In this document: positions 1 to 64,000 of the stretch, piece by piece
How positions within the stretch are numbered: position 1 is the stretch's first letter
How the letters are laid out: each line of letters begins with the position of its first letter
NCBI GenBank assembly: GCA_029261855.1
Contig: JAJDAN010000066.1
Coordinates: 1 to 64,000 of the forward strand
Length of the DNA stretch: 64,000 nt
Reading direction: 5' to 3'
DNA from: Deltaproteobacteria bacterium
GTDB taxonomy: Bacteria; Myxococcota_A; UBA9160; UBA4427
Notes under the pieces: model-generated
Told to the model about the DNA's origin: nothing
The model's database searches: none
The model's input: only the letters and a program-made list of their open reading frames with translations
Program-made: the position numbers and the translations under genes

Positions 1-909
1 CCACTCCATGATCTCGACGTCGGCTTCGACAGGGACGCGCTGGAGGCCGCGGGGGTTCGAGGAGCGGACGCGCTCCAGTTTCAAGGCCCGCTGAATGGTC
101 GCGCGGTAAGGGGTTCCCCTGTCCGTCTGCAACATGACTATGTTCCGTGACTGGTCGCAGCCCACCACACTAAAGGTCTTCCGTCGGTGCTTGAGAAGAT
201 CACCACGCTTGAACGGGCACCCCGGGGTGAAGACACCGGCCCCGAGCACGTTGTTATTCCGCCACGCCAAGGCTTCTTTTAACCCATTGAACAACCGCTC
301 ACGCGCACGGAACTCCCGGTCATGCCCACGACAAGCGGTCTGCCCGGTGCTCCAGCAGTAAGCGTGCACCATTTCGTGGAACAGCACGGCCCCCATGACC
401 TGAGCTGGGATCTGTGGCCCCTTCAACTGGCCGAAGATCGTGATCTGCGTGAACCCGTCGCGTGGACCGCCGCGGTAAGCGCGGAACACACCGTGTCTCG
501 ACACGGCCTCTGGCCCCCACTTGAGCGCGTCTACAACGATCGGGCGTTTGCCCAGGGCGGCCAGCTTGGTGAAGTAGGTCTTGTTCAAGAAGTCGAACAC
601 GGCCCTGAGGTTGTTTGGGACACCTTTCCACTCTGGAGACGACCTGAAGGACCCGGGGCTGGCCGTTGGCCGGGTGACCTTCTTCTTGGCCGCCCTTCTG
701 ACCGCCTTCTTCTTGGTGACCTTCTTGGCCACACGCTTCTTGGTAGCCTTCTTGACCACACGCTTCTTGGTAGCCTTCTTGGCCACGCGCTTCTTGGTAG
801 CCTTCTTGGCCACGCGCTTCTTGGTGGCCTTCTTGGCGACCTTCTTCTTGGCCTTCTTGGTGACCGTCTTCTTGCCGAAGACGTCTGGCAGATCGAAGAA
901 CCCTGTCAT
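1..909 (-). CDS. SprT-like zinc metalloprotease with Lys-rich N-terminus (3' end cut by window)
   Basis: The frame is open from an ATG at 909 to the window edge, giving 303 residues without a stop. Residues 1-12 are MTGFFDLPDVFG, followed by about 55 residues of Lys/Ala/Thr/Arg/Val repeats. The C-terminal part carries H178-E-M-V-H182 and a third His at 196 (C-R-G-H-D-R-E-F). This HExxH...H pattern fits the SprT/Spartan-like zinc peptidases, which cut proteins, including DNA-bound ones, although the family also contains uncharacterised phage members. The N-terminal peptide recurs in the next gene downstream in this window and in the kinase-like gene at 53463, so it looks like a shared targeting tag. 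The Lys-rich stretch probably binds DNA. The protease call rests on the motif only. Confidence 0.8.
   Translation of the reverse strand, partial: MTGFFDLPDVFGKKTVTKKAKKKVAKKATKKRVAKKATKKRVAKKATKKRVVKKATKKRVAKKVTKKKAVRRAAKKKVTRPTASPGSFRSSPEWKGVPNNLRAVFDFLNKTYFTKLAALGKRPIVVDALKWGPEAVSRHGVFRAYRGGPRDGFTQITIFGQLKGPQIPAQVMGAVLFHEMVHAYCWSTGQTACRGHDREFRARERLFNGLKEALAWRNNNVLGAGVFTPGCPFKRGDLLKHRRKTFSVVGCDQSRNIVMLQTDRGTPYRATIQRALKLERVRSSNPRGLQRVPVEADVEIMEW
722..829 (-). repeat. Four tandem 27-bp coding repeats (KKATKKRVA-type)
   Basis: Units start at 722, 749, 776 and 803 and differ by only one to three bases. Each encodes a nine-residue Lys-rich unit in the N-terminus of the SprT-like protein. Near-identity at DNA level suggests recent slippage expansion. 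Confidence 0.9.
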
Positions 910-917
910 GCGCCCTC

Positions 918-2591
918 CTAGGTCGGCCCAGCGTCTTCGCCAAATGCGCCAGCCGGCAGGTGCCAGGGGCGCTCAATCGGGGACTCACTCCACTGCTGGG
1001 ACAAGGCGATCGGGATCAGCCTGCGGTTGGCAAGCAGCGCCTCGAACGGCGTGGCGTCCTGCACGAACAGCGGCAGCGGCTTTCCCTTCCCCTTCACGTA
1101 GGGGAAGCGTCGGCGCAACAACTTCTTGCGCTCCTCTGGGCCCGCTGTCTCCAAGAGTGCCGCCAACTCCTCAGCCAGCAAGCCCTCTGTCTCCACAAAC
1201 AACTTCCAGCGCTTGGGGTCGATCGCGCGGATCGAGGCCCACATGGACTTCGACCCGAAGATACAGGTGAGACACGACAGCCGGCCCCAGCCCAGTCGAT
1301 ATGCAGGGTGTGGTCTGATCTGCCAGCGGGCGATAATGGCCCAGACGTCGATCTCGCACCAACGCAGGATCGGGCGCCAGCGCTCCACGTGCCGGTTGTG
1401 CGACCCGTGGCGCCCGGACCAGTCCCAGGTCACCCGACCGCAGGAGTCTGTACGCTTGGCCCACAGCGCCTCGAACTCGCGGAGCGGGTAGCCGGCTCGA
1501 GCTGCGGACTCCTCGGCGCGTTCACCGGAGACAACCAACACGCGCTTCCCGCGCAGGTCCGCCCGGTTGGCGAGGTGACTGCGCCCCACGTCGATCTTGG
1601 CCACCGACGAGCACCAGCGCCCGCCCTCGATCGAGCCCAACTTGGGCATGGAGCGGCGGGTCTGCGGCTTGCCGATCCCTCCGGTGTAGAGGATCCGCCC
1701 GTTGGGCAACTCGACCCCCATGGGGGCGGTGGCTTCGTCCTCCTTGAGCACCTCACCCATGAGGCCACCCTCGCGCCAGGAGAAGTAGAGGGGGATCTGG
1801 AGGCAGTCACAGACCGCGCGGCAGTAGTCCTCGGTCACGGGCCAGTCGAAGGCGTGCTGGGTCGCTCCGCCGAAGAACCAGGGCTTGCCGTCCACGGAGT
1901 GGTGCCAGGCCTCAATGGTCGTGCTGGGGTTCAGGCCAAGCGAGCGTGCGATCTCGATCACGTAGAGCAAGCAGGCCAGGCTGTCCTTCCCACCAGAGAA
2001 GAAGACGACGATCTTGCCCGCGCGGTGCCCAGCAATATCAGGGTCAACGAACCAGCGCAGATCCGGGTCTTTGTAGTTGTCGGGAATGGCGTTCTTGCGC
2101 TCCGCGGGCCCGATCGGTTTGTGGGCGGGGGGTGGGGGCGAGGGGACGTAGGGCTGCGGCCAGGCGTTGGGGATCTTGCCCTGGTCCCAGGCTCGAGCCT
2201 GGGCACGACGCGACGCCTCCTTCTGGGTCTTGTTCCCACCGCACTTCTCAGGGAACAGGAAGTCGCCGGCGAAGTCGCCTAGTTCAGGCGGCGTCGCGGG
2301 GCAGAGTTTGGCGCGCTTGGGGGAGGTCTTCTTGGCTTTCTTCTTGGCCTTCTTCTTGGAGGCGCGGCGCAGGGCGGATTCGCTGGCGTGCTGCCCTGGG
2401 CGGTCGGCGTCGCTCGTTGGGAGAGCGCAGGCGGTGCCGGGGACCTTCTTCTTCCTGACGATCTTCTTCTTCGTCTTCTTCTTGACGGTCTTGACCGGCG
2501 GTCGCTTGGGGACCTTCTTGACGACCTTCTTCTTGGCCTTCTTCTTGGACCCAGAGCCAAACACGTCAGGGAGATCGAAGAACCCGGCCAC
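918..2591 (-). CDS. PAPS reductase-like PP-loop protein with Lys-rich N-terminus
   Basis: The 557-residue protein begins MAGFFDLPDVFG, then has a Lys/Arg-rich region to about residue 95. The PP-loop SGGKDS lies at 199-204. RWCSS (325-329), SGERAEES (355-362) and a C-x2-C pair (C440, C443) follow, which resembles the PAPS reductase/DndC family rather than QueC. Such proteins activate a substrate with ATP, and DndC relatives bind an iron-sulfur cluster and insert sulfur into DNA. No other dnd gene is visible, so phosphorothioation is not supported by context. The tag and basic tail match the SprT-like neighbour 8 bp downstream, suggesting both go to the same place, perhaps virion DNA. The fold is well supported; the substrate is unknown. 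Confidence 0.85.
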   Translation of the reverse strand: MAGFFDLPDVFGSGSKKKAKKKVVKKVPKRPPVKTVKKKTKKKIVRKKKVPGTACALPTSDADRPGQHASESALRRASKKKAKKKAKKTSPKRAKLCPATPPELGDFAGDFLFPEKCGGNKTQKEASRRAQARAWDQGKIPNAWPQPYVPSPPPPAHKPIGPAERKNAIPDNYKDPDLRWFVDPDIAGHRAGKIVVFFSGGKDSLACLLYVIEIARSLGLNPSTTIEAWHHSVDGKPWFFGGATQHAFDWPVTEDYCRAVCDCLQIPLYFSWREGGLMGEVLKEDEATAPMGVELPNGRILYTGGIGKPQTRRSMPKLGSIEGGRWCSSVAKIDVGRSHLANRADLRGKRVLVVSGERAEESAARAGYPLREFEALWAKRTDSCGRVTWDWSGRHGSHNRHVERWRPILRWCEIDVWAIIARWQIRPHPAYRLGWGRLSCLTCIFGSKSMWASIRAIDPKRWKLFVETEGLLAEELAALLETAGPEERKKLLRRRFPYVKGKGKPLPLFVQDATPFEALLANRRLIPIALSQQWSESPIERPWHLPAGAFGEDAGPT

Positions 2592-2594
2592 TAC

Positions 2595-3695
2595 TCACCA
2601 CTTTCCAAGGGGCAAGTCTGAGTATCCCACGTCGTCCTGGAGACGTCTGGCGAAGAAGATCGGCGCCTCGTCGGTGTGCTGGACCAGGCCCTGGGCCACC
2701 AGGTTCCACAAGGCCACGTTGGCTGTGCGACCGAGCTGCGCAGCCGCGTCGGAGCGGCCTTGGCTGATCTTGATCACTAGGCCGTTGAAGGTCATGGGAG
2801 GACCCTGGCGAAGTGCGTGAGCCAGGGCGGGCTCCCAGACGCTCGAGTCGGCCTGGGCGAGCTGCGCCCAGCGACGAGCGCCGGCGGTGGTCTTCCTGAC
2901 GCGCCTCGGGTCCGGGTCAGCGTCCGAACCTATAACCTGGTCCCAGCGCAGGTTGCTAGTGAGGGGGTGGATCCTCCACCAGGATCCAGTGCGCCACTGA
3001 GCGCCTCGGTAGGACTCGGACTGGCCTTGAGTGGTAGGGAGTGGGAGAGGGGCGGACCAACCGCGCACGCGGCCCGAGGAGCGTCCCATGCCGGTCTGGG
3101 CTGCGTGGAGTTCCTCCTCGGACTCGACGTGCTGCTGCCACCAGGGGTCGTCAGAGGGAGGGTTGGTGCTGGACTCGACCTGCACGGAGACCTTGCCGTC
3201 TCGGATCATGCGCGCCAGCCCGAGCAGGCTGTGTTCGCCCCACCCGGACCTAGATCCGGTATGCACCAACCACATGCGACTGGTGATCCCTGCATGCGTG
3301 CCAGGGGGCGTGACGTCCCTGACGGCGATCTTGGGGACGAGAGCTGGCCCGCTGCGCCCAAACGGGTGTTCAAACAACGGCGCCGACGGCTTCTTGTCCC
3401 AGCCCACCAGGACCACCTGCACGCCTGCACGCTGCGCCTCATGCAGCAACCTCTGCCAAGGGCGTGGATCCTGTGCGCCACGGTTCACTTCACGGAGAAG
3501 CGACTGAATGCCAACCTCAGCGCGAGGGTTCTCCTCTACCTCGCGCCGCTCCTTCAACTCGCGCAACTGGCGCCGCTGCTCTGCCAGGCACTCGGGGCAG
3601 ATCCCGTGGGAAACCAACGAGCCAGGCGCCCCCTCTTGGAGCACGGCGTCGCACCAAGCGCACTCGACACGGAGGTTGGGATCACGTTCGGTCAT
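2595..3695 (-). CDS. Zinc-finger protein with a phage repeat module, function unknown
   Basis: The 366-residue protein opens with C12-x2-C15...H30...C33-x2-C36, a likely zinc site. Residues around 65-105 (LLREVNRGAQDPRPWQRLLH) resemble helical modules repeated in the 808-residue protein at 50596, where each module has a helix, a tryptophan and a VVALR/VAIVLR-type strand. The C-terminus ends GYSDLPLGKW, close to the GAFDLPDLGSW end of the protein at 4319-6115. The gene sits 3 bp from the PP-loop gene and the next gene upstream, inside one minus-strand operon. I do not recognise the overall family. Confidence 0.75.
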   Translation of the reverse strand: MTERDPNLRVECAWCDAVLQEGAPGSLVSHGICPECLAEQRRQLRELKERREVEENPRAEVGIQSLLREVNRGAQDPRPWQRLLHEAQRAGVQVVLVGWDKKPSAPLFEHPFGRSGPALVPKIAVRDVTPPGTHAGITSRMWLVHTGSRSGWGEHSLLGLARMIRDGKVSVQVESSTNPPSDDPWWQQHVESEEELHAAQTGMGRSSGRVRGWSAPLPLPTTQGQSESYRGAQWRTGSWWRIHPLTSNLRWDQVIGSDADPDPRRVRKTTAGARRWAQLAQADSSVWEPALAHALRQGPPMTFNGLVIKISQGRSDAAAQLGRTANVALWNLVAQGLVQHTDEAPIFFARRLQDDVGYSDLPLGKW

Positions 3696-3698
3696 GCG

Positions 3699-4319
3699 CT
3701 AGACCTCGTCCGAGGCAGTGCGTACCCACTGGATAGTGCCTAGTTGCAAGTACCCGTCCACGTCCTTTACAACGCGCCCCACCCCTTGTTCCTGAATCAC
3801 CGGAGCGTCTACCCAGAAAGAGTGCGCTGGATCAGTCTCTCGAACGTGGGCATGGGCCTCCTGGCGAATCCCGCGCCAGGGCGCGAGCAGTTCGACCTGC
3901 CAGATCGGAATGAACCCACGCTCACCAGGCGGCGCGCCACCATACTGGCGCTGCACTAGGTAGGGGTCTTGATCCTCCGCATACTGCACGAGGTAGGGTC
4001 CGTCAGTGAAGTACTCAGTCCCAACCTCACCGTCTTCGTCCTGCACGTCGAGGTTCACACCAGGCGTCACAATGGGCTCGCCGGACATGAACGCTTCAAG
4101 ATCGAAGTTGAGTTCGGAGATCGCCTCCCTCCACCGCCGCAACGGCGTCCACTGCGGCCACTGGACCCACTCGCCCGTGGCGAGCATGTCGCGCAAGACC
4201 ACGTTGCGAGCTGCAGTCTGCAGCCCGGCCTGGGTCAGAGCGTGGAACAACTCCGGGACCACTGTGTGGTCACCGGACTCGAACCTCCGCTGCAGGGCGC
4301 GGATCCTGCGATCGCTCAC
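3699..4319 (-). CDS. Hypothetical protein, start chosen at GTG
   Basis: About 206 residues starting VSDRRIRALQRRFESGD. I chose GTG at 4319 because it overlaps the upstream stop as TAGTG and has AGGGAG six bases before it; the TTG at 4325 would abut the ribosome site. The N-terminal helix (RALQRRFESGD..VVPELFHALTQAG) resembles the helical modules in the neighbouring 2595-3695 product and in the 50596 product. The rest is acidic with aromatic residues and no recognised motif. It is translationally coupled to the transglycosylase-like gene. Confidence 0.7.
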   Translation of the reverse strand: MSDRRIRALQRRFESGDHTVVPELFHALTQAGLQTAARNVVLRDMLATGEWVQWPQWTPLRRWREAISELNFDLEAFMSGEPIVTPGVNLDVQDEDGEVGTEYFTDGPYLVQYAEDQDPYLVQRQYGGAPPGERGFIPIWQVELLAPWRGIRQEAHAHVRETDPAHSFWVDAPVIQEQGVGRVVKDVDGYLQLGTIQWVRTASDEV

Positions 4320-6115
4320 TACCAACTCCCTAGATCAGGCAGGTCGAAGGCACCTGGCTCACGCCGTTGCCGCCGTGGCTCTGTCCGCAGAACGCGTTTC
4401 TTGGCCACGCGCTTCTTCTTGGGAAACATGACCTCCTCAACAGCCGTCTCGATCCCAGGGATCTCACGCCGCATGTCGGCCAGACTCCCGCGGCGCCAGG
4501 CGCGCAAGATCCCCTCGCGCTTCACCAGGGCCGAGTAGTAGGCGCCGAGGAACCTGGCCCACTGGTCGTCAAGCCACGCCTCGAGCGCGGGATCCTCACC
4601 GCGCTGGTAGAAGAACTCACCGGGATCGCTCAAAAGCAACTTGCGCTGAGCTGCGCTCAAGCCACCGCGCTGGGTCTGGAGAAAGTCGGCGAGATCACGA
4701 CGGTAGGCGCGGGGCAGCCAGAAACTGGCCTCTTCGTAGATATGGTCCGTGTAGTCGGGAACGGCCTCCTTGCTCCACCCCCGCTCGGTGACCCAGTCCT
4801 CCATGGTGCCCGAGCCGCGAAAGCTCTTCTGGAAGGCCTCGTGCATGACGGGGTAACGCACGAGATCCTGGGCGTAGGTGTAGATCTGAGGCTCGACCCC
4901 CAGGAACCCGCGCCCGACACCACGGGTGATCAGCACGGAGTCGAAGATCACACGCAGGTCTGGCCGCGCCTTCTTGACCGCGTCGTAGGCCGCCTCGACG
5001 CGCCCAGGGCCGATCCCCAGGAGGTGGATCATGCGCAGCCCCTTGGCGCGCTTCACGAACTCGACCAGTTCGGGGATCTTGGCTGCCTTGGCCTGCATGG
5101 GCATGGCGCCCACGATCTTGCTGGCCGGGACGCCAGCTCGACGCAGTTTGGCGACCTCGGCGTTCCAGAACTTCCAGCGTGGAGTCGCGCCCCCCTGGGC
5201 GACGAGGAGGAGGTTGGCCTTGCGCTTCTTGGCCAAGCCCACGAGCGTAGGCATGAACTTCGCCAGGCGCCGCGCGGTCTCCCGCTGGTCACCGATCTTG
5301 TCGGGGGCCACGAGGTAGGCGTCCTGGCGATAGGCCTTGGCGATCTGGTCGTAGACACCAAGAACCCCGGACCAGTCCGCGTCGCTGATCGGGCGCTGCT
5401 TGGTGAACTCCTCGTAGGCGCCTGAGTCCACGAACACAGGTGTTCCACGCCCGGCTAGCTGAGACAGCGCCAGCAGGCAGTCCGGTCCGCAGTCCTGAGC
5501 CTGGACGCCGACCCCGAAGCCACCGTGCTGCTCGGCGAGGCGCGCGAACCCGAAGATCTCACCAGGCGAGCCTTGGGCCCCCGAGCCGAAGTAGATCGAC
5601 CCTCGCGGAATGTAGAGGTCCTGGGGGCGGAAGGGTTGCGGTAGCCTCGGGGACTTCTCCTTCTGCGCGCGGAGGTCTCGAGCCCACCGCTCTACCGACG
5701 ACGGGGGGACGTGGTACTTGAAGGCGATCTCGCCCAGGGTGGGCAATTGTGTCCGCAGGTGAGACTGCACGTCCTTGAGGCGGAGCCTGGCCTGGTCCAC
5801 GAGCCACTGGTAGACGGCCTTGGTGGCGTCAGGCGGGGCCTTGATCCCGCCTCGCTTCTTCTTCACCAGCGGCGGCACCGGGCCCTCGGTGCGCTTCGAC
5901 GGCACGTTAGCTGCCACTGCGCGGCCAAAGACGAGCCCTAGGCGCTGGGCGTTGTGCCAGTGCCGTGTCGGTGGCAACTTGCCCTCAGGAACAGGGACGC
6001 CCTCAAGGGCCGGGTGCTGACGCCAGGGGTTTCCTGGGTTGGTCCGCGACCAGGGCAACGCGCTGTACAGTGGCCCGGCGCCGTAGTACACAGGGACTAC
6101 TGGCGCCGGGGCCAC
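4319..6115 (-). CDS. DpdA-like tRNA-guanine transglycosylase family protein (DNA 7-deazaguanine insertion candidate)
   Basis: A 598-residue protein with a GTG start. Residues 225-400 hold the TGT-superfamily signatures: VDSGAY (D230), PDKIGD (271-276), VAQGG (305-309), GAMPM (336-340), HLLGIGPGR (364-372) and FDSVLITR (391-398), the last matching the FDCVLPTR nucleophile loop of bacterial Tgt. Phage DpdA enzymes exchange guanine in DNA for 7-deazaguanines, so this is the likely role. There is an extra N-terminal region of about 165 residues with a possible HTH (GEIAFKYHVPPSSVERW), and the C-terminus is basic and ends GAFDLPDLGSW. No preQ0 synthesis genes (folE, queC, queD, queE) are visible, so the modified base would come from the host or from elsewhere in the genome. 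Confidence 0.85.
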   Translation of the reverse strand: MAPAPVVPVYYGAGPLYSALPWSRTNPGNPWRQHPALEGVPVPEGKLPPTRHWHNAQRLGLVFGRAVAANVPSKRTEGPVPPLVKKKRGGIKAPPDATKAVYQWLVDQARLRLKDVQSHLRTQLPTLGEIAFKYHVPPSSVERWARDLRAQKEKSPRLPQPFRPQDLYIPRGSIYFGSGAQGSPGEIFGFARLAEQHGGFGVGVQAQDCGPDCLLALSQLAGRGTPVFVDSGAYEEFTKQRPISDADWSGVLGVYDQIAKAYRQDAYLVAPDKIGDQRETARRLAKFMPTLVGLAKKRKANLLLVAQGGATPRWKFWNAEVAKLRRAGVPASKIVGAMPMQAKAAKIPELVEFVKRAKGLRMIHLLGIGPGRVEAAYDAVKKARPDLRVIFDSVLITRGVGRGFLGVEPQIYTYAQDLVRYPVMHEAFQKSFRGSGTMEDWVTERGWSKEAVPDYTDHIYEEASFWLPRAYRRDLADFLQTQRGGLSAAQRKLLLSDPGEFFYQRGEDPALEAWLDDQWARFLGAYYSALVKREGILRAWRRGSLADMRREIPGIETAVEEVMFPKKKRVAKKRVLRTEPRRQRREPGAFDLPDLGSW

Positions 6116-6120
6116 AGCGC

Positions 6121-6615
6121 TTAGGAGCCGGTCTTGGACGCCACCCCGGCGGGCGTCTCAGCGGGCGTCTCGGCAGGCGTCTCAGCCTCCTGAGGCGCCT
6201 CGGGAACGACAGGCGCCGCTGGCGCCACGGCGGCCATGTAGGTGTAGCACCCGTCGTCCCCAGCCAGGTAGTTGGTCTCGCCCTCAGGCAGGCCCAGCGC
6301 CTTGCAGAGGTTCGTGCTCTCCGCGACCTCGGCCCGGTTCAAGGCGTCCATGAGCTGGGCCATGAGGTCGGTGACCTCAGCCTCGAGGGCTGCGATCCGG
6401 TTCGCCGCCGCCAGCGCGAGCTTCTGGTGCTTCTCCTGCAGCGCCTTGAGGGCGTTGTTCTTGTGCTGCACCACCTGCTTGGCGGACATGAGCTTCACGC
6501 CCAGAGTCTGCTCACGGGAGAGCTTGACCTTCTGTGGCTGCGCGGGCCCAGGCGCCGCCGGCGTCTCGGCGGCGCCGTTCGTCGGCTTGGTGTCCTTGAG
6601 TCGGTTCTGCTTCAT
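6121..6615 (-). CDS. Coiled-coil protein with Pro/Ala-rich ends
   Basis: 164 residues. The middle (about 30-105) is helical with heptad-like Leu/Ala spacing and reads as a coiled coil. The ends are Pro/Ala/Glu-rich, with repeated TPAE units near the C-terminus. It lies between the transglycosylase-like gene and the fibre genes. An ATG start follows a GGAGATC ribosome site. A small structural or chaperone-like role is possible; no family is recognised. Confidence 0.75.
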   Translation of the reverse strand: MKQNRLKDTKPTNGAAETPAAPGPAQPQKVKLSREQTLGVKLMSAKQVVQHKNNALKALQEKHQKLALAAANRIAALEAEVTDLMAQLMDALNRAEVAESTNLCKALGLPEGETNYLAGDDGCYTYMAAVAPAAPVVPEAPQEAETPAETPAETPAGVASKTGS

Positions 6616-6639
6616 GTGTTGATCTCCTGTGTCGGCAGT

Positions 6640-8121
6640 TTAGCCGATCACTCCCTTGGCCTGAAGATCAGCGATCAGGGCTGCAAGCACGTTGTTGTTG
6701 TTGAGCGTGGTGGCGCTGGCGCTGGCGAGCAGCGTGCGATCCTCGACCACAGTCGCGGTGCGCGTGTAGGCCGCCGAGAGTGCAACCGCCAGGCCGTGGA
6801 GACCAGCAAGGCCTGCCGCTCGGCCCACGGAGACTGAACTGGCGTTCGTCCCGCCGATCGTGATCACGCCGGTGGTCCCGGACGTGACGGCACCGGAGTC
6901 GATCGACACCGCGCCAGAGTTGCCCGACGTCGCGCCGCCGTTGCCGGAGACGATCGTGACCGCGCCGCCGGTTCCAGTGGCCCCGGCCAGTCCAGCCTGG
7001 ACCAATGCCTCACCACCCGCCGCGGTTCCTGAGCCAGAACCGGCGATCACGCGGGCTGTGCCGCCTGCGCTGTTCCCAGCCGTGGCATTTCCGCCGACGA
7101 TTTGGGCTCGCCCGCCCGCGCCCGAGGTACCTCCACCGGCGCCGCCGATCAGATCAGCAACACCTCCAGGGCCTGTGCCACCACCTGCGCCGCCGGTGAT
7201 CTGAACGTCACCGCCTCCGCTGGCAGCTCCGGCGCCTCCCACCAGAGTCAAGGCGCCGGAGACCCCAGAACCAGTGGAGGCCCCACCAGTGATCGAGACC
7301 GCCCCACCGGACCGGTTCGTGCCCGCGCCTGCCGCGCCGAAGATCGAAACCGCGCCGCCGTCGCCCTCGGTGGGGGCGCCCGAGGAGATAGTCACGGCGC
7401 CTGAGTTGCCGCTGGTCGCGCCGCCGGCGCCCGAGGTGATTGTGGCTGTGCCACCCGCACCAGTGCCGGCAGCCGCCCCTCCTGCGAGTGAGACACCGCC
7501 GCCAACCGCGGTCCCGGTACTAGATCCCGCGGTCACGGTGACTGCGCCGCCGGCTCGGTTCGTGCCCGAACCCGCTGCGCCCTGAATGGTGACCGAGGCA
7601 CCATTTCCGTCGACCGACGGGCCGGCAGAGACGGTGACGGTTCCGCCGACTCCAGTGGCTCCGGCGTTTCCACCGCGAACGGTTACTGGGCCTCCAGCCC
7701 CAGCGCCGTCACCGAAGCCACCCCGGACGTCGATCGCGCCGCCGGCGGCGCCTGACGCCGCCAAAGCAGTGCCCGAGCGGATCGTTGTGGTGTGGCCCGC
7801 CCCCACCAGGCTGGTGCCTCCACCTACCTGGAGCGTGGTGCAAGCCGCGTCGGCCCACAGCGTACGAGTGGGCAGCGTGGACTCGATCCGAGGGATCAGA
7901 GCCTCGTCCGTGGACTCACGGAGAACCTGAGGAGCAGCAGCGGGACCAACACGGTAGAGAACGACTTGGGCCATAGTGACCTCCAACTGGTCCTCAAGAA
8001 CGGGACCTGCGTATGCGGCAGCCTGAGTTGAAACGGAATCCTCGAGAACCGGGCCAGCGTAGGCCGCCGGCAAGTTCTCGACTGGGACCTCAAGCGAGGG
8101 CCCAGCGCTTGGCGCTGTCAT
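6640..8121 (-). CDS. Glycine-repeat fibre or adhesin protein
   Basis: 493 residues. Residues about 110-430 are repeats of 15-18 residues built on GGxVxIxxG (for example GGAVTISSGAPTEGD). They could form a beta-solenoid or a polyglycine-II bundle such as that in phage S16 Gp38. The C-terminus (SVSVGRAAGLAGLHGLAVAL, then a helix ending DLQAKGVIG) is not repetitive. The N-terminus repeats AAYAGPVLED twice. A second ATG at 7974 has a stronger ribosome site (GGAGGT four bases before it), so a form lacking the first 49 residues may also be made. The repeats match those of the 1,234-residue protein at 11409. Confidence 0.85.
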   Translation of the reverse strand: MTAPSAGPSLEVPVENLPAAYAGPVLEDSVSTQAAAYAGPVLEDQLEVTMAQVVLYRVGPAAAPQVLRESTDEALIPRIESTLPTRTLWADAACTTLQVGGGTSLVGAGHTTTIRSGTALAASGAAGGAIDVRGGFGDGAGAGGPVTVRGGNAGATGVGGTVTVSAGPSVDGNGASVTIQGAAGSGTNRAGGAVTVTAGSSTGTAVGGGVSLAGGAAAGTGAGGTATITSGAGGATSGNSGAVTISSGAPTEGDGGAVSIFGAAGAGTNRSGGAVSITGGASTGSGVSGALTLVGGAGAASGGGDVQITGGAGGGTGPGGVADLIGGAGGGTSGAGGRAQIVGGNATAGNSAGGTARVIAGSGSGTAAGGEALVQAGLAGATGTGGAVTIVSGNGGATSGNSGAVSIDSGAVTSGTTGVITIGGTNASSVSVGRAAGLAGLHGLAVALSAAYTRTATVVEDRTLLASASATTLNNNNVLAALIADLQAKGVIG

Positions 8122-8123
8122 AG

Positions 8124-9662
8124 CTAAACGATCCTTGGCATGACTTGGGCGTATTCCTGATCTGAGAACCCGTCAGTGACCGAGTCCCAGTCCATGAAGT
8201 AGACGGTGGCACCGTTGTCGCACGTGACGCCCTGGGCCTCGTTCCCCACCAGCGTGGGGGCCGGGGAAGGGCCGCTCAGGACACCGACGGCAGAGACCGT
8301 GGCCTGGACACTCGCGGCTTGTTCGGTGCCGCTGAGCCTGAGTTCGACGTCAGCGTTGCCGTCGGTCGGCGCGCCGCCAGTCTCGTCGAAGGTATAGGCC
8401 TTGAAGAAGATCCGCGCGCCAGCAACGAGAGGAACCCGCTCGCCGTCTTCCTCGACCGTGAGTTCAGGCGCGATCGTGGTCGACCCCTCGTAAATGTACT
8501 GACCACCGCCAACCTGAGTCCCGCTCATGGAGTAGTTGCGCGTCCCGCCGGTGCCGCCAGTGGTCATGGCGGACCCAGAGCCATTCCAGCGGTAACGAAT
8601 CCACGCACCGTTGGAAGTGAGCAGCCAAACGTCCACGGTCTGCGCCGTTGGACTGGCCTCGTTGTCGACCTGCACGACAAAGTGAACGTCGTTGGCTGAG
8701 AGCGCGTCAGCATTGGGGAAGACCAGTGTGGCCGACACGGTGGCGAGGACCGTGCTGGTGAGGTCGACCACAGCCAAGGTCACAACGTCGATCGAGAAAA
8801 CGCGCCACCCACGCGCCGCGGCGCCGCGATCATGCCAAGCATGCAGGATCAGGGCCCCGTTTGCAGACGCCGCCGGGTCGTAGTGGAGGCAGACTCCCTG
8901 AGCAATGTCGTGCGGGACGTTTCCTGTGTTGGCCTGGCTGAGGGTGGGGGTCGTCGCCGACCCGTCGACCAGGAGCACGAAGTCGCCGCCGGTGAGTTCG
9001 TAGATATTTATGAACTCGTTGCTCGCAGTGGCACCGGCGATTCGAGCGCAGAAGAACCTTCCCTGCGCACGCGCGAAGGCCGTGCTGTAGGAGCCGTTGG
9101 CCGAAGTGCCAATCAGCCTGCGGAAGGTGAAGTCACCGGCTGGCGTGTACCCGACTAGGTTCTTGGCGTTGGCCAGGAGCAAGGTGTTCCTATAAACCTC
9201 ACCACCGATCCAACCGCCAGACCCGTTGTTGCCGGAGAGCGTAACACCGGTCTGAGTCTCCACGAAGGTCGAGCCGTCCTTCGTCCTGATCGCACGAATT
9301 GCTCCTGCGGTGTGGAAAAGCGTGAACATGGACAAGTCACCGTCTGCGTCTTTTGCAAGCCACAGGCCAGCAGAAGCGTTCGCTGCACAGTTGTTCACGC
9401 TGGTGTAGACCACGTTCCAGGCGCCGGTAGACGGGTCGAGTTTGCGTATCTGAAGTGACGTCACCCCAGACTGCTCGTTAACCACGTAGAACCCACCGTG
9501 GAACTCACAGGCCAAGTTGAGCGGCGTCTGCGCGGGAGACGAGGTTCGAGCCACGCCAGGGGCGAACGTGTTGCCTAACTGCGTGAACGTGCCGTCTAGA
9601 TTCCGGTAAACGGCCCATGTGGCGCCGACGTTGTCAAACCTCGTGGCGAGCATTTCAGCCAT
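8124..9662 (-). CDS. Adhesin/receptor-binding candidate, paralogue A
   Basis: 512 residues, closely related along its whole length to the product of the next gene upstream (9666-11195): both start MA..(F/L)A.R.D and share TWAVYRN/NWAVFRN, the GNTF.PG motif, a LSGNN(G/S)SG segment, (Q/G)GGQYIYEGSTT/GGEYIYRGSTT and a C-terminal QVMPRIV. The sequence is beta-rich with regularly spaced Trp/Tyr/Gly strands, as in beta-propeller or sialidase-like surface proteins. No catalytic motif is seen. Placement between two glycine-repeat proteins suggests a place in the host-binding apparatus. Confidence 0.8.
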   Translation of the reverse strand: MAEMLATRFDNVGATWAVYRNLDGTFTQLGNTFAPGVARTSSPAQTPLNLACEFHGGFYVVNEQSGVTSLQIRKLDPSTGAWNVVYTSVNNCAANASAGLWLAKDADGDLSMFTLFHTAGAIRAIRTKDGSTFVETQTGVTLSGNNGSGGWIGGEVYRNTLLLANAKNLVGYTPAGDFTFRRLIGTSANGSYSTAFARAQGRFFCARIAGATASNEFINIYELTGGDFVLLVDGSATTPTLSQANTGNVPHDIAQGVCLHYDPAASANGALILHAWHDRGAAARGWRVFSIDVVTLAVVDLTSTVLATVSATLVFPNADALSANDVHFVVQVDNEASPTAQTVDVWLLTSNGAWIRYRWNGSGSAMTTGGTGGTRNYSMSGTQVGGGQYIYEGSTTIAPELTVEEDGERVPLVAGARIFFKAYTFDETGGAPTDGNADVELRLSGTEQAASVQATVSAVGVLSGPSPAPTLVGNEAQGVTCDNGATVYFMDWDSVTDGFSDQEYAQVMPRIV

Positions 9663-9665
9663 AGA

Positions 9666-11195
9666 TCACACCACGATCCTGGGCATGACCTGCACAAAGT
9701 CGTTGTCGAGGAATCCGTCTACGACGGCCTCCCAATCCACGAAGTACAACGACGCGCCGTTGTCAAGCGTCACGCCGACGGCTTGATTTGCGGCCAGCGT
9801 GGGAGCTGGTCCGGGCCCGCTTGTCAGCCCAACCGCCGAGATCGTCCCCTGGACACTCGGGGCTTGAAGTGCTCCCGAGACTCGCAGTTCCACGTCCTCG
9901 ACCGCGTCCGACGGACCCCCGCCGGTCTCGTCGTAGGTGTAGCCACGGAAGAAGATCCTGACTGCACCGGGAAGCGCAACACGGGAGGCGTCCTCCTCCA
10001 CGGAGAGGTTTGGATCTACCGTGGTCGATCCTCGGTAAATGTACTCGCCACCCCCGATCTGGTCGTGCGCAAGCGCGATCCCCCGGTCACCTCCTGTTCC
10101 GCCAGCGGTCATTTGGGTCGCCACTCCATTCCAACCCCACCTCTGCCAGGTCGAGTTGTTGAGGAGCAGCCAGATATCCGTAGTCTGCGAGGCCGGGGTC
10201 TCCTCGTTGGAGACCTGGCGATAGAAGTGGACGTCGTCTCCCGCGAGGGTGTCCGGGCCGTTGGGATAGGCCAGCGTGGGGTTGACCACCGTGGCCGTGA
10301 TCTCGGTTACGGCCAGGGTGGTCAAGAGGATCTGGAAGACACGCCAGCCGGCGTCGGCGACCGCGCGGTCCTGGTAGCCGTGCAGGATCAAAGCGTCAGC
10401 CGAAGCGTCGTAGTGCATGGCCAAGGCTTCAGCCTGATCGAATGGCGCGTTGCCAGCGTCGCCTTGGGGGAGCGTTGGCGTCGAAGCCGACCCGTCGATC
10501 ACAAGGACCCAGAGTCCACCAACGAACTCGTAAAGGTCCACGTACTCGTTGGCAGTGCCTGTGGTGATCCTGGCCGAAAACAACCGCCCGTCTGCGGCGC
10601 GAGCGAAGGCGGTTGAGTTGGCCCCGTTGGCGCCGGTGCCTATGATCTGCCTGATCAGAGACGCACTGCTCACGTCGTAGCTGATCATGTTGCGCGCGTT
10701 GGCAATGTGCAGGACGTTGCGCGCAAGCACGCCACCGTAGAACCCGCTGCTATTGTTCCCCGAGAGGGTGGGGCCAGTGAGTTCTGAGAAGACTGACCCG
10801 TCAACGGTTGATATGGCGTGGACGCGCGTGGTGGCTGAACTGTAGAGCATGAAGAACATAGCCAAGACGCCGGTGCTGTCCCGGGTCACGTAGAGGCCGG
10901 TCAAGCTGAACTGTCCACTGCTGATCGTGGCAGTGGTCGTATAGATCACGTCCCAGTTCCCGGTCGCCGTGTTCAGTTGCCGAAGTTGCGCACCCGCGGT
11001 TCCTGTCTGGAGATTCACACACCAGAGGTTCCCGCGGTACTCGATCGCGTAGTTGCTGGGGCACGACTCGCTCGACGTGATCACCGCACGGCCTGGGTTA
11101 AACGTATTGCCTATCTGGGTGAAGGCCCCGTTGTCGTTGCGGAACACGGCCCAGTTGGCAGCGTCGTCGATCCGAACGGCGAAAGTCTGCGCCAT
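9666..11195 (-). CDS. Adhesin/receptor-binding candidate, paralogue B
   Basis: 509 residues, the tandem partner of 8124-9662, with a 3-bp gap. It shares the same beta-rich architecture and the QVMPRIV terminus. Divergence between the two is spread over the whole length, so duplication is old. Paired adhesins often allow a virus to bind alternative receptors; that role is inferred from position and duplication only. Confidence 0.8.
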   Translation of the reverse strand: MAQTFAVRIDDAANWAVFRNDNGAFTQIGNTFNPGRAVITSSESCPSNYAIEYRGNLWCVNLQTGTAGAQLRQLNTATGNWDVIYTTTATISSGQFSLTGLYVTRDSTGVLAMFFMLYSSATTRVHAISTVDGSVFSELTGPTLSGNNSSGFYGGVLARNVLHIANARNMISYDVSSASLIRQIIGTGANGANSTAFARAADGRLFSARITTGTANEYVDLYEFVGGLWVLVIDGSASTPTLPQGDAGNAPFDQAEALAMHYDASADALILHGYQDRAVADAGWRVFQILLTTLAVTEITATVVNPTLAYPNGPDTLAGDDVHFYRQVSNEETPASQTTDIWLLLNNSTWQRWGWNGVATQMTAGGTGGDRGIALAHDQIGGGEYIYRGSTTVDPNLSVEEDASRVALPGAVRIFFRGYTYDETGGGPSDAVEDVELRVSGALQAPSVQGTISAVGLTSGPGPAPTLAANQAVGVTLDNGASLYFVDWEAVVDGFLDNDFVQVMPRIVV

Positions 11196-11198
11196 GGC

Positions 11199-11399
11199 CT
11201 ACTCCACCACCACGGACTCGACGGGGACGCCTGGACCATGCGGCCTGGTGCGCCAGAAGCAGAGCTTGTCGCCCACCTCGAGTTCACCGGCCTTCTTGTG
11301 CCGGACCATGTTGTTCCCCACTTCAACGCAGACCACCAGGTTCGGATCTTGAATCACACGCTGGTAGTCCCCGCTTTGGCTGGTGATCGTGACTGGCAC
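11199..11399 (-). CDS. Small hypothetical protein (66 aa)
   Basis: The GTG start at 11399 has AGGAG seven bases upstream. The 66 residues have a short beta-like pattern (VVCVEVGNNMV, GDKLCFWRT) with two Cys. It lies between a fibre gene and an adhesin gene in the same operon and could be a small assembly or capping protein. No family is recognised. Confidence 0.6.
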   Translation of the reverse strand: MPVTITSQSGDYQRVIQDPNLVVCVEVGNNMVRHKKAGELEVGDKLCFWRTRPHGPGVPVESVVVE

Positions 11400-11408
11400 A
11401 GCGCGCTC

Positions 11409-14400
11409 CTACACCACGGCCTGAGGACCACGGACGATCTGAATCTGGACGAGCAGGTCACCGGCGCCGTCATAGGTCTGGACGTCGGTGATAATCCCAA
11501 TCGAATTGCGGTAGTTCCCGGACGCGGCAGGAGGCACATTGGTGCAGCTACCGGCAGTCGTGCTAAGGAACACCTCGTCGCCCACGGTGAGCGTGAGACT
11601 CCCCACCAGCAGGCACTGCACGTCCGAGCCCTCGGTGATCACGGTCCCAGACGCAGTGGTCAGGATCGCCGTGGGCACGAACCCAATGATCCTGGCTGCC
11701 ACTCCAGCCACCGTGGCGTCAGCGCGGAGCACTGTGTCTGCGGCCACAGCAGAGTGGCTCGTCACCTCACCGATCGCCAGCGTGGTGCCCTCACCGTTGG
11801 TGTAGGGCGTGGTGAGCTGGTTCGCAGCACCGGACCCAGCCGAGATCTCGTTGATCGCCTCAATGATCGTCTGGGCCGTGGTCACCAGGGCGGGGCCGGC
11901 ACCAGCCGCGGTGAGCGGGTAGCTGGTCTCGCCTGAGGTGAAGAGGACCCGGCCCTGGGCGCCAGTGCCAGTTCGTGCGCCGGCAGTGATCGTGACGTTG
12001 CCGCCGGACCGGTCGGTGCCGACGCCTGCCGCGCCGGTGACTGTGACTGCACCCCCGTCGCCCTCGGTGGGGGTGCCGCCGGTGATCGTGACTGCGCCGC
12101 CGTTGCCCGACGTTCCGCCGCCGGGGCCGCCCGTGAGGAAGGCAACGCCGCCGACACCAGTCGCCCCGCCCGTGCCGCCTCGCATGGAAGCGGTGCCGCC
12201 GGCGCCAGTTCCAGAACCACCCCCGCCACGCTGAGTGAGCTGGCCGCCAGCAGAGGTTCCGGCGCCGTTCCCCGCAGCGATCTGCACGAAGCCACCGGGC
12301 CCCGTTGCCGACCCACCGCCGAGGAGGTCAATGCCTCCACCCGCGTTACCAGAAGTAGACGTGCCGCCGGTGATCGTGACTGCGCCTCCTACTTGGTTGG
12401 CCCCAGCCGCGTCACCGCCGGTCACCGCTACGGCACCTCCGTCCCCGTCCGTGGGAATGCCGCCGGCCACCGTGACCGCGCCGCCGTCCCCAGAGGTAGA
12501 ACCTCCGGCTCCACCGCGAACAAGAACGCCTCCTCCAATCGCGGTGTCTCCACCGGCGCCACCGAGCGCCGTGACCGCACCACCAGCTCCCGCGCCGCCG
12601 GTGCCAGTCGCTGCACCGCCAAGCAGGAGAACCTCGCCGCCGGGACCGTTCGTATTGGCTGTTGAGCCACCTCGGACGGTTGCAGCACCCCCTCCGCCAG
12701 ACGCTGTAGCCCCAGCGGTGCCTCCGACCAAACTCGCGCCAGACCCTGCGTTTCCTCCATTGCTGTCGCCAGCGGTGATCGTGACCGTGCCACCTGAGAG
12801 CGAGGCTCCAGTGCCAGCGTTCCCGCCGTCGATCGTGACCGCGCCGCCGTCTCCAATGGCGGTGCCAGCACCACCGGACACACCGACCGCGCCTCCAGCT
12901 CCAGACGTCACGCCTCCGTCTGCGCCGGTGATCGTGACGGCGCCACCCGCGGCAGTGGCGCCAGCGCCTCCACCGGTGATCGTGACGTCCGGGCCAGCAG
13001 TCGCCCCAGTCGAGGCTCCTCCAGTGATCGTGACGACCCCACCGGCACGACTGCCCGCGGAACCGTTGCCGCCAGCGATCACCACAGGACCGCCGTCCTG
13101 TGCCGTCAGGGCGTTCCCGCCCCGCAGGCGCGCCTGGCCGCCACCCCCGCCTGTGGCGCCTCCAGTTCCGCCGGTGAGTTCGAGGTTTCCACCCGCAGCG
13201 GCAGCCGCGCCTCCGCTCCCGCCGAACACGTTGACAAGGCCACCCTGAGCGCCAGTGGCTCCAGGCAACCCGCCCTGGACGGTAACAACCCCGCCGTCCC
13301 CGGCGGCGGCGCCGGGTCCAGCAGTAACGTTCACAGCGCCGCCAAGGTTCAGGCCCGTGCCCGCACCAGCCCCGCCTAGAACCTGCACTGCCCCACCGGC
13401 GGACCCAGCGCCAACCGCCGACCCGGCGCCACCCTGGAGAGTCGCTGCGCCGCCGGGTGTCGTTCCTGTTGATCCACCAGCAGTCACCGACACCGCGCCG
13501 CCGGCACGGTTCGTGCCAACGCCGTCCGAACCGGAGATCGTGACGGCGCCGCCGTCGCCGTCCACTGGCACGCCACCGGTAACGGTGACGGATCCGGCGG
13601 GGCCGGAGGCAGACCCACCCGCGCCGCCACGGAGGAGGCTATCGCCGCCGGTGCCAGTCGTTCCGCCAGCGCCAGCGAAGAAGAACAGGTCGCCGCCTGT
13701 TCCTCCGCCCGCGGCGCTCCCTCCGCGGACAGACCCGTCGCCGCCGTTTCCGTTCACGGCCAGACTCGAACCGCCGGTGATCGTGACGGTACCCCCGGGG
13801 CCCGCAGCAGTTGTTCCGGCGAGCCCGCCGGTGATCGTGACGTCCGGACCGGCGTTTCCGCCGGTGGACGCACCGGCGGTGATCGAAACCGCCCCTCCAG
13901 TAGTGCCGGCTCCGGCAGCGTTCGACCCGGAGATCGTGACCGCGCCACCATTGCCAGCCACCGGCGCACCGCCGGTGACCGTGACTGACCCTCCTCCACC
14001 TGAAGTTCCACCACCCTGGCCGCCGGTGATCGTGACCGGCGCACCAACTGCAGTCGAAGTGGGGCCGCCGGCTCCAGCCTGGAGGGACAGCGCCCCGCCA
14101 GCGCCGGTCGTCCCTCCGGCCCCACCCGTCACTGACGCCGCGCCACCCGCAAAGGTGGCGGCGCCCAAGCCGCCGACCACGGTGGCCGCGGCGCCAGCGG
14201 CGCCAGCGCCAGGGGCCCCGCGGACAGCGTCACCCGAGGTCATGGAGATATCGGTGCCGCCAGTGGTGTTCCCGATCAACAGCGTAGCGGCCAGGCTCTC
14301 GCCTCCACCTGCAGCGGCGACGGCGTTCAACGCGCCAATGATCGACGTGACTCCGGCGTAGACCGGGCCTACGAGGTCCGTTGCCACGACGTCGTTGTAG

Positions 14401-15113
14401 GTGAGCGGGGTCGCAGCTCCTCGAGCAGTGAACGTGATATCGCCGTCAACACCACCAGCGCCTACCGGTGCGGTGATCGCCACGGAGCCACCGTCGCTGC
14501 CAGCCCCAGGCGCGCCACCGATCACACTGGTCACGCCGCCAGCGAAGCCAGCGCCCCCAGCTCCAGCCCGGATCGTCGCCGGGCAGCCCACTGCGCCCAC
14601 GCCTGGGCACCCCACGACCTCGTCCCCAGAGGTGAGCAGGATATCCATGCCCCCGGTGGAGTTTCCGATCACGAGCGTGGCGGCCAGGCTCTCGCCGCCG
14701 CCTCCGCCCATGCCGGACACTGTGCTTCCCAGAATGATCGGGCCAGCACCGGGGGCGGCCCCGATCCCGAGGATCGTGTGATCGACGGTGCAGACCAGGC
14801 GCGCCACGCCAGACCCAGGGGCGGTCTGGGAGAAGTCCAGAGTCACCTCACGCTTGTCCGCGGACAACGACACGAACCGAAGATCGTTGACACCAGGCGC
14901 CAACGCGCCACCAGCCGGGCGGCCAGGGTCCGCGTCGATATCGAATCGCAAGGTCGCCGGCGTGATCAACGCCGGGTCAACGCCAGCGTCCACGAACGGG
15001 ATCGCGACCGTGTTGACACCGGGATCGGGAATCCCGGTGGCCTCGGCCACGTAGGGGAGGTTGGCCGCTGGGTTCAGGGGATTGACGACAGCCGCCAAGT
15101 CTGGGAAGGCCAT
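11409..15113 (-). CDS. Giant glycine-repeat fibre protein (1,234 aa)
   Basis: 1,234 residues from an ATG preceded by AGGAG. The N-terminal 180 residues are not repetitive. Two copies of a phage-fibre motif ESLAATL(V/L)IGN(S/T)TGG(M/T)DI follow. About 850 residues are then GGxVxIxGG repeats of 15-18 residues, rich in Gly, Ala, Thr and Ser. The last 150 residues (from about YTNGEGTTLAIGEV) form a non-repeat globular domain with a LTVGDEVFLSTTAG segment. It is the longest protein in the window and by composition a long rigid fibre. Homologous repeats occur in the 6640-8121 protein, separated from this one by the paired adhesins. Confidence 0.88.
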   Translation of the reverse strand: MAFPDLAAVVNPLNPAANLPYVAEATGIPDPGVNTVAIPFVDAGVDPALITPATLRFDIDADPGRPAGGALAPGVNDLRFVSLSADKREVTLDFSQTAPGSGVARLVCTVDHTILGIGAAPGAGPIILGSTVSGMGGGGGESLAATLVIGNSTGGMDILLTSGDEVVGCPGVGAVGCPATIRAGAGGAGFAGGVTSVIGGAPGAGSDGGSVAITAPVGAGGVDGDITFTARGAATPLTYNDVVATDLVGPVYAGVTSIIGALNAVAAAGGGESLAATLLIGNTTGGTDISMTSGDAVRGAPGAGAAGAAATVVGGLGAATFAGGAASVTGGAGGTTGAGGALSLQAGAGGPTSTAVGAPVTITGGQGGGTSGGGGSVTVTGGAPVAGNGGAVTISGSNAAGAGTTGGAVSITAGASTGGNAGPDVTITGGLAGTTAAGPGGTVTITGGSSLAVNGNGGDGSVRGGSAAGGGTGGDLFFFAGAGGTTGTGGDSLLRGGAGGSASGPAGSVTVTGGVPVDGDGGAVTISGSDGVGTNRAGGAVSVTAGGSTGTTPGGAATLQGGAGSAVGAGSAGGAVQVLGGAGAGTGLNLGGAVNVTAGPGAAAGDGGVVTVQGGLPGATGAQGGLVNVFGGSGGAAAAAGGNLELTGGTGGATGGGGGQARLRGGNALTAQDGGPVVIAGGNGSAGSRAGGVVTITGGASTGATAGPDVTITGGGAGATAAGGAVTITGADGGVTSGAGGAVGVSGGAGTAIGDGGAVTIDGGNAGTGASLSGGTVTITAGDSNGGNAGSGASLVGGTAGATASGGGGAATVRGGSTANTNGPGGEVLLLGGAATGTGGAGAGGAVTALGGAGGDTAIGGGVLVRGGAGGSTSGDGGAVTVAGGIPTDGDGGAVAVTGGDAAGANQVGGAVTITGGTSTSGNAGGGIDLLGGGSATGPGGFVQIAAGNGAGTSAGGQLTQRGGGGSGTGAGGTASMRGGTGGATGVGGVAFLTGGPGGGTSGNGGAVTITGGTPTEGDGGAVTVTGAAGVGTDRSGGNVTITAGARTGTGAQGRVLFTSGETSYPLTAAGAGPALVTTAQTIIEAINEISAGSGAANQLTTPYTNGEGTTLAIGEVTSHSAVAADTVLRADATVAGVAARIIGFVPTAILTTASGTVITEGSDVQCLLVGSLTLTVGDEVFLSTTAGSCTNVPPAASGNYRNSIGIITDVQTYDGAGDLLVQIQIVRGPQAVV

Positions 15114-15125
15114 GTCGTACTACTC

Positions 15126-15599
15126 CTAGAGCCAGTCCTCTGGTCGCACTGGCTGCATGCGTGCGCGAATCTGACTCGGGTGCATGGGGTGGTTGGGCGG
15201 GAGTTGCATGTTGGGGTCGACGCGAGGGTCGAGCGAGTAGGCCGGCGCGGGGGGTGGAAGCGGCGCGACCTGGACGTGGCTCGCGTGGGCCGCAGCAGAG
15301 TTCCCCAGCGAGTAGGCGGCCTGGATCTGCACCTGCTCGCCTGGGCGAATGGAGTTCGGGCGGAACTCCTGATCGGTGTTCTGCAGTCGCACCTGCACCC
15401 ACTGCGGCTGACCCGTCCTGGGGTCCGCGTGCTGCTGCGTGTGAGCCTTGCCGTTGCACCCCATGCAGTGCCACGAGAAGGTCGGGACCCCATGAACGGG
15501 GAACTGGCCGATCAGGTCCATAGGCCTGTTCATGTTGACCATGCGCCCGTCAGGCAACTTGCCCGGCACCATGCACTGTCCGCAGACTGCGTCTTCCAT
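15126..15599 (-). CDS. Small protein with two CxxC pairs
   Basis: 157 residues with C6-x2-C9 and C45-x2-C48, a probable zinc knuckle or rubredoxin-like fold, then a Pro/His/Gln-rich second half. The ATG start lies at 15599. It sits between the collagen-like fibre gene and the giant fibre gene, so a role in fibre assembly or attachment is plausible. Not recognised. Confidence 0.7.
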   Translation of the reverse strand: MEDAVCGQCMVPGKLPDGRMVNMNRPMDLIGQFPVHGVPTFSWHCMGCNGKAHTQQHADPRTGQPQWVQVRLQNTDQEFRPNSIRPGEQVQIQAAYSLGNSAAAHASHVQVAPLPPPAPAYSLDPRVDPNMQLPPNHPMHPSQIRARMQPVRPEDWL

Positions 15600-15628
15600 G
15601 CTCTTCTCTCTTCTCTCTCTGGTTTGGG

Positions 15629-16360
15629 TTATGGGGCCTTGATCAGGCGAATGTTGAACTGTTCGACAACAACCGACTGGGGGATCGCCACCGCAATAAC
15701 AGCGCTGGCGCTGAAGGCTATGGGTGATCCCTGCACGTCTATGTTGTTGAAGTTGCGCCTCATGAAATGCTGGAAGACGTCACCTTCGACGAAGTCGGTG
15801 GTTTGACGGGCCAGGACACATGAAGTGACGATCTGCGGCTGCACCGGCCCAACAGCGTCTATGAACCGCGTAAGGAGCGCCTTGAACTCGTAGGTCCCCT
15901 CGGTCGTGCCAGGGTCAGCGTCCGTGAAGGAGCAGATATTCCCAACCCCAGTGGACATGTTCAGGTTGATCGTGAGAGATCCAGCAGCAATGCGAGTGTA
16001 GTAACCACTGAGAACGATCTCGATCGCGTCTCCGATCTCCATGGTTCCAGCGGGCATGGTGTAAGACTTCATGACCGTGGTGCCAAACGCGGTCGCAAAC
16101 CCGCCCACGGTAGGAGAGAACAGGGTCACCAAGTCCCCTGTGCCCACTGGTCCGGCGGGACCAGTGGAACCACCGGGGCCAGTGGGCCCCAATGATCCAG
16201 TTGCCCCGGTGGCCCCAATGGGGCCAGTCGGCCCCAGTCCAGTTGGCCCAGTAGGACCACCTGGGCCAATAGGTCCCGTCGGTCCCGCGGAGGGACCGGT
16301 GGGGCCGACGGGCCCGGTGGGTCCGGGCCCGCCGCCAAACGGAACTGAAAAGACTGACAT
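15629..16360 (-). CDS. Collagen-like trimeric fibre protein
   Basis: 243 residues. Residues about 10-75 are Gly-X-Y triplets rich in GPTGPT and GATGAT, the collagen-like sequence common in phage and spore fibres. The remaining 165 residues are beta-rich and end IRLIKAP, which would fit a C-terminal trimerising head. The triplet run has short interruptions (PSAGP). An exposed spike or fibre is the likely role. It sits directly downstream of small capsid-like genes. Confidence 0.88.
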
Positions 16361-16406
16361 AGTACCTCTCCAGTTCCGCAGGGAGTCGGGAACTGACTTC
16401 CAGCGA

Positions 16407-16859
16407 CTACCGGATCGCGGTGTGCTCCAGGATCAGACGCACCTCGAGCGCAGCGGCAGCGCCGGCGCCGAGGTTCTGGACCGTGACCTCCACGTTGGCG
16501 TTGGTGATCACGGGGGCCGCCGGGGCCGGGTTCACGTTGGCCACGAGCGCCTTGAAGGACGCGATCTTCGTGACCGCGGCCAGGGTGTCCTGGGCCAGCA
16601 CGGTCAGGGCGTCCACGTCGGACTGAGACCAGTTGTCAGGGCCCGACCCGAACGCCGCGGGGAGGCTCTGGGTGTTGGCCGGAACCGCGTCGATCGCGCC
16701 GCCGTTGGACGACAGCACGCCGACGTCCGCGTTGGCGCGGACCGGGGGAGAGGCTACGAAGATCGCGAGCGAGACACCGCTCACTTCCTCGATCATGTTG
16801 CGAGACTGCCCGACACGGGCACCAGCCGCGAGGAAAACCGCGGCACCACCGAAGGCCAT
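16407..16859 (-). CDS. Small structural protein candidate (150 aa)
   Basis: 150 residues with an Ala/Val-rich beta pattern. It ends with [20 protein letters not shown], similar in style to the end of the capsid candidate at 24454 (VSLYASVILEGLLLRG). ATG start with a GGAG site. Its neighbours are all beta-rich small proteins, so a minor capsid role is inferred. No database family is recognised. Confidence 0.7.
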
Positions 16860-16883
16860 GAGGAAACTCCTTGGGCAACAGCC

Positions 16884-17231
16884 CTACACGGGTAGGGCCG
16901 AGAAGTTGGCCCTGAAGAAAGTGGACGGCGCAGCGCCGTTCACGAAGGTGAAACGCCAGAACGGCTGCAAGACCGAGACGTAGAACGGGTAACGGAAGTC
17001 TGGCTGGGTCAGGTCTTGGGTGACCGTGAAAATGTTGTCGAAGGTGGAAGGGTCGTACCCTTGCTCGATCGTGAACACCCCGGCCACGTCCTGCCAAGCG
17101 ATCCCTCGACAGGTCCCGTTGAGCATTCCGCTGACGTTGAAGATCAACGAAACGCCAGTGGCTGCCGGGGCCAGGCCTGCTGGAAGGCTGATCTCAGCCA
17201 GGCTGAGCGGGTCCTTGCTGAACAGGCTCAC
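16884..17231 (-). CDS. Small structural protein candidate (115 aa)
   Basis: 115 residues starting with GTG at 17231, which overlaps the upstream stop as GTGA. Beta-rich with many aromatics (FRYPFYVSVLQPFWRFTFVNG), typical of a small jelly-roll or beta-sandwich particle protein. It is translationally coupled to the 265-residue gene upstream. Function is inferred from context only. Confidence 0.7.
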   Translation of the reverse strand: MSLFSKDPLSLAEISLPAGLAPAATGVSLIFNVSGMLNGTCRGIAWQDVAGVFTIEQGYDPSTFDNIFTVTQDLTQPDFRYPFYVSVLQPFWRFTFVNGAAPSTFFRANFSALPV

Positions 17232-18025
17232 AGGTCACACCCCGTGCCGTAACCGCTGCGAAGGATCGTCCCCTGGCGACTATCCACGCGCTTGTTGACC
17301 GGCCAGATCCAGTAGCAGACCCCGATATCGAGCAGCGCTGCCGTGTTGAGATCACGCAGGGTTGCTGTGAGACGCAGGTTCTGGTCTGGCTGTAGGAGCG
17401 CGAAGGTGGGCTCCTGCTCCGCGGCCTCAGCTCCTCCTGAGAACGGGTTGGGAGGCGAGGGCGGTCCCCCGACGGTCGCGGCCTGGATCCCCATGGCCAC
17501 GAACCTCGGCGCGACGTTCCCTGAGTCGATTCCCCAGCTCGCGATCCGAATCATGTTCCCCTGGGGAGGGGATACCTGGTAGATCGTCTGGAATGACCCG
17601 GCGGCGGGGATCGGCACGAGCGTTGGGGCGTAGGCCGGCGGCCCAGCGAGCGTGTTCGCTGCGAGGATCGCTGCACCGGCTGCAGCACCGACTGGGTTCA
17701 AGGCTGCCGTGGGGGCGAGAACGACCTGGACGAAGTCGCAGACCCAGCGGGCCCGGTAGGGGGGGTGCTCCCAGGGGACGGACTCGGCGCGTTGGATCGT
17801 GTCTTCGAGAAGTTGCTGCGCCGCGCGAATGCACTCCTTGAGCGCGAACTGCGGATCACCAGAAGGGCACGGCTCCTGGGCAGGGGCGAGTCCGTAGCCA
17901 GCTCCAGGCGGCGGTTCCCCAAACCCACCAAGCCCTTCCATGGCGCGGGCCATGGAGGAGGGGACACGAGGTCCTTGCTTGTTGTAGGCCCGCGCGAACG
18001 GGTCGCCAGAGACGGGGTTGGCCAC
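17228..18025 (-). CDS. Structural protein candidate (265 aa)
   Basis: 265 residues with a GTG start at 18025 directly after the upstream stop. The N-terminal 110 residues are helical and Pro-rich. The C-terminal 130 form beta strands (VPIPAAGSFQTIYQV, NMIRIASWGID, NLRLTATLRDLNTAALLDIG) and end with a basic tail. It belongs to the capsid-like cluster with the genes on either side. No catalytic motif is seen. Confidence 0.75.
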   Translation of the reverse strand: MANPVSGDPFARAYNKQGPRVPSSMARAMEGLGGFGEPPPGAGYGLAPAQEPCPSGDPQFALKECIRAAQQLLEDTIQRAESVPWEHPPYRARWVCDFVQVVLAPTAALNPVGAAAGAAILAANTLAGPPAYAPTLVPIPAAGSFQTIYQVSPPQGNMIRIASWGIDSGNVAPRFVAMGIQAATVGGPPSPPNPFSGGAEAAEQEPTFALLQPDQNLRLTATLRDLNTAALLDIGVCYWIWPVNKRVDSRQGTILRSGYGTGCDL

Positions 18026-19666
18026 CTAGATCGCCTCCCACTCGCCAGGTCCGGGTGCGGCGCCGAGACCGGCGAGGCCGAGAAACTGGTTCTTCTGGTT
18101 GATGTACTGACGAGCCCAGTCTGGTGTCTCTCCAGGGCGTGCGAAGCGGACCATGGCGTTCGTGCGCGGGTCCCGCACCACCACGTACAGCCGGTTCTGT
18201 TCGTCCGCACCGAAGGACAACTGGTCAGGCAAAGCGCCCGTGGACCCAGGCCCGTACCAGCGCTTGTTGGGACGGAACATGCTCACGATCCTCGGCTGAG
18301 GAGGCGCGGAGGGGGCAGGGGGCGGCGGCGGCGGGGCAGCGGGCTGGGCTGGCGCAGGAGCCTGCTCGGGCGCGCAGGACGGCGCCTGCATGCAGTCCCC
18401 GTCGGCCTGGGCGTAGAGCGGGTTCTGGTCGAAGAAGGAGAGGAAGACACGCTCGCCGGACTTCTGAGCCTCGGCCAGCATGCGTGCGTCGCCGTTGCCT
18501 CCGTAGCGCCGCACGAGATCGAGATCCTGGGCCGGCGGACAGCGGTCAAGGTAGTGCATGCACCCCACATAGGTCATGCGGACGGTTGCTGGGTCCGGGC
18601 TCGAGTTCGTGAAGTCGTGAATCAGGCGCGTGTTCCCCCGCACGAACTGCGGGGGAGGGGGGCAGTGGCAAGCGTCAGCGGCCACGAACATGCCCTCGGG
18701 GAAACCGGCCACCAGCAGCGTTGGGGTGGCCCAGTGAGCGCCAAGGTTCACAGGGCCCGTCATGTAGCGCCGGCCAACGCGACCCTCGGTCACGTCGACC
18801 GTGAGATCGAACACGGTCGCGGCGCCGGGGGACGTGACGGTCACCAGCGACCGGAGCCACTCGAATGAGCCGCCACCAGGGACGGTCATTTGGGAGCGCA
18901 GTGAGCCAGGGACGCCGGCCACAGCTCCAGGGACGACGACGTCCTGGTCGAACGTGAGCCAGAACGGCGTGCTACCGGTGTTGCTCCAGCAGCGCTCCAT
19001 TTCCTGCACCAACGGCAAGTTCATGTAGGGCATGAACCGGCGCCCACGCGCCGCCGTGCGCACCGTGATCGGCACGGCCTCGTCGTTCTGGAAGGTGAGG
19101 ATCAGCGACTGGTTGGGGTAGAGCAGAACCGGGCACGGGAAGCAGCAGCTCAGGTGCGAGGTGTTGAAGAGGTGGTCGCTGGACACCGGGCGGTTGGTGT
19201 AGACGCGGTTCACCTGCTCGGCCTTGATATCCACCAAGAGAGCGCGGGCGCCAGCGACCGAGCGCTGGATCACAAGGTCCTTGATCAGCAGGTGACCGAG
19301 ACCGTTCTCCTCGCGCTCCACCGTGATCCGTAGCGTCCCTTGGCCACCAGCGGCGATCGTGATATCGGGGACCAGGCGGTCCGGGAAGCCCGACGGGTCG
19401 ACGCCCACGCCCTGGACCTCGAGCGTGTGGACTGCGTCGAAGTCAGGATTGATACAGGTCGTTCCGTCGTCGAAGTTCGCCAGGGGCGGAATGTCGAGGA
19501 ACGAGCGGCAGTCCCCCATGCCGTAGGGAACGGCGGGGTAACCAGGCGGCATGCCCGCGGGGAGCAGACCGCCGTACTCCGGCACCGACGGGGGGAGGTG
19601 CTCGGTGCCGAAAGGCCAGCGCTCCACACCGCCTGGCGTGAGTGGGGTGTATCCAGGGCCGGGCAC
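18026..19666 (-). CDS. Two-domain beta (double jelly-roll-like) capsid or vertex protein, paralogue 1
   Basis: 546 residues with a GTG start at 19666 following GGAGG. Residues about 95-235 and 250-390 are homologous to each other: each has a VxVPAG/ITIAAGG strand, a VTEGRVGRR/AEQVNRVYT segment, a Cys-rich loop (CCFPCP versus CHCPPP) and an N(T/Q)xLIxxFxN...TVR strand pair. This internal duplication is the layout of double jelly-roll capsid proteins. The C-terminal 150 residues are Pro/Ala-rich and then globular, ending GLAGLGAAPGPGEWEAI. The protein at 19667 is a paralogue. The fold assignment is inference from strand pattern, not homology to a named capsid. Confidence 0.75.
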   Translation of the reverse strand: MPGPGYTPLTPGGVERWPFGTEHLPPSVPEYGGLLPAGMPPGYPAVPYGMGDCRSFLDIPPLANFDDGTTCINPDFDAVHTLEVQGVGVDPSGFPDRLVPDITIAAGGQGTLRITVEREENGLGHLLIKDLVIQRSVAGARALLVDIKAEQVNRVYTNRPVSSDHLFNTSHLSCCFPCPVLLYPNQSLILTFQNDEAVPITVRTAARGRRFMPYMNLPLVQEMERCWSNTGSTPFWLTFDQDVVVPGAVAGVPGSLRSQMTVPGGGSFEWLRSLVTVTSPGAATVFDLTVDVTEGRVGRRYMTGPVNLGAHWATPTLLVAGFPEGMFVAADACHCPPPPQFVRGNTRLIHDFTNSSPDPATVRMTYVGCMHYLDRCPPAQDLDLVRRYGGNGDARMLAEAQKSGERVFLSFFDQNPLYAQADGDCMQAPSCAPEQAPAPAQPAAPPPPPPAPSAPPQPRIVSMFRPNKRWYGPGSTGALPDQLSFGADEQNRLYVVVRDPRTNAMVRFARPGETPDWARQYINQKNQFLGLAGLGAAPGPGEWEAI

Positions 19667-21106
19667 CTAGGCCGTCCTCCACGAGTTGCTGAGGGGGTCG
19701 TAGTACTGAGTGCCTGGCACGAGTTGGTGGGCAGCAACACCACCCTGCATTCCGCCCATGCCGTAGGCGGCACCGTGCTTCGGAACGGGCACCCCGCCGG
19801 GGCCCGGATCGTAGGACTTCCACATGTACTCCAGCGCGCCGCTGGAGCCCTCCCAGATCAGGCCGACGCCGGGGACTACCATGCTCCGTCGACCTGGGTT
19901 AGGCGGAACGTAGCCGTATCCAGCACCACCCTGCGCGGCCTGACGCTGCGGCGTGTTCTGCGCGGTCCCGTAGGGATAGGCCGCGGCGGTCCCAGGCACC
20001 GAGACGGGCACCGGTGGCGCGGGCTGCGCGGGCGCGCAGTAGTTGCCCTGCGGGATCTGGATCGGGCCGATCGTCGGCTCGAGGCTTCGGATCCGGTCGA
20101 TCGACCGACCTGGAGGGCACTCGTCCACGCGGTGGAAGCACCCAGCGTAGGTCAGACGCACGATCGCGTCGTCGGGCCCACGGTTGTCGAAGGTGACCCG
20201 CACTCTCGTGTTGCGCTTGAAGAGCTGAGAGGCCGGGGGACAGTGGCACGCGCTGGCGGCACGGTAGAGGCCGCCTGGGAATCCAGCCACCGTCAAGGTA
20301 GGGGTCGCAATGAAGGACCCCAGCGGGAGCGGGTCGCTCTGCAAGAGACGCCCAATCCCTTCAGCGACCGTGACGAAGATCGTGTCCGGGTTGGGAACGG
20401 CGCCCCCGTCAGGCCGCACCTCGGTCCGCGGCCACATTAGCTCGAAGTCCCCGGTCCCAGGCACGGTCATGAAGGCCGTGGCCTGCGTGCCAGCGGCGAC
20501 AGCGACCTGCTGGTCGTCGAGCGTCAGGAAGTAGGGGTAGCTGGGAATCGTGTTCCAGTAGGACAGCATGGCCGAGCGCAGCTCCTCCGACGGGGGGAGG
20601 AAGCGCTTGCCGACCGCAGTGATCCCGACCGTGACGGGCACAGCCTCGTTGTTGGTGACCTGGACTTGCAGCGTGTTCTCGGCCTGGACCAGGGTGCAGC
20701 AGGGAAGGCAGCAGTTGAGGTGTGCGTTGCCCATGATCAGCGTGTTGAAGACGGGCGCGTTCTGAAACAGCTTCTCGTCCTGCATGTTCAGGAACTCGAA
20801 CGCGAGGTCGCGGGCGCCGGCAGGTCCGAACAAGCCACGGAATTCGCTGATCAAGAAGTCTCCAGCGGACTGGCCCTCGGCGGGCGGCGTGATCGCGAAG
20901 ACCTGTGTGCCGCCGGCGGGGATCGCGAAGTCGAACGGCTCGGCGCGGACCTGGAACGCCTTGACCATTTCAAAGTCAGGGTTGAGGTGCGACTTCCCGT
21001 CCGTGCCGCGAATCAGCGGCGGGATCTTGGCGAAGCCGTGGCAGAGGGCACAAGTCTGGCCTGCACCCCAGCCCTGGGTGACCCTGGACATGGCGGAGTT
21101 GGTCAA
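19667..21106 (-). CDS. Two-domain beta (double jelly-roll-like) capsid or vertex protein, paralogue 2, TTG start
   Basis: I chose TTG at 21106 because AGGAG lies nine bases before it, giving 479 residues (M-TNSAMSRVTQGWG). A short N-terminal C-x2-C (TCALCHG) precedes the same two beta domains as the neighbour: HLNCCLPCC...LQVQVTNNEAVPVTV and CHCPPASQL...RVRVTFDNRG...AIVRLTYAGC. The Pro-rich linker and C-terminal domain differ from the partner. Two paralogous double-domain proteins side by side would fit the two capsomer types of some tailless viruses, or a major and a vertex protein. Upstream palindromes at 21134-21176 may control it. Confidence 0.75.
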   Translation of the reverse strand: MTNSAMSRVTQGWGAGQTCALCHGFAKIPPLIRGTDGKSHLNPDFEMVKAFQVRAEPFDFAIPAGGTQVFAITPPAEGQSAGDFLISEFRGLFGPAGARDLAFEFLNMQDEKLFQNAPVFNTLIMGNAHLNCCLPCCTLVQAENTLQVQVTNNEAVPVTVGITAVGKRFLPPSEELRSAMLSYWNTIPSYPYFLTLDDQQVAVAAGTQATAFMTVPGTGDFELMWPRTEVRPDGGAVPNPDTIFVTVAEGIGRLLQSDPLPLGSFIATPTLTVAGFPGGLYRAASACHCPPASQLFKRNTRVRVTFDNRGPDDAIVRLTYAGCFHRVDECPPGRSIDRIRSLEPTIGPIQIPQGNYCAPAQPAPPVPVSVPGTAAAYPYGTAQNTPQRQAAQGGAGYGYVPPNPGRRSMVVPGVGLIWEGSSGALEYMWKSYDPGPGGVPVPKHGAAYGMGGMQGGVAAHQLVPGTQYYDPLSNSWRTA

Positions 21107-21133
21107 GGTGGGGCTCTCCTGGCTTGGCTTCGA

Positions 21134-21176
21134 GGGGACACGTGTCCCCCCGGCGGGGCCGAAGCCGCGCCGGGGG
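21134..21176. promoter_or_regulatory. Nested palindromes upstream of the capsid operon
   Basis: 21134-21149 is a perfect 16-bp palindrome, GGGGACACGTGTCCCC. It overlaps a hairpin with 9-bp arms at 21147-21155 (CCCCCGGCG) and 21168-21176. They lie in the 163-bp gap between the phosphatase gene and the TTG-start capsid gene. No T-run follows on either strand, so an operator or attenuator is likelier than an intrinsic terminator. Confidence 0.5.
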
Positions 21177-21269
21177 TTCACGCAGAGAAGAGTGTCCGTG
21201 GGCAACGCCTTGGTGGCGCTCCTCCCATACCACGACGCTACCGCGGGAAACTTCCCCTGCCAGTGGGGT

Positions 21270-21743
21270 TCAGGAGGAGACGGACCGCCGCTCACGTCCT
21301 CGCAGCCATTCGACAAAAGCCGCGTTGGACAGGGCGATCTCACCGCGGGCTTGACGCACGCGCGCAATGGCCGCGTCAGGCGAAGGCGCGCCTAGGGACT
21401 CGTAGCAGACCAGGGCGCAGACCAACCCGCTACGGTTTCGACCCTCAATGCAGGTCACCAGGACATGCTTCTGCAGTGCGATTCGAGTTGCCACCTCGCG
21501 GGCTGCTGCTTGGACCAAATCCCAGGTGGACGGGTCCGGGTGCGGGTAGTCCTCGAACGGGTAGCGCAGCACCTCGACGCCTGGGAACGCCTCGTCCCGA
21601 AGTTGGAAGCTAGTCGCGCAAAGAACGACTGCGTCACAGCCTGCAGCCTTGAGCGACGTCCCGGTGGGGGGTTGTGGGCCAATCCAGAGGAAGGGTGCGA
21701 CCTGCGCTGCTTGGACTGGGTCAGGAGGGGCTGACTGGGTCAT
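21270..21743 (-). CDS. Dual-specificity protein phosphatase-like protein
   Basis: 157 residues with the Cys-phosphatase signature C98-I-E-G-R-N-R104-S-G (CX5R) and a plausible general acid at D65. Length and fold fit the compact dual-specificity phosphatases that remove phosphate from Ser/Thr/Tyr or from RNA or other phosphorylated substrates. The ATG overlaps the upstream stop as ATGA. A kinase-fold protein is encoded at 53463, so reversible phosphorylation of viral proteins is possible, but no partner is shown by sequence. Confidence 0.85.
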   Translation of the reverse strand: MTQSAPPDPVQAAQVAPFLWIGPQPPTGTSLKAAGCDAVVLCATSFQLRDEAFPGVEVLRYPFEDYPHPDPSTWDLVQAAAREVATRIALQKHVLVTCIEGRNRSGLVCALVCYESLGAPSPDAAIARVRQARGEIALSNAAFVEWLRGRERRSVSS

Positions 21744-21988
21744 TCGTGGATCGCGCCCCGTGTGGGCTTGTAAAAGGTGATCAACCCCTGGTAGTTCTCC
21801 TCGCGGACCAGACGGTTGATCTCAACCTCAAGGCGACGGCGGCAGTCGCTGTCGCCGCTCGGGCGACACACGATCATGTCCCCTCGCGTCTTGGTCGGCA
21901 CCTGCTCAAACCCGAGGCCGGTCCCAGCTATGGCGCCGTCCAACTCGAAGACACGTCCACAGACGCGGCAGCACACGTATCCGTTCAT
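21740..21988 (-). CDS. Small zinc-binding protein (82 aa)
   Basis: 82 residues, with CCRVCGRVFEL at the N-terminus and later Cys at CRPSGDSDC. Two pairs of Cys would bind one zinc. Translationally coupled to the phosphatase by a 4-bp overlap. Function is unknown. Confidence 0.7.
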   Translation of the reverse strand: MNGYVCCRVCGRVFELDGAIAGTGLGFEQVPTKTRGDMIVCRPSGDSDCRRRLEVEINRLVREENYQGLITFYKPTRGAIHE

Positions 21989-21991
21989 GCG

Positions 21992-22675
21992 CTAAGCATA
22001 CCCAAACTCGGATTGGTAAGGGCAGCATGCCTCGTGGACCGCGACCGCCAACTCGGCGTGTTGCTGACGATCCGCGGGCGTGCGCCGCGACACCACGCCG
22101 TCCCGCTTCTCGTCGCCGCGGCGGTAGAGATCGAGGTTGCGACTGGGGTCACCAGCCAATGGCCAGTCGAGCGCAACGCCTAGGTCAACTCGGTAGGACT
22201 CAGATTTCACCAGGTCCTCGTAGCGGACCACGGTGACGGGAAACCGGTTCTTCCAACCGCGGAAGGCCTGAAGGTAGCGATTGGTGAGCTGGGCCATGCC
22301 GAGCGGTGTGGGCGGGCGCCGCGCGTGCACGAACCTAGGGTCGGCCATGGAGACCGCAATGTCTCTGGCGTCTCGGACGCAGGCCACGATCCGAAGCGGC
22401 GCAAGTTTGATCGCGCCCTGGGTCTGCCCCTGGTGCACCTCCTTGACCCCAAAGCGATCCAAGGTGCTGAGGAAGGCTAGGACGTCGTCGATCTTGGGAG
22501 AGGAGATCTGCCAGCCCAGGAGCTTGGCACGGTTGTAGATCCGCTGGTGCTCGGTGACGGCGAAGTGGCCAGGCTCCACGCTGCACCAGCGCCGCTCCTC
22601 GGGCACGGTGAGGAGGTTGGCAAGCAAGGTGGTCCCTGTGCGGGGGACGCCGGCGACGACGAGGTGCGGGTTCAT
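21992..22675 (-). CDS. Sulfotransferase family protein
   Basis: 227 residues with the PAPS 5'-phosphosulfate loop GVPRTGTT (9-16) near the start and the 3'-phosphate motif VRDARDIAVS (100-109), both in the expected order for cytosolic-type sulfotransferases. It would move a sulfuryl group from PAPS to an unknown acceptor, perhaps a surface glycan or small molecule. The PP-loop PAPS-reductase-like protein at 918 could share the cofactor, though no direct link is visible. Rare in viruses, so horizontal acquisition is likely. Confidence 0.85.
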   Translation of the reverse strand: MNPHLVVAGVPRTGTTLLANLLTVPEERRWCSVEPGHFAVTEHQRIYNRAKLLGWQISSPKIDDVLAFLSTLDRFGVKEVHQGQTQGAIKLAPLRIVACVRDARDIAVSMADPRFVHARRPPTPLGMAQLTNRYLQAFRGWKNRFPVTVVRYEDLVKSESYRVDLGVALDWPLAGDPSRNLDLYRRGDEKRDGVVSRRTPADRQQHAELAVAVHEACCPYQSEFGYA

Positions 22676-22680
22676 GCGGC

Positions 22681-22739
22681 GTCACACCCTGGCGGGATAG
22701 AGGGGGGGGTACCTCACCTTACCGGGGTGTGGGTGTGAC
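22681..22739. repeat. 9-bp inverted repeat between sulfotransferase and Mom-like genes
   Basis: GTCACACCC at 22681-22689 and GGGTGTGAC at 22731-22739 are perfect inverted copies, the right arm lying in the last codons of the Mom-like gene. They flank the 43-bp gap and could be a processing or regulatory hairpin. Confidence 0.45.
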
Positions 22740-24317
22740 AGCGGCGCGCAGTTTCAGCAGCTCGGTCCAGCGTTTGAAGTCCTTGCCCCCGCCGCGCGCG
22801 GTCCCACGGCGCGACCAGGTGGGCTCGGGCCACTCACAGAGCCACTTGAGCGCGTCATGGTTCCAGAGCCAGGGGTGCCTAATCGTGAGCTTGTCTGCGC
22901 GGCGGGGGTCAGGACGGAGCGGGTAGATCCACCGGACCTTGTCCACGTAGGGGGCCTCCGGGTGACGCTCCTTCGCCATGGAGAGCCCCTTGAGCAGGAA
23001 CTGCCCAGACGGAGCCCAGAGCCAGCCAGCGGCCCGGTACAGCGCACCGTCATGCCGAGACGGGTCTGAGTAGCTGACCACGGTCGTGGTGTCGGTGTTC
23101 TTCAAGAGCCACGCCCGAGCCTGAGCCCACTGTCTGGTCCCCGCGCTGTCCTCGTCCGAGACAATGCACCAGCGGGACAGCTCGAACCAATCGCGCGGAA
23201 GCGGCGCCGCCTGTGGAGACCGGGAGAAGGCCAGGACGCCGTGCTTGTTCCTGAGGGCGAAGGCCGACCTGCCTGAACGCCGGCCAAGGTAGTGGTGCTG
23301 GTCTAGAAACTCGGCCACGTCACCGAGTTTCAGTTGAACCAGCTCGTCTCCCCATGACTCGGCCTCGGGCTCCAGCCGCTCCAGGCACGGCTCACACACG
23401 TACTTCGAGGAGCGACCACGAACGACGCGCGGGACCGAGTGTGTGGCCTCGGCCTCCTGGCAGATCAAACACAGATCGCCGGCCTTCTTGGACGCGCGTT
23501 TGATCATGCCCTTGGCCACCTGGGCGGTGGCCAGGCCAAGATCCTCAGCAATCTTGGCGAACGCTGCGCCCTGGGCCCGCAGGCGCAGCACGTCGGGCAA
23601 CCGCTCCTCGACCTCATGACGCAGGAGGTTCGGGTGCTCACGCTTGTAGGAGCCCAGCGCCTGCTGGAGCAACTCCGCCTTGCGACTGCAACGGAATCCA
23701 ACCACCTCAGCGAACCGCTCGAGCGATCGCCGGTCGCAGACGATCACGTAGTGACCTGGGCTCCACCCCTCGCCGCGGCCCTCGGGCTCCGAGTGCCAAG
23801 AACTGCGAATTCCAAGACGCTCAAGGATCTTGGGTACCTCGCGCAGACCAGTCTCATTCACACTCGAGGCCGTGACCGACCGAGCGGACCGCTTGAGGTT
23901 GAACCTGGCGTGGCCGTCAGCGTCGAAGAACCCAGAGGCCCAGGCCGCGCTCAGTCGAAGGGAGTGCCTGATCCGCCTGGGAACACGCCAGTCGTAGGTT
24001 CCCAACGGCCCAAACGACCGCAGGTCGAGCGCTACATTCTTGCGGTAGGTGATCGGTTGCCAGTAGGGCTCGCGATTCTCATAGGGATCACGCCCCTGCA
24101 GTCGCACGCTCGCTGGGATCTCGTATATCTCCCGGAACAACCCGGCAACGTGCTCAGCGAGCTGCTCGTCACCCTCTGAGTTGCCGCAGTTGGCGGAGAC
24201 GTGCGCGCCGCCGTCTTCCTCGATCGTGACGTTGCCGTCGCCAGCCAGGAAGCCCAGCAACCACGCCTTGTCCTCGGTGAGCGCGCCCTGGCGCTTGATC
24301 GGAAGGGCTCTCGACAT
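22719..24317 (-). CDS. LAGLIDADG endonuclease - HTH - zinc - Mom-like DNA modification fusion
   Basis: I chose the ATG at 24317 (GAGGTG five bases before it), giving 532 residues. An N-terminal LAGLIDADG region has LLGFLAGDG (about 20-28) and GFFDADG (129-135). An HTH-like segment (AFAKIAEDLGLATAQVAKGM) comes near 253-272. C283-x2-C286 and C308-x2-C311 form a probable zinc site. From about 331 the sequence matches the Mom/GNAT-fold modification family (DQHHYLG, LSRWCIVSD, VVSYSDPSRHDGALYRAAGW). Mom proteins alter adenine in phage DNA. The fusion suggests either a mobile modification gene or a nuclease tethered to a modifier. All domains read in one frame without gaps. Confidence 0.85.
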   Translation of the reverse strand: MSRALPIKRQGALTEDKAWLLGFLAGDGNVTIEEDGGAHVSANCGNSEGDEQLAEHVAGLFREIYEIPASVRLQGRDPYENREPYWQPITYRKNVALDLRSFGPLGTYDWRVPRRIRHSLRLSAAWASGFFDADGHARFNLKRSARSVTASSVNETGLREVPKILERLGIRSSWHSEPEGRGEGWSPGHYVIVCDRRSLERFAEVVGFRCSRKAELLQQALGSYKREHPNLLRHEVEERLPDVLRLRAQGAAFAKIAEDLGLATAQVAKGMIKRASKKAGDLCLICQEAEATHSVPRVVRGRSSKYVCEPCLERLEPEAESWGDELVQLKLGDVAEFLDQHHYLGRRSGRSAFALRNKHGVLAFSRSPQAAPLPRDWFELSRWCIVSDEDSAGTRQWAQARAWLLKNTDTTTVVSYSDPSRHDGALYRAAGWLWAPSGQFLLKGLSMAKERHPEAPYVDKVRWIYPLRPDPRRADKLTIRHPWLWNHDALKWLCEWPEPTWSRRGTARGGGKDFKRWTELLKLRAAVTPTPR

Positions 24318-24384
24318 GTCCACCTCGACCGCCAAGGTAACCTGCCACACCGACGTGCCCGAAGGAGAAGACCCTCCAAACGAA

Positions 24385-24411
24385 AGCACCCGGCCACTTG
24401 GGCCGGGTGCT
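24385..24411 (-). terminator. Rho-independent terminator after the capsid candidate gene
   Basis: Arms AGCACCCGGCC (24385-24395) and its exact complement (24401-24411) make an 11-bp stem with a 5-base loop. Reading the minus strand, TTTCGTTT follows. It lies 43 bp past the stop of the 24454 gene. On the plus strand TCGTTT follows, so it may also work in reverse. Confidence 0.85.
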
Positions 24412-24453
24412 CGTTTGCAAGTGTTGCTCTTGCTTGAACTAGAGGAAGACCCT

Positions 24454-25086
24454 CTAGCCGGTGATCCCGCGGAGGAGCAGGCCCTCCAGGATCACGCTCG
24501 CGTAGAGCGAGACGGTCGGGGTGATCCCCGAGGGGGTCCCGATCACCACGCGGAACGCCTCGAGCGCGACGATCTCCACGGGTCGCCCCGAGATCGTGAC
24601 GTCCTTCGCGTTCCCACGGGTGGGCACGCCGCTGGGCAGCGACAGGATCGTCGTGCCAGCATGAGTCGTCTGAGCGAACTGGGGGCCTGTTCCGGACGGG
24701 GCCTCGTCGGCCTGGATCGTGATCAGCTCGCTGCTCGCGAACCGGAACTGCGTGAACGACAGCTCACGAATCCGGTTGATCTCCTCGAACACGCCCACGT
24801 TGGCCGCGTCCGACAGATCCGCGTCGAGCGAGCGGATCTTCATGCGGAGCCCGTACCAGTAGTGGTGGTGGGCAGCCGGCAGACCGTTCTGGCCCTGCAG
24901 GTTGGTGTCACGCCCGAACGTCTTGGCCAACGAGAGGCCCGCGGTGTTGAAGCCGCTGAAGTTGACGAACGTGACGATCTGGGCGGCCATGGGGACGCCG
25001 GGGGCCCAGCCCTCGGTGTCGTAGATCGGCTCCTTCCGGGGACGGGATCCGACCGCACCCACGGCGGGAATGGGGACAACGCGCAT
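24454..25086 (-). CDS. Major capsid protein candidate (210 aa)
   Basis: 210 residues with an ATG preceded by AAAGGAAG. The sequence is a beta-rich single domain: IVTFVNFSGFN, HHHYWYGLRMKIRSL, LSFTQFRFASSELITIQAD, VEIVALEAFRVVIG and VSLYASVILEGLLLRGITG. This strand order is reminiscent of single jelly-roll capsid proteins. The gene stands apart, with a 177-bp leader holding several palindromes and its own strong terminator, as expected for an abundant product. The capsid call is inference; a small major virion protein of another kind would look similar. Confidence 0.7.
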   Translation of the reverse strand: MRVVPIPAVGAVGSRPRKEPIYDTEGWAPGVPMAAQIVTFVNFSGFNTAGLSLAKTFGRDTNLQGQNGLPAAHHHYWYGLRMKIRSLDADLSDAANVGVFEEINRIRELSFTQFRFASSELITIQADEAPSGTGPQFAQTTHAGTTILSLPSGVPTRGNAKDVTISGRPVEIVALEAFRVVIGTPSGITPTVSLYASVILEGLLLRGITG

Positions 25087-25107
25087 TGGACACTTCCTTT
25101 GGGGCCT

Positions 25108-25254
25108 GGTGACCAGGTCACCCTTAACGCACTTGATCCAACCGACACCGTGCCGATTGGTCAGGTACTCGTGGTTGGTTGAACCACTGCAGGAAGTGAG
25201 GCTTGAGAGTCAGACGGGCGGACACCAGCGCGGGCCCGCGTCGCCTCTTGAGGC
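25108..25254. promoter_or_regulatory. Hairpin-rich leader upstream of the capsid candidate
   Basis: Elements: GGTGACC-A-GGTCACC (25108-25122); GTGGTT and AACCAC arms at 25171-25176 and 25182-25187; a 12-bp palindrome CGCGGGCCCGCG (25229-25240); GCCTC-TT-GAGGC (25243-25254) just after the stop of the 25264 gene. The last could end or slow upstream transcription and the others could bind a regulator. I could not assign a clear -35/-10 pair. Confidence 0.45.
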
Positions 25255-25263
25255 AGCCTTCGC

Positions 25264-27195
25264 TTAGAAGTGCTGCTCGGCGGGGTCGAACACGTTGTCG
25301 GCGACGAAGCCCGAGTCCGGCTTGAACTCGACCCAGTCGCTCATGCCACCGCCGTACTGGCCGGGGTAGCCGCGCAGGTCCTCGATCGGAACCGGCTGGC
25401 CGAGACCCGAAAGGGTCAGCCAGTCGTTCATGCCCGAGAACTCGGTGCTGAGCCGAGCCGCGCTCTCGCCCTCGACGAGCTGACGCGGGCTCAGGACCGA
25501 GCCCATGCCGCCCATGCCGCCCATGGGACCCATGGCGCTCATGCCCATGCCCATGCCGAGCCACTGACCCAGCGGGGTGGCCTCGAGGAGCAGCGAGCCG
25601 ATCGCGTAGGCCGCGCCGCCAGCCAGAGCCGCCTTGCCGGCCTGGTTGCCCAGGACTGGCTTGGCCAACTCAGCCGCAGCCGACACGAGGATCGCGCTGC
25701 CGCCACGCACCGCGAGGCGCTTGGCGTGACCCATGAGGCCGGGCTCGTAGGCCCAGCCAGCGAGGTAGGAGGACCGCAGCGCCATGTTGCTCAGCGCGAA
25801 GGTGCCGCCCGCGCCGACCAGGAGGCCAGCCACGCCGGTGTAGAAACTCATGCTCTGGACCGAGGCGAGTTGAGCCGCCAGGTAGCCGTTGCGACGCACG
25901 CGACGCTTGTTGGCCGAGACCTTGCGACGCCGACGACGAGCCGGCTTGCGCCGCTTGTTGGTGGCGACCTTCTTGCGACGGTAGCCGTAGTTCCGCTTGA
26001 CGGCCTTGCGACGCGGGTTGCGACGCGCCTTGCGGCGACGCTTCGGCCTGCTGTTGTTGTAGACCTTCAGCTTGGGGTTGCGCTTCTTGCGACGCGGCTT
26101 GCGGCGCTTGTTGGCGGCGACCTTGCGGCGAGCCTTGGGGTTGCGGCGCTTCTTGAAGCGCCCGGTTGCGGTACGAGTGGCGGACGGACGGCGGCGGGTC
26201 TTCCGCGCCTTCCGCCGCTTGGGACGGTTGAGCTGCACGTTGCCTCCTGGCGCAGACAGTGGACCCGCAAACCCGCCGGACTCCAACTCGAAGATCTCGG
26301 CTTGTGACGGACTCCAACCTCGGTAAATCGCAGGGCGGGCTACAGGACCACGCCCCTTTCGGTGCTTGACGCGGAGGTACTTGCCGCCGAACGCGGCGCC
26401 CTCACGCTGGAACTTGGCCTTCGAGCCCCAGGACTGCTTGTAGTCCGGCTTGCGGGCGCCCTTCTTGAAGGCCTTGCCGCCGGGCGCCTTGCCCGACTTG
26501 GTGTAGTACTGCGGCGAGCGCTTCCAGGGGGACGCGCGCTTGCGACGGGCAGTGCCGAGCTTCTTGGCCTGCTCCTTGAGCCAGGTCTGGGCCTGGGTGA
26601 ACTTGGCCTTCTTCTTGGTGACCGCGCCGCCCTCGAGGACCCGATCGTAGAACCCGCTGATCATGCCCCGGGTCAAGAACCCGACGACGGGCCGCTGGTA
26701 GCGGAGCGCGTCGTTCTTGGACATGGGGCGACCGGCGCGGGCGTGCCCGGCGGGGTAGACGGCGCCAGACGCCGCAGCGGCCTCGGTCCACTTGATCGGC
26801 TCGGACTTGCTGGCGTAAGCCGTCCCCTTCGAGTACGAACGCCCGCGCGTGTAGCCCTTGCGAGCACGCCAGGACTTGGTCTTGGGGGACACGGCGGGAG
26901 CCCGACCACCACCGGTCAGCTTCTTCCAGGCCGTGCTGCGCCGCTTGGCGGTGCTCGCCGCGGACTTGTGCTGCCGAGCCTCGGTGGGGGTAATGAACCC
27001 AGGCACGCGAATCCCCTTCGAGAGGGCAGCAGCCTTGGTCATGACCTTTCCGCGCGCGGTCACTGCGCCTGCCTTGCGGGCGGAAGCCACCCACGACTTC
27101 CTGGCGACCTTCTTCTTGGCCATGGTCTTCTTGCTCCTCTTGCGGGGCTTCTTGTCGTCACCGGGATTGATCAGGACTGGGATCAGCAAAGTCAT
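25264..27195 (-). CDS. Highly basic DNA-binding and membrane virion-protein candidate
   Basis: 643 residues. The first 450 are extremely Lys/Arg-rich with RRNP and KKRNP units (KKRNPKLKVYNNSRPKRR), as in DNA-condensing proteins. Residues about 455-560 hold two or three hydrophobic segments (FYTGVAGLLVGAGGTFALS, AGKAALAGGAAYAIGSLLL). A Gly/Met run (MGMGMSAMGPMGGMGGMG) follows, then DWLTLSGLGQP and an acidic end. DWLTLSGMG also occurs in the 33561 protein. It could link packaged DNA to a membrane. Confidence 0.8.
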   Translation of the reverse strand: MTLLIPVLINPGDDKKPRKRSKKTMAKKKVARKSWVASARKAGAVTARGKVMTKAAALSKGIRVPGFITPTEARQHKSAASTAKRRSTAWKKLTGGGRAPAVSPKTKSWRARKGYTRGRSYSKGTAYASKSEPIKWTEAAAASGAVYPAGHARAGRPMSKNDALRYQRPVVGFLTRGMISGFYDRVLEGGAVTKKKAKFTQAQTWLKEQAKKLGTARRKRASPWKRSPQYYTKSGKAPGGKAFKKGARKPDYKQSWGSKAKFQREGAAFGGKYLRVKHRKGRGPVARPAIYRGWSPSQAEIFELESGGFAGPLSAPGGNVQLNRPKRRKARKTRRRPSATRTATGRFKKRRNPKARRKVAANKRRKPRRKKRNPKLKVYNNSRPKRRRKARRNPRRKAVKRNYGYRRKKVATNKRRKPARRRRRKVSANKRRVRRNGYLAAQLASVQSMSFYTGVAGLLVGAGGTFALSNMALRSSYLAGWAYEPGLMGHAKRLAVRGGSAILVSAAAELAKPVLGNQAGKAALAGGAAYAIGSLLLEATPLGQWLGMGMGMSAMGPMGGMGGMGSVLSPRQLVEGESAARLSTEFSGMNDWLTLSGLGQPVPIEDLRGYPGQYGGGMSDWVEFKPDSGFVADNVFDPAEQHF

Positions 27196-27204
27196 GCGCT
27201 TTTC

Positions 27205-29388
27205 CTAGTCGTACCACCACTTCGAGACCTTGAACTTGCCCGCGATCTTCCGTGTGGTCTTGGTGCGGGGGTCGTAGATCTCGAGTGGGAGGTCCTCTGG
27301 GTTGGGCATGCCCTTGCCGCGGGAAAGGCCCTTGAGGCCACGCCCCTCTTTGTGCTCGTGGAGCCAGAGCGTGCCGGTCTTGTTGCTGCCCTCCCACGGG
27401 ACCCAGTAGTTGGTCTCGAGGGTGCGGTGCAAAGCCGCGTGCACAGGCGCCACGGTGAGGTCCGGGCTTCCGTCGTCGATCTCGTATAGCTCGACGTCGT
27501 TGCCTTCCTTCTCGTGGAAGGTGCGGTAGGCCTTGCGAGCCTCCGGCATTCCCTCGAACCGTTTGCGAGCTTCCGCGACACTGATCTTGCCCTTCAGGCG
27601 AGCGTTCGGCTTGGCGCTGTTTCCAGTCGTGCGGTTCTTGCGAACAGCCTTCTTGGACTTGCCCTTTGATTTCAACCTACCCTTGGAACTTTCCCCTGCA
27701 ACCGCCTTCGGTCGCTTGGGCGCAGGGTCGTGCCCGCCGGACGTGAAGAGGGCTCCAGCCTGACCGCGCCAGTACTCGGCTGCGTCGTCGTGGCCAGCGG
27801 CCTGGTCTTCGTGGAACCTGTGGCGAGCCTCGAAGGCCAGGGGGTGCACGTAGGGGTTCGGGCGAACCGCGCGCCCCAGGGCCGACTCAAGCACGTCCAA
27901 CTTGTGACCGATCGAATCAACGACCCGACGTGGGGCTGCGTCTTCCAAGGCACGCTCGAGAGCTTCGTGACCGTGCTCGATCGCAGAGGAGATCTCGTGG
28001 TGCGACCGCCGGCCAGGGTTCATGCCCACGACCGCAAGAAGCGGGTTCTCGTGCACCGAGCGCTGTTGACCGAAGTAGTCGATCATGAGGTCAAAGTAGC
28101 CCTGAACGTAGGAGGGAAACTCGTGGCGTCGCTCCGCGAGATACTCGCTCGGTGCGCCAGACTTGAGCGCCTTGCGAACCACCTTCACCAGACCACGAAT
28201 CTCGCCCCCTGCCAGGTAGTCCACGACAACGATCTCACTGCGAGACTGCGGCAGGTCAGCAACGGCAGGCTTCTTCTTCCCCGCCTTCCCCTTGACCTTC
28301 TTGGCCGGCTTCTTCTTGGAGGCCTTCTTCCCCTTCTTCTTCTCTAGGACACGGTGCGCTCGAACGTGGCCAGTCTCTACGTCGTAGAGCACCTGCCAGC
28401 GCGGGTGGACCGAGATCGCAACCGACGCTCCATGCGAAGGACTCGGCCTACCGCGGCACGCTCGACAAGCGTCGCAGGTCTTCGTGAAACCGCCCTCCGC
28501 GCTCGCTGGGCATTGGATCTCGGTGCCTGCGACCAGAGCTTCGTCTCCGCGCAAGACGCGGAAGGTGCGCCACCCAGCGTCGCGGGCCTGGGCCAACTGT
28601 TCGCGCGTGTCCACGGACGCCATGAGGAAGTGTCGGTAGCGCTGGGCGGACGGTTCGCACCACTGGTGCGTGTACCCGGTCCACCCAACAGCTCCAACGA
28701 TCAGCGCTTCCCAGATCTCCACCGGGACCGCGGCGGGGTCCCCGTACGACCCGAGTCTGGACACGCGCCCGTGACCGATCAACGGGATCTGCTCGATCCG
28801 CAGCGCTTGACCGTAGTTTCCGCGGTAGTAAGCCTTCCACACAGCGTCGGGCGCCTGGGAGACCACCACGTAGCACGAGCGGCCTTCCATGACCTGCTCG
28901 ACAGGGACTCGCCGAGTCTGCGGACCGCCCACGACGCCGAACCCACGGCGGGCCTCAGACGGAGTGATCACCTTCCGCTGGCGAGTGACCGGTTTCTCCG
29001 CGACCGTCCCACGGTGCATGCAGTCACCGCAGATCGACCCGTCCAGGCCCTGGTCGACTGCAGCCTGCGGTGAGACGTCCTTGCGCAGGATCCACGTCTG
29101 AAGCATGGGGCCTGTCTTGACGTTCCCGCTGACGCTGGCCTTGGACGTGCCGGTCACGATCGCCAGGATCGGCGCGCCGTCGATCAGTGACGGGCCGTCG
29201 TAGAGGACGAACCCCTCTTCAAGGAACCGCCACGGCGTCGGTGAGTCCATGATCGTCCGCAGGTCTTCCATGGCGTGCGCCCAGGGAAGCAACTTCGGAG
29301 ACGCCTCCCCACGCGGCAACCGACGAGGGTTGCGCATGAAGAACGGCGTTCTCTGCAGGGACCAAGCGGACTCGAGCGTGCGTTGCAT
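27205..29388 (-). CDS. DUF7227-like phage protein with Lys-rich linker
   Basis: 727 residues. About 50-330 carry a phage domain I recognise by pattern: AIVTGTS....NVKTGPMLQTWIL, SICGDCMHRG, CYVVVSQAP, GSYGDPAAVP, TGYTHQW and RHFLMASVD, with several Cys pairs. A Lys-rich segment (KKKGKKASKKKPAKK) follows near 350, then an alpha-helical part and a C-terminal domain ending KFKVSKWWYD. The first domain has no established activity that I know of. The protein sits between two basic virion-like genes, so it may be a virion or DNA-associated protein. Confidence 0.75.
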   Translation of the reverse strand: MQRTLESAWSLQRTPFFMRNPRRLPRGEASPKLLPWAHAMEDLRTIMDSPTPWRFLEEGFVLYDGPSLIDGAPILAIVTGTSKASVSGNVKTGPMLQTWILRKDVSPQAAVDQGLDGSICGDCMHRGTVAEKPVTRQRKVITPSEARRGFGVVGGPQTRRVPVEQVMEGRSCYVVVSQAPDAVWKAYYRGNYGQALRIEQIPLIGHGRVSRLGSYGDPAAVPVEIWEALIVGAVGWTGYTHQWCEPSAQRYRHFLMASVDTREQLAQARDAGWRTFRVLRGDEALVAGTEIQCPASAEGGFTKTCDACRACRGRPSPSHGASVAISVHPRWQVLYDVETGHVRAHRVLEKKKGKKASKKKPAKKVKGKAGKKKPAVADLPQSRSEIVVVDYLAGGEIRGLVKVVRKALKSGAPSEYLAERRHEFPSYVQGYFDLMIDYFGQQRSVHENPLLAVVGMNPGRRSHHEISSAIEHGHEALERALEDAAPRRVVDSIGHKLDVLESALGRAVRPNPYVHPLAFEARHRFHEDQAAGHDDAAEYWRGQAGALFTSGGHDPAPKRPKAVAGESSKGRLKSKGKSKKAVRKNRTTGNSAKPNARLKGKISVAEARKRFEGMPEARKAYRTFHEKEGNDVELYEIDDGSPDLTVAPVHAALHRTLETNYWVPWEGSNKTGTLWLHEHKEGRGLKGLSRGKGMPNPEDLPLEIYDPRTKTTRKIAGKFKVSKWWYD

Positions 29389-29391
29389 GGA

Positions 29392-31035
29392 CTAGGCGGC
29401 CCGTCGCCTCACGCAGGCGAAGCACCCGCACCCAGGCTTGTGGCCGCGCGGAACGCCGCCAGCGTTCGCCGCGACCTTCCGCTTGCGCTTCGACGCCGTG
29501 CGCTTCTTCTTGGCTGCGGGCTTGCGCTTCTTGGCCGCGGCCTTCTTCTTGGGTGGCGCCTTGCGCTTCTTCGGCGTCCCCTTCTTTGGCCCCACGGCCA
29601 GTCGTCGCTTGGTCGCCTTGCGCTTGCTCTGGGTGAAAAGCAAGGGCTCACCGCGAAGGTCATGCCCGCCTGCCCAACGGGCCACGTCGTCGGGCGTGTA
29701 CATGTCCGCGTCGAAGAGCCAGGACTGAACCTGGGTCGTACCGCCGCGCGGGCCACGCTCGCCAGTCACACACTGGAGTTGCTTGAGGCCCTTGCGGGCG
29801 CTGATCGTCTTCGTGCGAGTCTGCGGGCAATCCCTGGGATCCATGACGCGGATCCGGTGGTAGCGACCCGTCGGACTGACCTCGACAGGGACCTGATAGC
29901 CCCGAATGTCCCTGGTCCCTGGGTTCGGATACCAGCAGTCCTGACCTCCCATGCCGTCGGGGCGGCAGCCGGGGTTGTTCTCCCGTCGTGCTCCACCGGG
30001 GTGACGTGGCGGGATCATGTCACCACACCGCGTGCACTCCTCCCAGCCGTCCCAGCCCTCACTGCCCCTGGACGGCAGGGGCCGAGTCTGGGGGTGGGGG
30101 CACCGAGGCGTCCCGTACGGGTTTAGGGGCCTGGTGCCACCGAAGGACGGGTCGTAAGGCGGGTTGAACTCGAACGCGCCGAACTGGTCGATCGAGGAGC
30201 CGATCCCGTCGTCGTACTCGTCGGCATAGTCCTCATGCCAGACGCCGGGCAACTCCGGCTCGCCGCGACGCTGGTAGGGGTTCGTGTCCACCAGGCGCTC
30301 AAGCTCCCAGTCCAATACGGCAATGCCCCTGGGGTTCCGGGGGTGGCTCACGATCACGTCGCCCGCAGGGGTGGACGACTTCACGTACATGATCTCACCG
30401 GACCTACGACCGAAGTCCTCGACTGCCTCACGCGACCAGGTGACCCGGTCGCCGAACGAGAACCCACCGTAGGGGCCAGAGGGGTTGGCTTCGTAGTGAC
30501 CGCCGCCAGCGTGCCACTCACCATGGTGCGGAACGCCGCCACCGGGGTGGTAGGTCGAGGGCGACCTGCCGTGGTGGTGCATACGGCCCGAACCGTAGTG
30601 CTGCTCACCGTGGTAGGTGTGAGCACCGCCGGGGTGCCACTCAAGCGGGTTCGAGCGATACCCACCGCCAGGGTGGTATCCGCCACCCCACGGGACACCC
30701 GAACCGGGGTGGAAGTCCTCGGGCGCCTCGTCAGGATATCGGCCCCAGTACCCCGAGCCTCGGTAGAGACGACCGTGATAGCGGTGCGAACCGCCAGGGT
30801 GCCAGTAGAGAGGGGGGTTGTCCTGGTAGTCCAGGGCTTGGCGGGGCCCTGCGTAGCGCGGGAGGCTGCCGTGCGCCGATTCGGCCAGTCCAACCGGTGG
30901 ATCGAACGGGCGGTCCTGGTGCCAGTGCATGCCGTAGCAGGCGTTGTTCTGCACGGGCGGGTTCACGCCGAAGCGCGAGACATACTGCAGCGCAGGCGGT
31001 GAGAACCAGGGATTGGACTCAACGTAGTGGGTCAT
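29392..31035 (-). CDS. His/Gly-rich protein with basic C-terminus
   Basis: 547 residues, ATG overlapping the upstream stop as ATGA. The first 200 residues repeat HPGG motifs (WHPGGSHRYHG, YHPGGGYRSNP, YHPGGGVPHHG). A CTRCG site and a beta region follow, and the last 90 residues are Lys/Ala-rich, ending PGCGCFACVRRRAA. His-rich repeats may bind metal ions. NP dipeptides recur at domain joins (ESNPW, EANPS, DTNPY). It belongs with the other basic virion candidates; no family is known. Confidence 0.75.
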   Translation of the reverse strand: MTHYVESNPWFSPPALQYVSRFGVNPPVQNNACYGMHWHQDRPFDPPVGLAESAHGSLPRYAGPRQALDYQDNPPLYWHPGGSHRYHGRLYRGSGYWGRYPDEAPEDFHPGSGVPWGGGYHPGGGYRSNPLEWHPGGAHTYHGEQHYGSGRMHHHGRSPSTYHPGGGVPHHGEWHAGGGHYEANPSGPYGGFSFGDRVTWSREAVEDFGRRSGEIMYVKSSTPAGDVIVSHPRNPRGIAVLDWELERLVDTNPYQRRGEPELPGVWHEDYADEYDDGIGSSIDQFGAFEFNPPYDPSFGGTRPLNPYGTPRCPHPQTRPLPSRGSEGWDGWEECTRCGDMIPPRHPGGARRENNPGCRPDGMGGQDCWYPNPGTRDIRGYQVPVEVSPTGRYHRIRVMDPRDCPQTRTKTISARKGLKQLQCVTGERGPRGGTTQVQSWLFDADMYTPDDVARWAGGHDLRGEPLLFTQSKRKATKRRLAVGPKKGTPKKRKAPPKKKAAAKKRKPAAKKKRTASKRKRKVAANAGGVPRGHKPGCGCFACVRRRAA

Positions 31036-32915
31036 GACCGCCGCCGCTTCTGTTGGAGTACTCGCCGCGTCTGCTGCATGGACTGGCGCAGTGCTTGGAG
31101 CGCTGGCATGTGAGAGAGGGACACCGGGGCCCCCAAACCACCCAGCATGGCAGCTCCGCCGGCCCCTGCCACCAGGCCAGCCCGGCGCCGCCGCTCCTGC
31201 TCCGCGAGCTGGGCGGCGTTCAAGATCTGCTGGGTGCCCTGCTGAAAACTCTGCTGCAGGCTCTGCTGTTGCTGCGTCGCAGCGACAGGCTCTGCACGCT
31301 GCTGGTACCCAGTCGCGACCGACTGCACCTGGGCCTGAGGGATCGGGACAACCTGTGGTCGTGGGGTGGGAGTGACGCCGCCGCGTACCACGCCAGTGGT
31401 CGAGGTGCCCGGCCCAGCGTCAGGAACCAACTGCAGACGAGACTGCTGGACAACAGGGGCCGCGGGGCGTGGCGCGGGCACCGAGGTGGTGGCCTTTTGC
31501 TTCTGCCCTTGCTGTGCGAGGGCGCGGGCAGCGGCGGCCTGGTTCCCCATTCGCTGAGCCTGCGCGGCGGCTTGCGCCGGGGTGATCTGGGTGTAGCCAA
31601 CCTGCTGCTTGGCCCACACAACCTCCGGCACCGCGGACTGCGCTCCAGCGGCAATGGCGGCTTGGGCGGTGGGGAAGGTTCCCACGACCACTACAAAGCG
31701 CTCGCCTGGGAAACCGGGCACGTGATTGATTCCCACGTACGGCTGGGGCTGAACGACCGCACTGGGAGCGGCCTGTTGCAGCACGGTCTTCTCTGACTGC
31801 ACTAGAGCAGTCTGCTGGTTCACCAGCGGTTGCTTGGGCTGAGCAAGCGGTTGCTTGGGCTGAGCAAGAGGGATCTTGGTCTGGTCAAGAGGCAGCCCGG
31901 TGTCACCCTTCTTCTCCCAGGGGGTCCAGGTGTCACCCGGGTCAAGCGGAAGGCCGGTGTCGCCCTTTTCCTCCCAAGGAACCCATGTGTCTTGCGGCTC
32001 GCGCGGGATCCACGTCTGGTCGCCGTTCTCAGGAATCCTCGTCCGCCCACGCCGCGTTTGTGGCTGCGCGGTTGCGAACGGAACCCCGGCGCCGGGCCCA
32101 CCTGTGAAGCACGAACCGCGAGGGCAACACAGGCTCTTGGGCAGGCAAAGGGCGCCTTGGATACAGGCCGCCAGTTTCGAGATCGGGTCCAAGGTGTTCC
32201 CACGGGTGGGGATCGAACTTGGGTTCCACTCGCCCAGGCCGGACATGCCGTAGAGCTGGCTCATGATCTTGGGGGAGACGCCGGCCACGCCGAGCACGCG
32301 CTCCACGGCTGCCAGCCTCAACTCAAGATCCTCCTTCGAGTCGTAGGCCATGCCGGGGTTCTGGTAGTTGGCCCACTCCCAGTTACCGATCCCCATGAGC
32401 GCCTTGCGTGCCTGCCAGAGCTTGGACGCGAGCGCGCGGGGGTGGACGCCTGGAGTTCCCGCGAGGAACTCCAGTTCCGTGACCATGCGCGTGACCTCGA
32501 TCCTGCGACTGGGATCAACGAATCCCTGCCGCCGACCGAACACGGTGGTGCCTGGCTGGGTGGTGGAGGGGAACTGGTAGCCGTAGTCGCCGGGCTCGAG
32601 GTCTGCCTGGCCTTGGATCACGGTGGTGCTGTGGGACACGGGCGCGGTACGAGTGGGTGCTCTCGACCCGCTCACGCCGCCGCACTTCGCCCAGCCCATG
32701 TTGCGCTTGCACCAAGGGCACGGCTTGTTGTCCGTAGGGCGAGCCTTCCCGCAAGCGGCGCAGGGGAAGTGTGGGTGATCGTCGCTGGCGCACGGCCCGC
32801 TGTGCGCACAACTCGCGCAGCATGCCTTGGGCTTGGCCTTGGCGCCAAGACCATACCGGTAGGCCCCGGTGGCCGCCTGCCCCATGCCAGTGAAGTCAGA
32901 GTAGGAGAGGGCCAC
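31032..32915 (-). CDS. Cys-rich zinc-ribbon and Pro/Gln-rich protein with hydrophobic C-terminus
   Basis: 627 residues from GTG at 32915, which overlaps the upstream stop as TAGTG with GAGGAAG before it. N-terminal CCASC, CAAC, CPWC pairs make one or two zinc sites. Then come a helical region ending at SQLYGMSGLGEWNPSSIPTR, a TWIP/TWVPW repeat stretch and a Gln/Ala/Val coiled region. Near the C-terminus AGLVAGAGGAAMLGGLGA is hydrophobic and a basic end (VLQQKRRRS) follows. It opens the series of membrane-anchored proteins to its left on the map. Confidence 0.75.
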   Translation of the reverse strand: MALSYSDFTGMGQAATGAYRYGLGAKAKPKACCASCAHSGPCASDDHPHFPCAACGKARPTDNKPCPWCKRNMGWAKCGGVSGSRAPTRTAPVSHSTTVIQGQADLEPGDYGYQFPSTTQPGTTVFGRRQGFVDPSRRIEVTRMVTELEFLAGTPGVHPRALASKLWQARKALMGIGNWEWANYQNPGMAYDSKEDLELRLAAVERVLGVAGVSPKIMSQLYGMSGLGEWNPSSIPTRGNTLDPISKLAACIQGALCLPKSLCCPRGSCFTGGPGAGVPFATAQPQTRRGRTRIPENGDQTWIPREPQDTWVPWEEKGDTGLPLDPGDTWTPWEKKGDTGLPLDQTKIPLAQPKQPLAQPKQPLVNQQTALVQSEKTVLQQAAPSAVVQPQPYVGINHVPGFPGERFVVVVGTFPTAQAAIAAGAQSAVPEVVWAKQQVGYTQITPAQAAAQAQRMGNQAAAARALAQQGQKQKATTSVPAPRPAAPVVQQSRLQLVPDAGPGTSTTGVVRGGVTPTPRPQVVPIPQAQVQSVATGYQQRAEPVAATQQQQSLQQSFQQGTQQILNAAQLAEQERRRRAGLVAGAGGAAMLGGLGAPVSLSHMPALQALRQSMQQTRRVLQQKRRRS

Positions 32916-33220
32916 TAGGACTTCCTCGGTCTGCCAAAGCCCTGGGAGAGGGCAAAGGCCGTGGTCACGGTCGGGCAGATCAGCGCGCTCGCCGCCCAAC
33001 TCCCACCCCAGAGAATCGAATTCTCGTTGCGGACATACCCGTGGTACGCCGACCCGAGCAAGATCACCCCATGCACGAACAGCATGGCCTTCTGAGTCGG
33101 GGTCAAGGTCCCAACCTGGCCCAGGATCGGATCCATGTCACCCAAAGGGCGAGGCCTGAGCACAGGTCCGCGAGGCGCGGGTGCGAGTTGCGTTGGCGGA
33201 TTGACCCAGGGCTTGAACAC
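32915..33220 (-). CDS. Small membrane protein (two helices)
   Basis: 101 residues with GTG at 33220 and GAGGAG before it. Two hydrophobic segments (about 45-60, AMLFVHGVILLGSAYHG, and 70-92, ILWGGSWAASALICPTVTTA) and a basic end GRPRKS. It starts VNPP, as do some neighbours. It is probably an integral particle or host-membrane protein. Confidence 0.75.
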   Translation of the reverse strand: MFKPWVNPPTQLAPAPRGPVLRPRPLGDMDPILGQVGTLTPTQKAMLFVHGVILLGSAYHGYVRNENSILWGGSWAASALICPTVTTAFALSQGFGRPRKS

Positions 33221-33222
33221 GA

Positions 33223-33558
33223 CTACTCCTCTCCTTCCTCGAACTCCTCGACCGCACGCCTGGCGGTGCGGTACTCCTTCTTGGCGACCCGCTTGCCGCG
33301 CTGAACACCCTTGCGCGTTCCAAGCCAGTACCCCACAGCGAGCACAACACCTGCACCAACCGCCACCGCGACCCAGGTTCCAGTGCTGTGCTTCGACGCT
33401 GCTGCAACGCGCTGGGTCTCAGCCACGATCTGTCGCTGGACGAGAGCGGGAGGCGCCGTGGGGGGAGCCTGCCCCGGAACAGGGGTCTGCTGGGCTTGGC
33501 CCATGCCGATCCGCTGCGCCTCGCCCAATGGGGCCGGTTCTATCCAGTGACTCTGCAT
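33223..33558 (-). CDS. Single-pass membrane protein
   Basis: 111 residues: a Gln/Pro/Ala N-terminus, one transmembrane helix at about 60-80 (TWVAVAVGAGVVLAVGYWLG), then a charged cytosolic-type tail (RGKRVAKKEYRTARRAVEEFEEGEE). Unlike its neighbours the helix is not at the extreme C-terminus. Function is unknown. Confidence 0.75.
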   Translation of the reverse strand: MQSHWIEPAPLGEAQRIGMGQAQQTPVPGQAPPTAPPALVQRQIVAETQRVAAASKHSTGTWVAVAVGAGVVLAVGYWLGTRKGVQRGKRVAKKEYRTARRAVEEFEEGEE

Positions 33559-33560
33559 GA

Positions 33561-34475
33561 TCAGCGACTCTTGACGAACCGGTAACCGAAGAAGAGGACG
33601 GCGGCGCCGCCCACCCCGTAGAGAATGTGCTTGACCTGGACGCCGCCGGCCACGGGGTTGTCGAGGAACCCACCCATGCCAGACAGCGTGAGCCAGTCAC
33701 CCATACCCTGCTTCCTCCCTTGGGGAGGATTGGCGTTGCGCGCCGCGACGTTGGCGGCGGCCACAGCCTTGGTCGCCTCGGCCTGAGCAGCCGCGGCGGC
33801 CTTGTGTCCGCGCGGCGTGCGGCAGCAGCGCGCCGCGACGTTGGCAGCAGCCTGCGCAGTGGCCGCGTGGGTGGCCGCCACCTTGGGGGCGCCGACCATG
33901 GCCGCACGGGCGGCGTTGTCGGCGGCGATCTTCGACGCCTGAGCCGCCTCGATCGCCTTGTTCTCGGACGCCGCGTGCTCACGCTGGTCCATGGCCATGA
34001 TCGCGCCAGGGGCTGCTCCTGGCGAGAGCGCCTTCGTCTGCGGCGACCCGGGGATCGGAGGGAGGTCCCAAGGCGCGGGTGTGCCCTCCCAGGCCATGGC
34101 ACCCTCGCTGTGAGAGTAGGTCTGGTTGTAGAGCGCGGTCTCGTCCATGGTCTCCGGGTGGATCTCAGGGAGGGCCTGAGCCATGGGCGAGCCGGCGGTA
34201 GGAGTCGGCATTTCGCCGCTCCGAACCTGCTGGCTGTAGAAGGTCCCCGGGTTGGTCCCCTGGGGGAAGGTGAAGAAGTCGCCCACACCACTCATGTTCG
34301 GTCTCCTGAGCATGCCACCGCCGACCTCGGACACGGCGCCGTAGCCTGCGGCTGGTAGGGACGGCCCTGGGGTCCAGTCCTGGTACATGTTGCTGGTCGG
34401 GTCTCGACGATCGAAGCCCGGCGCGAAGTTGCCGTTGCGCTGCTGCGGCGCGAAGTTCCAGAAAGGGGGCGGCAT
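33561..34475 (-). CDS. Ala-rich protein with C-terminal anchor and DWLTLSGMG motif
   Basis: 304 residues. Middle Ala/His/Gln-rich repeat region with two NVAAR units (ANVAARCCRTPRGHKAAAAA, ANVAARNANPPQG). Then GDWLTLSGMGGFLDNPVAGG, the motif shared with the protein at 25264, and a final transmembrane helix HILYGVGGAAVLFFGYRF with KSR at the end. The N-terminus has FFTFPQGTNPGTF. It is likely anchored in a membrane with most of the chain on one side. Confidence 0.8.
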   Translation of the reverse strand: MPPPFWNFAPQQRNGNFAPGFDRRDPTSNMYQDWTPGPSLPAAGYGAVSEVGGGMLRRPNMSGVGDFFTFPQGTNPGTFYSQQVRSGEMPTPTAGSPMAQALPEIHPETMDETALYNQTYSHSEGAMAWEGTPAPWDLPPIPGSPQTKALSPGAAPGAIMAMDQREHAASENKAIEAAQASKIAADNAARAAMVGAPKVAATHAATAQAAANVAARCCRTPRGHKAAAAAQAEATKAVAAANVAARNANPPQGRKQGMGDWLTLSGMGGFLDNPVAGGVQVKHILYGVGGAAVLFFGYRFVKSR

Positions 34476-34484
34476 GTTGATCTC

Positions 34485-35150
34485 CTAGAGCCTTGCGGCG
34501 ATTCCGCGGCCAACGGCGTACAGGGTCACCAAGCCCCCAGCAATGAGGGCGCCCTTCCACCAATTTTCAGTCAGCCAATCGCCAACTGCGTCAGAGGTGC
34601 GAGCTGCGGACTCCTTGACTGCTTGAATGTCACGCGCGGTGTCGATCTCACGTTGCGCCCGCCACAGCTCGTACTGAGCAACCGCGCTCTGGTTGAACTC
34701 CCGCACACCCGTTTGATATTCAGCCTCAGCGGCCTCCTGCAACCTCAGGTTCGCGGCCACGGAGTTGGCGTACTGCACCACCCACGCCTGGGCAGACCCA
34801 AGAATCCCCGTCCAGACGGCGCGGTCGTTGGGGTCCAACCCGGGGATCAAGATCCTCTCCACGTTGCTGAGGATCGCAGCGGCTGCCTTGGGGCGCCCAT
34901 GGCACAGGACGTCGAGCGCTTTGTTGATCTGGGTTCCGACCCCACCCACCCCAGGGTTCTTGCGGGGTATTGGGCCTGGTGGAACCTGCGGTCGTCCTGG
35001 CGGACACCGCAACTCGGGTTGCTGGAAAGCGGCGGCACCCTCCACACGAGCTATGTCGTCTAGGTACTGGAAGGCGTCTTGGAGGACACCTCCTTGCGCG
35101 CCGAGGGCGCCGAGTGTGAGGGGGGCGAGTTGGGACATGGTGTAGGCCAC
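34485..35150 (-). CDS. Coiled-coil protein with C-terminal membrane anchor
   Basis: 221 residues from GTG at 35150. A conserved-looking start (AYTMSQLAPLTLGALGAQGG), a helical region to about 180, then GDWLTENWWKG and an anchor ALIAGGLVTLYAVGRGIAARL. Same architecture as the neighbours. Function is unknown. Confidence 0.75.
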   Translation of the reverse strand: MAYTMSQLAPLTLGALGAQGGVLQDAFQYLDDIARVEGAAAFQQPELRCPPGRPQVPPGPIPRKNPGVGGVGTQINKALDVLCHGRPKAAAAILSNVERILIPGLDPNDRAVWTGILGSAQAWVVQYANSVAANLRLQEAAEAEYQTGVREFNQSAVAQYELWRAQREIDTARDIQAVKESAARTSDAVGDWLTENWWKGALIAGGLVTLYAVGRGIAARL

Positions 35151-35153
35151 GCT

Positions 35154-35492
35154 CTACTTCCGCCTCCAGTACTTGTAGGCCAGCCCGAGCGCCACCGCGC
35201 CAAAGGCCCAGGTGTGCCACTTCGGGCACGGGGGCGCGTCGCCCATTCCTAGAAGACCGACGACCTTGGCTTCGGGGGTCCATGACTCGTCAGCGGGGAC
35301 GTTGAGCTGTTCGACCCAGAACCGGAACCCGGACCCGCTGCGCTCATGCTCGCGGGTGACCACGGGGTCCCTGGAGAGGTACATGCCGTGGGGGCCGCGC
35401 TGGATCACCGGCACACCATTGGGGTTCTCCGCGTAAGCCTGAGGGCCTACGCGCAAGAAACCGCCGAGCGAGTCCATGGTGAATGTGGTCAT
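35154..35492 (-). CDS. Tail-anchored protein (112 aa)
   Basis: 112 residues with an ATG and GGCC-rich upstream sequence. A short soluble domain, then CPKWHTWAFGAVALGLAYKYWRRK at the very end: a short transmembrane helix and a basic tail. It contains AYAENPNGVP, an NP dipeptide again. It belongs to the tail-anchor array. Confidence 0.75.
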   Translation of the reverse strand: MTTFTMDSLGGFLRVGPQAYAENPNGVPVIQRGPHGMYLSRDPVVTREHERSGSGFRFWVEQLNVPADESWTPEAKVVGLLGMGDAPPCPKWHTWAFGAVALGLAYKYWRRK

Positions 35493-35498
35493 ACGGCC

Positions 35499-35936
35499 CT
35501 ACTTCTTCTTGAACGCCAGTACCACGATCCCAATAGCAGCCAGCCCTGCAAGCCCATAGAGGAGAACCTCCCCGCCGGAGGGGCCTTGGCGCTGCGTCCC
35601 AAACGCCAGATCAGCCCCCTGGTTTGTGAGTGCGAGGTCGATCATGTAGTCCTGTTCGGCACGAGAAAGCGCGCCGCCGCCCTGGCCGGAGATCTGGGGT
35701 GGGATCAGATCGTTGGGCTGGGGGCGTGGCTGCCGCACGACAGCCATGGCGTCCGCACGGGCACGGTTGGCAGCAGCTTGACGCGAGAACGCAATGTTCT
35801 CGCGGGTGATCCGGTCGGCCTCGGCTTGGCGCGCAACCGCCTCTTTGGCCGACGGGGTCGCGGCCTGCTTGGCTTTCGCGGCCTGGAGGCTTGCGGTCCA
35901 CCAGGGGGTGGTAACGGCGTGGGAAAGAAACCTCAT
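35499..35936 (-). CDS. Tail-anchored protein (145 aa)
   Basis: I chose ATG at 35936, which overlaps the upstream stop as ATGA and follows GAGGAG. The soluble part has an Ala/Gln helix (SLQAAKAKQAATPSAKEAV). The last 20 residues are VLLYGLAGLAAIGIVVLAF followed by KKK, a tail anchor with a basic end. Confidence 0.78.
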   Translation of the reverse strand: MRFLSHAVTTPWWTASLQAAKAKQAATPSAKEAVARQAEADRITRENIAFSRQAAANRARADAMAVVRQPRPQPNDLIPPQISGQGGGALSRAEQDYMIDLALTNQGADLAFGTQRQGPSGGEVLLYGLAGLAAIGIVVLAFKKK

Positions 35937-36532
35937 GAACCGCTCCTCATGTACCACAGCCCAAACAACCCGACGGTCAACACGACCCCCAGGGAGGCTA
36001 CTGCGCCCGTGGTCCAACGCCCAGGCGTCAGCGCACGGGCGCGCTGAACTTGTGCTTGTTGGAATCTGGCGGACTCCACAGCCCAACTCGTCCTAGGATC
36101 GCGCTCAAGGGCGATCGCACGGGCCGCCGCGACCTCAACTGGCTCACCCGCTGGTCGCTGCGTCACCTCGTACTCAATGCGTGCCTCGGTCACCGTCTTG
36201 CCGGGCGGTAGTTTCACCCGCGCGCCGGCGGTGGTGCCTTCAACAGCGCGGCTGGCAACTGAGCACTGTGCGCGCCAGAGGGTCCAACAATCCTCTGCTT
36301 GCGACTCGAGACGCGCGGCCTCACGCGCCAACTCGGCGGCACGCTCCGTCAACGCAGCGCCTTGGGCCACGTCCGCGGGTACCGGGCTCTTGGACAGTTC
36401 CCAGCCCTGCTGTCGCATGGCCGACGCCTCGCGCAGCGCGGCGCCAATCGTGACGCGTGTGGACTCGCAGCGCCCCTGCAACTCCTCGCAGGTGACGTCC
36501 GTAGAAAGTTGACCCAGGTCGAGGTAGCTCAC
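35933..36532 (-). CDS. Tail-anchored coiled-coil protein, paralogue of 36529-37143
   Basis: 199 residues from GTG at 36532, overlapping the upstream stop as GTGA. It begins VSYLDLGQLSTDVTCEELQGRC, matching MSYVPLGQLLTITPCSLLQKQC of its neighbour, and ends WTTGAVASLGVVLTVGLFGLWYM versus WSTGAVLALGVVALAAAVSL. The middle is a coiled coil. The two genes arose by tandem duplication. Confidence 0.8.
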   Translation of the reverse strand: MSYLDLGQLSTDVTCEELQGRCESTRVTIGAALREASAMRQQGWELSKSPVPADVAQGAALTERAAELAREAARLESQAEDCWTLWRAQCSVASRAVEGTTAGARVKLPPGKTVTEARIEYEVTQRPAGEPVEVAAARAIALERDPRTSWAVESARFQQAQVQRARALTPGRWTTGAVASLGVVLTVGLFGLWYMRSGS

Positions 36533-37143
36533 CGCGTGTAGACCACCAGACTGACCGCGGCGGCGAGGGCGACTACACCGAGAGCCAACACAGCACCCGT
36601 AGACCAACCCGTGGCCACGGCCCGCGGGGGAATGTAGACACCCGCGGACCAACCTGCGGGCGACGGTTGCACAGGAGCGGGGGCGGGGCCCGGTGGTGAG
36701 GGCCGCTTGGTTTCGATCGTGCGCAGTTTCTTCAAGGCCTCAGCAGCCTTGGCCTGGCTCAGACGAGCCTTCTTCGCTGCCGTCGCAGCAGTCGCCTGGG
36801 CGCGACTGGGATCCTTCGAGGCTGACGGCGTTGGCAGAGGCAAGGAGGGGGCGGGTTGGGGAGGAGGGGGCGAACACAATGCCCGCAGACGGGCATAGCA
36901 GGCAAACTCTTCCGCCTGGAGCCTCTCGATCTCAATCTCTGCCTGCTGGGCCCGCACGGCGAGTGCGTTCCCTTGCCGTTCACTCACTGCATTCCTGATA
37001 AGCCTAAGTTCTCGTGCCTGCTCCCTGAGGACCCGCTTTTCGTTTTGCAGGTTGGCGATCACACCCTGCTTCGCGTCGCACTGCTTCTGGAGCAACGAGC
37101 ACGGGGTGATTGTGAGGAGTTGTCCCAGGGGGACGTAGCTCAC
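36529..37143 (-). CDS. Tail-anchored coiled-coil protein, paralogue of 35933-36532
   Basis: 204 residues with GTG at 37143 overlapping the upstream stop (GTGA). N-terminal GQL box with a Cys, a long coiled coil, then a Pro/Ala linker (PPGPAPAPVQPSP) and a C-terminal anchor TGAVLALGVVALAAAVSLVV. See the paired gene for the alignment. Cys in both heads may form a disulfide or metal site. Confidence 0.8.
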   Translation of the reverse strand: MSYVPLGQLLTITPCSLLQKQCDAKQGVIANLQNEKRVLREQARELRLIRNAVSERQGNALAVRAQQAEIEIERLQAEEFACYARLRALCSPPPPQPAPSLPLPTPSASKDPSRAQATAATAAKKARLSQAKAAEALKKLRTIETKRPSPPGPAPAPVQPSPAGWSAGVYIPPRAVATGWSTGAVLALGVVALAAAVSLVVYTR

Positions 37144-37577
37144 CGACGCCTCCGAAAGAAGGCGAAGTAGATCACCGCAACCCCTGCCGCGATACCAGCC
37201 ACAGCGGCACCGCTATAGGTCGACGCCGTAGACCCTCCGCCTCCGACCTCGATACTCCCTTGCGCACGCAGGAGTCCCTGGCCTTGTGACGCGGACTGGG
37301 CAGAGGAAATCTGACTCGGCGCCGGCTGGGCCACGGGGATCTGCGAAGCCTGCACGGGGACGCCGCTGCGCAGGGCTTCGATCTCGGCCTGCACGGACAG
37401 GCGCTCGGCGCGGAGATTCTCCAACTCCGCGCGCCGAGCGTCAATCTCTGGGGTCTGCCCGAGCGCGCCTAGTCCGCCAATGCCCATGCGACTCCGGTAG
37501 TTCGCGACCTTGGCACGCGACCCTCCGTGGCCGCCGCGGCGGGAAGTCATGATCACAGGACCTGGGTAGACCGGCAT
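37140..37577 (-). CDS. Tail-anchored protein with MGIGGLGALGQ motif
   Basis: 145 residues. A basic N-terminus, then GIGGLGALGQTPEID, a short coiled coil, a Gly/Gln/Ser linker and the anchor SGAAVAGIAAGVAVIYFAFF with RRRR. The GLG segment is shared with several other array members (SGLGV, GLGAKA, SGLGAA). Confidence 0.75.
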   Translation of the reverse strand: MPVYPGPVIMTSRRGGHGGSRAKVANYRSRMGIGGLGALGQTPEIDARRAELENLRAERLSVQAEIEALRSGVPVQASQIPVAQPAPSQISSAQSASQGQGLLRAQGSIEVGGGGSTASTYSGAAVAGIAAGVAVIYFAFFRRRR

Positions 37578-37579
37578 GG

Positions 37580-37945
37580 CTAGGCCCTCTTGTAGATCGC
37601 GTAGGCGAGGAGTCCCAAGACGCCCGCGGTGGCCAGTCCACCGATCCAGACCACGGGAGCAGGAAGCGGTTGCGGAGTCGGGAGGCCGCCCTGCTGCAAG
37701 GACTGGGCGATCGACTCAACCGAACCCTCAGTCGGCTTGTTGGGGTCCGTGCGGTCGAACCGGCCCTCGTGGATCTGCTGCGTGCGAACGTCCCGCTCAA
37801 GGCGCACCGCCTGGACCAGATCCTGAGAGGACGGCCTAGGGGCAACGCCCAGCCCGGACATACCGGCAGGCAAGGGGGTGTCCATGCCGAACTTCGCCCG
37901 GTTCTTCCGACGCACGGACTCGAGCCACTGGCGATCAACAGCCAT
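37580..37945 (-). CDS. Tail-anchored protein (121 aa)
   Basis: 121 residues, ATG overlapping the upstream stop as TAATG. Head includes MSGLGVAPRPS; linker is Pro/Gln-rich; the anchor is VVWIGGLATAGVLGLLAYAI with YKRA. Member of the array; no other motif. Confidence 0.75.
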   Translation of the reverse strand: MAVDRQWLESVRRKNRAKFGMDTPLPAGMSGLGVAPRPSSQDLVQAVRLERDVRTQQIHEGRFDRTDPNKPTEGSVESIAQSLQQGGLPTPQPLPAPVVWIGGLATAGVLGLLAYAIYKRA

Positions 37946-38322
37946 TAGGACTTCTTCCTCAACAGGCCGACGGCGACCAAGGCCAAGCCACCCAGGGCCA
38001 GCGCGCCGATCGCAAGCGGGAAGTAGCTCGACTGGTAGGCGCCGGCGATCCGTGCTCGCTGGATCGCGGAGATCTCAGCGATCGTGGCCTGGCGGCCCGC
38101 AGCGACCGCTTGCTGCTCCTGCAGTCTCTGGATCGCCTCGAACTCGCGGCGCCGCTGCTTCAACTCCTTCTTGCCCTGCTCGCTGTCAGCGTAGGTTCGA
38201 TAGGCGTCAGCTCCACCCGTGGCCACTGGGCCGAGAATCGAGCCCACGATCGCCGCGGCCTGCCCCATTCCGCTGGTGGACCAGCCGAGCGCTGCGGGGA
38301 CCTGGTTCATAGCAAGGGCCAT
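37945..38322 (-). CDS. Tail-anchored protein (125 aa)
   Basis: ATG at 38322 after a GGAG site is the better start. The head has SGMGQAAAIVG, then a charged coiled coil (QGKKELKQRRREFEAIQRLQ) and the anchor FPLAIGALALGGLALVAVGL with LRKKS. Same architecture as the neighbours. Confidence 0.75.
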   Translation of the reverse strand: MALAMNQVPAALGWSTSGMGQAAAIVGSILGPVATGGADAYRTYADSEQGKKELKQRRREFEAIQRLQEQQAVAAGRQATIAEISAIQRARIAGAYQSSYFPLAIGALALGGLALVAVGLLRKKS

Positions 38323-38324
38323 GG

Positions 38325-38669
38325 CTACTCCGAGAGCGCCGTGTAGAGGGCCACGCCGACCAAGACGACGCCCACCGCGCCAAGGACCCACGGCAACTTG
38401 GACTCGCCGAGCGCACCGGGGGTCGAGTACTGCACTGCGGTCGGGAACCCCCACGACTGCGCCAAGGGGCTGACCCGCTGCGGACGCGACGCGATCCCAG
38501 GCAGAGAGATCGAGGTGTAGCTCTGGTCGATCACACGCTCGATCGGCTCATTCTGCGCGTTGACCTGGTCCACGGTGTCACGTGGTGTGGACATAGCGTC
38601 CCACCGCGCCTGCTCCTCCGCGGTGGAGAGGCCTAGTCCCTGCAGTTCCGCGAACGTGAGGTGCGACAC
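38325..38669 (-). CDS. Tail-anchored protein (114 aa)
   Basis: 114 residues with GTG at 38669. Soluble head (FAELQGLGLSTAEEQARW), then the anchor LPWVLGAVGVVLVGVALYTA with LSE at the end; this is the only array member with an acidic rather than a basic tail. Confidence 0.72.
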   Translation of the reverse strand: MSHLTFAELQGLGLSTAEEQARWDAMSTPRDTVDQVNAQNEPIERVIDQSYTSISLPGIASRPQRVSPLAQSWGFPTAVQYSTPGALGESKLPWVLGAVGVVLVGVALYTALSE

Positions 38670-38676
38670 AAGGTTC

Positions 38677-40398
38677 CTAAGCGCTCTTCTTGGACTTCTT
38701 GTTCTTGGCCACAGCCAGGATCACGGCGCCCAGACCCAGGCTGCCAATGATCAGAACAGGGCCCCAGCCACCACCCGACTGGTTGTTGAACGTGGTCGGA
38801 AAGTAGGACTGCTGCTGAGGAAAGCCAGCCTTGACCTGGGCCTCAATCGCCTTGCGCCGCTCGCGCTCAGCGAAGACGTTGCCGGCGGCACCAGCGCCGG
38901 CGGCCAGGACCTGTGCGATCGACGCGGTGATCGCCGCAGTGTCTCCCCCAGAAGCAGGACGCTGCTCCGGGGGGTAGTAGATCAGCCGGTTCCCGTGGTA
39001 GATCGGCTGGTACATCTCGCTCTCCCGCTTCTGGAAGAGGAGGTTTCCGTCGGGGCCGCGGAACTGGTAAGTCCCATGCTCGGTGGGGCCCAAGATCACG
39101 TAGCCCTCCTCAACCTGCGCACCGATCAACGTGGGGTTTCCGCTGCTCACAGGGGCGCCGAGACCGAACATTTCGGCCCCAGGATCGAAGGCGGACCACT
39201 GGAACCCGGGGATCGGAGAGGGCCCGGAGGGTGCCTGGCCTGGCGCAGACTGCTGGTACGGGCTCGGGCCGGGCATGGGCTGGTACTGCTGCGGAGGGGC
39301 GGTCGGCGCCACAGCGCCAGGGGGGACGAACGGAGACGGGCCCTGGGGGGCAACTCCCCAGCCAGGGAACGCCGCTGGCGGCGCCACGGGGACAGCGGTC
39401 GCACCAGGAGGCGCGTACTGGGTGGGGAGTCCGCTCGAGGCCAACTCCTGCAGCAGGAGGAGTCGCTTCAACTCAGCCTCCCGCTCCTGGCTGCGAAGCT
39501 CGCGCTCCTCGGCTCGCAGGCGACCCTCCTCTTCCATGGCGAGACGCCGCTGCTCGGCGAGGTAGGCGCGCTCCTCGCGGTCGCGCTCGAGCTGGAGGGC
39601 GCGCTCCTCGGCGTCGCGCCGAAGCTGGGCCTCCTGAGCGATCCGATCACGCTCGGCAGTCTCGCGAGCGAGGCGGGCGGCCAACTCCTCGCGCTGGATC
39701 GTCAGCTCGAACTGACGCTGCTCGCGGTCGGCCTCGATCTGGGCTGCGCGGGCTGCTGCGTCGGCGCGGGACGCGGCGTCGGCGTCTGCCTGCGCCTGAG
39801 CAGCAGCCATGGCGTCTGCGCGGGCGGCGGCGGCAGCAGACTGAGCCTGGGCCTGAGCGGCCTGCTGCTTCTCCTTCTTGATCCCACTCACCAGGTTGGC
39901 CAACTCGTTGACGCGCGCCGGAATCCCCTTGACCGCATTGGCGGCGGCGGTCGCGGCGCCAGACGCCTGGCTTGCGAACTCAGCCGCCTTGCCTGCGTCG
40001 GTCACGAAGGCGCACCCGCCTCCAGCAAAATGGCCCTTGATCAGAGACGAGAACTGCGCCCCCACGGCGCCGAGTTGACTGCGACTCTGCCGGACCTTGG
40101 CCTCGGCGCCCTCCAGCTCGGGCATGAACCCCTGGACCTCGAACACTCGCTCCTCGAGCGAAGGGTCTCGGACCAGGGCCTCGTAGGAAGGCCTGGCCGC
40201 GGCCAAGGTGGACTCGGCCTGCATGATCACCTGGTCGGCGTTCTGCAGCGCCTGCATGACCTCAGTGGCGCCGGCATTGTACGGGGCCTTGTTCTGCGCG
40301 TAGCAGGCCTCGCCGTACTTCTGCCAGTTGAGGGTGTCCCAGGGACCAGACCCCATGCCGGTCAAGGCTCGCGCGCCAGCCATGTTGAGGTAAGCCAT
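38677..40398 (-). CDS. Long coiled-coil protein with C-terminal membrane anchor
   Basis: 573 residues from ATG at 40398, overlapping the upstream stop as TAATG. Ala/Gln/Arg/Glu-rich coiled coil at about 150-330. Then Pro-rich repeats (APPGATAVPVAPPAAFP), a beta domain (YVILGPTEHGTYQFRGPDG) and an anchor GPVLIIGSLGLGAVILAV ending KNKKSKKSA. It is the longest array member and could span from a membrane to capsid or DNA. Function is inferred. Confidence 0.78.
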   Translation of the reverse strand: MAYLNMAGARALTGMGSGPWDTLNWQKYGEACYAQNKAPYNAGATEVMQALQNADQVIMQAESTLAAARPSYEALVRDPSLEERVFEVQGFMPELEGAEAKVRQSRSQLGAVGAQFSSLIKGHFAGGGCAFVTDAGKAAEFASQASGAATAAANAVKGIPARVNELANLVSGIKKEKQQAAQAQAQSAAAAARADAMAAAQAQADADAASRADAAARAAQIEADREQRQFELTIQREELAARLARETAERDRIAQEAQLRRDAEERALQLERDREERAYLAEQRRLAMEEEGRLRAEERELRSQEREAELKRLLLLQELASSGLPTQYAPPGATAVPVAPPAAFPGWGVAPQGPSPFVPPGAVAPTAPPQQYQPMPGPSPYQQSAPGQAPSGPSPIPGFQWSAFDPGAEMFGLGAPVSSGNPTLIGAQVEEGYVILGPTEHGTYQFRGPDGNLLFQKRESEMYQPIYHGNRLIYYPPEQRPASGGDTAAITASIAQVLAAGAGAAGNVFAERERRKAIEAQVKAGFPQQQSYFPTTFNNQSGGGWGPVLIIGSLGLGAVILAVAKNKKSKKSA

Positions 40399-42224
40399 TA
40401 GCCGTTCTCCCACTCTGGACCCTCTGCGATAGAGGGGTCGATCACCCAGGTCTTCATGCCGAAGTGGCGGCCTGCGGGGGGATCCCACCCGAGGTAGCTG
40501 TCCGGCTGCGTGCTGTCTGCGCTGAACCACACGAGGTCCGCGCCGTTTGGAATCCCGATCACGGGGTAGACGTGACTCCACTGTTCCTTGCGTGAGGCGT
40601 CGCCCTTGACGGTGCGGAACCCGGCGCGGAATCCGAGTGCCATGGCGAGCGCGGCGGTGGCCGTGCTGCTGTCGTCACACTGGTGCACGGTCCAGTCGGC
40701 CTCGGGGAGCCAGACACAGTGGTCACTGGTGGTGACGTCCACGCAGGGGAGTTCCAGGCCGTCGCGGATCACGTCCTTGACGCGGAGGAGTTTCATGGCG
40801 CGCTTCGGGTTCTCCTCCCGAATGAACAACCTGTAGATCGGGTTCTTGCCCAACCCACCATGCTCCTCGATATAGGCCGAGCCACAGGTGCGGCCAGCCA
40901 TTTTGAGGAGAACGCGAGTCTGCAGCCACAGATCACGACTGGTTGTGGTGAACGTGCGGCCACCGCCGTTTGTGTTCTTGCCAGAGTCCGCCATGACCCC
41001 CTCAAGGAGGCGGAGGGCAGTCTCTTGGTCCAGATCCAGGGACAGTGCGCGTTTGTTCGGCGCGTGCGTCCCCATGCCGCGTAGCCGATCAGTCCACTCC
41101 GGGTCGTTGACCCGGACGTACTTGCGGTGCCTGTAGGTAGCAATGCCCAGACCTGCGCAGATCTTCTCGACCTCGTCCTTGTAGCGCTCCTTAGGGCAGC
41201 CGTCCTGACCGCTGATCGCGAAGCGCCGCTCCTCAGCCCACCCCTCAGAGAGGTAGAGGCCCTCAACGTAAGCTCGGTCGGGGTCCATTTCCCCGGTGCC
41301 GAACGGAATCTCGCCAGGCTGGAGAAGGGTCATGCCCGGAACCAGATTCTCCACGCGCTCGACGTAGACCTCCCTGGACGCCACGGGGCAAGCACATGGA
41401 TTGGTGATCCTGGGGTGCCTCTCACACCGAGCGACCCAGATCTTGTGGTCTGGGGTAAACCGCATGTGAGAGCCGTTGTTGAGCAGGACCTTGTGCGTCT
41501 CCAAGACCTTCTTCTGCCACACGCGCTCAACGCGCGACCAGTCGTCACGCCCCCAGATCTCGTCGCCCTTGCGCAGGGATTCGATCGGTACCAGTTCATG
41601 GCCCTCGCGCCGCAGGACCTGCGTGCCCTGGACGAAACAGTCGCCGCTTCCCTCGGACAGCAGGGTGTACCACGGCGTCTGCACATACTCGAGGCCAGCA
41701 GGATCGAACTCGTAGTTGATCCCGGCGTTCCCCCGCTTGCGCGGCTTGTACGTGACGTCGCCCTTCATGAAGTCAAGGATCGCAGCGGCCATGGCCTTGT
41801 AGTCCTTGGTGGGACCAGGGCTCACGTCCTTGACGACCTTCTTCGCTAGCCAGATCACCTCGGGGTTGCGGTGGCCCCACTTGGAGAGCACCAACTCCTT
41901 CATGATCTTGAGGGTGGCGACGGTCCCAGCCTCCCCGCGGGGGATCTTGAAGTACTTGATCGGCGGCCCCCACTGAATGTCGTAGGGGCGGTCACCAGCA
42001 TGGGTCTTCTGGTAGATCGCGCGCTGCACAGCCGGCGGGATATGGAGTTGCTCCATATCCACAGGGGCCAAATGACCCTCGGGCATAGGCCCTTGTGGCT
42101 TGCTGGCCACAGCCACGTCTTGCCCCAAACCGACCAACGGCAGGGCTGCGCCCTGGGCGTAGGCCATGCGCTGCGTGCCCTTGGAGGTGAGCAGCGTGGT
42201 GTGAGTTAGGGGTCGCAGGGCCAT
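40398..42224 (-). CDS. Transglutaminase-like cysteine protein interrupted by an intein
   Basis: 608 residues from ATG at 42224 (GGGAG site). Residues 1-195 and 516-608 of the precursor are extein. Joined, they read EYVQTPWYTLLSEGSGD-CDDSSTATAALAMALGFRAGF, the GDCDD active-site signature of the phage transglutaminase-fold family, with catalytic His in WSHVYPV and Asp in SADST. Such proteins may cross-link or cut proteins during virion assembly. The intein sits between D195 and the catalytic Cys (residue 516). An ATG at 42167 is a weaker alternative start. Confidence 0.88.
   Translation of the reverse strand: MALRPLTHTTLLTSKGTQRMAYAQGAALPLVGLGQDVAVASKPQGPMPEGHLAPVDMEQLHIPPAVQRAIYQKTHAGDRPYDIQWGPPIKYFKIPRGEAGTVATLKIMKELVLSKWGHRNPEVIWLAKKVVKDVSPGPTKDYKAMAAAILDFMKGDVTYKPRKRGNAGINYEFDPAGLEYVQTPWYTLLSEGSGDCFVQGTQVLRREGHELVPIESLRKGDEIWGRDDWSRVERVWQKKVLETHKVLLNNGSHMRFTPDHKIWVARCERHPRITNPCACPVASREVYVERVENLVPGMTLLQPGEIPFGTGEMDPDRAYVEGLYLSEGWAEERRFAISGQDGCPKERYKDEVEKICAGLGIATYRHRKYVRVNDPEWTDRLRGMGTHAPNKRALSLDLDQETALRLLEGVMADSGKNTNGGGRTFTTTSRDLWLQTRVLLKMAGRTCGSAYIEEHGGLGKNPIYRLFIREENPKRAMKLLRVKDVIRDGLELPCVDVTTSDHCVWLPEADWTVHQCDDSSTATAALAMALGFRAGFRTVKGDASRKEQWSHVYPVIGIPNGADLVWFSADSTQPDSYLGWDPPAGRHFGMKTWVIDPSIAEGPEWENG
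40680..41639 (-). mobile_element. Intein with LAGLIDADG endonuclease (320 aa)
   Basis: Starts at Cys (CFVQGTQVL, 41639) and ends WTVHQ at 40680; the +1 residue is Cys. Block A has CFVQGTQVL...RKGDEIW, block B ETHKVLLNNGSHMRFTPDH, the endonuclease motifs are EGLYLSEGW and LLEGVMADSGK, and block F has CVDVTTSDHCVWLP. The terminal residue is Gln where most inteins have Asn; some functional inteins use Gln. It sits exactly at the catalytic Cys, so the enzyme is inactive until splicing. Confidence 0.88.
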
Positions 42225-42330
42225 GGACGCTCCCGGTCGGAAAGCGATTCCGCCTCTGCTCTTGGGTCGGCTTGAGATCTGACACGAGGAAGGCCCAGCG
42301 CGAGCCTGGCTCGATCCAAATGTCAGCCTA

Positions 42331-42807
42331 TCAGTAGGGCCGTCCCCTGCCACCGCGTTGCGAACCGGGCGGGGGAGTGTACGGATCGCTTGGGTGCGGG
42401 CCGTAACTCAGCGGGATCACCGACCCGTCTGCCTGGAAGGTTCCACCTGGTCCAGGCCAACGCAGAGGACCTGGAGCGCTCGTGGGCAGCGGTGGTGCCA
42501 TGTAGGACGAGGGCGAATGATCCACTGGCTCTTCGATCGCTCGGGCCAGACGCGCGGTTTGGTCTACAAGTTGAGTGATCTGATCACCCAGCAACGCCAT
42601 GCGGGGTTCGGCGTAGTCCATGCGCGCGTTGGCGTCGGCGAGTTGCTGCGCAAGCGCGCCCATTTGCCGCGCGAGAATCTGATTCTGCTGTTGCAAGCGC
42701 GCGGACACCTGGGCCTGCTGGAGCATGGCGGTTGTGAGGTTCTGCATGTGGACGCAGAACCTCTCCAGGAACTCCTTGGCCTCAGTGGTCTCGGTTGCTT
42801 CGGCCAC
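42331..42807 (-). CDS. Coiled-coil protein with Pro/Gly-rich C-terminus
   Basis: 158 residues from GTG at 42807, five bases past the upstream stop; the ribosome site is weak. A helical region with Gln/Leu heptads (MLQQAQVSARLQQQNQILAR) spans about 20-100; the end is Pro/Gly/Tyr-rich. Probably a particle scaffold or linker. Confidence 0.7.
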   Translation of the reverse strand: MAEATETTEAKEFLERFCVHMQNLTTAMLQQAQVSARLQQQNQILARQMGALAQQLADANARMDYAEPRMALLGDQITQLVDQTARLARAIEEPVDHSPSSYMAPPLPTSAPGPLRWPGPGGTFQADGSVIPLSYGPHPSDPYTPPPGSQRGGRGRPY

Positions 42808-42811
42808 AGTT

Positions 42812-43558
42812 CTACGCGCGCCGACTGCGCATAGACTGAAGTTCGTAGCGAGCCTGGCGAAGATCAGCACGCTCGCGCGCGATCTGGGTCTCGATCTCGC
42901 TGAGAATCCGCATGCTCTCGATCCTCTGCAGCACCGCAGCGCGAGCCTGTGCCCGTTCCTGATCAGCCTCCTCACGGGCCCTCAACACGTCGAGTCGCTG
43001 CCGTTCACGCTCGGCCTGGGCCTGCCGTTGCACCTCCTCATGCTCGCGGCGGGCGACGCCCTGGAGGTATGCCTCGAGTTCAGCCCAAACGCCCTTGGCC
43101 CGACTGTTGACGCTGGCGATCGCGATCAACGCGCCCTGGGCGTCCGCGTAGGACACGGCCAGAACGTGCGTGTCGAAGCTCGCCGTGTCGATCACGGTGC
43201 CGGCCTGCACGGCCACGACCGCAGCCTCCATGTCCGAGAGCTGCACCTCAAGGTTTTGCAAGAAGGAGTCGCCCTCAGGCAACGCTCCGCTCGCGTCTCG
43301 GATCTTGGAGATCGTGGCCGTCGTGGCCAGCGCCACGTTCTGCAACTCGCGGATCCTCGACACAGTCTTACGGCGAAGGTCCTCGATCGCCGCGGCCTCA
43401 GCCGCAGCCTGCGCGGCCTGCTGATCACGAACGAACTGCTCTTGTTGCTCCTGCAGACGCAGTTTCTCGAGCGCCTCCTGCTTCTTCCGTTCCTCCTTGA
43501 GAGCGAACGAGCCGAAGGGGGACATGTACGCCCAGGCAGACGTCTTGTGCAGACTCAT
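42812..43558 (-). CDS. Coiled-coil protein (248 aa)
   Basis: 248 residues, largely helical with Ala/Gln/Arg/Glu heptads from about 20-100 and 170-248; a central region (VSYADAQGALIAIASVNSRA) is less charged. It starts MSLHKTSAWAYMSPFGSFAL. No catalytic motif. Likely scaffold-like; part of the long minus operon. Confidence 0.72.
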   Translation of the reverse strand: MSLHKTSAWAYMSPFGSFALKEERKKQEALEKLRLQEQQEQFVRDQQAAQAAAEAAAIEDLRRKTVSRIRELQNVALATTATISKIRDASGALPEGDSFLQNLEVQLSDMEAAVVAVQAGTVIDTASFDTHVLAVSYADAQGALIAIASVNSRAKGVWAELEAYLQGVARREHEEVQRQAQAERERQRLDVLRAREEADQERAQARAAVLQRIESMRILSEIETQIARERADLRQARYELQSMRSRRA

Positions 43559-43620
43559 GATCTAGACCTCAACCACCAGCGTAGCAAGCGGACAGAGACC
43601 TGCCCGCTTGCTGTGGAGTG

Positions 43621-46128
43621 TTAGGACCCCCACCCGCCGGTCGGGTCACCCTGTTGCTCCACATTCCCTCGCGCCTGTCGAGCGAAGTCCTCAGGGCTCG
43701 GTTCCTCCGCGGGAGGCGCCGAGTTGGGCGCGCCAGGCGTCACACCACGAGCGCTCGCCGAGAAGGCCGCAGCGTCCAAGGAATCGGTCTGGACCTGTGG
43801 GGGCGGGGCGGCGGGCGCGGGTGACGCCTGCTGGTGCTGTGCCTGCTGGTGCTGGTGCGCCGCTGCTGCCGCCTGAGCGTGTGCCTGGGCTTGGTTGTGC
43901 GCCTGGGCCGCCTGGGCCTGAGCATGCGCCTGCTGCGCGTGGAAGGCAGCCTGGGCCTCAGCGCGACGCCGAATCTCGATCTGCTTCATGTGCTCGAACC
44001 GAGCCGAGATCGAACCCAGCAACGCCTCCACCCACTCCTCGCCCTCGTCGGTGCCGAGGACAGCCTGCAACCGGTCGATCTTGACCTTGAAGGCCGAGTG
44101 AGCGACCGCGGGCATGACGCTGAGCATGACCAGTTGATTGCGGATCTCAGCCGCGTCGGCGTCCGAGAGCAACTCGATCGCCTTGGGCTTGTTCATGCCG
44201 CTCATGATCATGACCTGGAGGTGCGACGCCGCAGTGTCGGGGTCGTTGCCCCCGTCGTGCATATCCACTACCAACTCCATGATCCGCCCCCACTCGGTGG
44301 CGGTTGGGTCCGCCGAGGGCGGCGGTGGCGGCGGCGTGTGGATCTGCTGCTGGGGGTGACCGGGCCGCGGCGCCGGAAGCGCCGGCGGGTAGAACTGCTG
44401 CTGGGGGTGCTGGTGGGACTGCTGCTCACCGCCACCCCGCCGGGACATGACGTCGCCCACCGCCTGGCCCAGGGCCTGGGTGCCGCTGCGAATGATCGAC
44501 TCCCACTTGCCCTCTTGCTGGGGGTCCCCATTGTTGCCGATCACCTCCTTGACCATGACGGCCACGCTGGCCAGTTTCTGGATCTCCTCGAAGGTGTCCT
44601 TCTCGGGGCGAAGGTTCACCAACTTCTCGAGCATGAGGAGCATGTCCTCGGGCTTCTGCTTGGTGTTGAGGCTCATTTCGAGCATGCGCTGACTCGCAGC
44701 CTCGGCGTCCCGGCGACGCTGCTCCTCCCGGTCGCGGTCTCGCTCCTGACGCGTCTCGTCACGGATCCGCTCGCGCTCCTGCTCGGACGCCTTCAGTTCG
44801 GCGTCGCGCTTCCACTCCCGCTCACGACGCTCGGCCTCCTCGGCACGAAGTCGACGCTCCTCGGCGGCGCGCTGCTCGCGCTCGATCCGCTCGGCCTCCA
44901 TGCGCTGCTGAGACGCCGCGAGTTGGGCCATTTGCATTTCCATGAGCTTGTCGCCCATGGACGGCTTGCCGTCGTCGCGCGTGTTCAGCGCCGCCTGCAG
45001 CGACTGGAGCTGCGCCATGCTGTCGCGTGCCTGCTGCTCGAGCTGGCGCTTGAACTCGTCGTCGCGCCGCTCCTGGTCGGACCGGATCTTGTCGATCTCG
45101 CGCCGCAGGTTCTCCTCGCGCTCCTTGGCCGCAGCGCGCTCCTGCTCCAGGCGTCGCTCCTCGCGCTCCAGAGCCGCCGCGTCAGCAGCCTCGCGAGCCG
45201 CCTCCTTGGCGGCCTCAAGGTCCGCGCGCAACGCCTCGATCTGCTCGTTGTGGGGGTCGTCGAGGGGGGCGTAGGCAACAGTCTGCGGCGGGGGCTGGAA
45301 CGGGGCCTGCTGCGCATGCCACGGGCCCTGCTGCTGGTAAGGGTTCTGGGCGTAGGGGTTGGGTTGGCCGTAGGGGTTGGGTTGGTGGGCATACCCAGGC
45401 TGCGGGTAAGGGCCCTGGTGACCGTAGGGGTTGGGCTGGTTGTAGGGAACCCCTTGCGCAACACCTCCCCCGTAGGGACCGCTGCCGTCGAACCCGTCGA
45501 ACCCGCCGTGGCCACCGTGGCCACCGTCGAACCCGCCGTGCCCACCACGGGCGTACCCGCCCGCGCCGGCATACCCGCCCGCGCCGCGCCGGCGGCGGGA
45601 CTGGGGGTAGTCGTAGTCGTCACCGAAGAAGACGGACGAGAGGCTCGAGTCCACGGGGTAAGGGTGCACCACCGGGGCCTCCTCCTCCTCTTCCTCGTCC
45701 TCCTTGTGAATCGGCTTGCTCGGGCCGGCGATCCTGAAGCCCCCTTGCTGGACCTTGCCGTTCTTGACGGACTTGGCGGTGTACTCACCGCCGCCCCAGA
45801 GTGCCCCAACCTCCTTCTCGAACCCAGTGCGACGAGTCACGTTGCCGCAGTAGCCGATTTCCTCACTGCCGCCGTTCTCGGGGTTGCACCGCTCGCGCTC
45901 GATCCGAATCGTGGTCGCAGAGTGCGGGCGCTGCAAGAAGGCCATGGGGTCCTCAGCGTCCGCGCCGTCGAGGAACGGGTCGTCGATATCAGGCGGCTCT
46001 GCGGGTGGCGGCGCGCTGTAGTACTGCTGCTGGCGCTGGTTGGCCTGGCCGTTGGTCGGAGGGTGCGTGGGCCGCGGGGGTGGCGGGGGAACGTGCTCTT
46101 CGTCCTGAGACGCGACGTCGTCGCTCAT
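43621..46128 (-). CDS. Long multidomain coiled-coil protein (835 aa)
   Basis: 835 residues. Order: Pro-rich N-terminus with an acidic run, a small globular part with Cys (RERCNPENGG...IGYCGN), an EEEEEE patch, Gly-rich (GGFDGGHGGHGGFDG) and NPYGQPN repeats, a very long coiled coil (about 290-480), a middle globular domain with Met-rich helices (VMIMSGMNKPKAIELLS), and an Ala/His/Gln-rich C-terminus. A scaffold or internal virion protein is plausible. Confidence 0.78.
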   Translation of the reverse strand: MSDDVASQDEEHVPPPPPRPTHPPTNGQANQRQQQYYSAPPPAEPPDIDDPFLDGADAEDPMAFLQRPHSATTIRIERERCNPENGGSEEIGYCGNVTRRTGFEKEVGALWGGGEYTAKSVKNGKVQQGGFRIAGPSKPIHKEDEEEEEEAPVVHPYPVDSSLSSVFFGDDYDYPQSRRRRGAGGYAGAGGYARGGHGGFDGGHGGHGGFDGFDGSGPYGGGVAQGVPYNQPNPYGHQGPYPQPGYAHQPNPYGQPNPYAQNPYQQQGPWHAQQAPFQPPPQTVAYAPLDDPHNEQIEALRADLEAAKEAAREAADAAALEREERRLEQERAAAKEREENLRREIDKIRSDQERRDDEFKRQLEQQARDSMAQLQSLQAALNTRDDGKPSMGDKLMEMQMAQLAASQQRMEAERIEREQRAAEERRLRAEEAERREREWKRDAELKASEQERERIRDETRQERDRDREEQRRRDAEAASQRMLEMSLNTKQKPEDMLLMLEKLVNLRPEKDTFEEIQKLASVAVMVKEVIGNNGDPQQEGKWESIIRSGTQALGQAVGDVMSRRGGGEQQSHQHPQQQFYPPALPAPRPGHPQQQIHTPPPPPPSADPTATEWGRIMELVVDMHDGGNDPDTAASHLQVMIMSGMNKPKAIELLSDADAAEIRNQLVMLSVMPAVAHSAFKVKIDRLQAVLGTDEGEEWVEALLGSISARFEHMKQIEIRRRAEAQAAFHAQQAHAQAQAAQAHNQAQAHAQAAAAAHQHQQAQHQQASPAPAAPPPQVQTDSLDAAAFSASARGVTPGAPNSAPPAEEPSPEDFARQARGNVEQQGDPTGGWGS

Positions 46129-46173
46129 AGGCTCTCCTCGTTTGATCTCTTCTCGGAGTAGCGCGCGACCGCG

Positions 46174-46623
46174 CTACTTCTTGGGTTTGTGTTTCTTGGG
46201 CGGCGTAGGCAGGTATGCAGGGGGTGGCCCTGGAATAGGCGGGCCTGGGGGCGCTGGCCAACCGGGCCGTATGGGAGACGGGGCCACCTGCTTGAGGCCC
46301 AGTTCTTCGAGCATTTCCGCGCGCCGCTCCTTGGTGACCTTGGGCCTGAAACCGGCCAACTCAGCCTCAGGCAGTGTGTATCCGTCGCTCGCTGACCAGT
46401 CCTTGAGGAACGCTCGCGTGGCCGGCTCGCACGACGAGCAGACCAAGTAGAAGGACACGTCCCCAGTCGCCTCCTTCTTCGTCCACCGCACCTCAAGCGC
46501 AACCGGGTCTTCTGGGTGGCGCCAACGGCCAGCCGGGCACGGGATCAGGCGACTGGTTCCGCCTCGGGTTCGGCCTGGGGGCACTTCACTGTTCTTCGAC
46601 CTCTTGCTCCTGGGCACGACCAT
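46174..46623 (-). CDS. Hypothetical protein with a CxxC motif and Pro/Lys tail (149 aa)
   Basis: 149 residues, first gene left of the divergent control region. Centre has LVCSSCEPATRAFLKDW, the end is Pro-rich and finishes KKHKPKK. ATG with GAGGGG before it. No recognised family. Confidence 0.7.
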   Translation of the reverse strand: MVVPRSKRSKNSEVPPGRTRGGTSRLIPCPAGRWRHPEDPVALEVRWTKKEATGDVSFYLVCSSCEPATRAFLKDWSASDGYTLPEAELAGFRPKVTKERRAEMLEELGLKQVAPSPIRPGWPAPPGPPIPGPPPAYLPTPPKKHKPKK

Positions 46624-46735
46624 AACCCCTCGCTCTGCGCGTGAACAAGCGCGTTTCGCCGCCTATCCCCAAACCACCACCGAATCAACACCGATTCCCT
46701 ATATATACCAGCCGGTCGCTCAGGCCAAAACCCAT

Positions 46736-46809
46736 GTATGCCGACGTACGTACGAAAACGTATGTATGTCGACGTGCGTATGCCGACGTACGTACGAGAA
46801 CGTATTTAT
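46736..46809. repeat. Two 32-bp direct repeats with a partial third copy
   Basis: Repeats at 46736-46767 and 46778-46809 share GTATGCCGACGTACGTACGA and differ at only two positions over 32 bp; they start 42 bp apart. A partial copy GTATGTCGACGTGCG lies between them. Iteron-like or operator array. Confidence 0.85.
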
Positions 46810-46838
46810 ATTTACGTCACAGTACGAACGTCCGTACA

Positions 46839-46861
46839 CGCACCGATCGAAGATCGGTGCG
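46839..46861. repeat. 10-bp hairpin with GAA loop
   Basis: Arms CGCACCGATC (46839-46848) and GATCGGTGCG (46852-46861) are perfect complements around GAA. The arm core ACCGATC also occurs in the 60423-60438 palindrome. Confidence 0.8.
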
Positions 46862-46980
46862 AACCAAGCAACTCTCGCCGGGTCGCCCCACTCGGCGCGA
46901 CTCGCTTGCAGGGGACGCCCCTCGGCATACAGTCGAGGAAGGCTAGTCGGCGATCGGAAGAACAAGAGGCCATCAGGCAC

Positions 46981-47325
46981 GTGAACACAGTCATGCTGAT
47001 CGCCGTGCACCTTCTCGCGAACGCTGAGGGGGAACTGCTCTCTCAGGCCGTGAGGGGCGTCGCGACAGGCGGCCCGATCGCCGCGTTGCTCGCCTTGATT
47101 TGCTGGAAGGTCTGGGCTGGCTGGACAGCCGAACTGGCCGAGAACAAGAGGTTGGCAGTAGCTCACGCCAAGGAGTTGGCCGACCTCAACAAGCTCCACG
47201 CAGATCGCGTGGACAAACTGCAAGCCAAAATGCTTCGGCTTGCCGTCCGTGTTCAGCGGGCCGTTGAGGCGCTGGCAGGCCTCGAAGCGCCCGAGATCGA
47301 ACAGGACCTAATCGACGGAGACTGA
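46981..47325 (+). CDS. Holin-like or small membrane/coiled-coil protein, GTG start
   Basis: 114 residues from GTG at 46981; ATG at 46993 is the alternative, both with weak ribosome sites. A transmembrane segment (about 25-50, VRGVATGGPIAALLALICWK) is followed by a coiled-coil cytosolic part (ENKRLAVAHAKELADLNKLH). One helix with a coiled tail is seen in some phage lysis proteins, but no lysin is nearby. First gene of the plus operon. Confidence 0.65.
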   Translation: MNTVMLIAVHLLANAEGELLSQAVRGVATGGPIAALLALICWKVWAGWTAELAENKRLAVAHAKELADLNKLHADRVDKLQAKMLRLAVRVQRAVEALAGLEAPEIEQDLIDGD

Positions 47326-47328
47326 TCC

Positions 47329-47694
47329 ATGCCCTTCGCGAGCCCTCCTCCCCCCGCCCCGGCGAACCACGACCCAGAAGCGCCGGTCACGACCGACTCA
47401 GAACGAGCGCTCGACGAAGTGCTGTCGAAGATCGACGCCGCGTTGCCCAAGATCCACGCCAAGGCCAGGGCGGCCACTCAGAGATTGGAGCCAGCGGTCA
47501 ATGGCGCTGGGCGGCGAAGCAAGTCCCCGACTCCAACCAAGGGGTTCTCGCCCAAGCAGTTCAAGCGCACCCAGGCCAAGTTCCAGGCCATGAGCGAGGA
47601 GTCACTGCTCACGAACAGCGGAGACGACATTCGCCTGGAGTGCAACGAAAAGGCTGCTAAACGCGAGCGGGAGATCCTAGGCGAGGAGGGGTAG
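47329..47694 (+). CDS. Hypothetical protein (121 aa)
   Basis: 121 residues, ATG three bases after the previous stop. Pro-rich start, a helical middle, then a basic patch (GRRSKSPTPTKGFSPKQFKR) and a charged end. No family recognised. Confidence 0.68.
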   Translation: MPFASPPPPAPANHDPEAPVTTDSERALDEVLSKIDAALPKIHAKARAATQRLEPAVNGAGRRSKSPTPTKGFSPKQFKRTQAKFQAMSEESLLTNSGDDIRLECNEKAAKREREILGEEG

Positions 47695-48119
47695 TGGCCA
47701 AGCGGTCATTGCCTTCCTTCGCCTACCCTCGCGCCGGCGCTCGAGGGGACTCAGATCTCGCCGCGGCGTTCACCGAACTCCTGGTCTACATGCTGCGAGC
47801 TGGCGTGCCGATCCAGATCCTAGGGCCGTCCATGGTGCTGGGGTTCGCTGAGTTCTTCCGGTCGCTGCCCGACACAGGCCCTGGGCTCGACAAGACCCAG
47901 GTGCCGCTGCTCTATGAACTCCTGGGCTCGGGGACTCCACCGCTCAAAATGGCCGCGGTGGACGCGGCCTACCAGGACCGTCCTGTGGGCAAGCAGCGCT
48001 GCGAGAACTGCTCGTCGGCCTACAAGCACGTTGTAAGCGGGGACTTCATTTGTTCGCAGATCGACTCGCTGATCGAACCGAATGGCTACTGTCGTCTGTG
48101 GAATCACGAGAGACTCTGA
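47694..48119 (+). CDS. HiPIP-like four-Cys protein
   Basis: 141 residues with GTG at 47694 sharing its first G with the previous stop. C103-x2-C106-x13-C120-x12-C133 with QRCENCSSAY and NGYCRLW is close to the spacing and ending (GWCxxW/Y) of high-potential iron-sulfur proteins, which carry one [4Fe-4S] cluster and move electrons. The preceding 95 residues are helical. A zinc site is the alternative. A HiPIP-like protein in a virus would be unusual. Confidence 0.75.
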   Translation: MAKRSLPSFAYPRAGARGDSDLAAAFTELLVYMLRAGVPIQILGPSMVLGFAEFFRSLPDTGPGLDKTQVPLLYELLGSGTPPLKMAAVDAAYQDRPVGKQRCENCSSAYKHVVSGDFICSQIDSLIEPNGYCRLWNHERL

Positions 48120-48185
48120 TCCCAGTGCAGTAGCAGGGGACGACCGACTTGGTAGCCTCGACCCAGAGAGAGGAGACCTCACCCC

Positions 48186-48575
48186 ATGATCCACCGTTTC
48201 AAGTTCTCACTACTTCTGGTCGCCGGCCTGCTGCTGTCGGCCTGTGCCAGCACCGACCTCGCGATCAACACCGCGCAGACCCAGGCCGCGGGCAACGACC
48301 GCTACACCACACTCGCCGCGGGTGCCTTGGCCAACGACGCTGACCCCACGTCGGGTCTGGAATCCGTTTCCCCGGCGGACCTCGCGAACACGCCGGACTC
48401 GGTCCGACTGCTGCTCAGCAAGTTGCTGGACGCGATCCAGGCCAACCGACTCGCCGCGCACTCTGTCGTGTTCCAACTCGGGGCAGGTCCCGACCCGGCT
48501 GGCCTCGATCTCACACCGGTGACACTGCCTGAGGTGGCAGACCCAAACAACGACAGCTTGCTGGACGAGGAGTAG
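48186..48575 (+). CDS. Lipoprotein
   Basis: 129 residues from ATG after GAGAGGAGA. Signal: FKFSLLLVAGLLLSAC, with a lipobox LLSAC at about residue 16-20. The mature part is acidic and Asn/Asp-rich. It would be lipid-anchored to the host outer or cytoplasmic membrane; superinfection exclusion or lysis regulation are common phage uses, but neither is shown here. Confidence 0.85.
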   Translation: MIHRFKFSLLLVAGLLLSACASTDLAINTAQTQAAGNDRYTTLAAGALANDADPTSGLESVSPADLANTPDSVRLLLSKLLDAIQANRLAAHSVVFQLGAGPDPAGLDLTPVTLPEVADPNNDSLLDEE

Positions 48576-48579
48576 GACC

Positions 48580-48921
48580 ATGGCAAGGAAGAAGGCCAAG
48601 AAGAAGCGCATGGCCAAGAAGCGCACAACCAAGAAGGTGACGCGCAAGAAGGCCACCAAGAAGCGCGCCACCAAGAAGAAGGCCGCGCGCAAGTCAGCCA
48701 CCGGCAAGAAGCGCTGCAAGGCAATCCTGGTGACCGGGAAGCGCTGCAAGTGCTACTGCGCCGGCGCAAGCGGCGTCTACTGCGCCGCACACAAGGGCGG
48801 CAAGAAGAAGAAGACCACGAAGAAGAAGGCCAAGAAGAAGAAGGTCCGCAAGAACTTCGCCTGGCTCGACGGCGGGGAGGGCTACTTCAAGCTGCCGCCG
48901 CTCAAGCCCGGAACCTTCTAG
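48580..48921 (+). CDS. Lys-rich protein with DUF5763-like Cys/His motif
   Basis: 113 residues, mostly Lys/Ala/Thr, with C46, C56, C68 and H71 in KRCKAILVTGKRCKC...VYCAAHK. This resembles the small RCKA..K.G.RC...YC..H zinc motif found in phage, giant-virus and bacterial proteins (DUF5763-type). The basic flanks suggest DNA binding. Confidence 0.8.
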   Translation: MARKKAKKKRMAKKRTTKKVTRKKATKKRATKKKAARKSATGKKRCKAILVTGKRCKCYCAGASGVYCAAHKGGKKKKTTKKKAKKKKVRKNFAWLDGGEGYFKLPPLKPGTF

Positions 48922-48930
48922 GAGATCACC

Positions 48931-49410
48931 ATGGCCCTGCTCGACAAGCTGCTGACCCGCGCCTCGGAGGAGGTGCGAGATCCCGAACACCACAAGGAGT
49001 GGGCGGAAAAGGGGTTCGACAAGGCGATCGAGGAGTCTCGATCGTTCGTCGAGGGCACGGTACTCGACCCCACCCTCGACGACGTCAAGGCCACGGCGCT
49101 CGACGGCCTGGACCGACTCGTCGAGCACCGCGACGCCATGGTCACCTTGGGGGCGTCTGGCCTGCGAGCTGCAATCAGCATGCTCGCCATGGGGCGACTG
49201 GACGACGCGGCCAAAGAGGCGGCGCTGCTCCAGTTGCGCTCGAGCGCGAGTTGGGACGAGGTCTCAGCCGCGATCACGACCGCGGCTGAGGCTGGCAACC
49301 AGGCGCGCCGCGAGTTCGAGGCGGCCAAGAAGGAGATCCTCGGTGTCCTCAAGGATATTGGGATCACCGCGGGCAAGGCGCTGTTGCCTGTGCTGCTGGC
49401 TGTGATCTAG
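48931..49410 (+). CDS. Helical protein with hydrophobic C-terminus (159 aa)
   Basis: 159 residues, mostly helical (KGFDKAIEESRSF, RREFEAAKKEILGVL), ending ITAGKALLPVLLAVI, a short hydrophobic tail that could anchor or insert into a membrane. ATG after GGAGATC. No family. Confidence 0.7.
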   Translation: MALLDKLLTRASEEVRDPEHHKEWAEKGFDKAIEESRSFVEGTVLDPTLDDVKATALDGLDRLVEHRDAMVTLGASGLRAAISMLAMGRLDDAAKEAALLQLRSSASWDEVSAAITTAAEAGNQARREFEAAKKEILGVLKDIGITAGKALLPVLLAVI

Positions 49411-49422
49411 GAGGTCAACACC

Positions 49423-50061
49423 ATGGGTCTCTTGACCATGTCCCAACTCAGTGGCCTCGGCGCCGCGCCGGCCACCTTGCGCTACCTCAAGCTCAAGGGG
49501 TCGTCCCTGGTGTCCGTGGAACGCCCTCCCAGGCCTGGGCGTCCAGGTAGCCTGTCGGGTCTGGGGCAGGCCTCTGAGTGCGGCCCCGCGCCGTCCCTGA
49601 GCCCCACCGAGCGCTCCCAGTGCTGCCCCAACGTCGGCTGGGTGATCTACGACCTCGGCGAGAGCGAGTATGGCCTGTGCGAACGAGCTGCCGCCGCGTC
49701 CTCTTCTGGATCCTCGTCCAGTTCCTCAAGTGCCGCGCTGCCCTCTGCTGCAAGTTCGGACGATCCGTTCGCCGCAGTGGAGGCCAGGCGTCAGGCGCTC
49801 GAGGAGCGGCGGATCGCAGCGGACGAGGCTCAGTTCAAGGCGCTCTTGCAGGAGGCTCAGCTACGTCGGATCCTGGGGCAGGCCAAGGCACTGCAGCAGG
49901 CCGAGGCGGCGGAGCGGGCTGGGATCGCGCGGGCGGCGGCGGACGCACGAGCGGCCAAGTTGGCGGCAGCGGACGCCGTGCGGCGCTCGGCCCAGGCCAA
50001 GCAACTCCTGGGGATCGGCGCGGTGGCCTTCGTGGGCGCCAAGATCCTCAAGCTGATCTAG
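49423..50061 (+). CDS. Ser-rich, Ala-coiled protein with C-terminal anchor
   Basis: 212 residues. MSQLSGLGAAPA at the start, a region with C/P, a Ser run (SSSGSSSSSSSAALPS), a long Ala/Arg coiled coil and an anchor LLGIGAVAFVGAKILKLI. Same GLG head and tail-anchor design as the 31-40 kb array, though on the other strand. Confidence 0.75.
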   Translation: MGLLTMSQLSGLGAAPATLRYLKLKGSSLVSVERPPRPGRPGSLSGLGQASECGPAPSLSPTERSQCCPNVGWVIYDLGESEYGLCERAAAASSSGSSSSSSSAALPSAASSDDPFAAVEARRQALEERRIAADEAQFKALLQEAQLRRILGQAKALQQAEAAERAGIARAAADARAAKLAAADAVRRSAQAKQLLGIGAVAFVGAKILKLI

Positions 50062-50069
50062 GGGCAGAC

Positions 50070-50381
50070 GTGCTCGTGAGTGAAGACCGCAAGACGCAGA
50101 TCCAAGACCTCGCCATGGCGACAGCCCTGGAACTGATCCGCAACAACCTGCACAGCGAGGACGTCGACCTGCGGTCAATCTGCACGCGACTCAGGCCGTT
50201 CAGCGGACTGCTGGCCTCCCATGGCCTGGACGAGGCGTCGGCGCGCCAATTCCTCGACGCAGGCTTCCGTATGGTCTCGTTCAATCCCGACCCCTCGATC
50301 GGCAACCGGTTGGAGTCGCTGCGACTGCTCGACATGCTGCTCGACAAACTCGACTCCATGAAGCCCTTGCTGGGCATGTAG
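50070..50381 (+). CDS. Hypothetical protein (103 aa)
   Basis: GTG at 50070 follows AGGGG; a longer frame runs back from here but lies over the previous gene. Helical, Leu-rich (ALELIRNNLHSEDVDLRSIC), ending KPLLGM. No family. Confidence 0.65.
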   Translation: MLVSEDRKTQIQDLAMATALELIRNNLHSEDVDLRSICTRLRPFSGLLASHGLDEASARQFLDAGFRMVSFNPDPSIGNRLESLRLLDMLLDKLDSMKPLLGM

Positions 50382-50388
50382 GGGTTGC

Positions 50389-50592
50389 ATGTCGCTCGAC
50401 TCCTGGTCCCGAAACCACCGCCGCGACCCCGAGGTCGCAGCGTGGCTTCGTGAGAACCCAGTTCCTGAGGACTGGGTTGGGACTCGGTTGTCCTGGGCCT
50501 ACAACTCCATGCCCGACCGCGGGAAGGTGTGGAGCGGGGTAGGGGTGTTGGCTGGACTGGCGCTCGTGTGGTGGGCCTGGCGGCAGGGGTAG
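50389..50592 (+). CDS. Tail-anchored small protein (67 aa)
   Basis: 67 residues, ATG with GGGGTTGC upstream. Soluble head with ENPVPEDW, then the anchor WSGVGVLAGLALVWWAW with RQG. Same design as the main array. Confidence 0.72.
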   Translation: MSLDSWSRNHRRDPEVAAWLRENPVPEDWVGTRLSWAYNSMPDRGKVWSGVGVLAGLALVWWAWRQG

Positions 50593-50595
50593 CTC

Positions 50596-53022
50596 GTGGC
50601 GCGCTCCAACCCACCACCCGACCAGCGCCTCCGCGAAGCCTTCCGTGCCTGGGAAGCCAACCGCAGCGATCGGCAGGCGTTCGACGCCTACGTGCAGGCC
50701 AGGGTGCGAGTGGGACTCTCTCCTGACGTCGAGTTCGACGTAGCCGCGGCGCGTGGTCTGGACAAAATCTGGCCGCGCTTCAAGTCCGGCCCACGGCGCG
50801 GGCAACCCAAATCGAAGTTGACTGGGGACGCCTCAGCAGCGGTGCTCTACCAGTACTTCAGGGACCGCGGGTGGCTGCCCAAGTTGGCGGCCTGGCGCTC
50901 GCTGGGAGAAGACGCCCCGGTCGTGCCGGACACGCATGAACAGATCATTCGCGCGGGCGAACTGCCAGCGTTCGCACCGATCATGCCCCGAGGTTTTCCT
51001 GCCGAGCGAGACCCCAACTGGCAACCCATTCCATTCGGCGCGCTGATCTCGCCGGAGTTCAACCGGTTCGTGGTGATCCCGACTGGTCGCACACGCGACC
51101 TGCGCTTCGGCGTCTGGCGGGGCGATCGCTGGAGCCACTTTGATCACTCCCTGCCAGGAAAGAGCGCGCCCTGGTGGACCACGCACCCCTGGGACGACCA
51201 CGCCGGTGAAGGGCGCCTCGAGTACGACTCGGACAAGTGGGGGGTTGCACGACGCGCGTTCGATCGGTCTCAGCGTGCGCTCCACCCCATGGCACCGAAC
51301 CCACCTTGGCTGAACAAGGTCCTGCGCTGGACTGCAGCCGGAGCTGTCGCTGACGTGATCGCAGGACCGATCTCGGACAAGGCCGAGGCCGCGATCATGG
51401 GTGTGGCCCGAGGCGTCTCGAACAACCCCTCGGCTGACGCCAGGCTGCAAGAGTCCTTCCGCACCTGGGAGAGGGACCGCGGAGATCAGGGCGCGCTCAA
51501 GCGTTTCATGTCCGAACGAGAGCGCTCGGGGCACTCAGTGCGCAGTCCCTACAGTGACTGGTATGCCGCAACCCCCCAAGGCAAACACCCTCCGCTGACG
51601 CCGCCCTGGACCCGCGGGTTAAGCAAGTGGATCATGCTCGAACCCGAGCGCGTCGAGGCTGTGATCGCCGCGGCACCGGAGAAGAAGAGGGAACCGACCG
51701 CCAAGGGGCGCCGGCTCAAGGGCCCTGAAGCCGCGGCTATCGTAGAGGCCTGGCTGTCCGCGCAGGGGTGGCGCCGCGACCACCACCCAAGTTCGACACT
51801 CTACGTGTGGATCTCACCCGACGCTGGCCAGCGCGTGACCTTCAAGAGATCAGCACTACGCTTTGAGAGCGGCGGGCGCGGGAAGTGGCGCGCGGACCCA
51901 GACATGCAGCCTTACGAGCGGATCCTGGGGACGATCGACTTCGCCGAGTACCTGCTGGCCCGCGCCAAGCGACACCTCCACCCAGCGGCGCCGAACCCAG
52001 GAGGCCGGGACCAAGCGCTCTTGTCGCTGATCCACGAACTGCGGCAGGAGAACTACGGCGACCCTGAACTGTGGAACGCACTGATCCACCGCGCTCGCCA
52101 GTCAGGACTCGTGGTCGCCCTGAGATCCACGGGTGCTCGGGGGATTTTGCCTGTCGCGGCAGATTCGATCGTGACAGGACCTTGGTCGTCACATGTGATT
52201 CTGCGCGGTGTGAAGTCAGCGCACTCCTCGCCAAAGGCCCCAGAAGACCCGTGGCTCATGTACGCCGACGCCTACTCGGGGAGCACGGGGGCAGAGCCGC
52301 TGTGGCGCATTGCCTACTGGTTCCGGGAGGGGGCGGTGCGCTTGACGATCGAACGCGCGCAGGCGGCCAACCCACCCCGCGGCTCAAGAGACCAAGTGCT
52401 AGGCCGACTGTTTCGTGAGTTGACCGCGAGCGGATTCGCAGACTCACGGCTCTGGGGTGAGTTGGTCTCGAAGACCCAGGGGACGGGCGTGGCGATTGTG
52501 CTGCGTCCCACGTCACCCATGTGGGGGCTTGAGGCCTGGAACATGCCCAACGGTCCCGTGGAGAACTCGCCAGCCGTCGCAGTGACAGGCCTGTATGAAG
52601 GCGATCCCAAGAAGGGGCAGTTGCGCGGGTTCTTGTGGCTCCGCCATGTGGACGCCCAGACTGGAAACCCAGGATCAACCACCCTCAACCGAGTGGTCTG
52701 GCTGCTCACGAGCGGTCACTTGACGGCGGCGCTCGAGTCCGTGTCGCCGCCAGTGGTTGAGCCCAATCCGCCCTACGAGGGTTGGCCGGTCTTCATGGAT
52801 TGGCTCCCGGCGGAGGCGCACCGGCGACTGGATCAGTTCCCCAAGAAGCAGCGCCAGAACCTGACCAGCCGGCTCGCCCAGTTCTGGGCGAGCGAGGGTC
52901 GCTACCAGGACCCTGAACTGGTCCCGGAGTTGCCTGAGTGGTGGCATGAGGTCGCCAGCGGGAACGTGCGGCCCCTGCGGCGGCGGTTCCGAGGGCCGCA
53001 TGACAGGTTCGGCGGGCTGTGA
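50596..53022 (+). CDS. Modular protein with repeated helical modules (808 aa)
   Basis: 808 residues from GTG at 50596. Four related modules: QRLREAFRAWEANRSDRQAF, DARLQESFRTWERDRGDQGA, RDQALLSLIHELRQENYGDP and RDQVLGRLFRELTASGFADS. The last two are followed by VVALRSTG and VAIVLRPTS strands. Each module follows an NP dipeptide (SNPPPD, NNPSAD, PNPGGRD, ANPPRGSRD). A module of this type occurs in the 2595 protein. The N-terminal half has a larger domain with HPWDDHAGEG. Function is unknown. Confidence 0.78.
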   Translation: MARSNPPPDQRLREAFRAWEANRSDRQAFDAYVQARVRVGLSPDVEFDVAAARGLDKIWPRFKSGPRRGQPKSKLTGDASAAVLYQYFRDRGWLPKLAAWRSLGEDAPVVPDTHEQIIRAGELPAFAPIMPRGFPAERDPNWQPIPFGALISPEFNRFVVIPTGRTRDLRFGVWRGDRWSHFDHSLPGKSAPWWTTHPWDDHAGEGRLEYDSDKWGVARRAFDRSQRALHPMAPNPPWLNKVLRWTAAGAVADVIAGPISDKAEAAIMGVARGVSNNPSADARLQESFRTWERDRGDQGALKRFMSERERSGHSVRSPYSDWYAATPQGKHPPLTPPWTRGLSKWIMLEPERVEAVIAAAPEKKREPTAKGRRLKGPEAAAIVEAWLSAQGWRRDHHPSSTLYVWISPDAGQRVTFKRSALRFESGGRGKWRADPDMQPYERILGTIDFAEYLLARAKRHLHPAAPNPGGRDQALLSLIHELRQENYGDPELWNALIHRARQSGLVVALRSTGARGILPVAADSIVTGPWSSHVILRGVKSAHSSPKAPEDPWLMYADAYSGSTGAEPLWRIAYWFREGAVRLTIERAQAANPPRGSRDQVLGRLFRELTASGFADSRLWGELVSKTQGTGVAIVLRPTSPMWGLEAWNMPNGPVENSPAVAVTGLYEGDPKKGQLRGFLWLRHVDAQTGNPGSTTLNRVVWLLTSGHLTAALESVSPPVVEPNPPYEGWPVFMDWLPAEAHRRLDQFPKKQRQNLTSRLAQFWASEGRYQDPELVPELPEWWHEVASGNVRPLRRRFRGPHDRFGGL

Positions 53023-53249
53023 TTCGTCGCAACGCTGACCCGCGTCGGCGAGCTGCCGAGCGCGAAGACCCAGACTCGGCTGCAGCGCTCAAGTGGCGCA
53101 TGCGGTCGGGGGGACTCGACCCGGCGAGGGTGGTGGTCGCGGCGAGTTTGGGTCATGAGGGCGCGAGTCAGTTTAGTATGGACCACTGGACTGCGTTCCA
53201 GGACACCGTCATGGCCCCGTGCTACCAGCGGCACGGTTGGCAGCGTTAG
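53019..53249 (+). CDS. Hypothetical protein (76 aa)
   Basis: GTG at 53019 overlaps the previous stop as GTGA. 76 residues, basic start, with MDHWTAFQDTV near the end. Not recognised. Confidence 0.6.
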   Translation: MIRRNADPRRRAAEREDPDSAAALKWRMRSGGLDPARVVVAASLGHEGASQFSMDHWTAFQDTVMAPCYQRHGWQR

Positions 53250-53259
53250 GATCTGATCT

Positions 53260-53460
53260 ATGACCCCCGCTCAACGTGCTGAATGCGAACGCCGCGCCTG
53301 CAGGGCCCAAGCGCTCGAGTCCCTCTTCACTCTCGGCGGCCTGGGGATAATCTGGATCGGTGCAGCCACTCGCTGGCCCAAGCCTGTGATCGTGGGGACC
53401 GTGGCCTATCTAGCCGGCGTTCGAGTCGGCGTAGGGTCATGCCAGCGAGAGCGTAAGTAG
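53260..53460 (+). CDS. Small membrane protein (66 aa)
   Basis: 66 residues with two hydrophobic segments (FTLGGLGIIWIGAA and PVIVGTVAYLAGVRVGVG) and several Cys near the ends. Small hydrophobic protein; role unknown. Confidence 0.65.
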   Translation: MTPAQRAECERRACRAQALESLFTLGGLGIIWIGAATRWPKPVIVGTVAYLAGVRVGVGSCQRERK

Positions 53461-53462
53461 AC

Positions 53463-54476
53463 ATGGGTTTCTTCGACCTTCCTGACGTGTTCGGTGGCTC
53501 GGCCAAGAAGGCCGCGAAGAAGAAGGCCACCAAGAAAGCGCCGGGCAAGAAGAAGGCCGCGAAGAAGAAGGCCGTGCGCAAGAAGGCGCCAGCGAAGAAG
53601 GTCGCGAAGAGGCGTCACACCAAGAAGAAGATCTCGCGGGCCAAGCGAAAGCAGACCCGCAAGAAGATCGCCCTGGCTCGAGGGCTACTTGAGCACGTGC
53701 GTCCTATCTGGGGGAAGATCCAGGCCGCTGCAGCTCGGTCACTGGGCAAGAAGCCTCACGGATTCCTGCCAGACCTCGACGAGAAACAGGTTCTCGGCTG
53801 CGGGTTCTGGGGTTGCGTGTTCCCCACCGCCGATCCACGGTTCGTGCTCAAGATCAGCCTGGACGCCACCGAAGGGCCGCACGTCGCCTTGGCCATGAAG
53901 CACTTTCAACTCGACCCAGGCGTGGCCTACTTCCACCGGATCTGGCGCATGCGGAACAAGGTGTGGACCGACGAGTACGGCTACACCGACGTTTGGATCA
54001 TTCTGCGAGAAGAGGTCGACGTCGCGACCATGTGGTCGGGTGAGAAACCGGCCAAGAAGTACGCCAAGGTCCACAACGTCCTGCAGAAACTCCCTGAGTG
54101 CTGCTCGTGCCTGGTCCGCGCCAAGATCCACGTGCAACTCGGTGATTGCGACGTGGAGCGCCTGCGCGCCGAGGAGAAGGTCCTGAAGGGACTGCTGGGC
54201 CAGATCAAGACCGGCCCGGCCCGCTACGTCTCGCGCCTCCTGAACCGCGCCTACGTCGATCACCGGATCGTCTTGGGTGACGTCCACTACGACAATGTCG
54301 GCAAACGCCACCACGACCTGAAGTCGTTTGGCGTGCCCTTTCACCATGATCTCGTGGTGTCCGATCTGGGGGACTGGGGCCAGAACCCGATCACGTGGGA
54401 CAAGTACCCCAAGATCAAGGTCGTCGAGAACCCCATGCGGCTTTCGGCCCTGGCTGAGGGGATTCCAGTCCTGTGA
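53463..54476 (+). CDS. Protein kinase-fold protein with FFDLPDVFG tag and Lys-rich N-terminus
   Basis: 337 residues. MGFFDLPDVFGG at 1-12, Lys/Ala-rich to about 69, then a kinase fold: glycine loop LGCGFWGCVFP (111-121), K130 in VLKIS, a hinge WIILREEVD, catalytic LGDVHYDNVG (271-280; D273 and N278) and a DLG metal motif (301-303) in place of DFG. This matches the kinase-like family of bacterial and phage proteins that phosphorylate proteins or small molecules. Its tag matches those of the SprT-like and PP-loop proteins at the left edge, over 50 kb away. Confidence 0.83.
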   Translation: MGFFDLPDVFGGSAKKAAKKKATKKAPGKKKAAKKKAVRKKAPAKKVAKRRHTKKKISRAKRKQTRKKIALARGLLEHVRPIWGKIQAAAARSLGKKPHGFLPDLDEKQVLGCGFWGCVFPTADPRFVLKISLDATEGPHVALAMKHFQLDPGVAYFHRIWRMRNKVWTDEYGYTDVWIILREEVDVATMWSGEKPAKKYAKVHNVLQKLPECCSCLVRAKIHVQLGDCDVERLRAEEKVLKGLLGQIKTGPARYVSRLLNRAYVDHRIVLGDVHYDNVGKRHHDLKSFGVPFHHDLVVSDLGDWGQNPITWDKYPKIKVVENPMRLSALAEGIPVL

Positions 54477-54739
54477 AGACGAAGCGACGCCCCAAGAGGA
54501 AGTGGACCAACTTCACTGCTAGGCCCAAGGGCTCTCGCCTCTACCGAGAGCAGGCCAAGGCGAAGGTAGAAGAGGTGCTCCGCGGCTACGAGGGCCGCGG
54601 AGTTCCACGGCGCGCAGCTCTCAAGGCCAGCTTGCGAGAACTCCGCGAGCGAGGCGCTTACTTCGACGGGTTGGGGCGCCACTGCATGGACTACATGGAG
54701 AAACTGCTGGCCCAGGAATCGCGGCCAGTTACCCCTTGA
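54473..54739 (+). CDS. Small basic protein (88 aa)
   Basis: GTG at 54473 overlaps the previous stop as GTGA. Basic start (KTKRRPKRKWTNF), then a helical part. It meets the minus-strand gene at 54729 with an 11-bp convergent overlap. Not recognised. Confidence 0.65.
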   Translation: MKTKRRPKRKWTNFTARPKGSRLYREQAKAKVEEVLRGYEGRGVPRRAALKASLRELRERGAYFDGLGRHCMDYMEKLLAQESRPVTP

Positions 54740-55172
54740 CCGGCAGTTTGTGGGGCTCGCAGTGAACCGAGGGACTGGCCTCGACGCCTGACCCGGTGCA
54801 CCGGCCAGCCTTGCGGAACCCAGGCGGCGCCAAGGGGACCTCGGCGCGGATCACCTCCACGACGACAGTCTCACCGCCGCCAGACCAGCGCTGTCGCGGC
54901 ATACGATCGAAAGCCTCGGATACGGCGCGCATGACGACGTAGATCCTGTCGGCGACCTCCTTCTCGTTGCTGGCGTCGAGCAGTCCGTGCTCCATACACT
55001 CTGCGGCATGATCGGTCGCTGGGTCTCCTGGGCGGAACTTCCTAGCGAGACCGATCAACCTACGCGCTATCGTGTCTAGGGCCCTCGTCTGGTCTGCGTC
55101 CGTGAGGGACAGGAACATGCGGCGACTACTACGACACCGCTCCCACTCGCCTTGATCTTCGATCTGGCTCAC
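54729..55172 (-). CDS. Hypothetical protein (147 aa)
   Basis: 147 residues from GTG at 55172. Helical N-terminal half (LTDADQTRALDTIARRLIGL), then beta strands (GGGETVVVEVIRAEVPL) and Cys near the end. Overlaps the upstream gene by 44 bp. No family. Confidence 0.62.
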   Translation of the reverse strand: MSQIEDQGEWERCRSSRRMFLSLTDADQTRALDTIARRLIGLARKFRPGDPATDHAAECMEHGLLDASNEKEVADRIYVVMRAVSEAFDRMPRQRWSGGGETVVVEVIRAEVPLAPPGFRKAGRCTGSGVEASPSVHCEPHKLPVKG

Positions 55173-55359
55173 GCGCTGGCTTCCTTCGCCCGCGGAGCGC
55201 CTCCCGTCGTTGTTGCCTCGATTTCAGTTCACGGGCACAACGGGCGTGCAGCCAAACGATCCTGCCTTTGCGGAGGAGCCCAACCCCCTCGTCTGGATTC
55301 AGGGACTTGCGGCAGCGCTTGAAGGCGCACCGAGTCCCCAGGCAGGCGAACGTCGACAC
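55129..55359 (-). CDS. Small Cys/Arg-rich protein (76 aa)
   Basis: GTG at 55359 has AAGGAAG seven bases before it. Four Cys (FACLGTRCAFKRC...HARC) could bind zinc; the C-terminus is Arg-rich. It overlaps genes on both sides. Confidence 0.6.
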   Translation of the reverse strand: MSTFACLGTRCAFKRCRKSLNPDEGVGLLRKGRIVWLHARCARELKSRQQRREALRGRRKPAREPDRRSRRVGAVS

Positions 55360-55523
55360 AGGTCTACTTCCTTGATTTCTCCGAGAAGGTCCGGGCCCTG
55401 GTCAGTGTTCTGACCAGGGCTGGGGTCAGCTCCGTGCCGACGGAAGTAGCTTACTTCCTCCTCGATCCAACGGGCCAGGGTGTCGTTGAAGGTTTCTCTA
55501 GGAGGAGGCTGAATCCCGGCCAT
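55299..55523 (-). CDS. Small hypothetical protein (74 aa)
   Basis: 74 residues from ATG at 55523. Head has FNDTLARWIEEEVSYF; the end is Pro/Ala-rich. Overlaps the next gene by 61 bp, so one of the two could be shorter. Low certainty. Confidence 0.5.
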   Translation of the reverse strand: MAGIQPPPRETFNDTLARWIEEEVSYFRRHGADPSPGQNTDQGPDLLGEIKEVDLCRRSPAWGLGAPSSAAASP

Positions 55524-55526
55524 GGA

Positions 55527-56156
55527 TCAAGCCGAAGCGAGTGAGGGAATCGGGCAAGACTGCAGGAATTCAGCGATTCTGCGCGCTTCGGCCACGGCCT
55601 CGAGGTTGTCGGCGTGGGCTCGGTGGATCTCGTCCTTCTCAGGGAAGGTCAGCGACGTGAAGTTGATCATGCCCAGTTTGAACGCTGACAGGTCCCACGT
55701 CCGATAGTGGAGTCGCTTGTAGAACTCGGGCATGTGGTGACCGATCATTGGGCGGTCGAGGGCAGACGGACTCCACCCAGCCCAGACAACGGGGCGGTCG
55801 CCCAGTTCGGGGTGGAGTCGCTGAGCCTCGTCCAGGGCCGTGGTCATGATCAGTTCGGCGGTGCGGACCGGCACCGCGAGCGGCCCTAGACACTCCTCGA
55901 TCAGGCCGTTCTTCTTGTGCATAGCCTCGGCTACAGGGTGGATTTCGACGAAATCCTCAGGCTCGCGCTTGATCACTGACGAGGCCCAGGTCACGCACTC
56001 GAGGTCAGGGGTCGTGATCAAAAGGGCGGTCTCAAGCAGCGCTGGAAGCGGCTTGCCGGGGCGGTAGAGGCCCGTGGTTTCCACGTCCAGCCATGCGATC
56101 AGACCGAATCCCCAGTCCCACTTCTGGTCCCACTTCCGGGGCGGATCTGCGCTCAT
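55527..56156 (-). CDS. DEDDh 3'-5' exonuclease
   Basis: 209 residues from ATG at 56156 with AGGAGG seven bases before it. Catalytic residues fit the DEDDh family: D24-x-E26 in WLDVETTGL, D134 in SALDRPM, and H178-x4-D183 in HRAHADNLEAV. Oligoribonuclease/RNase T-like proteins of this size degrade short RNA or trim DNA ends. It lies between small genes and the replication gene, so DNA processing is possible. Confidence 0.88.
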   Translation of the reverse strand: MSADPPRKWDQKWDWGFGLIAWLDVETTGLYRPGKPLPALLETALLITTPDLECVTWASSVIKREPEDFVEIHPVAEAMHKKNGLIEECLGPLAVPVRTAELIMTTALDEAQRLHPELGDRPVVWAGWSPSALDRPMIGHHMPEFYKRLHYRTWDLSAFKLGMINFTSLTFPEKDEIHRAHADNLEAVAEARRIAEFLQSCPIPSLASA

Positions 56157-56629
56157 TTCAGGCCTCCTAGCTACCACATAAGTAGCAATCAGGTCTGACA
56201 TACACCGCAGGGCGCGCGGTAAACGAGGCACCGCAGGGGGCTGAAACTGGTCGTTTTCTAGATCTGGGCTGACCGTCACAAGCGCTGTGTGCTGACGGGG
56301 TTGCGAGCACAACCTCCCGGCTCAGCTATCAACGCTTAGTACATGGGACTAGTTCTCCCAGCAGGTCCCCAGCCCCCTTGGGCAACCCCCTTGCCACCCC
56401 TCCACCAGATCGTCGAGTTGGCCGTACATGCAGCCACCCTCAGGGAGCCTCTCGTGCTTCCTGGGGCGATTCAAACGACGAACTGGGTGAGACCTACGCT
56501 CCTCTTAGCTGCCCTCGTGTGACAGCTCCGGCAACCTCCCGGCGGCCACCCACCGCATTGCTGCGCAGGGTGAGGGCGAGCGGGCGATCGGAACCGCGCT
56601 CACCTGGGGCCGAGGCCCCCCGCCTGGGG
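56157..56629. other. 473-bp intergenic region before the exonuclease gene
   Basis: I see no plausible gene here. It is pyrimidine-rich around 56355-56405 and holds hairpins such as GGGGCC-GA-GGCCCC (56606-56619), 11 bp past the stop of the 56630 gene, but no T-run follows. It likely holds the exonuclease promoter. Its size is unusual in this packed genome. Confidence 0.5.
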
Positions 56630-59600
56630 TCACCAGGGGATCTCGTGGGTCTTCCGGTGAGGTACCGCTCCACCGTTCTCTCGGAGGAGTTGAGCGACCT
56701 TGTCCGGGTCGCAGTCGCGGTTCTGAAAGATCGAGAAGCCGACAGGGCGCCGGAGGTTGCCGAGGGCGTCCTTGGACCAACCGGCCTTGGTCGCCGCGGC
56801 CTGAGCCAAATCCAGGCCGCGCACGTGTGGGCTCACCCGGTTGATCGCGCCGAGGTCCGCGATCGAGAAGGGATAGTCGTCCTGTGCCAGGAGTTGAATG
56901 TGGGTCTTGCTGTTCTTCATGACCCACGTGATCGTCTCGCCTGGCTCCGCGACCATGGGAGGGTTCTTCGCCTGGCTGTACGCCTGGATCTCGTCGAGCG
57001 TGATCCACGCCGGGAGAGCCTTGTTGCGGGCGGTCACGATATGGGTCCGGCAGAGTTTCCGCAGCCAGCCCGCGGCGTAGACCGTGTTCCCCTCAGTGCC
57101 GATCAGGTGGCGCGCGTAGGCGTGGGACGAGTCGCGCTCTTGGAGGACGAAGTCTATGGCGCGCTGGATCGTCCAGAACTCGCTCTCAACGCGCTCGATC
57201 TCTGGCGGCAGCGGAAGCCCAAGCCTCTGCGCGATCGCCTTCTGCTCGTTCCACTCTCTGCCGACCGCGGTCCTGACCGAGACCTGGAACTGGGAGTCTG
57301 TTCCCAGCCACGAGAGGCGGATCTTCCCCTCGGCGGTTGTTCCGAGGACCGACATTTTCGCGGCCTTGTTCCGCTTCCGCATGCAGTCACGGACTCGCTC
57401 GAGGACCTCCCAGTTGTCGAGAATCACGGTGGTGAAGAAGATCCTCTGCTTGTCGACCCCCCCGAAGAACTTGCTCCACTTCGGCGTCACCAACTCCGTC
57501 TCGACCCGGAGTCGGTGTGCCATGCAGGTGCCGCAGGCGTCCGTCTTGCAGAGGACGGGCACCAACGGGCCAGTGCGCCCAAAGCTCGAGACCTGTTGTT
57601 GGTAGGCCGTGCCGCACGAGAGCGTGTGGAGGATCTTGTTTTCGGTCGCCTGCGAGCGCTTGTTCGTTTTCTTCTGGGGCGCGGTCAACTCCTGGCCGTC
57701 TTCTGCGGCACACCAAGGGAGGCCAGCTTCCCGCATTCGCAACTTCTTCAGCAGTTCGTGGGCGTGCACGAACTCGTCGGGGTGGTAGCGGTCCGAGTTG
57801 ATCTTCGAGGGCGACACGATCTGGCTGCGGAACTCGAAGTAGCGGCGATCTTGGTTTAGATCGAGGGTGCAGCAGTCCACGTAGTAGGCGCGGCACAGCT
57901 CGTGAATCGCGAGCGGAGGCAGGTGGTTGGTCAACTCGCGCTTGCCCACGCAGGGCAGCCCCTTCTGCAGGCGTTGCAGCGTCTGGGCGACCTCCAGTTC
58001 CACGTTGACGTCGAAGAGGATCTCTGTCTGGGCAGCGGCCCACTCTATGGCCTCGATTAGGTCCTGGGGGTCGATCAGGGGGTTGTGCCCCTGCTGCTTG
58101 ATCAGGTTGTTGCGGTCCTCGTTCTCAGGCCCACCCCAGGGGTCAGCGACCAGGCAGCGCACTGCAGCGTTCAGCATGCGCTTGAGGTTCTGCGTCTGGA
58201 AGGTCTGGGGATTCACACCTTCTGGCGGTGACTTGAGCGTGGCCAGGAGCCCTTGCACGAACCAGCGCGCGAGGTGGATCAACTTGGGGAGGCGCTCCGG
58301 CTCCGGGGCGCCTAGCTCGATCCACGACTCCTCGACCGACAGCGGCGAGACGGGAGCTGGTTCCGACGCCCAGCCGTACTCGTCGTCAATGCTCTCGGAC
58401 CCGACGCCGCGACCCTTGTTCTTGTACTTCGCGAGGTCGAACCCGAGGTACTCGGCCAGTTCGAGCGCGGCCTTGTAGTTCGACCTTCCGAACAGTTCGG
58501 CGTAGAGCGAGACCGTGTCCCACGACCTGTTGCAGTCACCGAAGCAGGTCGCGCGCCAGCGGTCGCCAGTCCACGAGGTGTGGAGGCTCTTTGCGTTTGG
58601 CGCGGCCTCACCGCTGGGGTTCGTCTCCTCCTTGTGGGCCGGGCAGTAGAAGTAGTCGCCGCCTGAACTGTGCTCCGTAGGGTGGATCCCACAGAAGTCG
58701 CGGAGCATTTGGGTGGGCGTGTAGACCGTGGCCACGTCCTTGAACAGGCCGCCAAAGCTATCGCTGCTGTTCCCCAAGAACACCGTTCTTGGCTTCTTGC
58801 GCTTCGCGCCCGGCTCGGTCGGGTTCTTGCCCGGCTTCTTGTCGACCGGCGCGCTCCAGGTGACCTTCCGAGCTTCAGCGGCGACCTTGCGCTTGTTGTC
58901 CACTTCGGCTGGCGTGGGGCTCGGTTTGTACCCCGTTGCCGCGCACCAGGCGTCGAGGTCCAGCATGTTGGCTCTGGGGTCGCCTGGTGTCCCCAGCATG
59001 TGAATGTGCGGCAAGACCTGCGTGTTCGGATCAGGCCGCGCAGGCAGGTTCTCGATCACCACCACGTTGGCTGTGGCCGGGTCGAATCCGTTACCCACGC
59101 CTGGGCGGCGCTCGTCTTCGATTGGCGTGAAGACGCCCTCCTGCACAAGGAGGCCTTCAAGCGCCAGTCTGAGGTAGTGGTACTTGCGCTGCTGCTCGCG
59201 GACCCAGTAGTCGTCGTCGCGAGTCTGGTAGCTGTTGAGGGGGGGCGCCTCGGCGGGCGGCGGCGTGGTGAACGGCTCACCACGAGCCGCACAGCGATCA
59301 CGCGCCTGTCTCCAGGCTGCGCGCGTGCGCTTGGTCGCGTTCGCTCTTAGCTCAGCGCTTAGGCGCTCGTCACGCTCTATCGGGTGGACGAGGGCCCAGG
59401 GTGGGCTCGACCGTTTGATCGGGATCGCGACGTGGATCTTGGTCGGTGGGAGGGTGTTCCCCTCGTCGCCGGCGCGGAACCGAGCTGCTGTCGACGACGT
59501 AGACTCCAAGAACAAGACCGGCACCCCGAGCATGCCGAACACGTCTGCGAGCGCCTTCCTGACGCCTGGGGCCTTGTTGTTCGGCGAGGTCGACGTAACG

Positions 59601-60094
59601 CAGGACGGTTGGTCGAAGTCGAAGTAAATGTGATCGAGGTAGTCGAGGTGTGGCTTGCGGCGGACCTTGTGCTTGCGGTTGAAAGCGTAGGAGGTCGCGA
59701 GCGCGGACGCCTTGGTGCCGTAGCGCGAGTCTTGAGCGAGTTGGCCGATCCTGCGCGCTCGTTCATGCCAGGTGAGGTCTTCGATCCCAGCGGCCTTGGC
59801 CGAGAAAATCCACTTGCCGCCGGCGCCCTGGCGCTTGGGAAAGAACGGAGTCGCCGTCTTGCGGTCCCAGTCCATAGAGACCAGGCCCGCGGCAAACTGG
59901 TCGAGGTCTAGGGCCTCAGTCGCGAACTTGGTTTTGACCGAGAGGAGGTCTTGGACGATCTCTGCGCGCACCGCGGCCCCGATATGAGGCTTCTGGCAGG
60001 TGTGGCAGAAATGGGGGGCGAGGGACGGATCAACGATGCAGTCGTTGGACTTACGTCCAGACTCAACGCCTCCTGTTCTCTCTACTTGGTCCAT
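56630..60094 (-). CDS. Primase-like replication protein with CHC2-type zinc finger (1,154 aa)
   Basis: 1,154 residues from ATG at 60094. Residues 28-37 have C-x2-C with His. Residues 157-161 (YFDFD) and 219-225 (KIHVAIP) fit the DxD and sxH motifs of archaeo-eukaryotic primase-type catalytic domains. A zinc finger at 468-521 (FCGIH, C484PAH487, C517FGDC521) resembles the CHC2 finger of DnaG-type primases. The remaining 600 residues include further Cys pairs (CKTDACGTC) and a domain resembling phage replication proteins. No Walker A was seen, so a separate helicase is expected. The primase role is inferred from motifs. Confidence 0.78.
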   Translation of the reverse strand: MDQVERTGGVESGRKSNDCIVDPSLAPHFCHTCQKPHIGAAVRAEIVQDLLSVKTKFATEALDLDQFAAGLVSMDWDRKTATPFFPKRQGAGGKWIFSAKAAGIEDLTWHERARRIGQLAQDSRYGTKASALATSYAFNRKHKVRRKPHLDYLDHIYFDFDQPSCVTSTSPNNKAPGVRKALADVFGMLGVPVLFLESTSSTAARFRAGDEGNTLPPTKIHVAIPIKRSSPPWALVHPIERDERLSAELRANATKRTRAAWRQARDRCAARGEPFTTPPPAEAPPLNSYQTRDDDYWVREQQRKYHYLRLALEGLLVQEGVFTPIEDERRPGVGNGFDPATANVVVIENLPARPDPNTQVLPHIHMLGTPGDPRANMLDLDAWCAATGYKPSPTPAEVDNKRKVAAEARKVTWSAPVDKKPGKNPTEPGAKRKKPRTVFLGNSSDSFGGLFKDVATVYTPTQMLRDFCGIHPTEHSSGGDYFYCPAHKEETNPSGEAAPNAKSLHTSWTGDRWRATCFGDCNRSWDTVSLYAELFGRSNYKAALELAEYLGFDLAKYKNKGRGVGSESIDDEYGWASEPAPVSPLSVEESWIELGAPEPERLPKLIHLARWFVQGLLATLKSPPEGVNPQTFQTQNLKRMLNAAVRCLVADPWGGPENEDRNNLIKQQGHNPLIDPQDLIEAIEWAAAQTEILFDVNVELEVAQTLQRLQKGLPCVGKRELTNHLPPLAIHELCRAYYVDCCTLDLNQDRRYFEFRSQIVSPSKINSDRYHPDEFVHAHELLKKLRMREAGLPWCAAEDGQELTAPQKKTNKRSQATENKILHTLSCGTAYQQQVSSFGRTGPLVPVLCKTDACGTCMAHRLRVETELVTPKWSKFFGGVDKQRIFFTTVILDNWEVLERVRDCMRKRNKAAKMSVLGTTAEGKIRLSWLGTDSQFQVSVRTAVGREWNEQKAIAQRLGLPLPPEIERVESEFWTIQRAIDFVLQERDSSHAYARHLIGTEGNTVYAAGWLRKLCRTHIVTARNKALPAWITLDEIQAYSQAKNPPMVAEPGETITWVMKNSKTHIQLLAQDDYPFSIADLGAINRVSPHVRGLDLAQAAATKAGWSKDALGNLRRPVGFSIFQNRDCDPDKVAQLLRENGGAVPHRKTHEIPW

Positions 60095-60125
60095 ACGCGC
60101 GGATTTTCCCAGCTTTGGGGTTGCC

Positions 60126-60191
60126 GCATGTCCTGAGCCCTAGGTAGAGTTGCCGGTGGTGATCGGCCCTTTTAGGGTGCTCAGGACATGC
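60126..60191. repeat. 13-bp perfect inverted repeat with 40-base loop
   Basis: GCATGTCCTGAGC (60126-60138) and GCTCAGGACATGC (60179-60191) are exact complements, extended inside by CCTA/TAGG. A structured RNA, an operator or an origin element could explain it. Confidence 0.75.
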
Positions 60192-60194
60192 ACC

Positions 60195-60222
60195 GGCCCG
60201 CTTGTGTCGTAGCAAGCGGGCC
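60195..60222 (+). terminator. Possible terminator or stem-loop
   Basis: GGCCCGCTTG (60195-60204) and CAAGCGGGCC (60213-60222) form a 10-bp stem with an 8-base loop, followed on the plus strand by GCTTGCTTGGTTGTTTGG. No plus-strand gene precedes it, so it would end a short RNA begun in the preceding hairpin region, if real. Confidence 0.5.
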
Positions 60223-60422
60223 GCTTGCTTGGTTGTTTGGTCCTCTGCTTCTTGGTGTTCGTGAGTGCCCGCAGTACCGCGGGGCACCCGACACCTTACC
60301 CACCTGCTCGGGGGCGCAGCAAGCCCCTCTTGGATCTTTCTTGGGGCGCCAGGTAATGGGCGTTTGAGGACGCTCGGACCCAGTTGCAGGGGAAGTTTCT
60401 GGGGGTAGCGTCGGTAGGGACG

Positions 60423-60438
60423 GATCGGTTTACCGATC
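60423..60438. repeat. Palindrome GATCGGT-TT-ACCGATC
   Basis: 7-bp arms around TT. The same heptamer makes the core of the hairpin at 46839-46861 with the arms in the other order. Possibly an operator for a shared regulator. Confidence 0.6.
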
Positions 60439-60521
60439 TGCCACTGCTCTGAAGTGAAGGCTTGAGAGCAACACCAGCGCAGTAGAGGGCCGGCGGCGAC
60501 GTCGGCCTTCTGCTTGTACGC

Positions 60522-60722
60522 TCAGCAGGTGATCCCGGTCTGGGTCACTTCGTCACGGTCGTCTGCGGCGTCGTTCTCGTTCGGCCAACCGAGGAACAGG
60601 ATCGTGTGGCCGAACGAGCAGAAGCAGCGCTCGATCCCCCCAGAGATCACGACCCTGACGCGCGGCGGATCTCCGACGGGGGCGCTGCAGTTCTTCAACT
60701 GGCAGAGTTCGTCGTCAGACAC
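60522..60722 (-). CDS. Small Cys-rich protein (66 aa)
   Basis: 66 residues from GTG at 60722, overlapping the upstream stop by 8 bp. Cys at LCQLKNC and RCFCSFGH could bind zinc. Not recognised. Confidence 0.6.
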   Translation of the reverse strand: MSDDELCQLKNCSAPVGDPPRVRVVISGGIERCFCSFGHTILFLGWPNENDAADDRDEVTQTGITC

Positions 60723-61179
60723 CGCTCACCCCTTTTGCCTTCTCCAGCGCGCGGATCCGACTCCAGACCTCCTTGCGGTCTGCAGCAAGCGCGTTGAACA
60801 CCAGGGCCAAGCCCGCAGAGAGCGGCCACCCCACCTTGCAGCCCACGCACCGGAACGACAGCGAGCCGGTGTAGCCAGGCTTCCCGCCGCCAGCTCCAAG
60901 CACGCGGATCCAGGGCAGTGGGTGCAAGCACTGAGGCTTGTGGCCTAGGGGGGGCCGCGGCGGGGTCTTGTCTTGCAGTGGCGCCCCCAAACGTCGCAGG
61001 GCGTCGCGGGTGGCCACCGCGTCGGCCAGCACGCGCTCCACGAGCACGGCCAACCCCAACTCGCCAGTCATACTGGCGTCGCAGGCGTCGCAGGTCACCT
61101 TGTAGGCCGAGGTGTAACCACGTGAACCTGCGTTCCCAGGGTCGAGCCGAAGTCCCTCGAGTGGGTGGTTGCAGCTCAC
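60715..61179 (-). CDS. Zinc protein with internal duplication (154 aa)
   Basis: 154 residues from GTG at 61179 overlapping the upstream stop as GTGA. Two homologous halves: C3-x-H5...C30-x2-C33 (VTCDACDASMTGELGLAVL) and C84-x-H86...C111-x2-C114 (FRCVGCKVGWPLSAGLALV), each followed by a helix. Each half would bind one zinc. Small DNA- or protein-binding role inferred. Confidence 0.75.
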   Translation of the reverse strand: MSCNHPLEGLRLDPGNAGSRGYTSAYKVTCDACDASMTGELGLAVLVERVLADAVATRDALRRLGAPLQDKTPPRPPLGHKPQCLHPLPWIRVLGAGGGKPGYTGSLSFRCVGCKVGWPLSAGLALVFNALAADRKEVWSRIRALEKAKGVSGV

Positions 61180-61496
61180 GCGCGACCACCACGCTTCTGG
61201 TCTGGCGCCTTGCTTTTCTCCATGAGGTTCGCTGCGTAGGTCCGGCGTCGTTGCAGTTCGGCCAGTGTCTCCCAGGCGATTTGCTGGGCTTGGTCCGAGT
61301 CGAGGGCGCCCAGAGCCTGCATGTGACCGATTCCGTTTTCTAGGGATCGGAGCGCGGCGCGCAGTTCATGTGGCGTCAGGCGACGCAGGTGGTCCGTGGT
61401 GAACAGGCGGTAGGTTTCCCACCCGTCGTGCAGTCGGCGCTTGTCGTCCCTGTTTGGCGCAGCGGCCTGGGCGGCGGCCAGTTCCTCACGTGTCAT
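61176..61496 (-). CDS. Hypothetical helical protein (106 aa)
   Basis: ATG at 61496 overlaps the methyltransferase stop as ATGA, giving 106 residues. Helical, charged (TREELAAAQAAAPNRDDKRR, HLRRLTPHELRAALRSL). No family. Confidence 0.65.
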   Translation of the reverse strand: MTREELAAAQAAAPNRDDKRRLHDGWETYRLFTTDHLRRLTPHELRAALRSLENGIGHMQALGALDSDQAQQIAWETLAELQRRRTYAANLMEKSKAPDQKRGGRA

Positions 61497-62449
61497 GCAG
61501 TCTCCCACGCCTCGCGACTGGTCTCGATCGCGCTCGCGTCCGAGTCGATCCCGGTGAAATGGTAGCCCATACGCTTCGCCACCACGCCGACGGTTCCCGA
61601 GCCGCAGAACGGATCGAGCACGTGCGCACCTGGCCTCAAGTTGCTGAACTTCAGCACCATACTCACCAACTCCTCGGGGAATGCGTAGGCGTGCTTGGTC
61701 TTGGCACTGGCCTTCTTGGTCGTGGCGCCGGTGGTCTGGTATGGCACGAACCAGGCGTCGCCTCGACAGCGCAGGTCACCGTTCTTGCCCCTGGTGCCGC
61801 GGTTGGCGTTTGATTTGTCGGTGTAGGGGACTCCGATCGAGAGTCGGTCCAGCGTGGGCTCTGGCGGTTTCCAGTAGCGGAAGATCGGCTCCCAGTCGTA
61901 GTTGAGCACCCTGTCGGAGGTGAGGGTGGTGACGTGGCCGCGGGTGGTCATGCGAGACTCCCCCTTGAGCAGGTCGAGCAACGTCTTGACCGAGACCGTA
62001 GACGCTCCCGCCTTCTTGGCCGCCGTGACCGTCTCCAGCAGGGTCTCGCGCCAGCTTGGCGTGGCGATCGACTTGACCCAGGCGATCGTTTGGCCCCACA
62101 CGAGCTGGGTCTGCTTGACCTTTCGTCGAGACTCAGTCGACGTGTCCACCTGGCCCAGTTCAGCCGCGGCCATGCGGTGGGCCTGGTCTTGCGCGCCAAT
62201 CTCCACCTCGTCTGCAAATCGAAACGCTCTCGGCAACTCCTCGAGGAGTTGGCCGAAGTTCACGTAGAGCTGACCGCCGGGCACCAGGACACGTTGCGCA
62301 AATCGCCCCAGTCCCTGTCCGAGTCGGAGTTCGTACCCGTCACTCCTCTTGTAGGGGGGTGACGTGAAGATCAGGTCCACGGTGGGCCTGATCTGCTCGT
62401 TGACTGCGGCGAGTGGGCCGTGGAGGAACTGGGCTTTGGGAGTGATCAT
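61493..62449 (-). CDS. DNA adenine-N6/cytosine-N4 methyltransferase (beta class)
   Basis: 318 residues from ATG at 62449, overlapping the upstream stop as ATGA. TSPPYK (29-34) is the catalytic motif IV and comes before the SAM motif I (VLDPFCGSGT near the C-terminus), the beta-class order. Base specificity (A-N6 or C-N4) cannot be read. No restriction enzyme is seen nearby, so it may protect viral DNA or alter its recognition. Confidence 0.88.
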   Translation of the reverse strand: MITPKAQFLHGPLAAVNEQIRPTVDLIFTSPPYKRSDGYELRLGQGLGRFAQRVLVPGGQLYVNFGQLLEELPRAFRFADEVEIGAQDQAHRMAAAELGQVDTSTESRRKVKQTQLVWGQTIAWVKSIATPSWRETLLETVTAAKKAGASTVSVKTLLDLLKGESRMTTRGHVTTLTSDRVLNYDWEPIFRYWKPPEPTLDRLSIGVPYTDKSNANRGTRGKNGDLRCRGDAWFVPYQTTGATTKKASAKTKHAYAFPEELVSMVLKFSNLRPGAHVLDPFCGSGTVGVVAKRMGYHFTGIDSDASAIETSREAWETA

Positions 62450-62799
62450 GGGACGGCAGTTCTCGCGACCCAGCGGTCGCGGTCGGGGCACCAGTGCACG
62501 AGAGCCTTGCGACGCAGGCTCCAGATTGTCTTCATGACGCCCTTGGCAGACCGTCCGTCCAGGCTGTAGAAGGCCGTGGCCACAGCCTGGACGCCGGGGT
62601 CGTCGTGGTGTACCGGGCGGCCCTCCCGCACCCAGTGCAGAACGGCCTCCTGCCGAGGCGAGAGGCGTTGGCGAAGGGTCACCCTGTATCCGCTCAGGAG
62701 GTACTTCCCGCACAGACCTTGCTCGGTGGCCGCCTCTCGGGAGGGCCACGACCCAGGCAGCGGCTTATCGTCCCAATCGAGCACCACCCACCTGCTCAC
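62446..62799 (-). CDS. Hypothetical protein (117 aa)
   Basis: 117 residues from GTG at 62799 overlapping the upstream stop (GTGA). N-terminus has WVVLDWDDKPLPGSW; the rest is helical with basic residues, including RLSPRQEAVLHWVREGR. Possible small nucleic-acid-binding protein. Confidence 0.62.
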   Translation of the reverse strand: MSRWVVLDWDDKPLPGSWPSREAATEQGLCGKYLLSGYRVTLRQRLSPRQEAVLHWVREGRPVHHDDPGVQAVATAFYSLDGRSAKGVMKTIWSLRRKALVHWCPDRDRWVARTAVP

Positions 62800-63386
62800 G
62801 CCTCTTCCTCGCGCTCCGTGGTCTCGGTCCAGCGGACGCGCAGGGTGCCCTGCCCGGTGACCTCGAACTGGCACTTGGGGTCGAGGTTCAAGCCGGCCTT
62901 CTGCAGGACCTTGCGGAGCGTTGGTTCGTAGATCACCAGCCTCAGGTTGATCGGATCGTCGTGCGCTTCGATCTCGGCCTCGACCACCGCGGGTCTGGGG
63001 TCCTCAAGAATGGCCGCGCAGAGCATGCCCTTGTCGATCTCTACCGTGCGCGTCACCTCCTCCATGACCACACGGCGCACGACCTCGGGTTTGAGCCTGG
63101 CCAAGCACCCTGGCCGCTCCTCCTCTTCCTCCACGTCGTCCACCAACCCCTCCGAACTCTCAGTGTTCTTCAAGCGCTTCAACTTCCGCACGAAGTGCGA
63201 CAGGCCGCGGCTGGCGTCCTTGCGGCGGGTGTAGTGCTGGATCAGGATTCGCCCCAGCTCGGGGTGGTCTGGGTGCCAGACCTCGATCTCCCCCGTGGCG
63301 GGCTTCTGCGCCCACTCGCCGCCTAGGCTTTTGACGGCCTGGAGCGCCTTGCGTGCGTCCAGACCGTTCAGCGCGTCGCCACTCAC
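62796..63386 (-). CDS. Protein with HicA-like N-terminal domain (196 aa)
   Basis: 196 residues from GTG at 63386 overlapping the upstream stop (GTGA). Residues about 10-65 (ARKALQAVKSLGGEWAQKP... GRILIQHYTRRKD) resemble the HicA RNA-binding fold in spacing; I see no HicB partner. The C-terminal half is acidic with beta strands (PKCQFEVTGQGTLRVRW). Phage relatives of this fold are often not toxins. Confidence 0.6.
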   Translation of the reverse strand: MSGDALNGLDARKALQAVKSLGGEWAQKPATGEIEVWHPDHPELGRILIQHYTRRKDASRGLSHFVRKLKRLKNTESSEGLVDDVEEEEERPGCLARLKPEVVRRVVMEEVTRTVEIDKGMLCAAILEDPRPAVVEAEIEAHDDPINLRLVIYEPTLRKVLQKAGLNLDPKCQFEVTGQGTLRVRWTETTEREEEA

Positions 63387-63778
63387 AGGGCGGCCTTCTT
63401 GGCCTTCGCGACGCGGAGGCACTTCTGGCAGTTGTAGGTGTAGTCAGCGGTGACCTTGTTCTTGGCATTGATCATGACCTGTAGGCCGCACGCGGAGCGC
63501 CCACGGTTGGGATCAAAGAGGTGCCCAGTCCCACTCTCTGCGCAGTACCACTCCATGGGATCCGCTGCGGGCTCGGAATCCTTCTGGCTCAACTCCACCA
63601 ACAGCGCACCGACCGCTCGAGCCTCGTCCGGCGTCATGGACACCGCGAGGTAGCGCCCGTCGTCGAGGGTCAGCGTGAAGTGCACCCCGGAGTCGCCACA
63701 CTCCACCACGCGGCGCTCGGTGACCTGCCGCGATTTCACGAACCGCGGCGAGCCGCCCTCTCGCATAAGGAAGTGCAC
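63383..63778 (-). CDS. Zinc-ribbon-like protein (131 aa)
   Basis: 131 residues from GTG at 63778. Beta strands (VHFTLTLDDGRYLAVSM) and Cys at WYCAES, SACGLQ and NCQKC suggest a zinc site. Not recognised. Confidence 0.65.
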   Translation of the reverse strand: MHFLMREGGSPRFVKSRQVTERRVVECGDSGVHFTLTLDDGRYLAVSMTPDEARAVGALLVELSQKDSEPAADPMEWYCAESGTGHLFDPNRGRSACGLQVMINAKNKVTADYTYNCQKCLRVAKAKKAAL

Positions 63779-63781
63779 CGC

Positions 63782-64000
63782 CTAGATCCCGTGTCGCATG
63801 TGCAGCGCTTGGGAGGTCTCGTAGTCGAGGTCCCCCCACTCCTTGGCCAGGGCCATGATCTGCCCAGGGGCAATCATGCGACTGTCGAGTGCCATGGCGA
63901 GCAGCACCTCAGCCGACGGGGGGTCACTGCACTGGTTCCTGACCGTGCCCAGGTCTGTCACCGGTTGGCTCCAGGGCGCACGGCCCGCGGCTACCACCAT
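63782..64000 (-). CDS. Hypothetical protein, start possibly outside window
   Basis: 72 residues to a TAG at 63782; an ATG lies exactly at the edge (64000), so the true start may be upstream. Helical (PSAEVLLAMALDSRMIAPGQI). Not recognised. Confidence 0.55.
   Translation of the reverse strand: MVVAAGRAPWSQPVTDLGTVRNQCSDPPSAEVLLAMALDSRMIAPGQIMALAKEWGDLDYETSQALHMRHGI

Follow-up and report, generated by a model that had tools for sequence, protein, structure and literature searches.

An identical terminal peptide on six different enzymes of an apparently virus-like contig resembles a shared docking label

Six different enzymes encoded on contig C66 begin with the same peptide, FFDLPDVFG, which in every case is followed by a Lys-rich linker. 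The peptide resembles a shared address label that would send the six enzymes to one partner. A sequence-only reading of the window (the whole stretch of DNA analysed, positions 1-64000 of C66) had reported it on three enzymes, 1-909, 918-2591 and 53463-54476, and there the tag is present verbatim at the gene starts, each time ahead of a Lys-rich run. The observation is larger than first noted, with three further N-terminal copies on C66 outside the window, at 112770-113486, 187106-188863 and 188867-190396, all on the minus strand. Since at least three of the six are of DNA-modification type, docking near the DNA of the element is favoured over packaging into a particle. Features in the window are listed in Table 1.

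The window covers the first third of C66, which has a length of 190,544 bp and belongs to a 6.96-Mb assembly. Both ends of the contig have 71 identical bases in common. The SprT-like gene is interrupted at window position 1; it continues in frame over the contig join and terminates in GTGA, in which it overlaps the start of the next gene, that of the tagged methyltransferase. Because of the identical ends and the frame that stays open across the join, C66 probably represents an entire circular molecule of about 190.5 kb. The 3' part of the SprT-like gene contains, at the join, a tandem repeat of about 72 bp that is nearly perfect and could have been affected by the assembly. Gene calls were ORFs picked by simple codon composition, not by a trained annotation, and gave 257 predicted proteins. 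Members of the phage families phrog_2554, phrog_424, phrog_3362 and phrog_5935 were identified, and by its gene content C66 appears to be a virus-like element. Limited family searches of the larger proteins and a motif scan recognised no DNA polymerase or clamp; convincing Walker A motifs were confined to a RecD-like and a UvrD-like helicase. The primase-like protein 56630-60094 had no match among phage or plasmid records. For 18026-19666 a double-jelly-roll capsid is not claimed: folds of this kind were matched by one model of low confidence (pLDDT 39), a search of a viral library returned a mixed list, and the model of a paralogue had no match at E < 0.001. Two other short modules were observed: the motif LSGLG, carried by presumed structural proteins, and a hairpin, RLRxLERRAxxGDPxA, found on other proteins of the contig.

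Table 1. Tagged proteins of the window and the position of tags and linkers.
Feature	Position	Strand	Basis or remark
Tag peptide, form MGFFDLPDVFGGSAKK			
SprT-like zinc metalloprotease, N-terminal tag, 329 aa across the join	1..909	-	Pfam SprT-like, E 1.3e-6
Tag FFDLPDVFG, SprT-like protein	874..900	-	sequence and DNA pattern
Lys-rich linker, SprT-like protein, ~74 aa, 51% K+R	652..873	-	
PAPS-reductase-like PP-loop protein, N-terminal tag	918..2591	-	PF01507, E 2.5e-10; phrog_424, E 5.5e-33
Tag FFDLPDVFG, PAPS-reductase-like protein	2556..2582	-	sequence and DNA pattern
Lys-rich linker, PAPS-reductase-like protein, ~87 aa	2295..2555	-	
Protein with weaker C-terminal variant, family unassigned	2595..3695	-	
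C-terminal GYSDLPLGKW	2598..2627	-	
Unidentified-family protein with C-terminal tag	4319..6115	-	transglycosylase-like barrel by eye only
C-terminal GAFDLPDLGSW	4322..4354	-	
K/R-rich linker ahead of C-terminal tag, PKKKRVAKKRVLRTEPRRQRREP	4355..4423	-	sequence
Kinase-like protein, N-terminal tag	53463..54476	+	motifs by eye
Tag FFDLPDVFG, kinase-like protein	53469..53495	+	sequence and DNA pattern
Lys-rich linker, kinase-like protein, ~66 aa	53496..53693	+	

The N-terminus reads MTGFFDLPDVFG in the SprT-like protein, VAGFFDLPDVFG in 918-2591, which has a GTG start, and MGFFDLPDVFG in the kinase-like protein. Taken together, the six N-termini are M(T/A)GFF, MGFF or MSFFDLPDVFG, and the residues directly after the tag vary (KKT, SGS, GSA, TPK, TAE, GGG). 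GTG starts overlapping the stop codon of the preceding gene were found for 188867-190396 and 112770-113486. The DNA pattern FFDLPD[VILMF]FG has six matches in the 6.96-Mb assembly, all of them these tags at gene starts on C66 with a Lys-rich linker next; the reversed-pattern control gave none.

Shared N-termini could in principle reflect homology of the domains or chance, and both can be set aside as causes with next to no residual probability. The cores are unrelated, and exact copies score 51 (BLOSUM62) versus a best chance score of 22-30 in ten shuffled proteomes. At the DNA level the six copies differ at six variable positions by at least nine changes, none of which replaces a residue; with about 21% silent changes expected if changes were unconstrained, the probability of zero replacements is about 1e-6, a value that takes changes as independent and leaves base-composition bias out. 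As every base change between the copies is silent, the sequences indicate that the FFDLPDVFG peptide itself is under selection. A Lys-rich stretch is present in 6/6 tagged proteins versus 7 of the 251 other predicted proteins (Fisher P 4.5e-9).

It is improbable that the peptide is a leader which recombination or duplication has spread and which has no part in docking, serving for instance expression, solubility or N-terminal stability. Copying of 5' ends would be feasible within the operon that contains four of the six N-tagged genes, and Lys/Ala-rich repeats also occur in genomes of the same family. However, over 26 matched bases the six copies show five distinct codings of one unchanging peptide, the remaining two copies lie elsewhere (53 kb and 113 kb), the linker sequences differ between proteins, and C-terminal variants are present. 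On the minus strand, the gene order across the join is 4319 (C-terminal tag), 3699-4325, 2595 (C-terminal tag), 918, SprT-like, methyltransferase and second PP-loop protein (the last four with N-terminal tags); 3699-4325 is the sole gene between the two C-tagged ones.

The statement that the catalytic domains are unrelated holds for the SprT-like protein versus the PAPS reductase, as judged by Pfam. The SprT-like core matches PF10263 with 28.7 bits (gathering cut-off 25.6), and 918-2591 has weak BrxP and DndC matches besides PF01507. A second PP-loop/PAPS-reductase-like protein, 187106-188863, matches annotated phage PAPS reductases by tblastn (E 8e-28), with a PF01507 match only below the cut-off, and 188867-190396 is a C5-cytosine methyltransferase (PF00145, E 1.8e-22). 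These two and 918-2591 are the three N-tagged proteins with DNA-modification-type domains. In 53463-54476 the kinase-like motifs GCGFWGCV, VLK, GDVHYDNV and SDLGDW were recognised by eye, and profile searches gave no match; 112770-113486 has no assigned function. Several modification genes of C66 are untagged, namely the Mom-like protein with LAGLIDADG (22719-24389), an N6/N4-methyltransferase (61493-62749), a C5-methyltransferase (111030-112031) and a DUF5591 protein with an acetyltransferase domain, so the tag marks a subset of the modification genes and not all of them.

Homologues of three cores start near the catalytic domain and have no such extension. The PAPS reductase of Pseudoalteromonas phage KB12-38 has 21 aa ahead of the aligned region versus 193 aa in the C66 protein, the homologue in Planktothrix phage PaV-LD has 28 versus 125, and Dcm of a Salmonella genomic island has 17 versus about 69. 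The C66 proteins exceed these homologues by about 50 to 170 residues, which correspond to tag and linker and, in 918-2591 and 187106-188863, to some additional sequence before the core. A distant relative of the methyltransferase in Dolichospermum phage Dfl-JY45 has an N-terminal extension of its own, which is unrelated. The earlier description of the peptide as a modular signal is well supported by the identical peptide, the silent-only divergence, the basic linker, the addition before cores whose homologues are untagged, and the occurrence at both termini.

The C-termini GAFDLPDLGSW of 4319-6115 and GYSDLPLGKW of 2595-3695, both on the minus strand, read exactly as previously given. In 4319-6115 the variant scores 31 within the final 15 residues (P about 0.002 across the 257 predicted proteins), and the K/R linker PKKKRVAKKRVLRTEPRRQRREP followed by GAFDLPDLGSW mirrors the arrangement seen at the N-termini. 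Because it has its own K/R linker, this C-terminal tag is probably real. The case for 2595-3695, which has no basic linker, is weaker and depends on the DLP-LG-W ending and the location in the same operon. The pattern DLP.?LG.W$ is present in these two proteins only, with about 3e-5 expected, a figure that is optimistic because the pattern was derived from the same two sequences. A tRNA-guanine transglycosylase/DpdA assignment for 4319-6115, suggested by eye, was not supported and is not claimed: Pfam, NCBIfam, PADLOC and PDB-sequence searches gave no match, nor did tblastn against phages.

The sequence-only reading had suggested packaging into the particle or onto DNA. The latter is the better half of that guess, because 3/6 of the tagged proteins carry DNA-modification-type domains. 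We favour, at somewhat less than an even chance, a docking motif on a flexible basic linker that would engage a DNA-associated partner in a manner like that of clamp-binding peptides. FFDLPDVFG would be a short hydrophobic-acidic linear motif carried at the tip of a flexible linker rich in Lys, and from its occurrence on unrelated enzymes we infer binding to a single common protein that would recruit all of them. This partner would be located on or around the element DNA, whether in the machinery that replicates or handles DNA, at a clamp-like hub or in a compartment for viral DNA. Modification and repair enzymes could in this way act on newly made element DNA, with the Lys-rich linker contributing non-specific DNA affinity. 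Docking motifs are usually built in this way, as an unvarying hydrophobic-acidic peptide that sits on a flexible, basic linker and is tolerated at either end of unrelated enzymes, and the C-terminal copy, which likewise adjoins a basic linker, is consistent with a motif that functions at either end. In phage T4, the DNA-modifying alpha-glucosyltransferase co-purifies with the clamp gp45, although the glucosylation pattern there is not mainly due to clamp binding (PMC13216743). Clamp-binding motifs on linkers are also found in T4 gp33 and gp55 (PMC7892883). The clamp analogy may describe how the tag works and does not imply membership in these motifs. The untagged modification genes of C66, the missing Gln of the clamp consensus and the lack of a recognised clamp or DNA polymerase among the larger proteins count against docking.

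The main rival, though rather unlikely, is a virion-packaging signal that would bring basic enzymes able to bind DNA inside the particle, to be delivered when a cell is infected. The tag has the same length, position and modularity as the T4 capsid targeting sequence and the P1 DarB signal, and Lys-rich linkers would suit co-packaging with DNA. However, one or two copies are C-terminal, a poor fit to T4-type capsid targeting, a processing site after the tag is not conserved, and the presumed structural cluster (about 15-50 kb) has no tagged gene. Family searches of the larger proteins among the 257 also found no terminase, portal or confident capsid on C66. Moreover, the P1 Dar proteins have no common consensus, so a common tag is not the rule for packaging signals (PMC9024508). 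Import or partition into a viral replication compartment or condensate would account for the selective tagging of DNA-acting enzymes and for the basic linkers. This is distinctly unlikely, if slightly less so than the copied leader; nucleus-forming phages use a recognition surface for import, and no conserved linear signal was found in them (PMC11087766). The general family searches of the larger C66 proteins recognised no chimallin-like shell gene. In a broader and fairly speculative picture, C66 would be a large, possibly tailless bacterial virus in which one peptide serves as a postcode that routes enzymes to a single hub (DNA, replication site or particle) and the LSGLG and hairpin modules mark other groups of proteins.

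A search of IMG/VR with the FFDLPDVFG DNA pattern gave one antisense chance match and no true copy. In GTDB representatives, 19 stretches were read in frame and none was a terminal tag with a basic linker. The tag was present in this assembly only, both in a class scan of 91 genomes (0 in 90 further genomes) and in a phylum sample of 379 genomes that includes this class (0 in 378 others). Sibling viruses were sought in IMG/VR with the kinase, PAPS-reductase, capsid-candidate and hairpin sequences as queries; none was found, and the sole match was a distant, partial one to 27205-29388. As no sibling element was found, the conservation of the tag rests on the copies within one genome.

Targeting peptides common word for word to many unrelated phage enzymes are rare, and no shared linear peptide is known in phage-nucleus import or among the P1 Dar proteins (PMC11087766, PMC9024508). 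Should FFDLPDVFG bring enzymes to viral DNA or into a particle, it would be a portable and testable tag, and viral proteins with a common destination could be read from sequence in a simple way.

Known systems share several traits with the tag. The consensus of the bacterial beta-clamp motif is QL(S/D)LF, with Gln at position 1 (PMC9690074); FFDLPDVF lacks this Gln and so departs from the consensus, and a regular expression of the latter had no match at the ends of all predicted C66 proteins. Sliding-clamp motifs (beta-clamp, the T4 gp45 motifs on gp33, gp55 and ligase, PIP box) are likewise short hydrophobic-acidic terminal peptides on a linker, common to unrelated DNA-acting proteins as the C66 tag is to unrelated enzymes. 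The C66 tag, however, is N-terminal in 6/8 cases, and no clamp gene was recognised among the larger C66 proteins. In T4, an N-terminal stretch of about 10 aa brings internal proteins into the head and can do so for almost any protein joined to it (PMC7697877); in P1, the 30 N-terminal residues of DarB direct a reporter to the capsid (PMC9024508). As in C66 with its six N-terminal copies, these are N-terminal stretches of about 10-30 residues carrying unrelated proteins; the T4 sequence is cleaved by a protease, whereas the tag of C66, an element virus-like by its sequence, has no conserved cleavage site and has C-terminal copies. Phage-nucleus import (the PicA pathway of Chimalliviridae) recruits phage DNA-acting proteins selectively, as proposed for C66, but through a recognition surface and not a linear peptide. 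Encapsulation peptides of bacterial microcompartments and encapsulins are terminal peptides with a linker on several unrelated enzymes, the same layout as the C66 tag with different sequences.

The long Gly/Ala-rich repeat proteins and the collagen-like protein (Table) are probably surface or fibre proteins. Residues 36-325 of the 27205-29388 product (minus strand) form a domain common to hypothetical proteins in 148 phage records, among them Mycobacterium, Gordonia, Klebsiella and Roseobacter phages. On this element the domain is fused to Lys-rich and other segments.

Coordinates of the features discussed (window, or C66 for the whole contig; bare numbers are genes named by start coordinate)
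Feature	Location	Strand	Details
Long Gly/Ala-rich proteins	Window 6640-8121 and 11409-15113	-	VTITGGAS-type repeats
Collagen-like protein	Window 15629-16360	-	GPTGPTG
Two adjacent paralogues	Window 18026-21367	-	39% identity; many predicted beta strands
(L/M)(S/T/A)G(L/M)G carriers	Many genes, window 18026-50061; also C66 113962-115674		Include 25264, 31032, 33561, 37580, 38677, 49423 and others
Transglutaminase-like cysteine protease look-alike	Window 40398-42353	-	GSGDC ... DDSSTA ... WSHVYP ... DST, by eye
805-aa protein	C66 155636-158053	-	Cas12f1/TnpB-type nuclease domain
DxRLRxLERRAxxGDPxAxARL hairpin	C66 83200-88118, 102096, 107167, 126914, 134285, 177414; window 3699-4325

The hairpin is a second repeated module, present in about 12 proteins with up to three copies in each. 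Over the whole contig NP dipeptides are more numerous than expected (180 observed vs 103 expected; PN, 108), and they frequently stand directly before the hairpin. The nuclease-domain protein carries a Lys-rich stretch close to its start. At the circular join (window 1-72 plus the end of the contig), the 3' end of the SprT-like gene contains a tandem repeat of SSNPRGLQRVPVEADVEIMEW, which is either a real duplication or an assembly effect.

The predicted protease appears to be split at its catalytic Cys by a Hint/LAGLIDADG intein. Roughly ten proteins, either presumed structural or with a single membrane span, share the short motif (L/M)(S/T/A)G(L/M)G. Proteases of the adenovirus type recognize the pattern (M/I/L)xGx-G. 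Because the short motif agrees with this pattern, it may mark a site of maturation cleavage.

The two halves of protein 18026 are alike. One low-confidence model, that of 18026, matched the double-jelly-roll capsid folds of PM2 P2, iridovirus and PBCV-1, as well as GH172; the model of its paralogue gave no such fold match. Prokaryotic viruses with double-jelly-roll capsids have reported genomes of 7-18 kb (PMC5894146), and if this were a capsid protein, the 190-kb genome of this element would lie far above that range.
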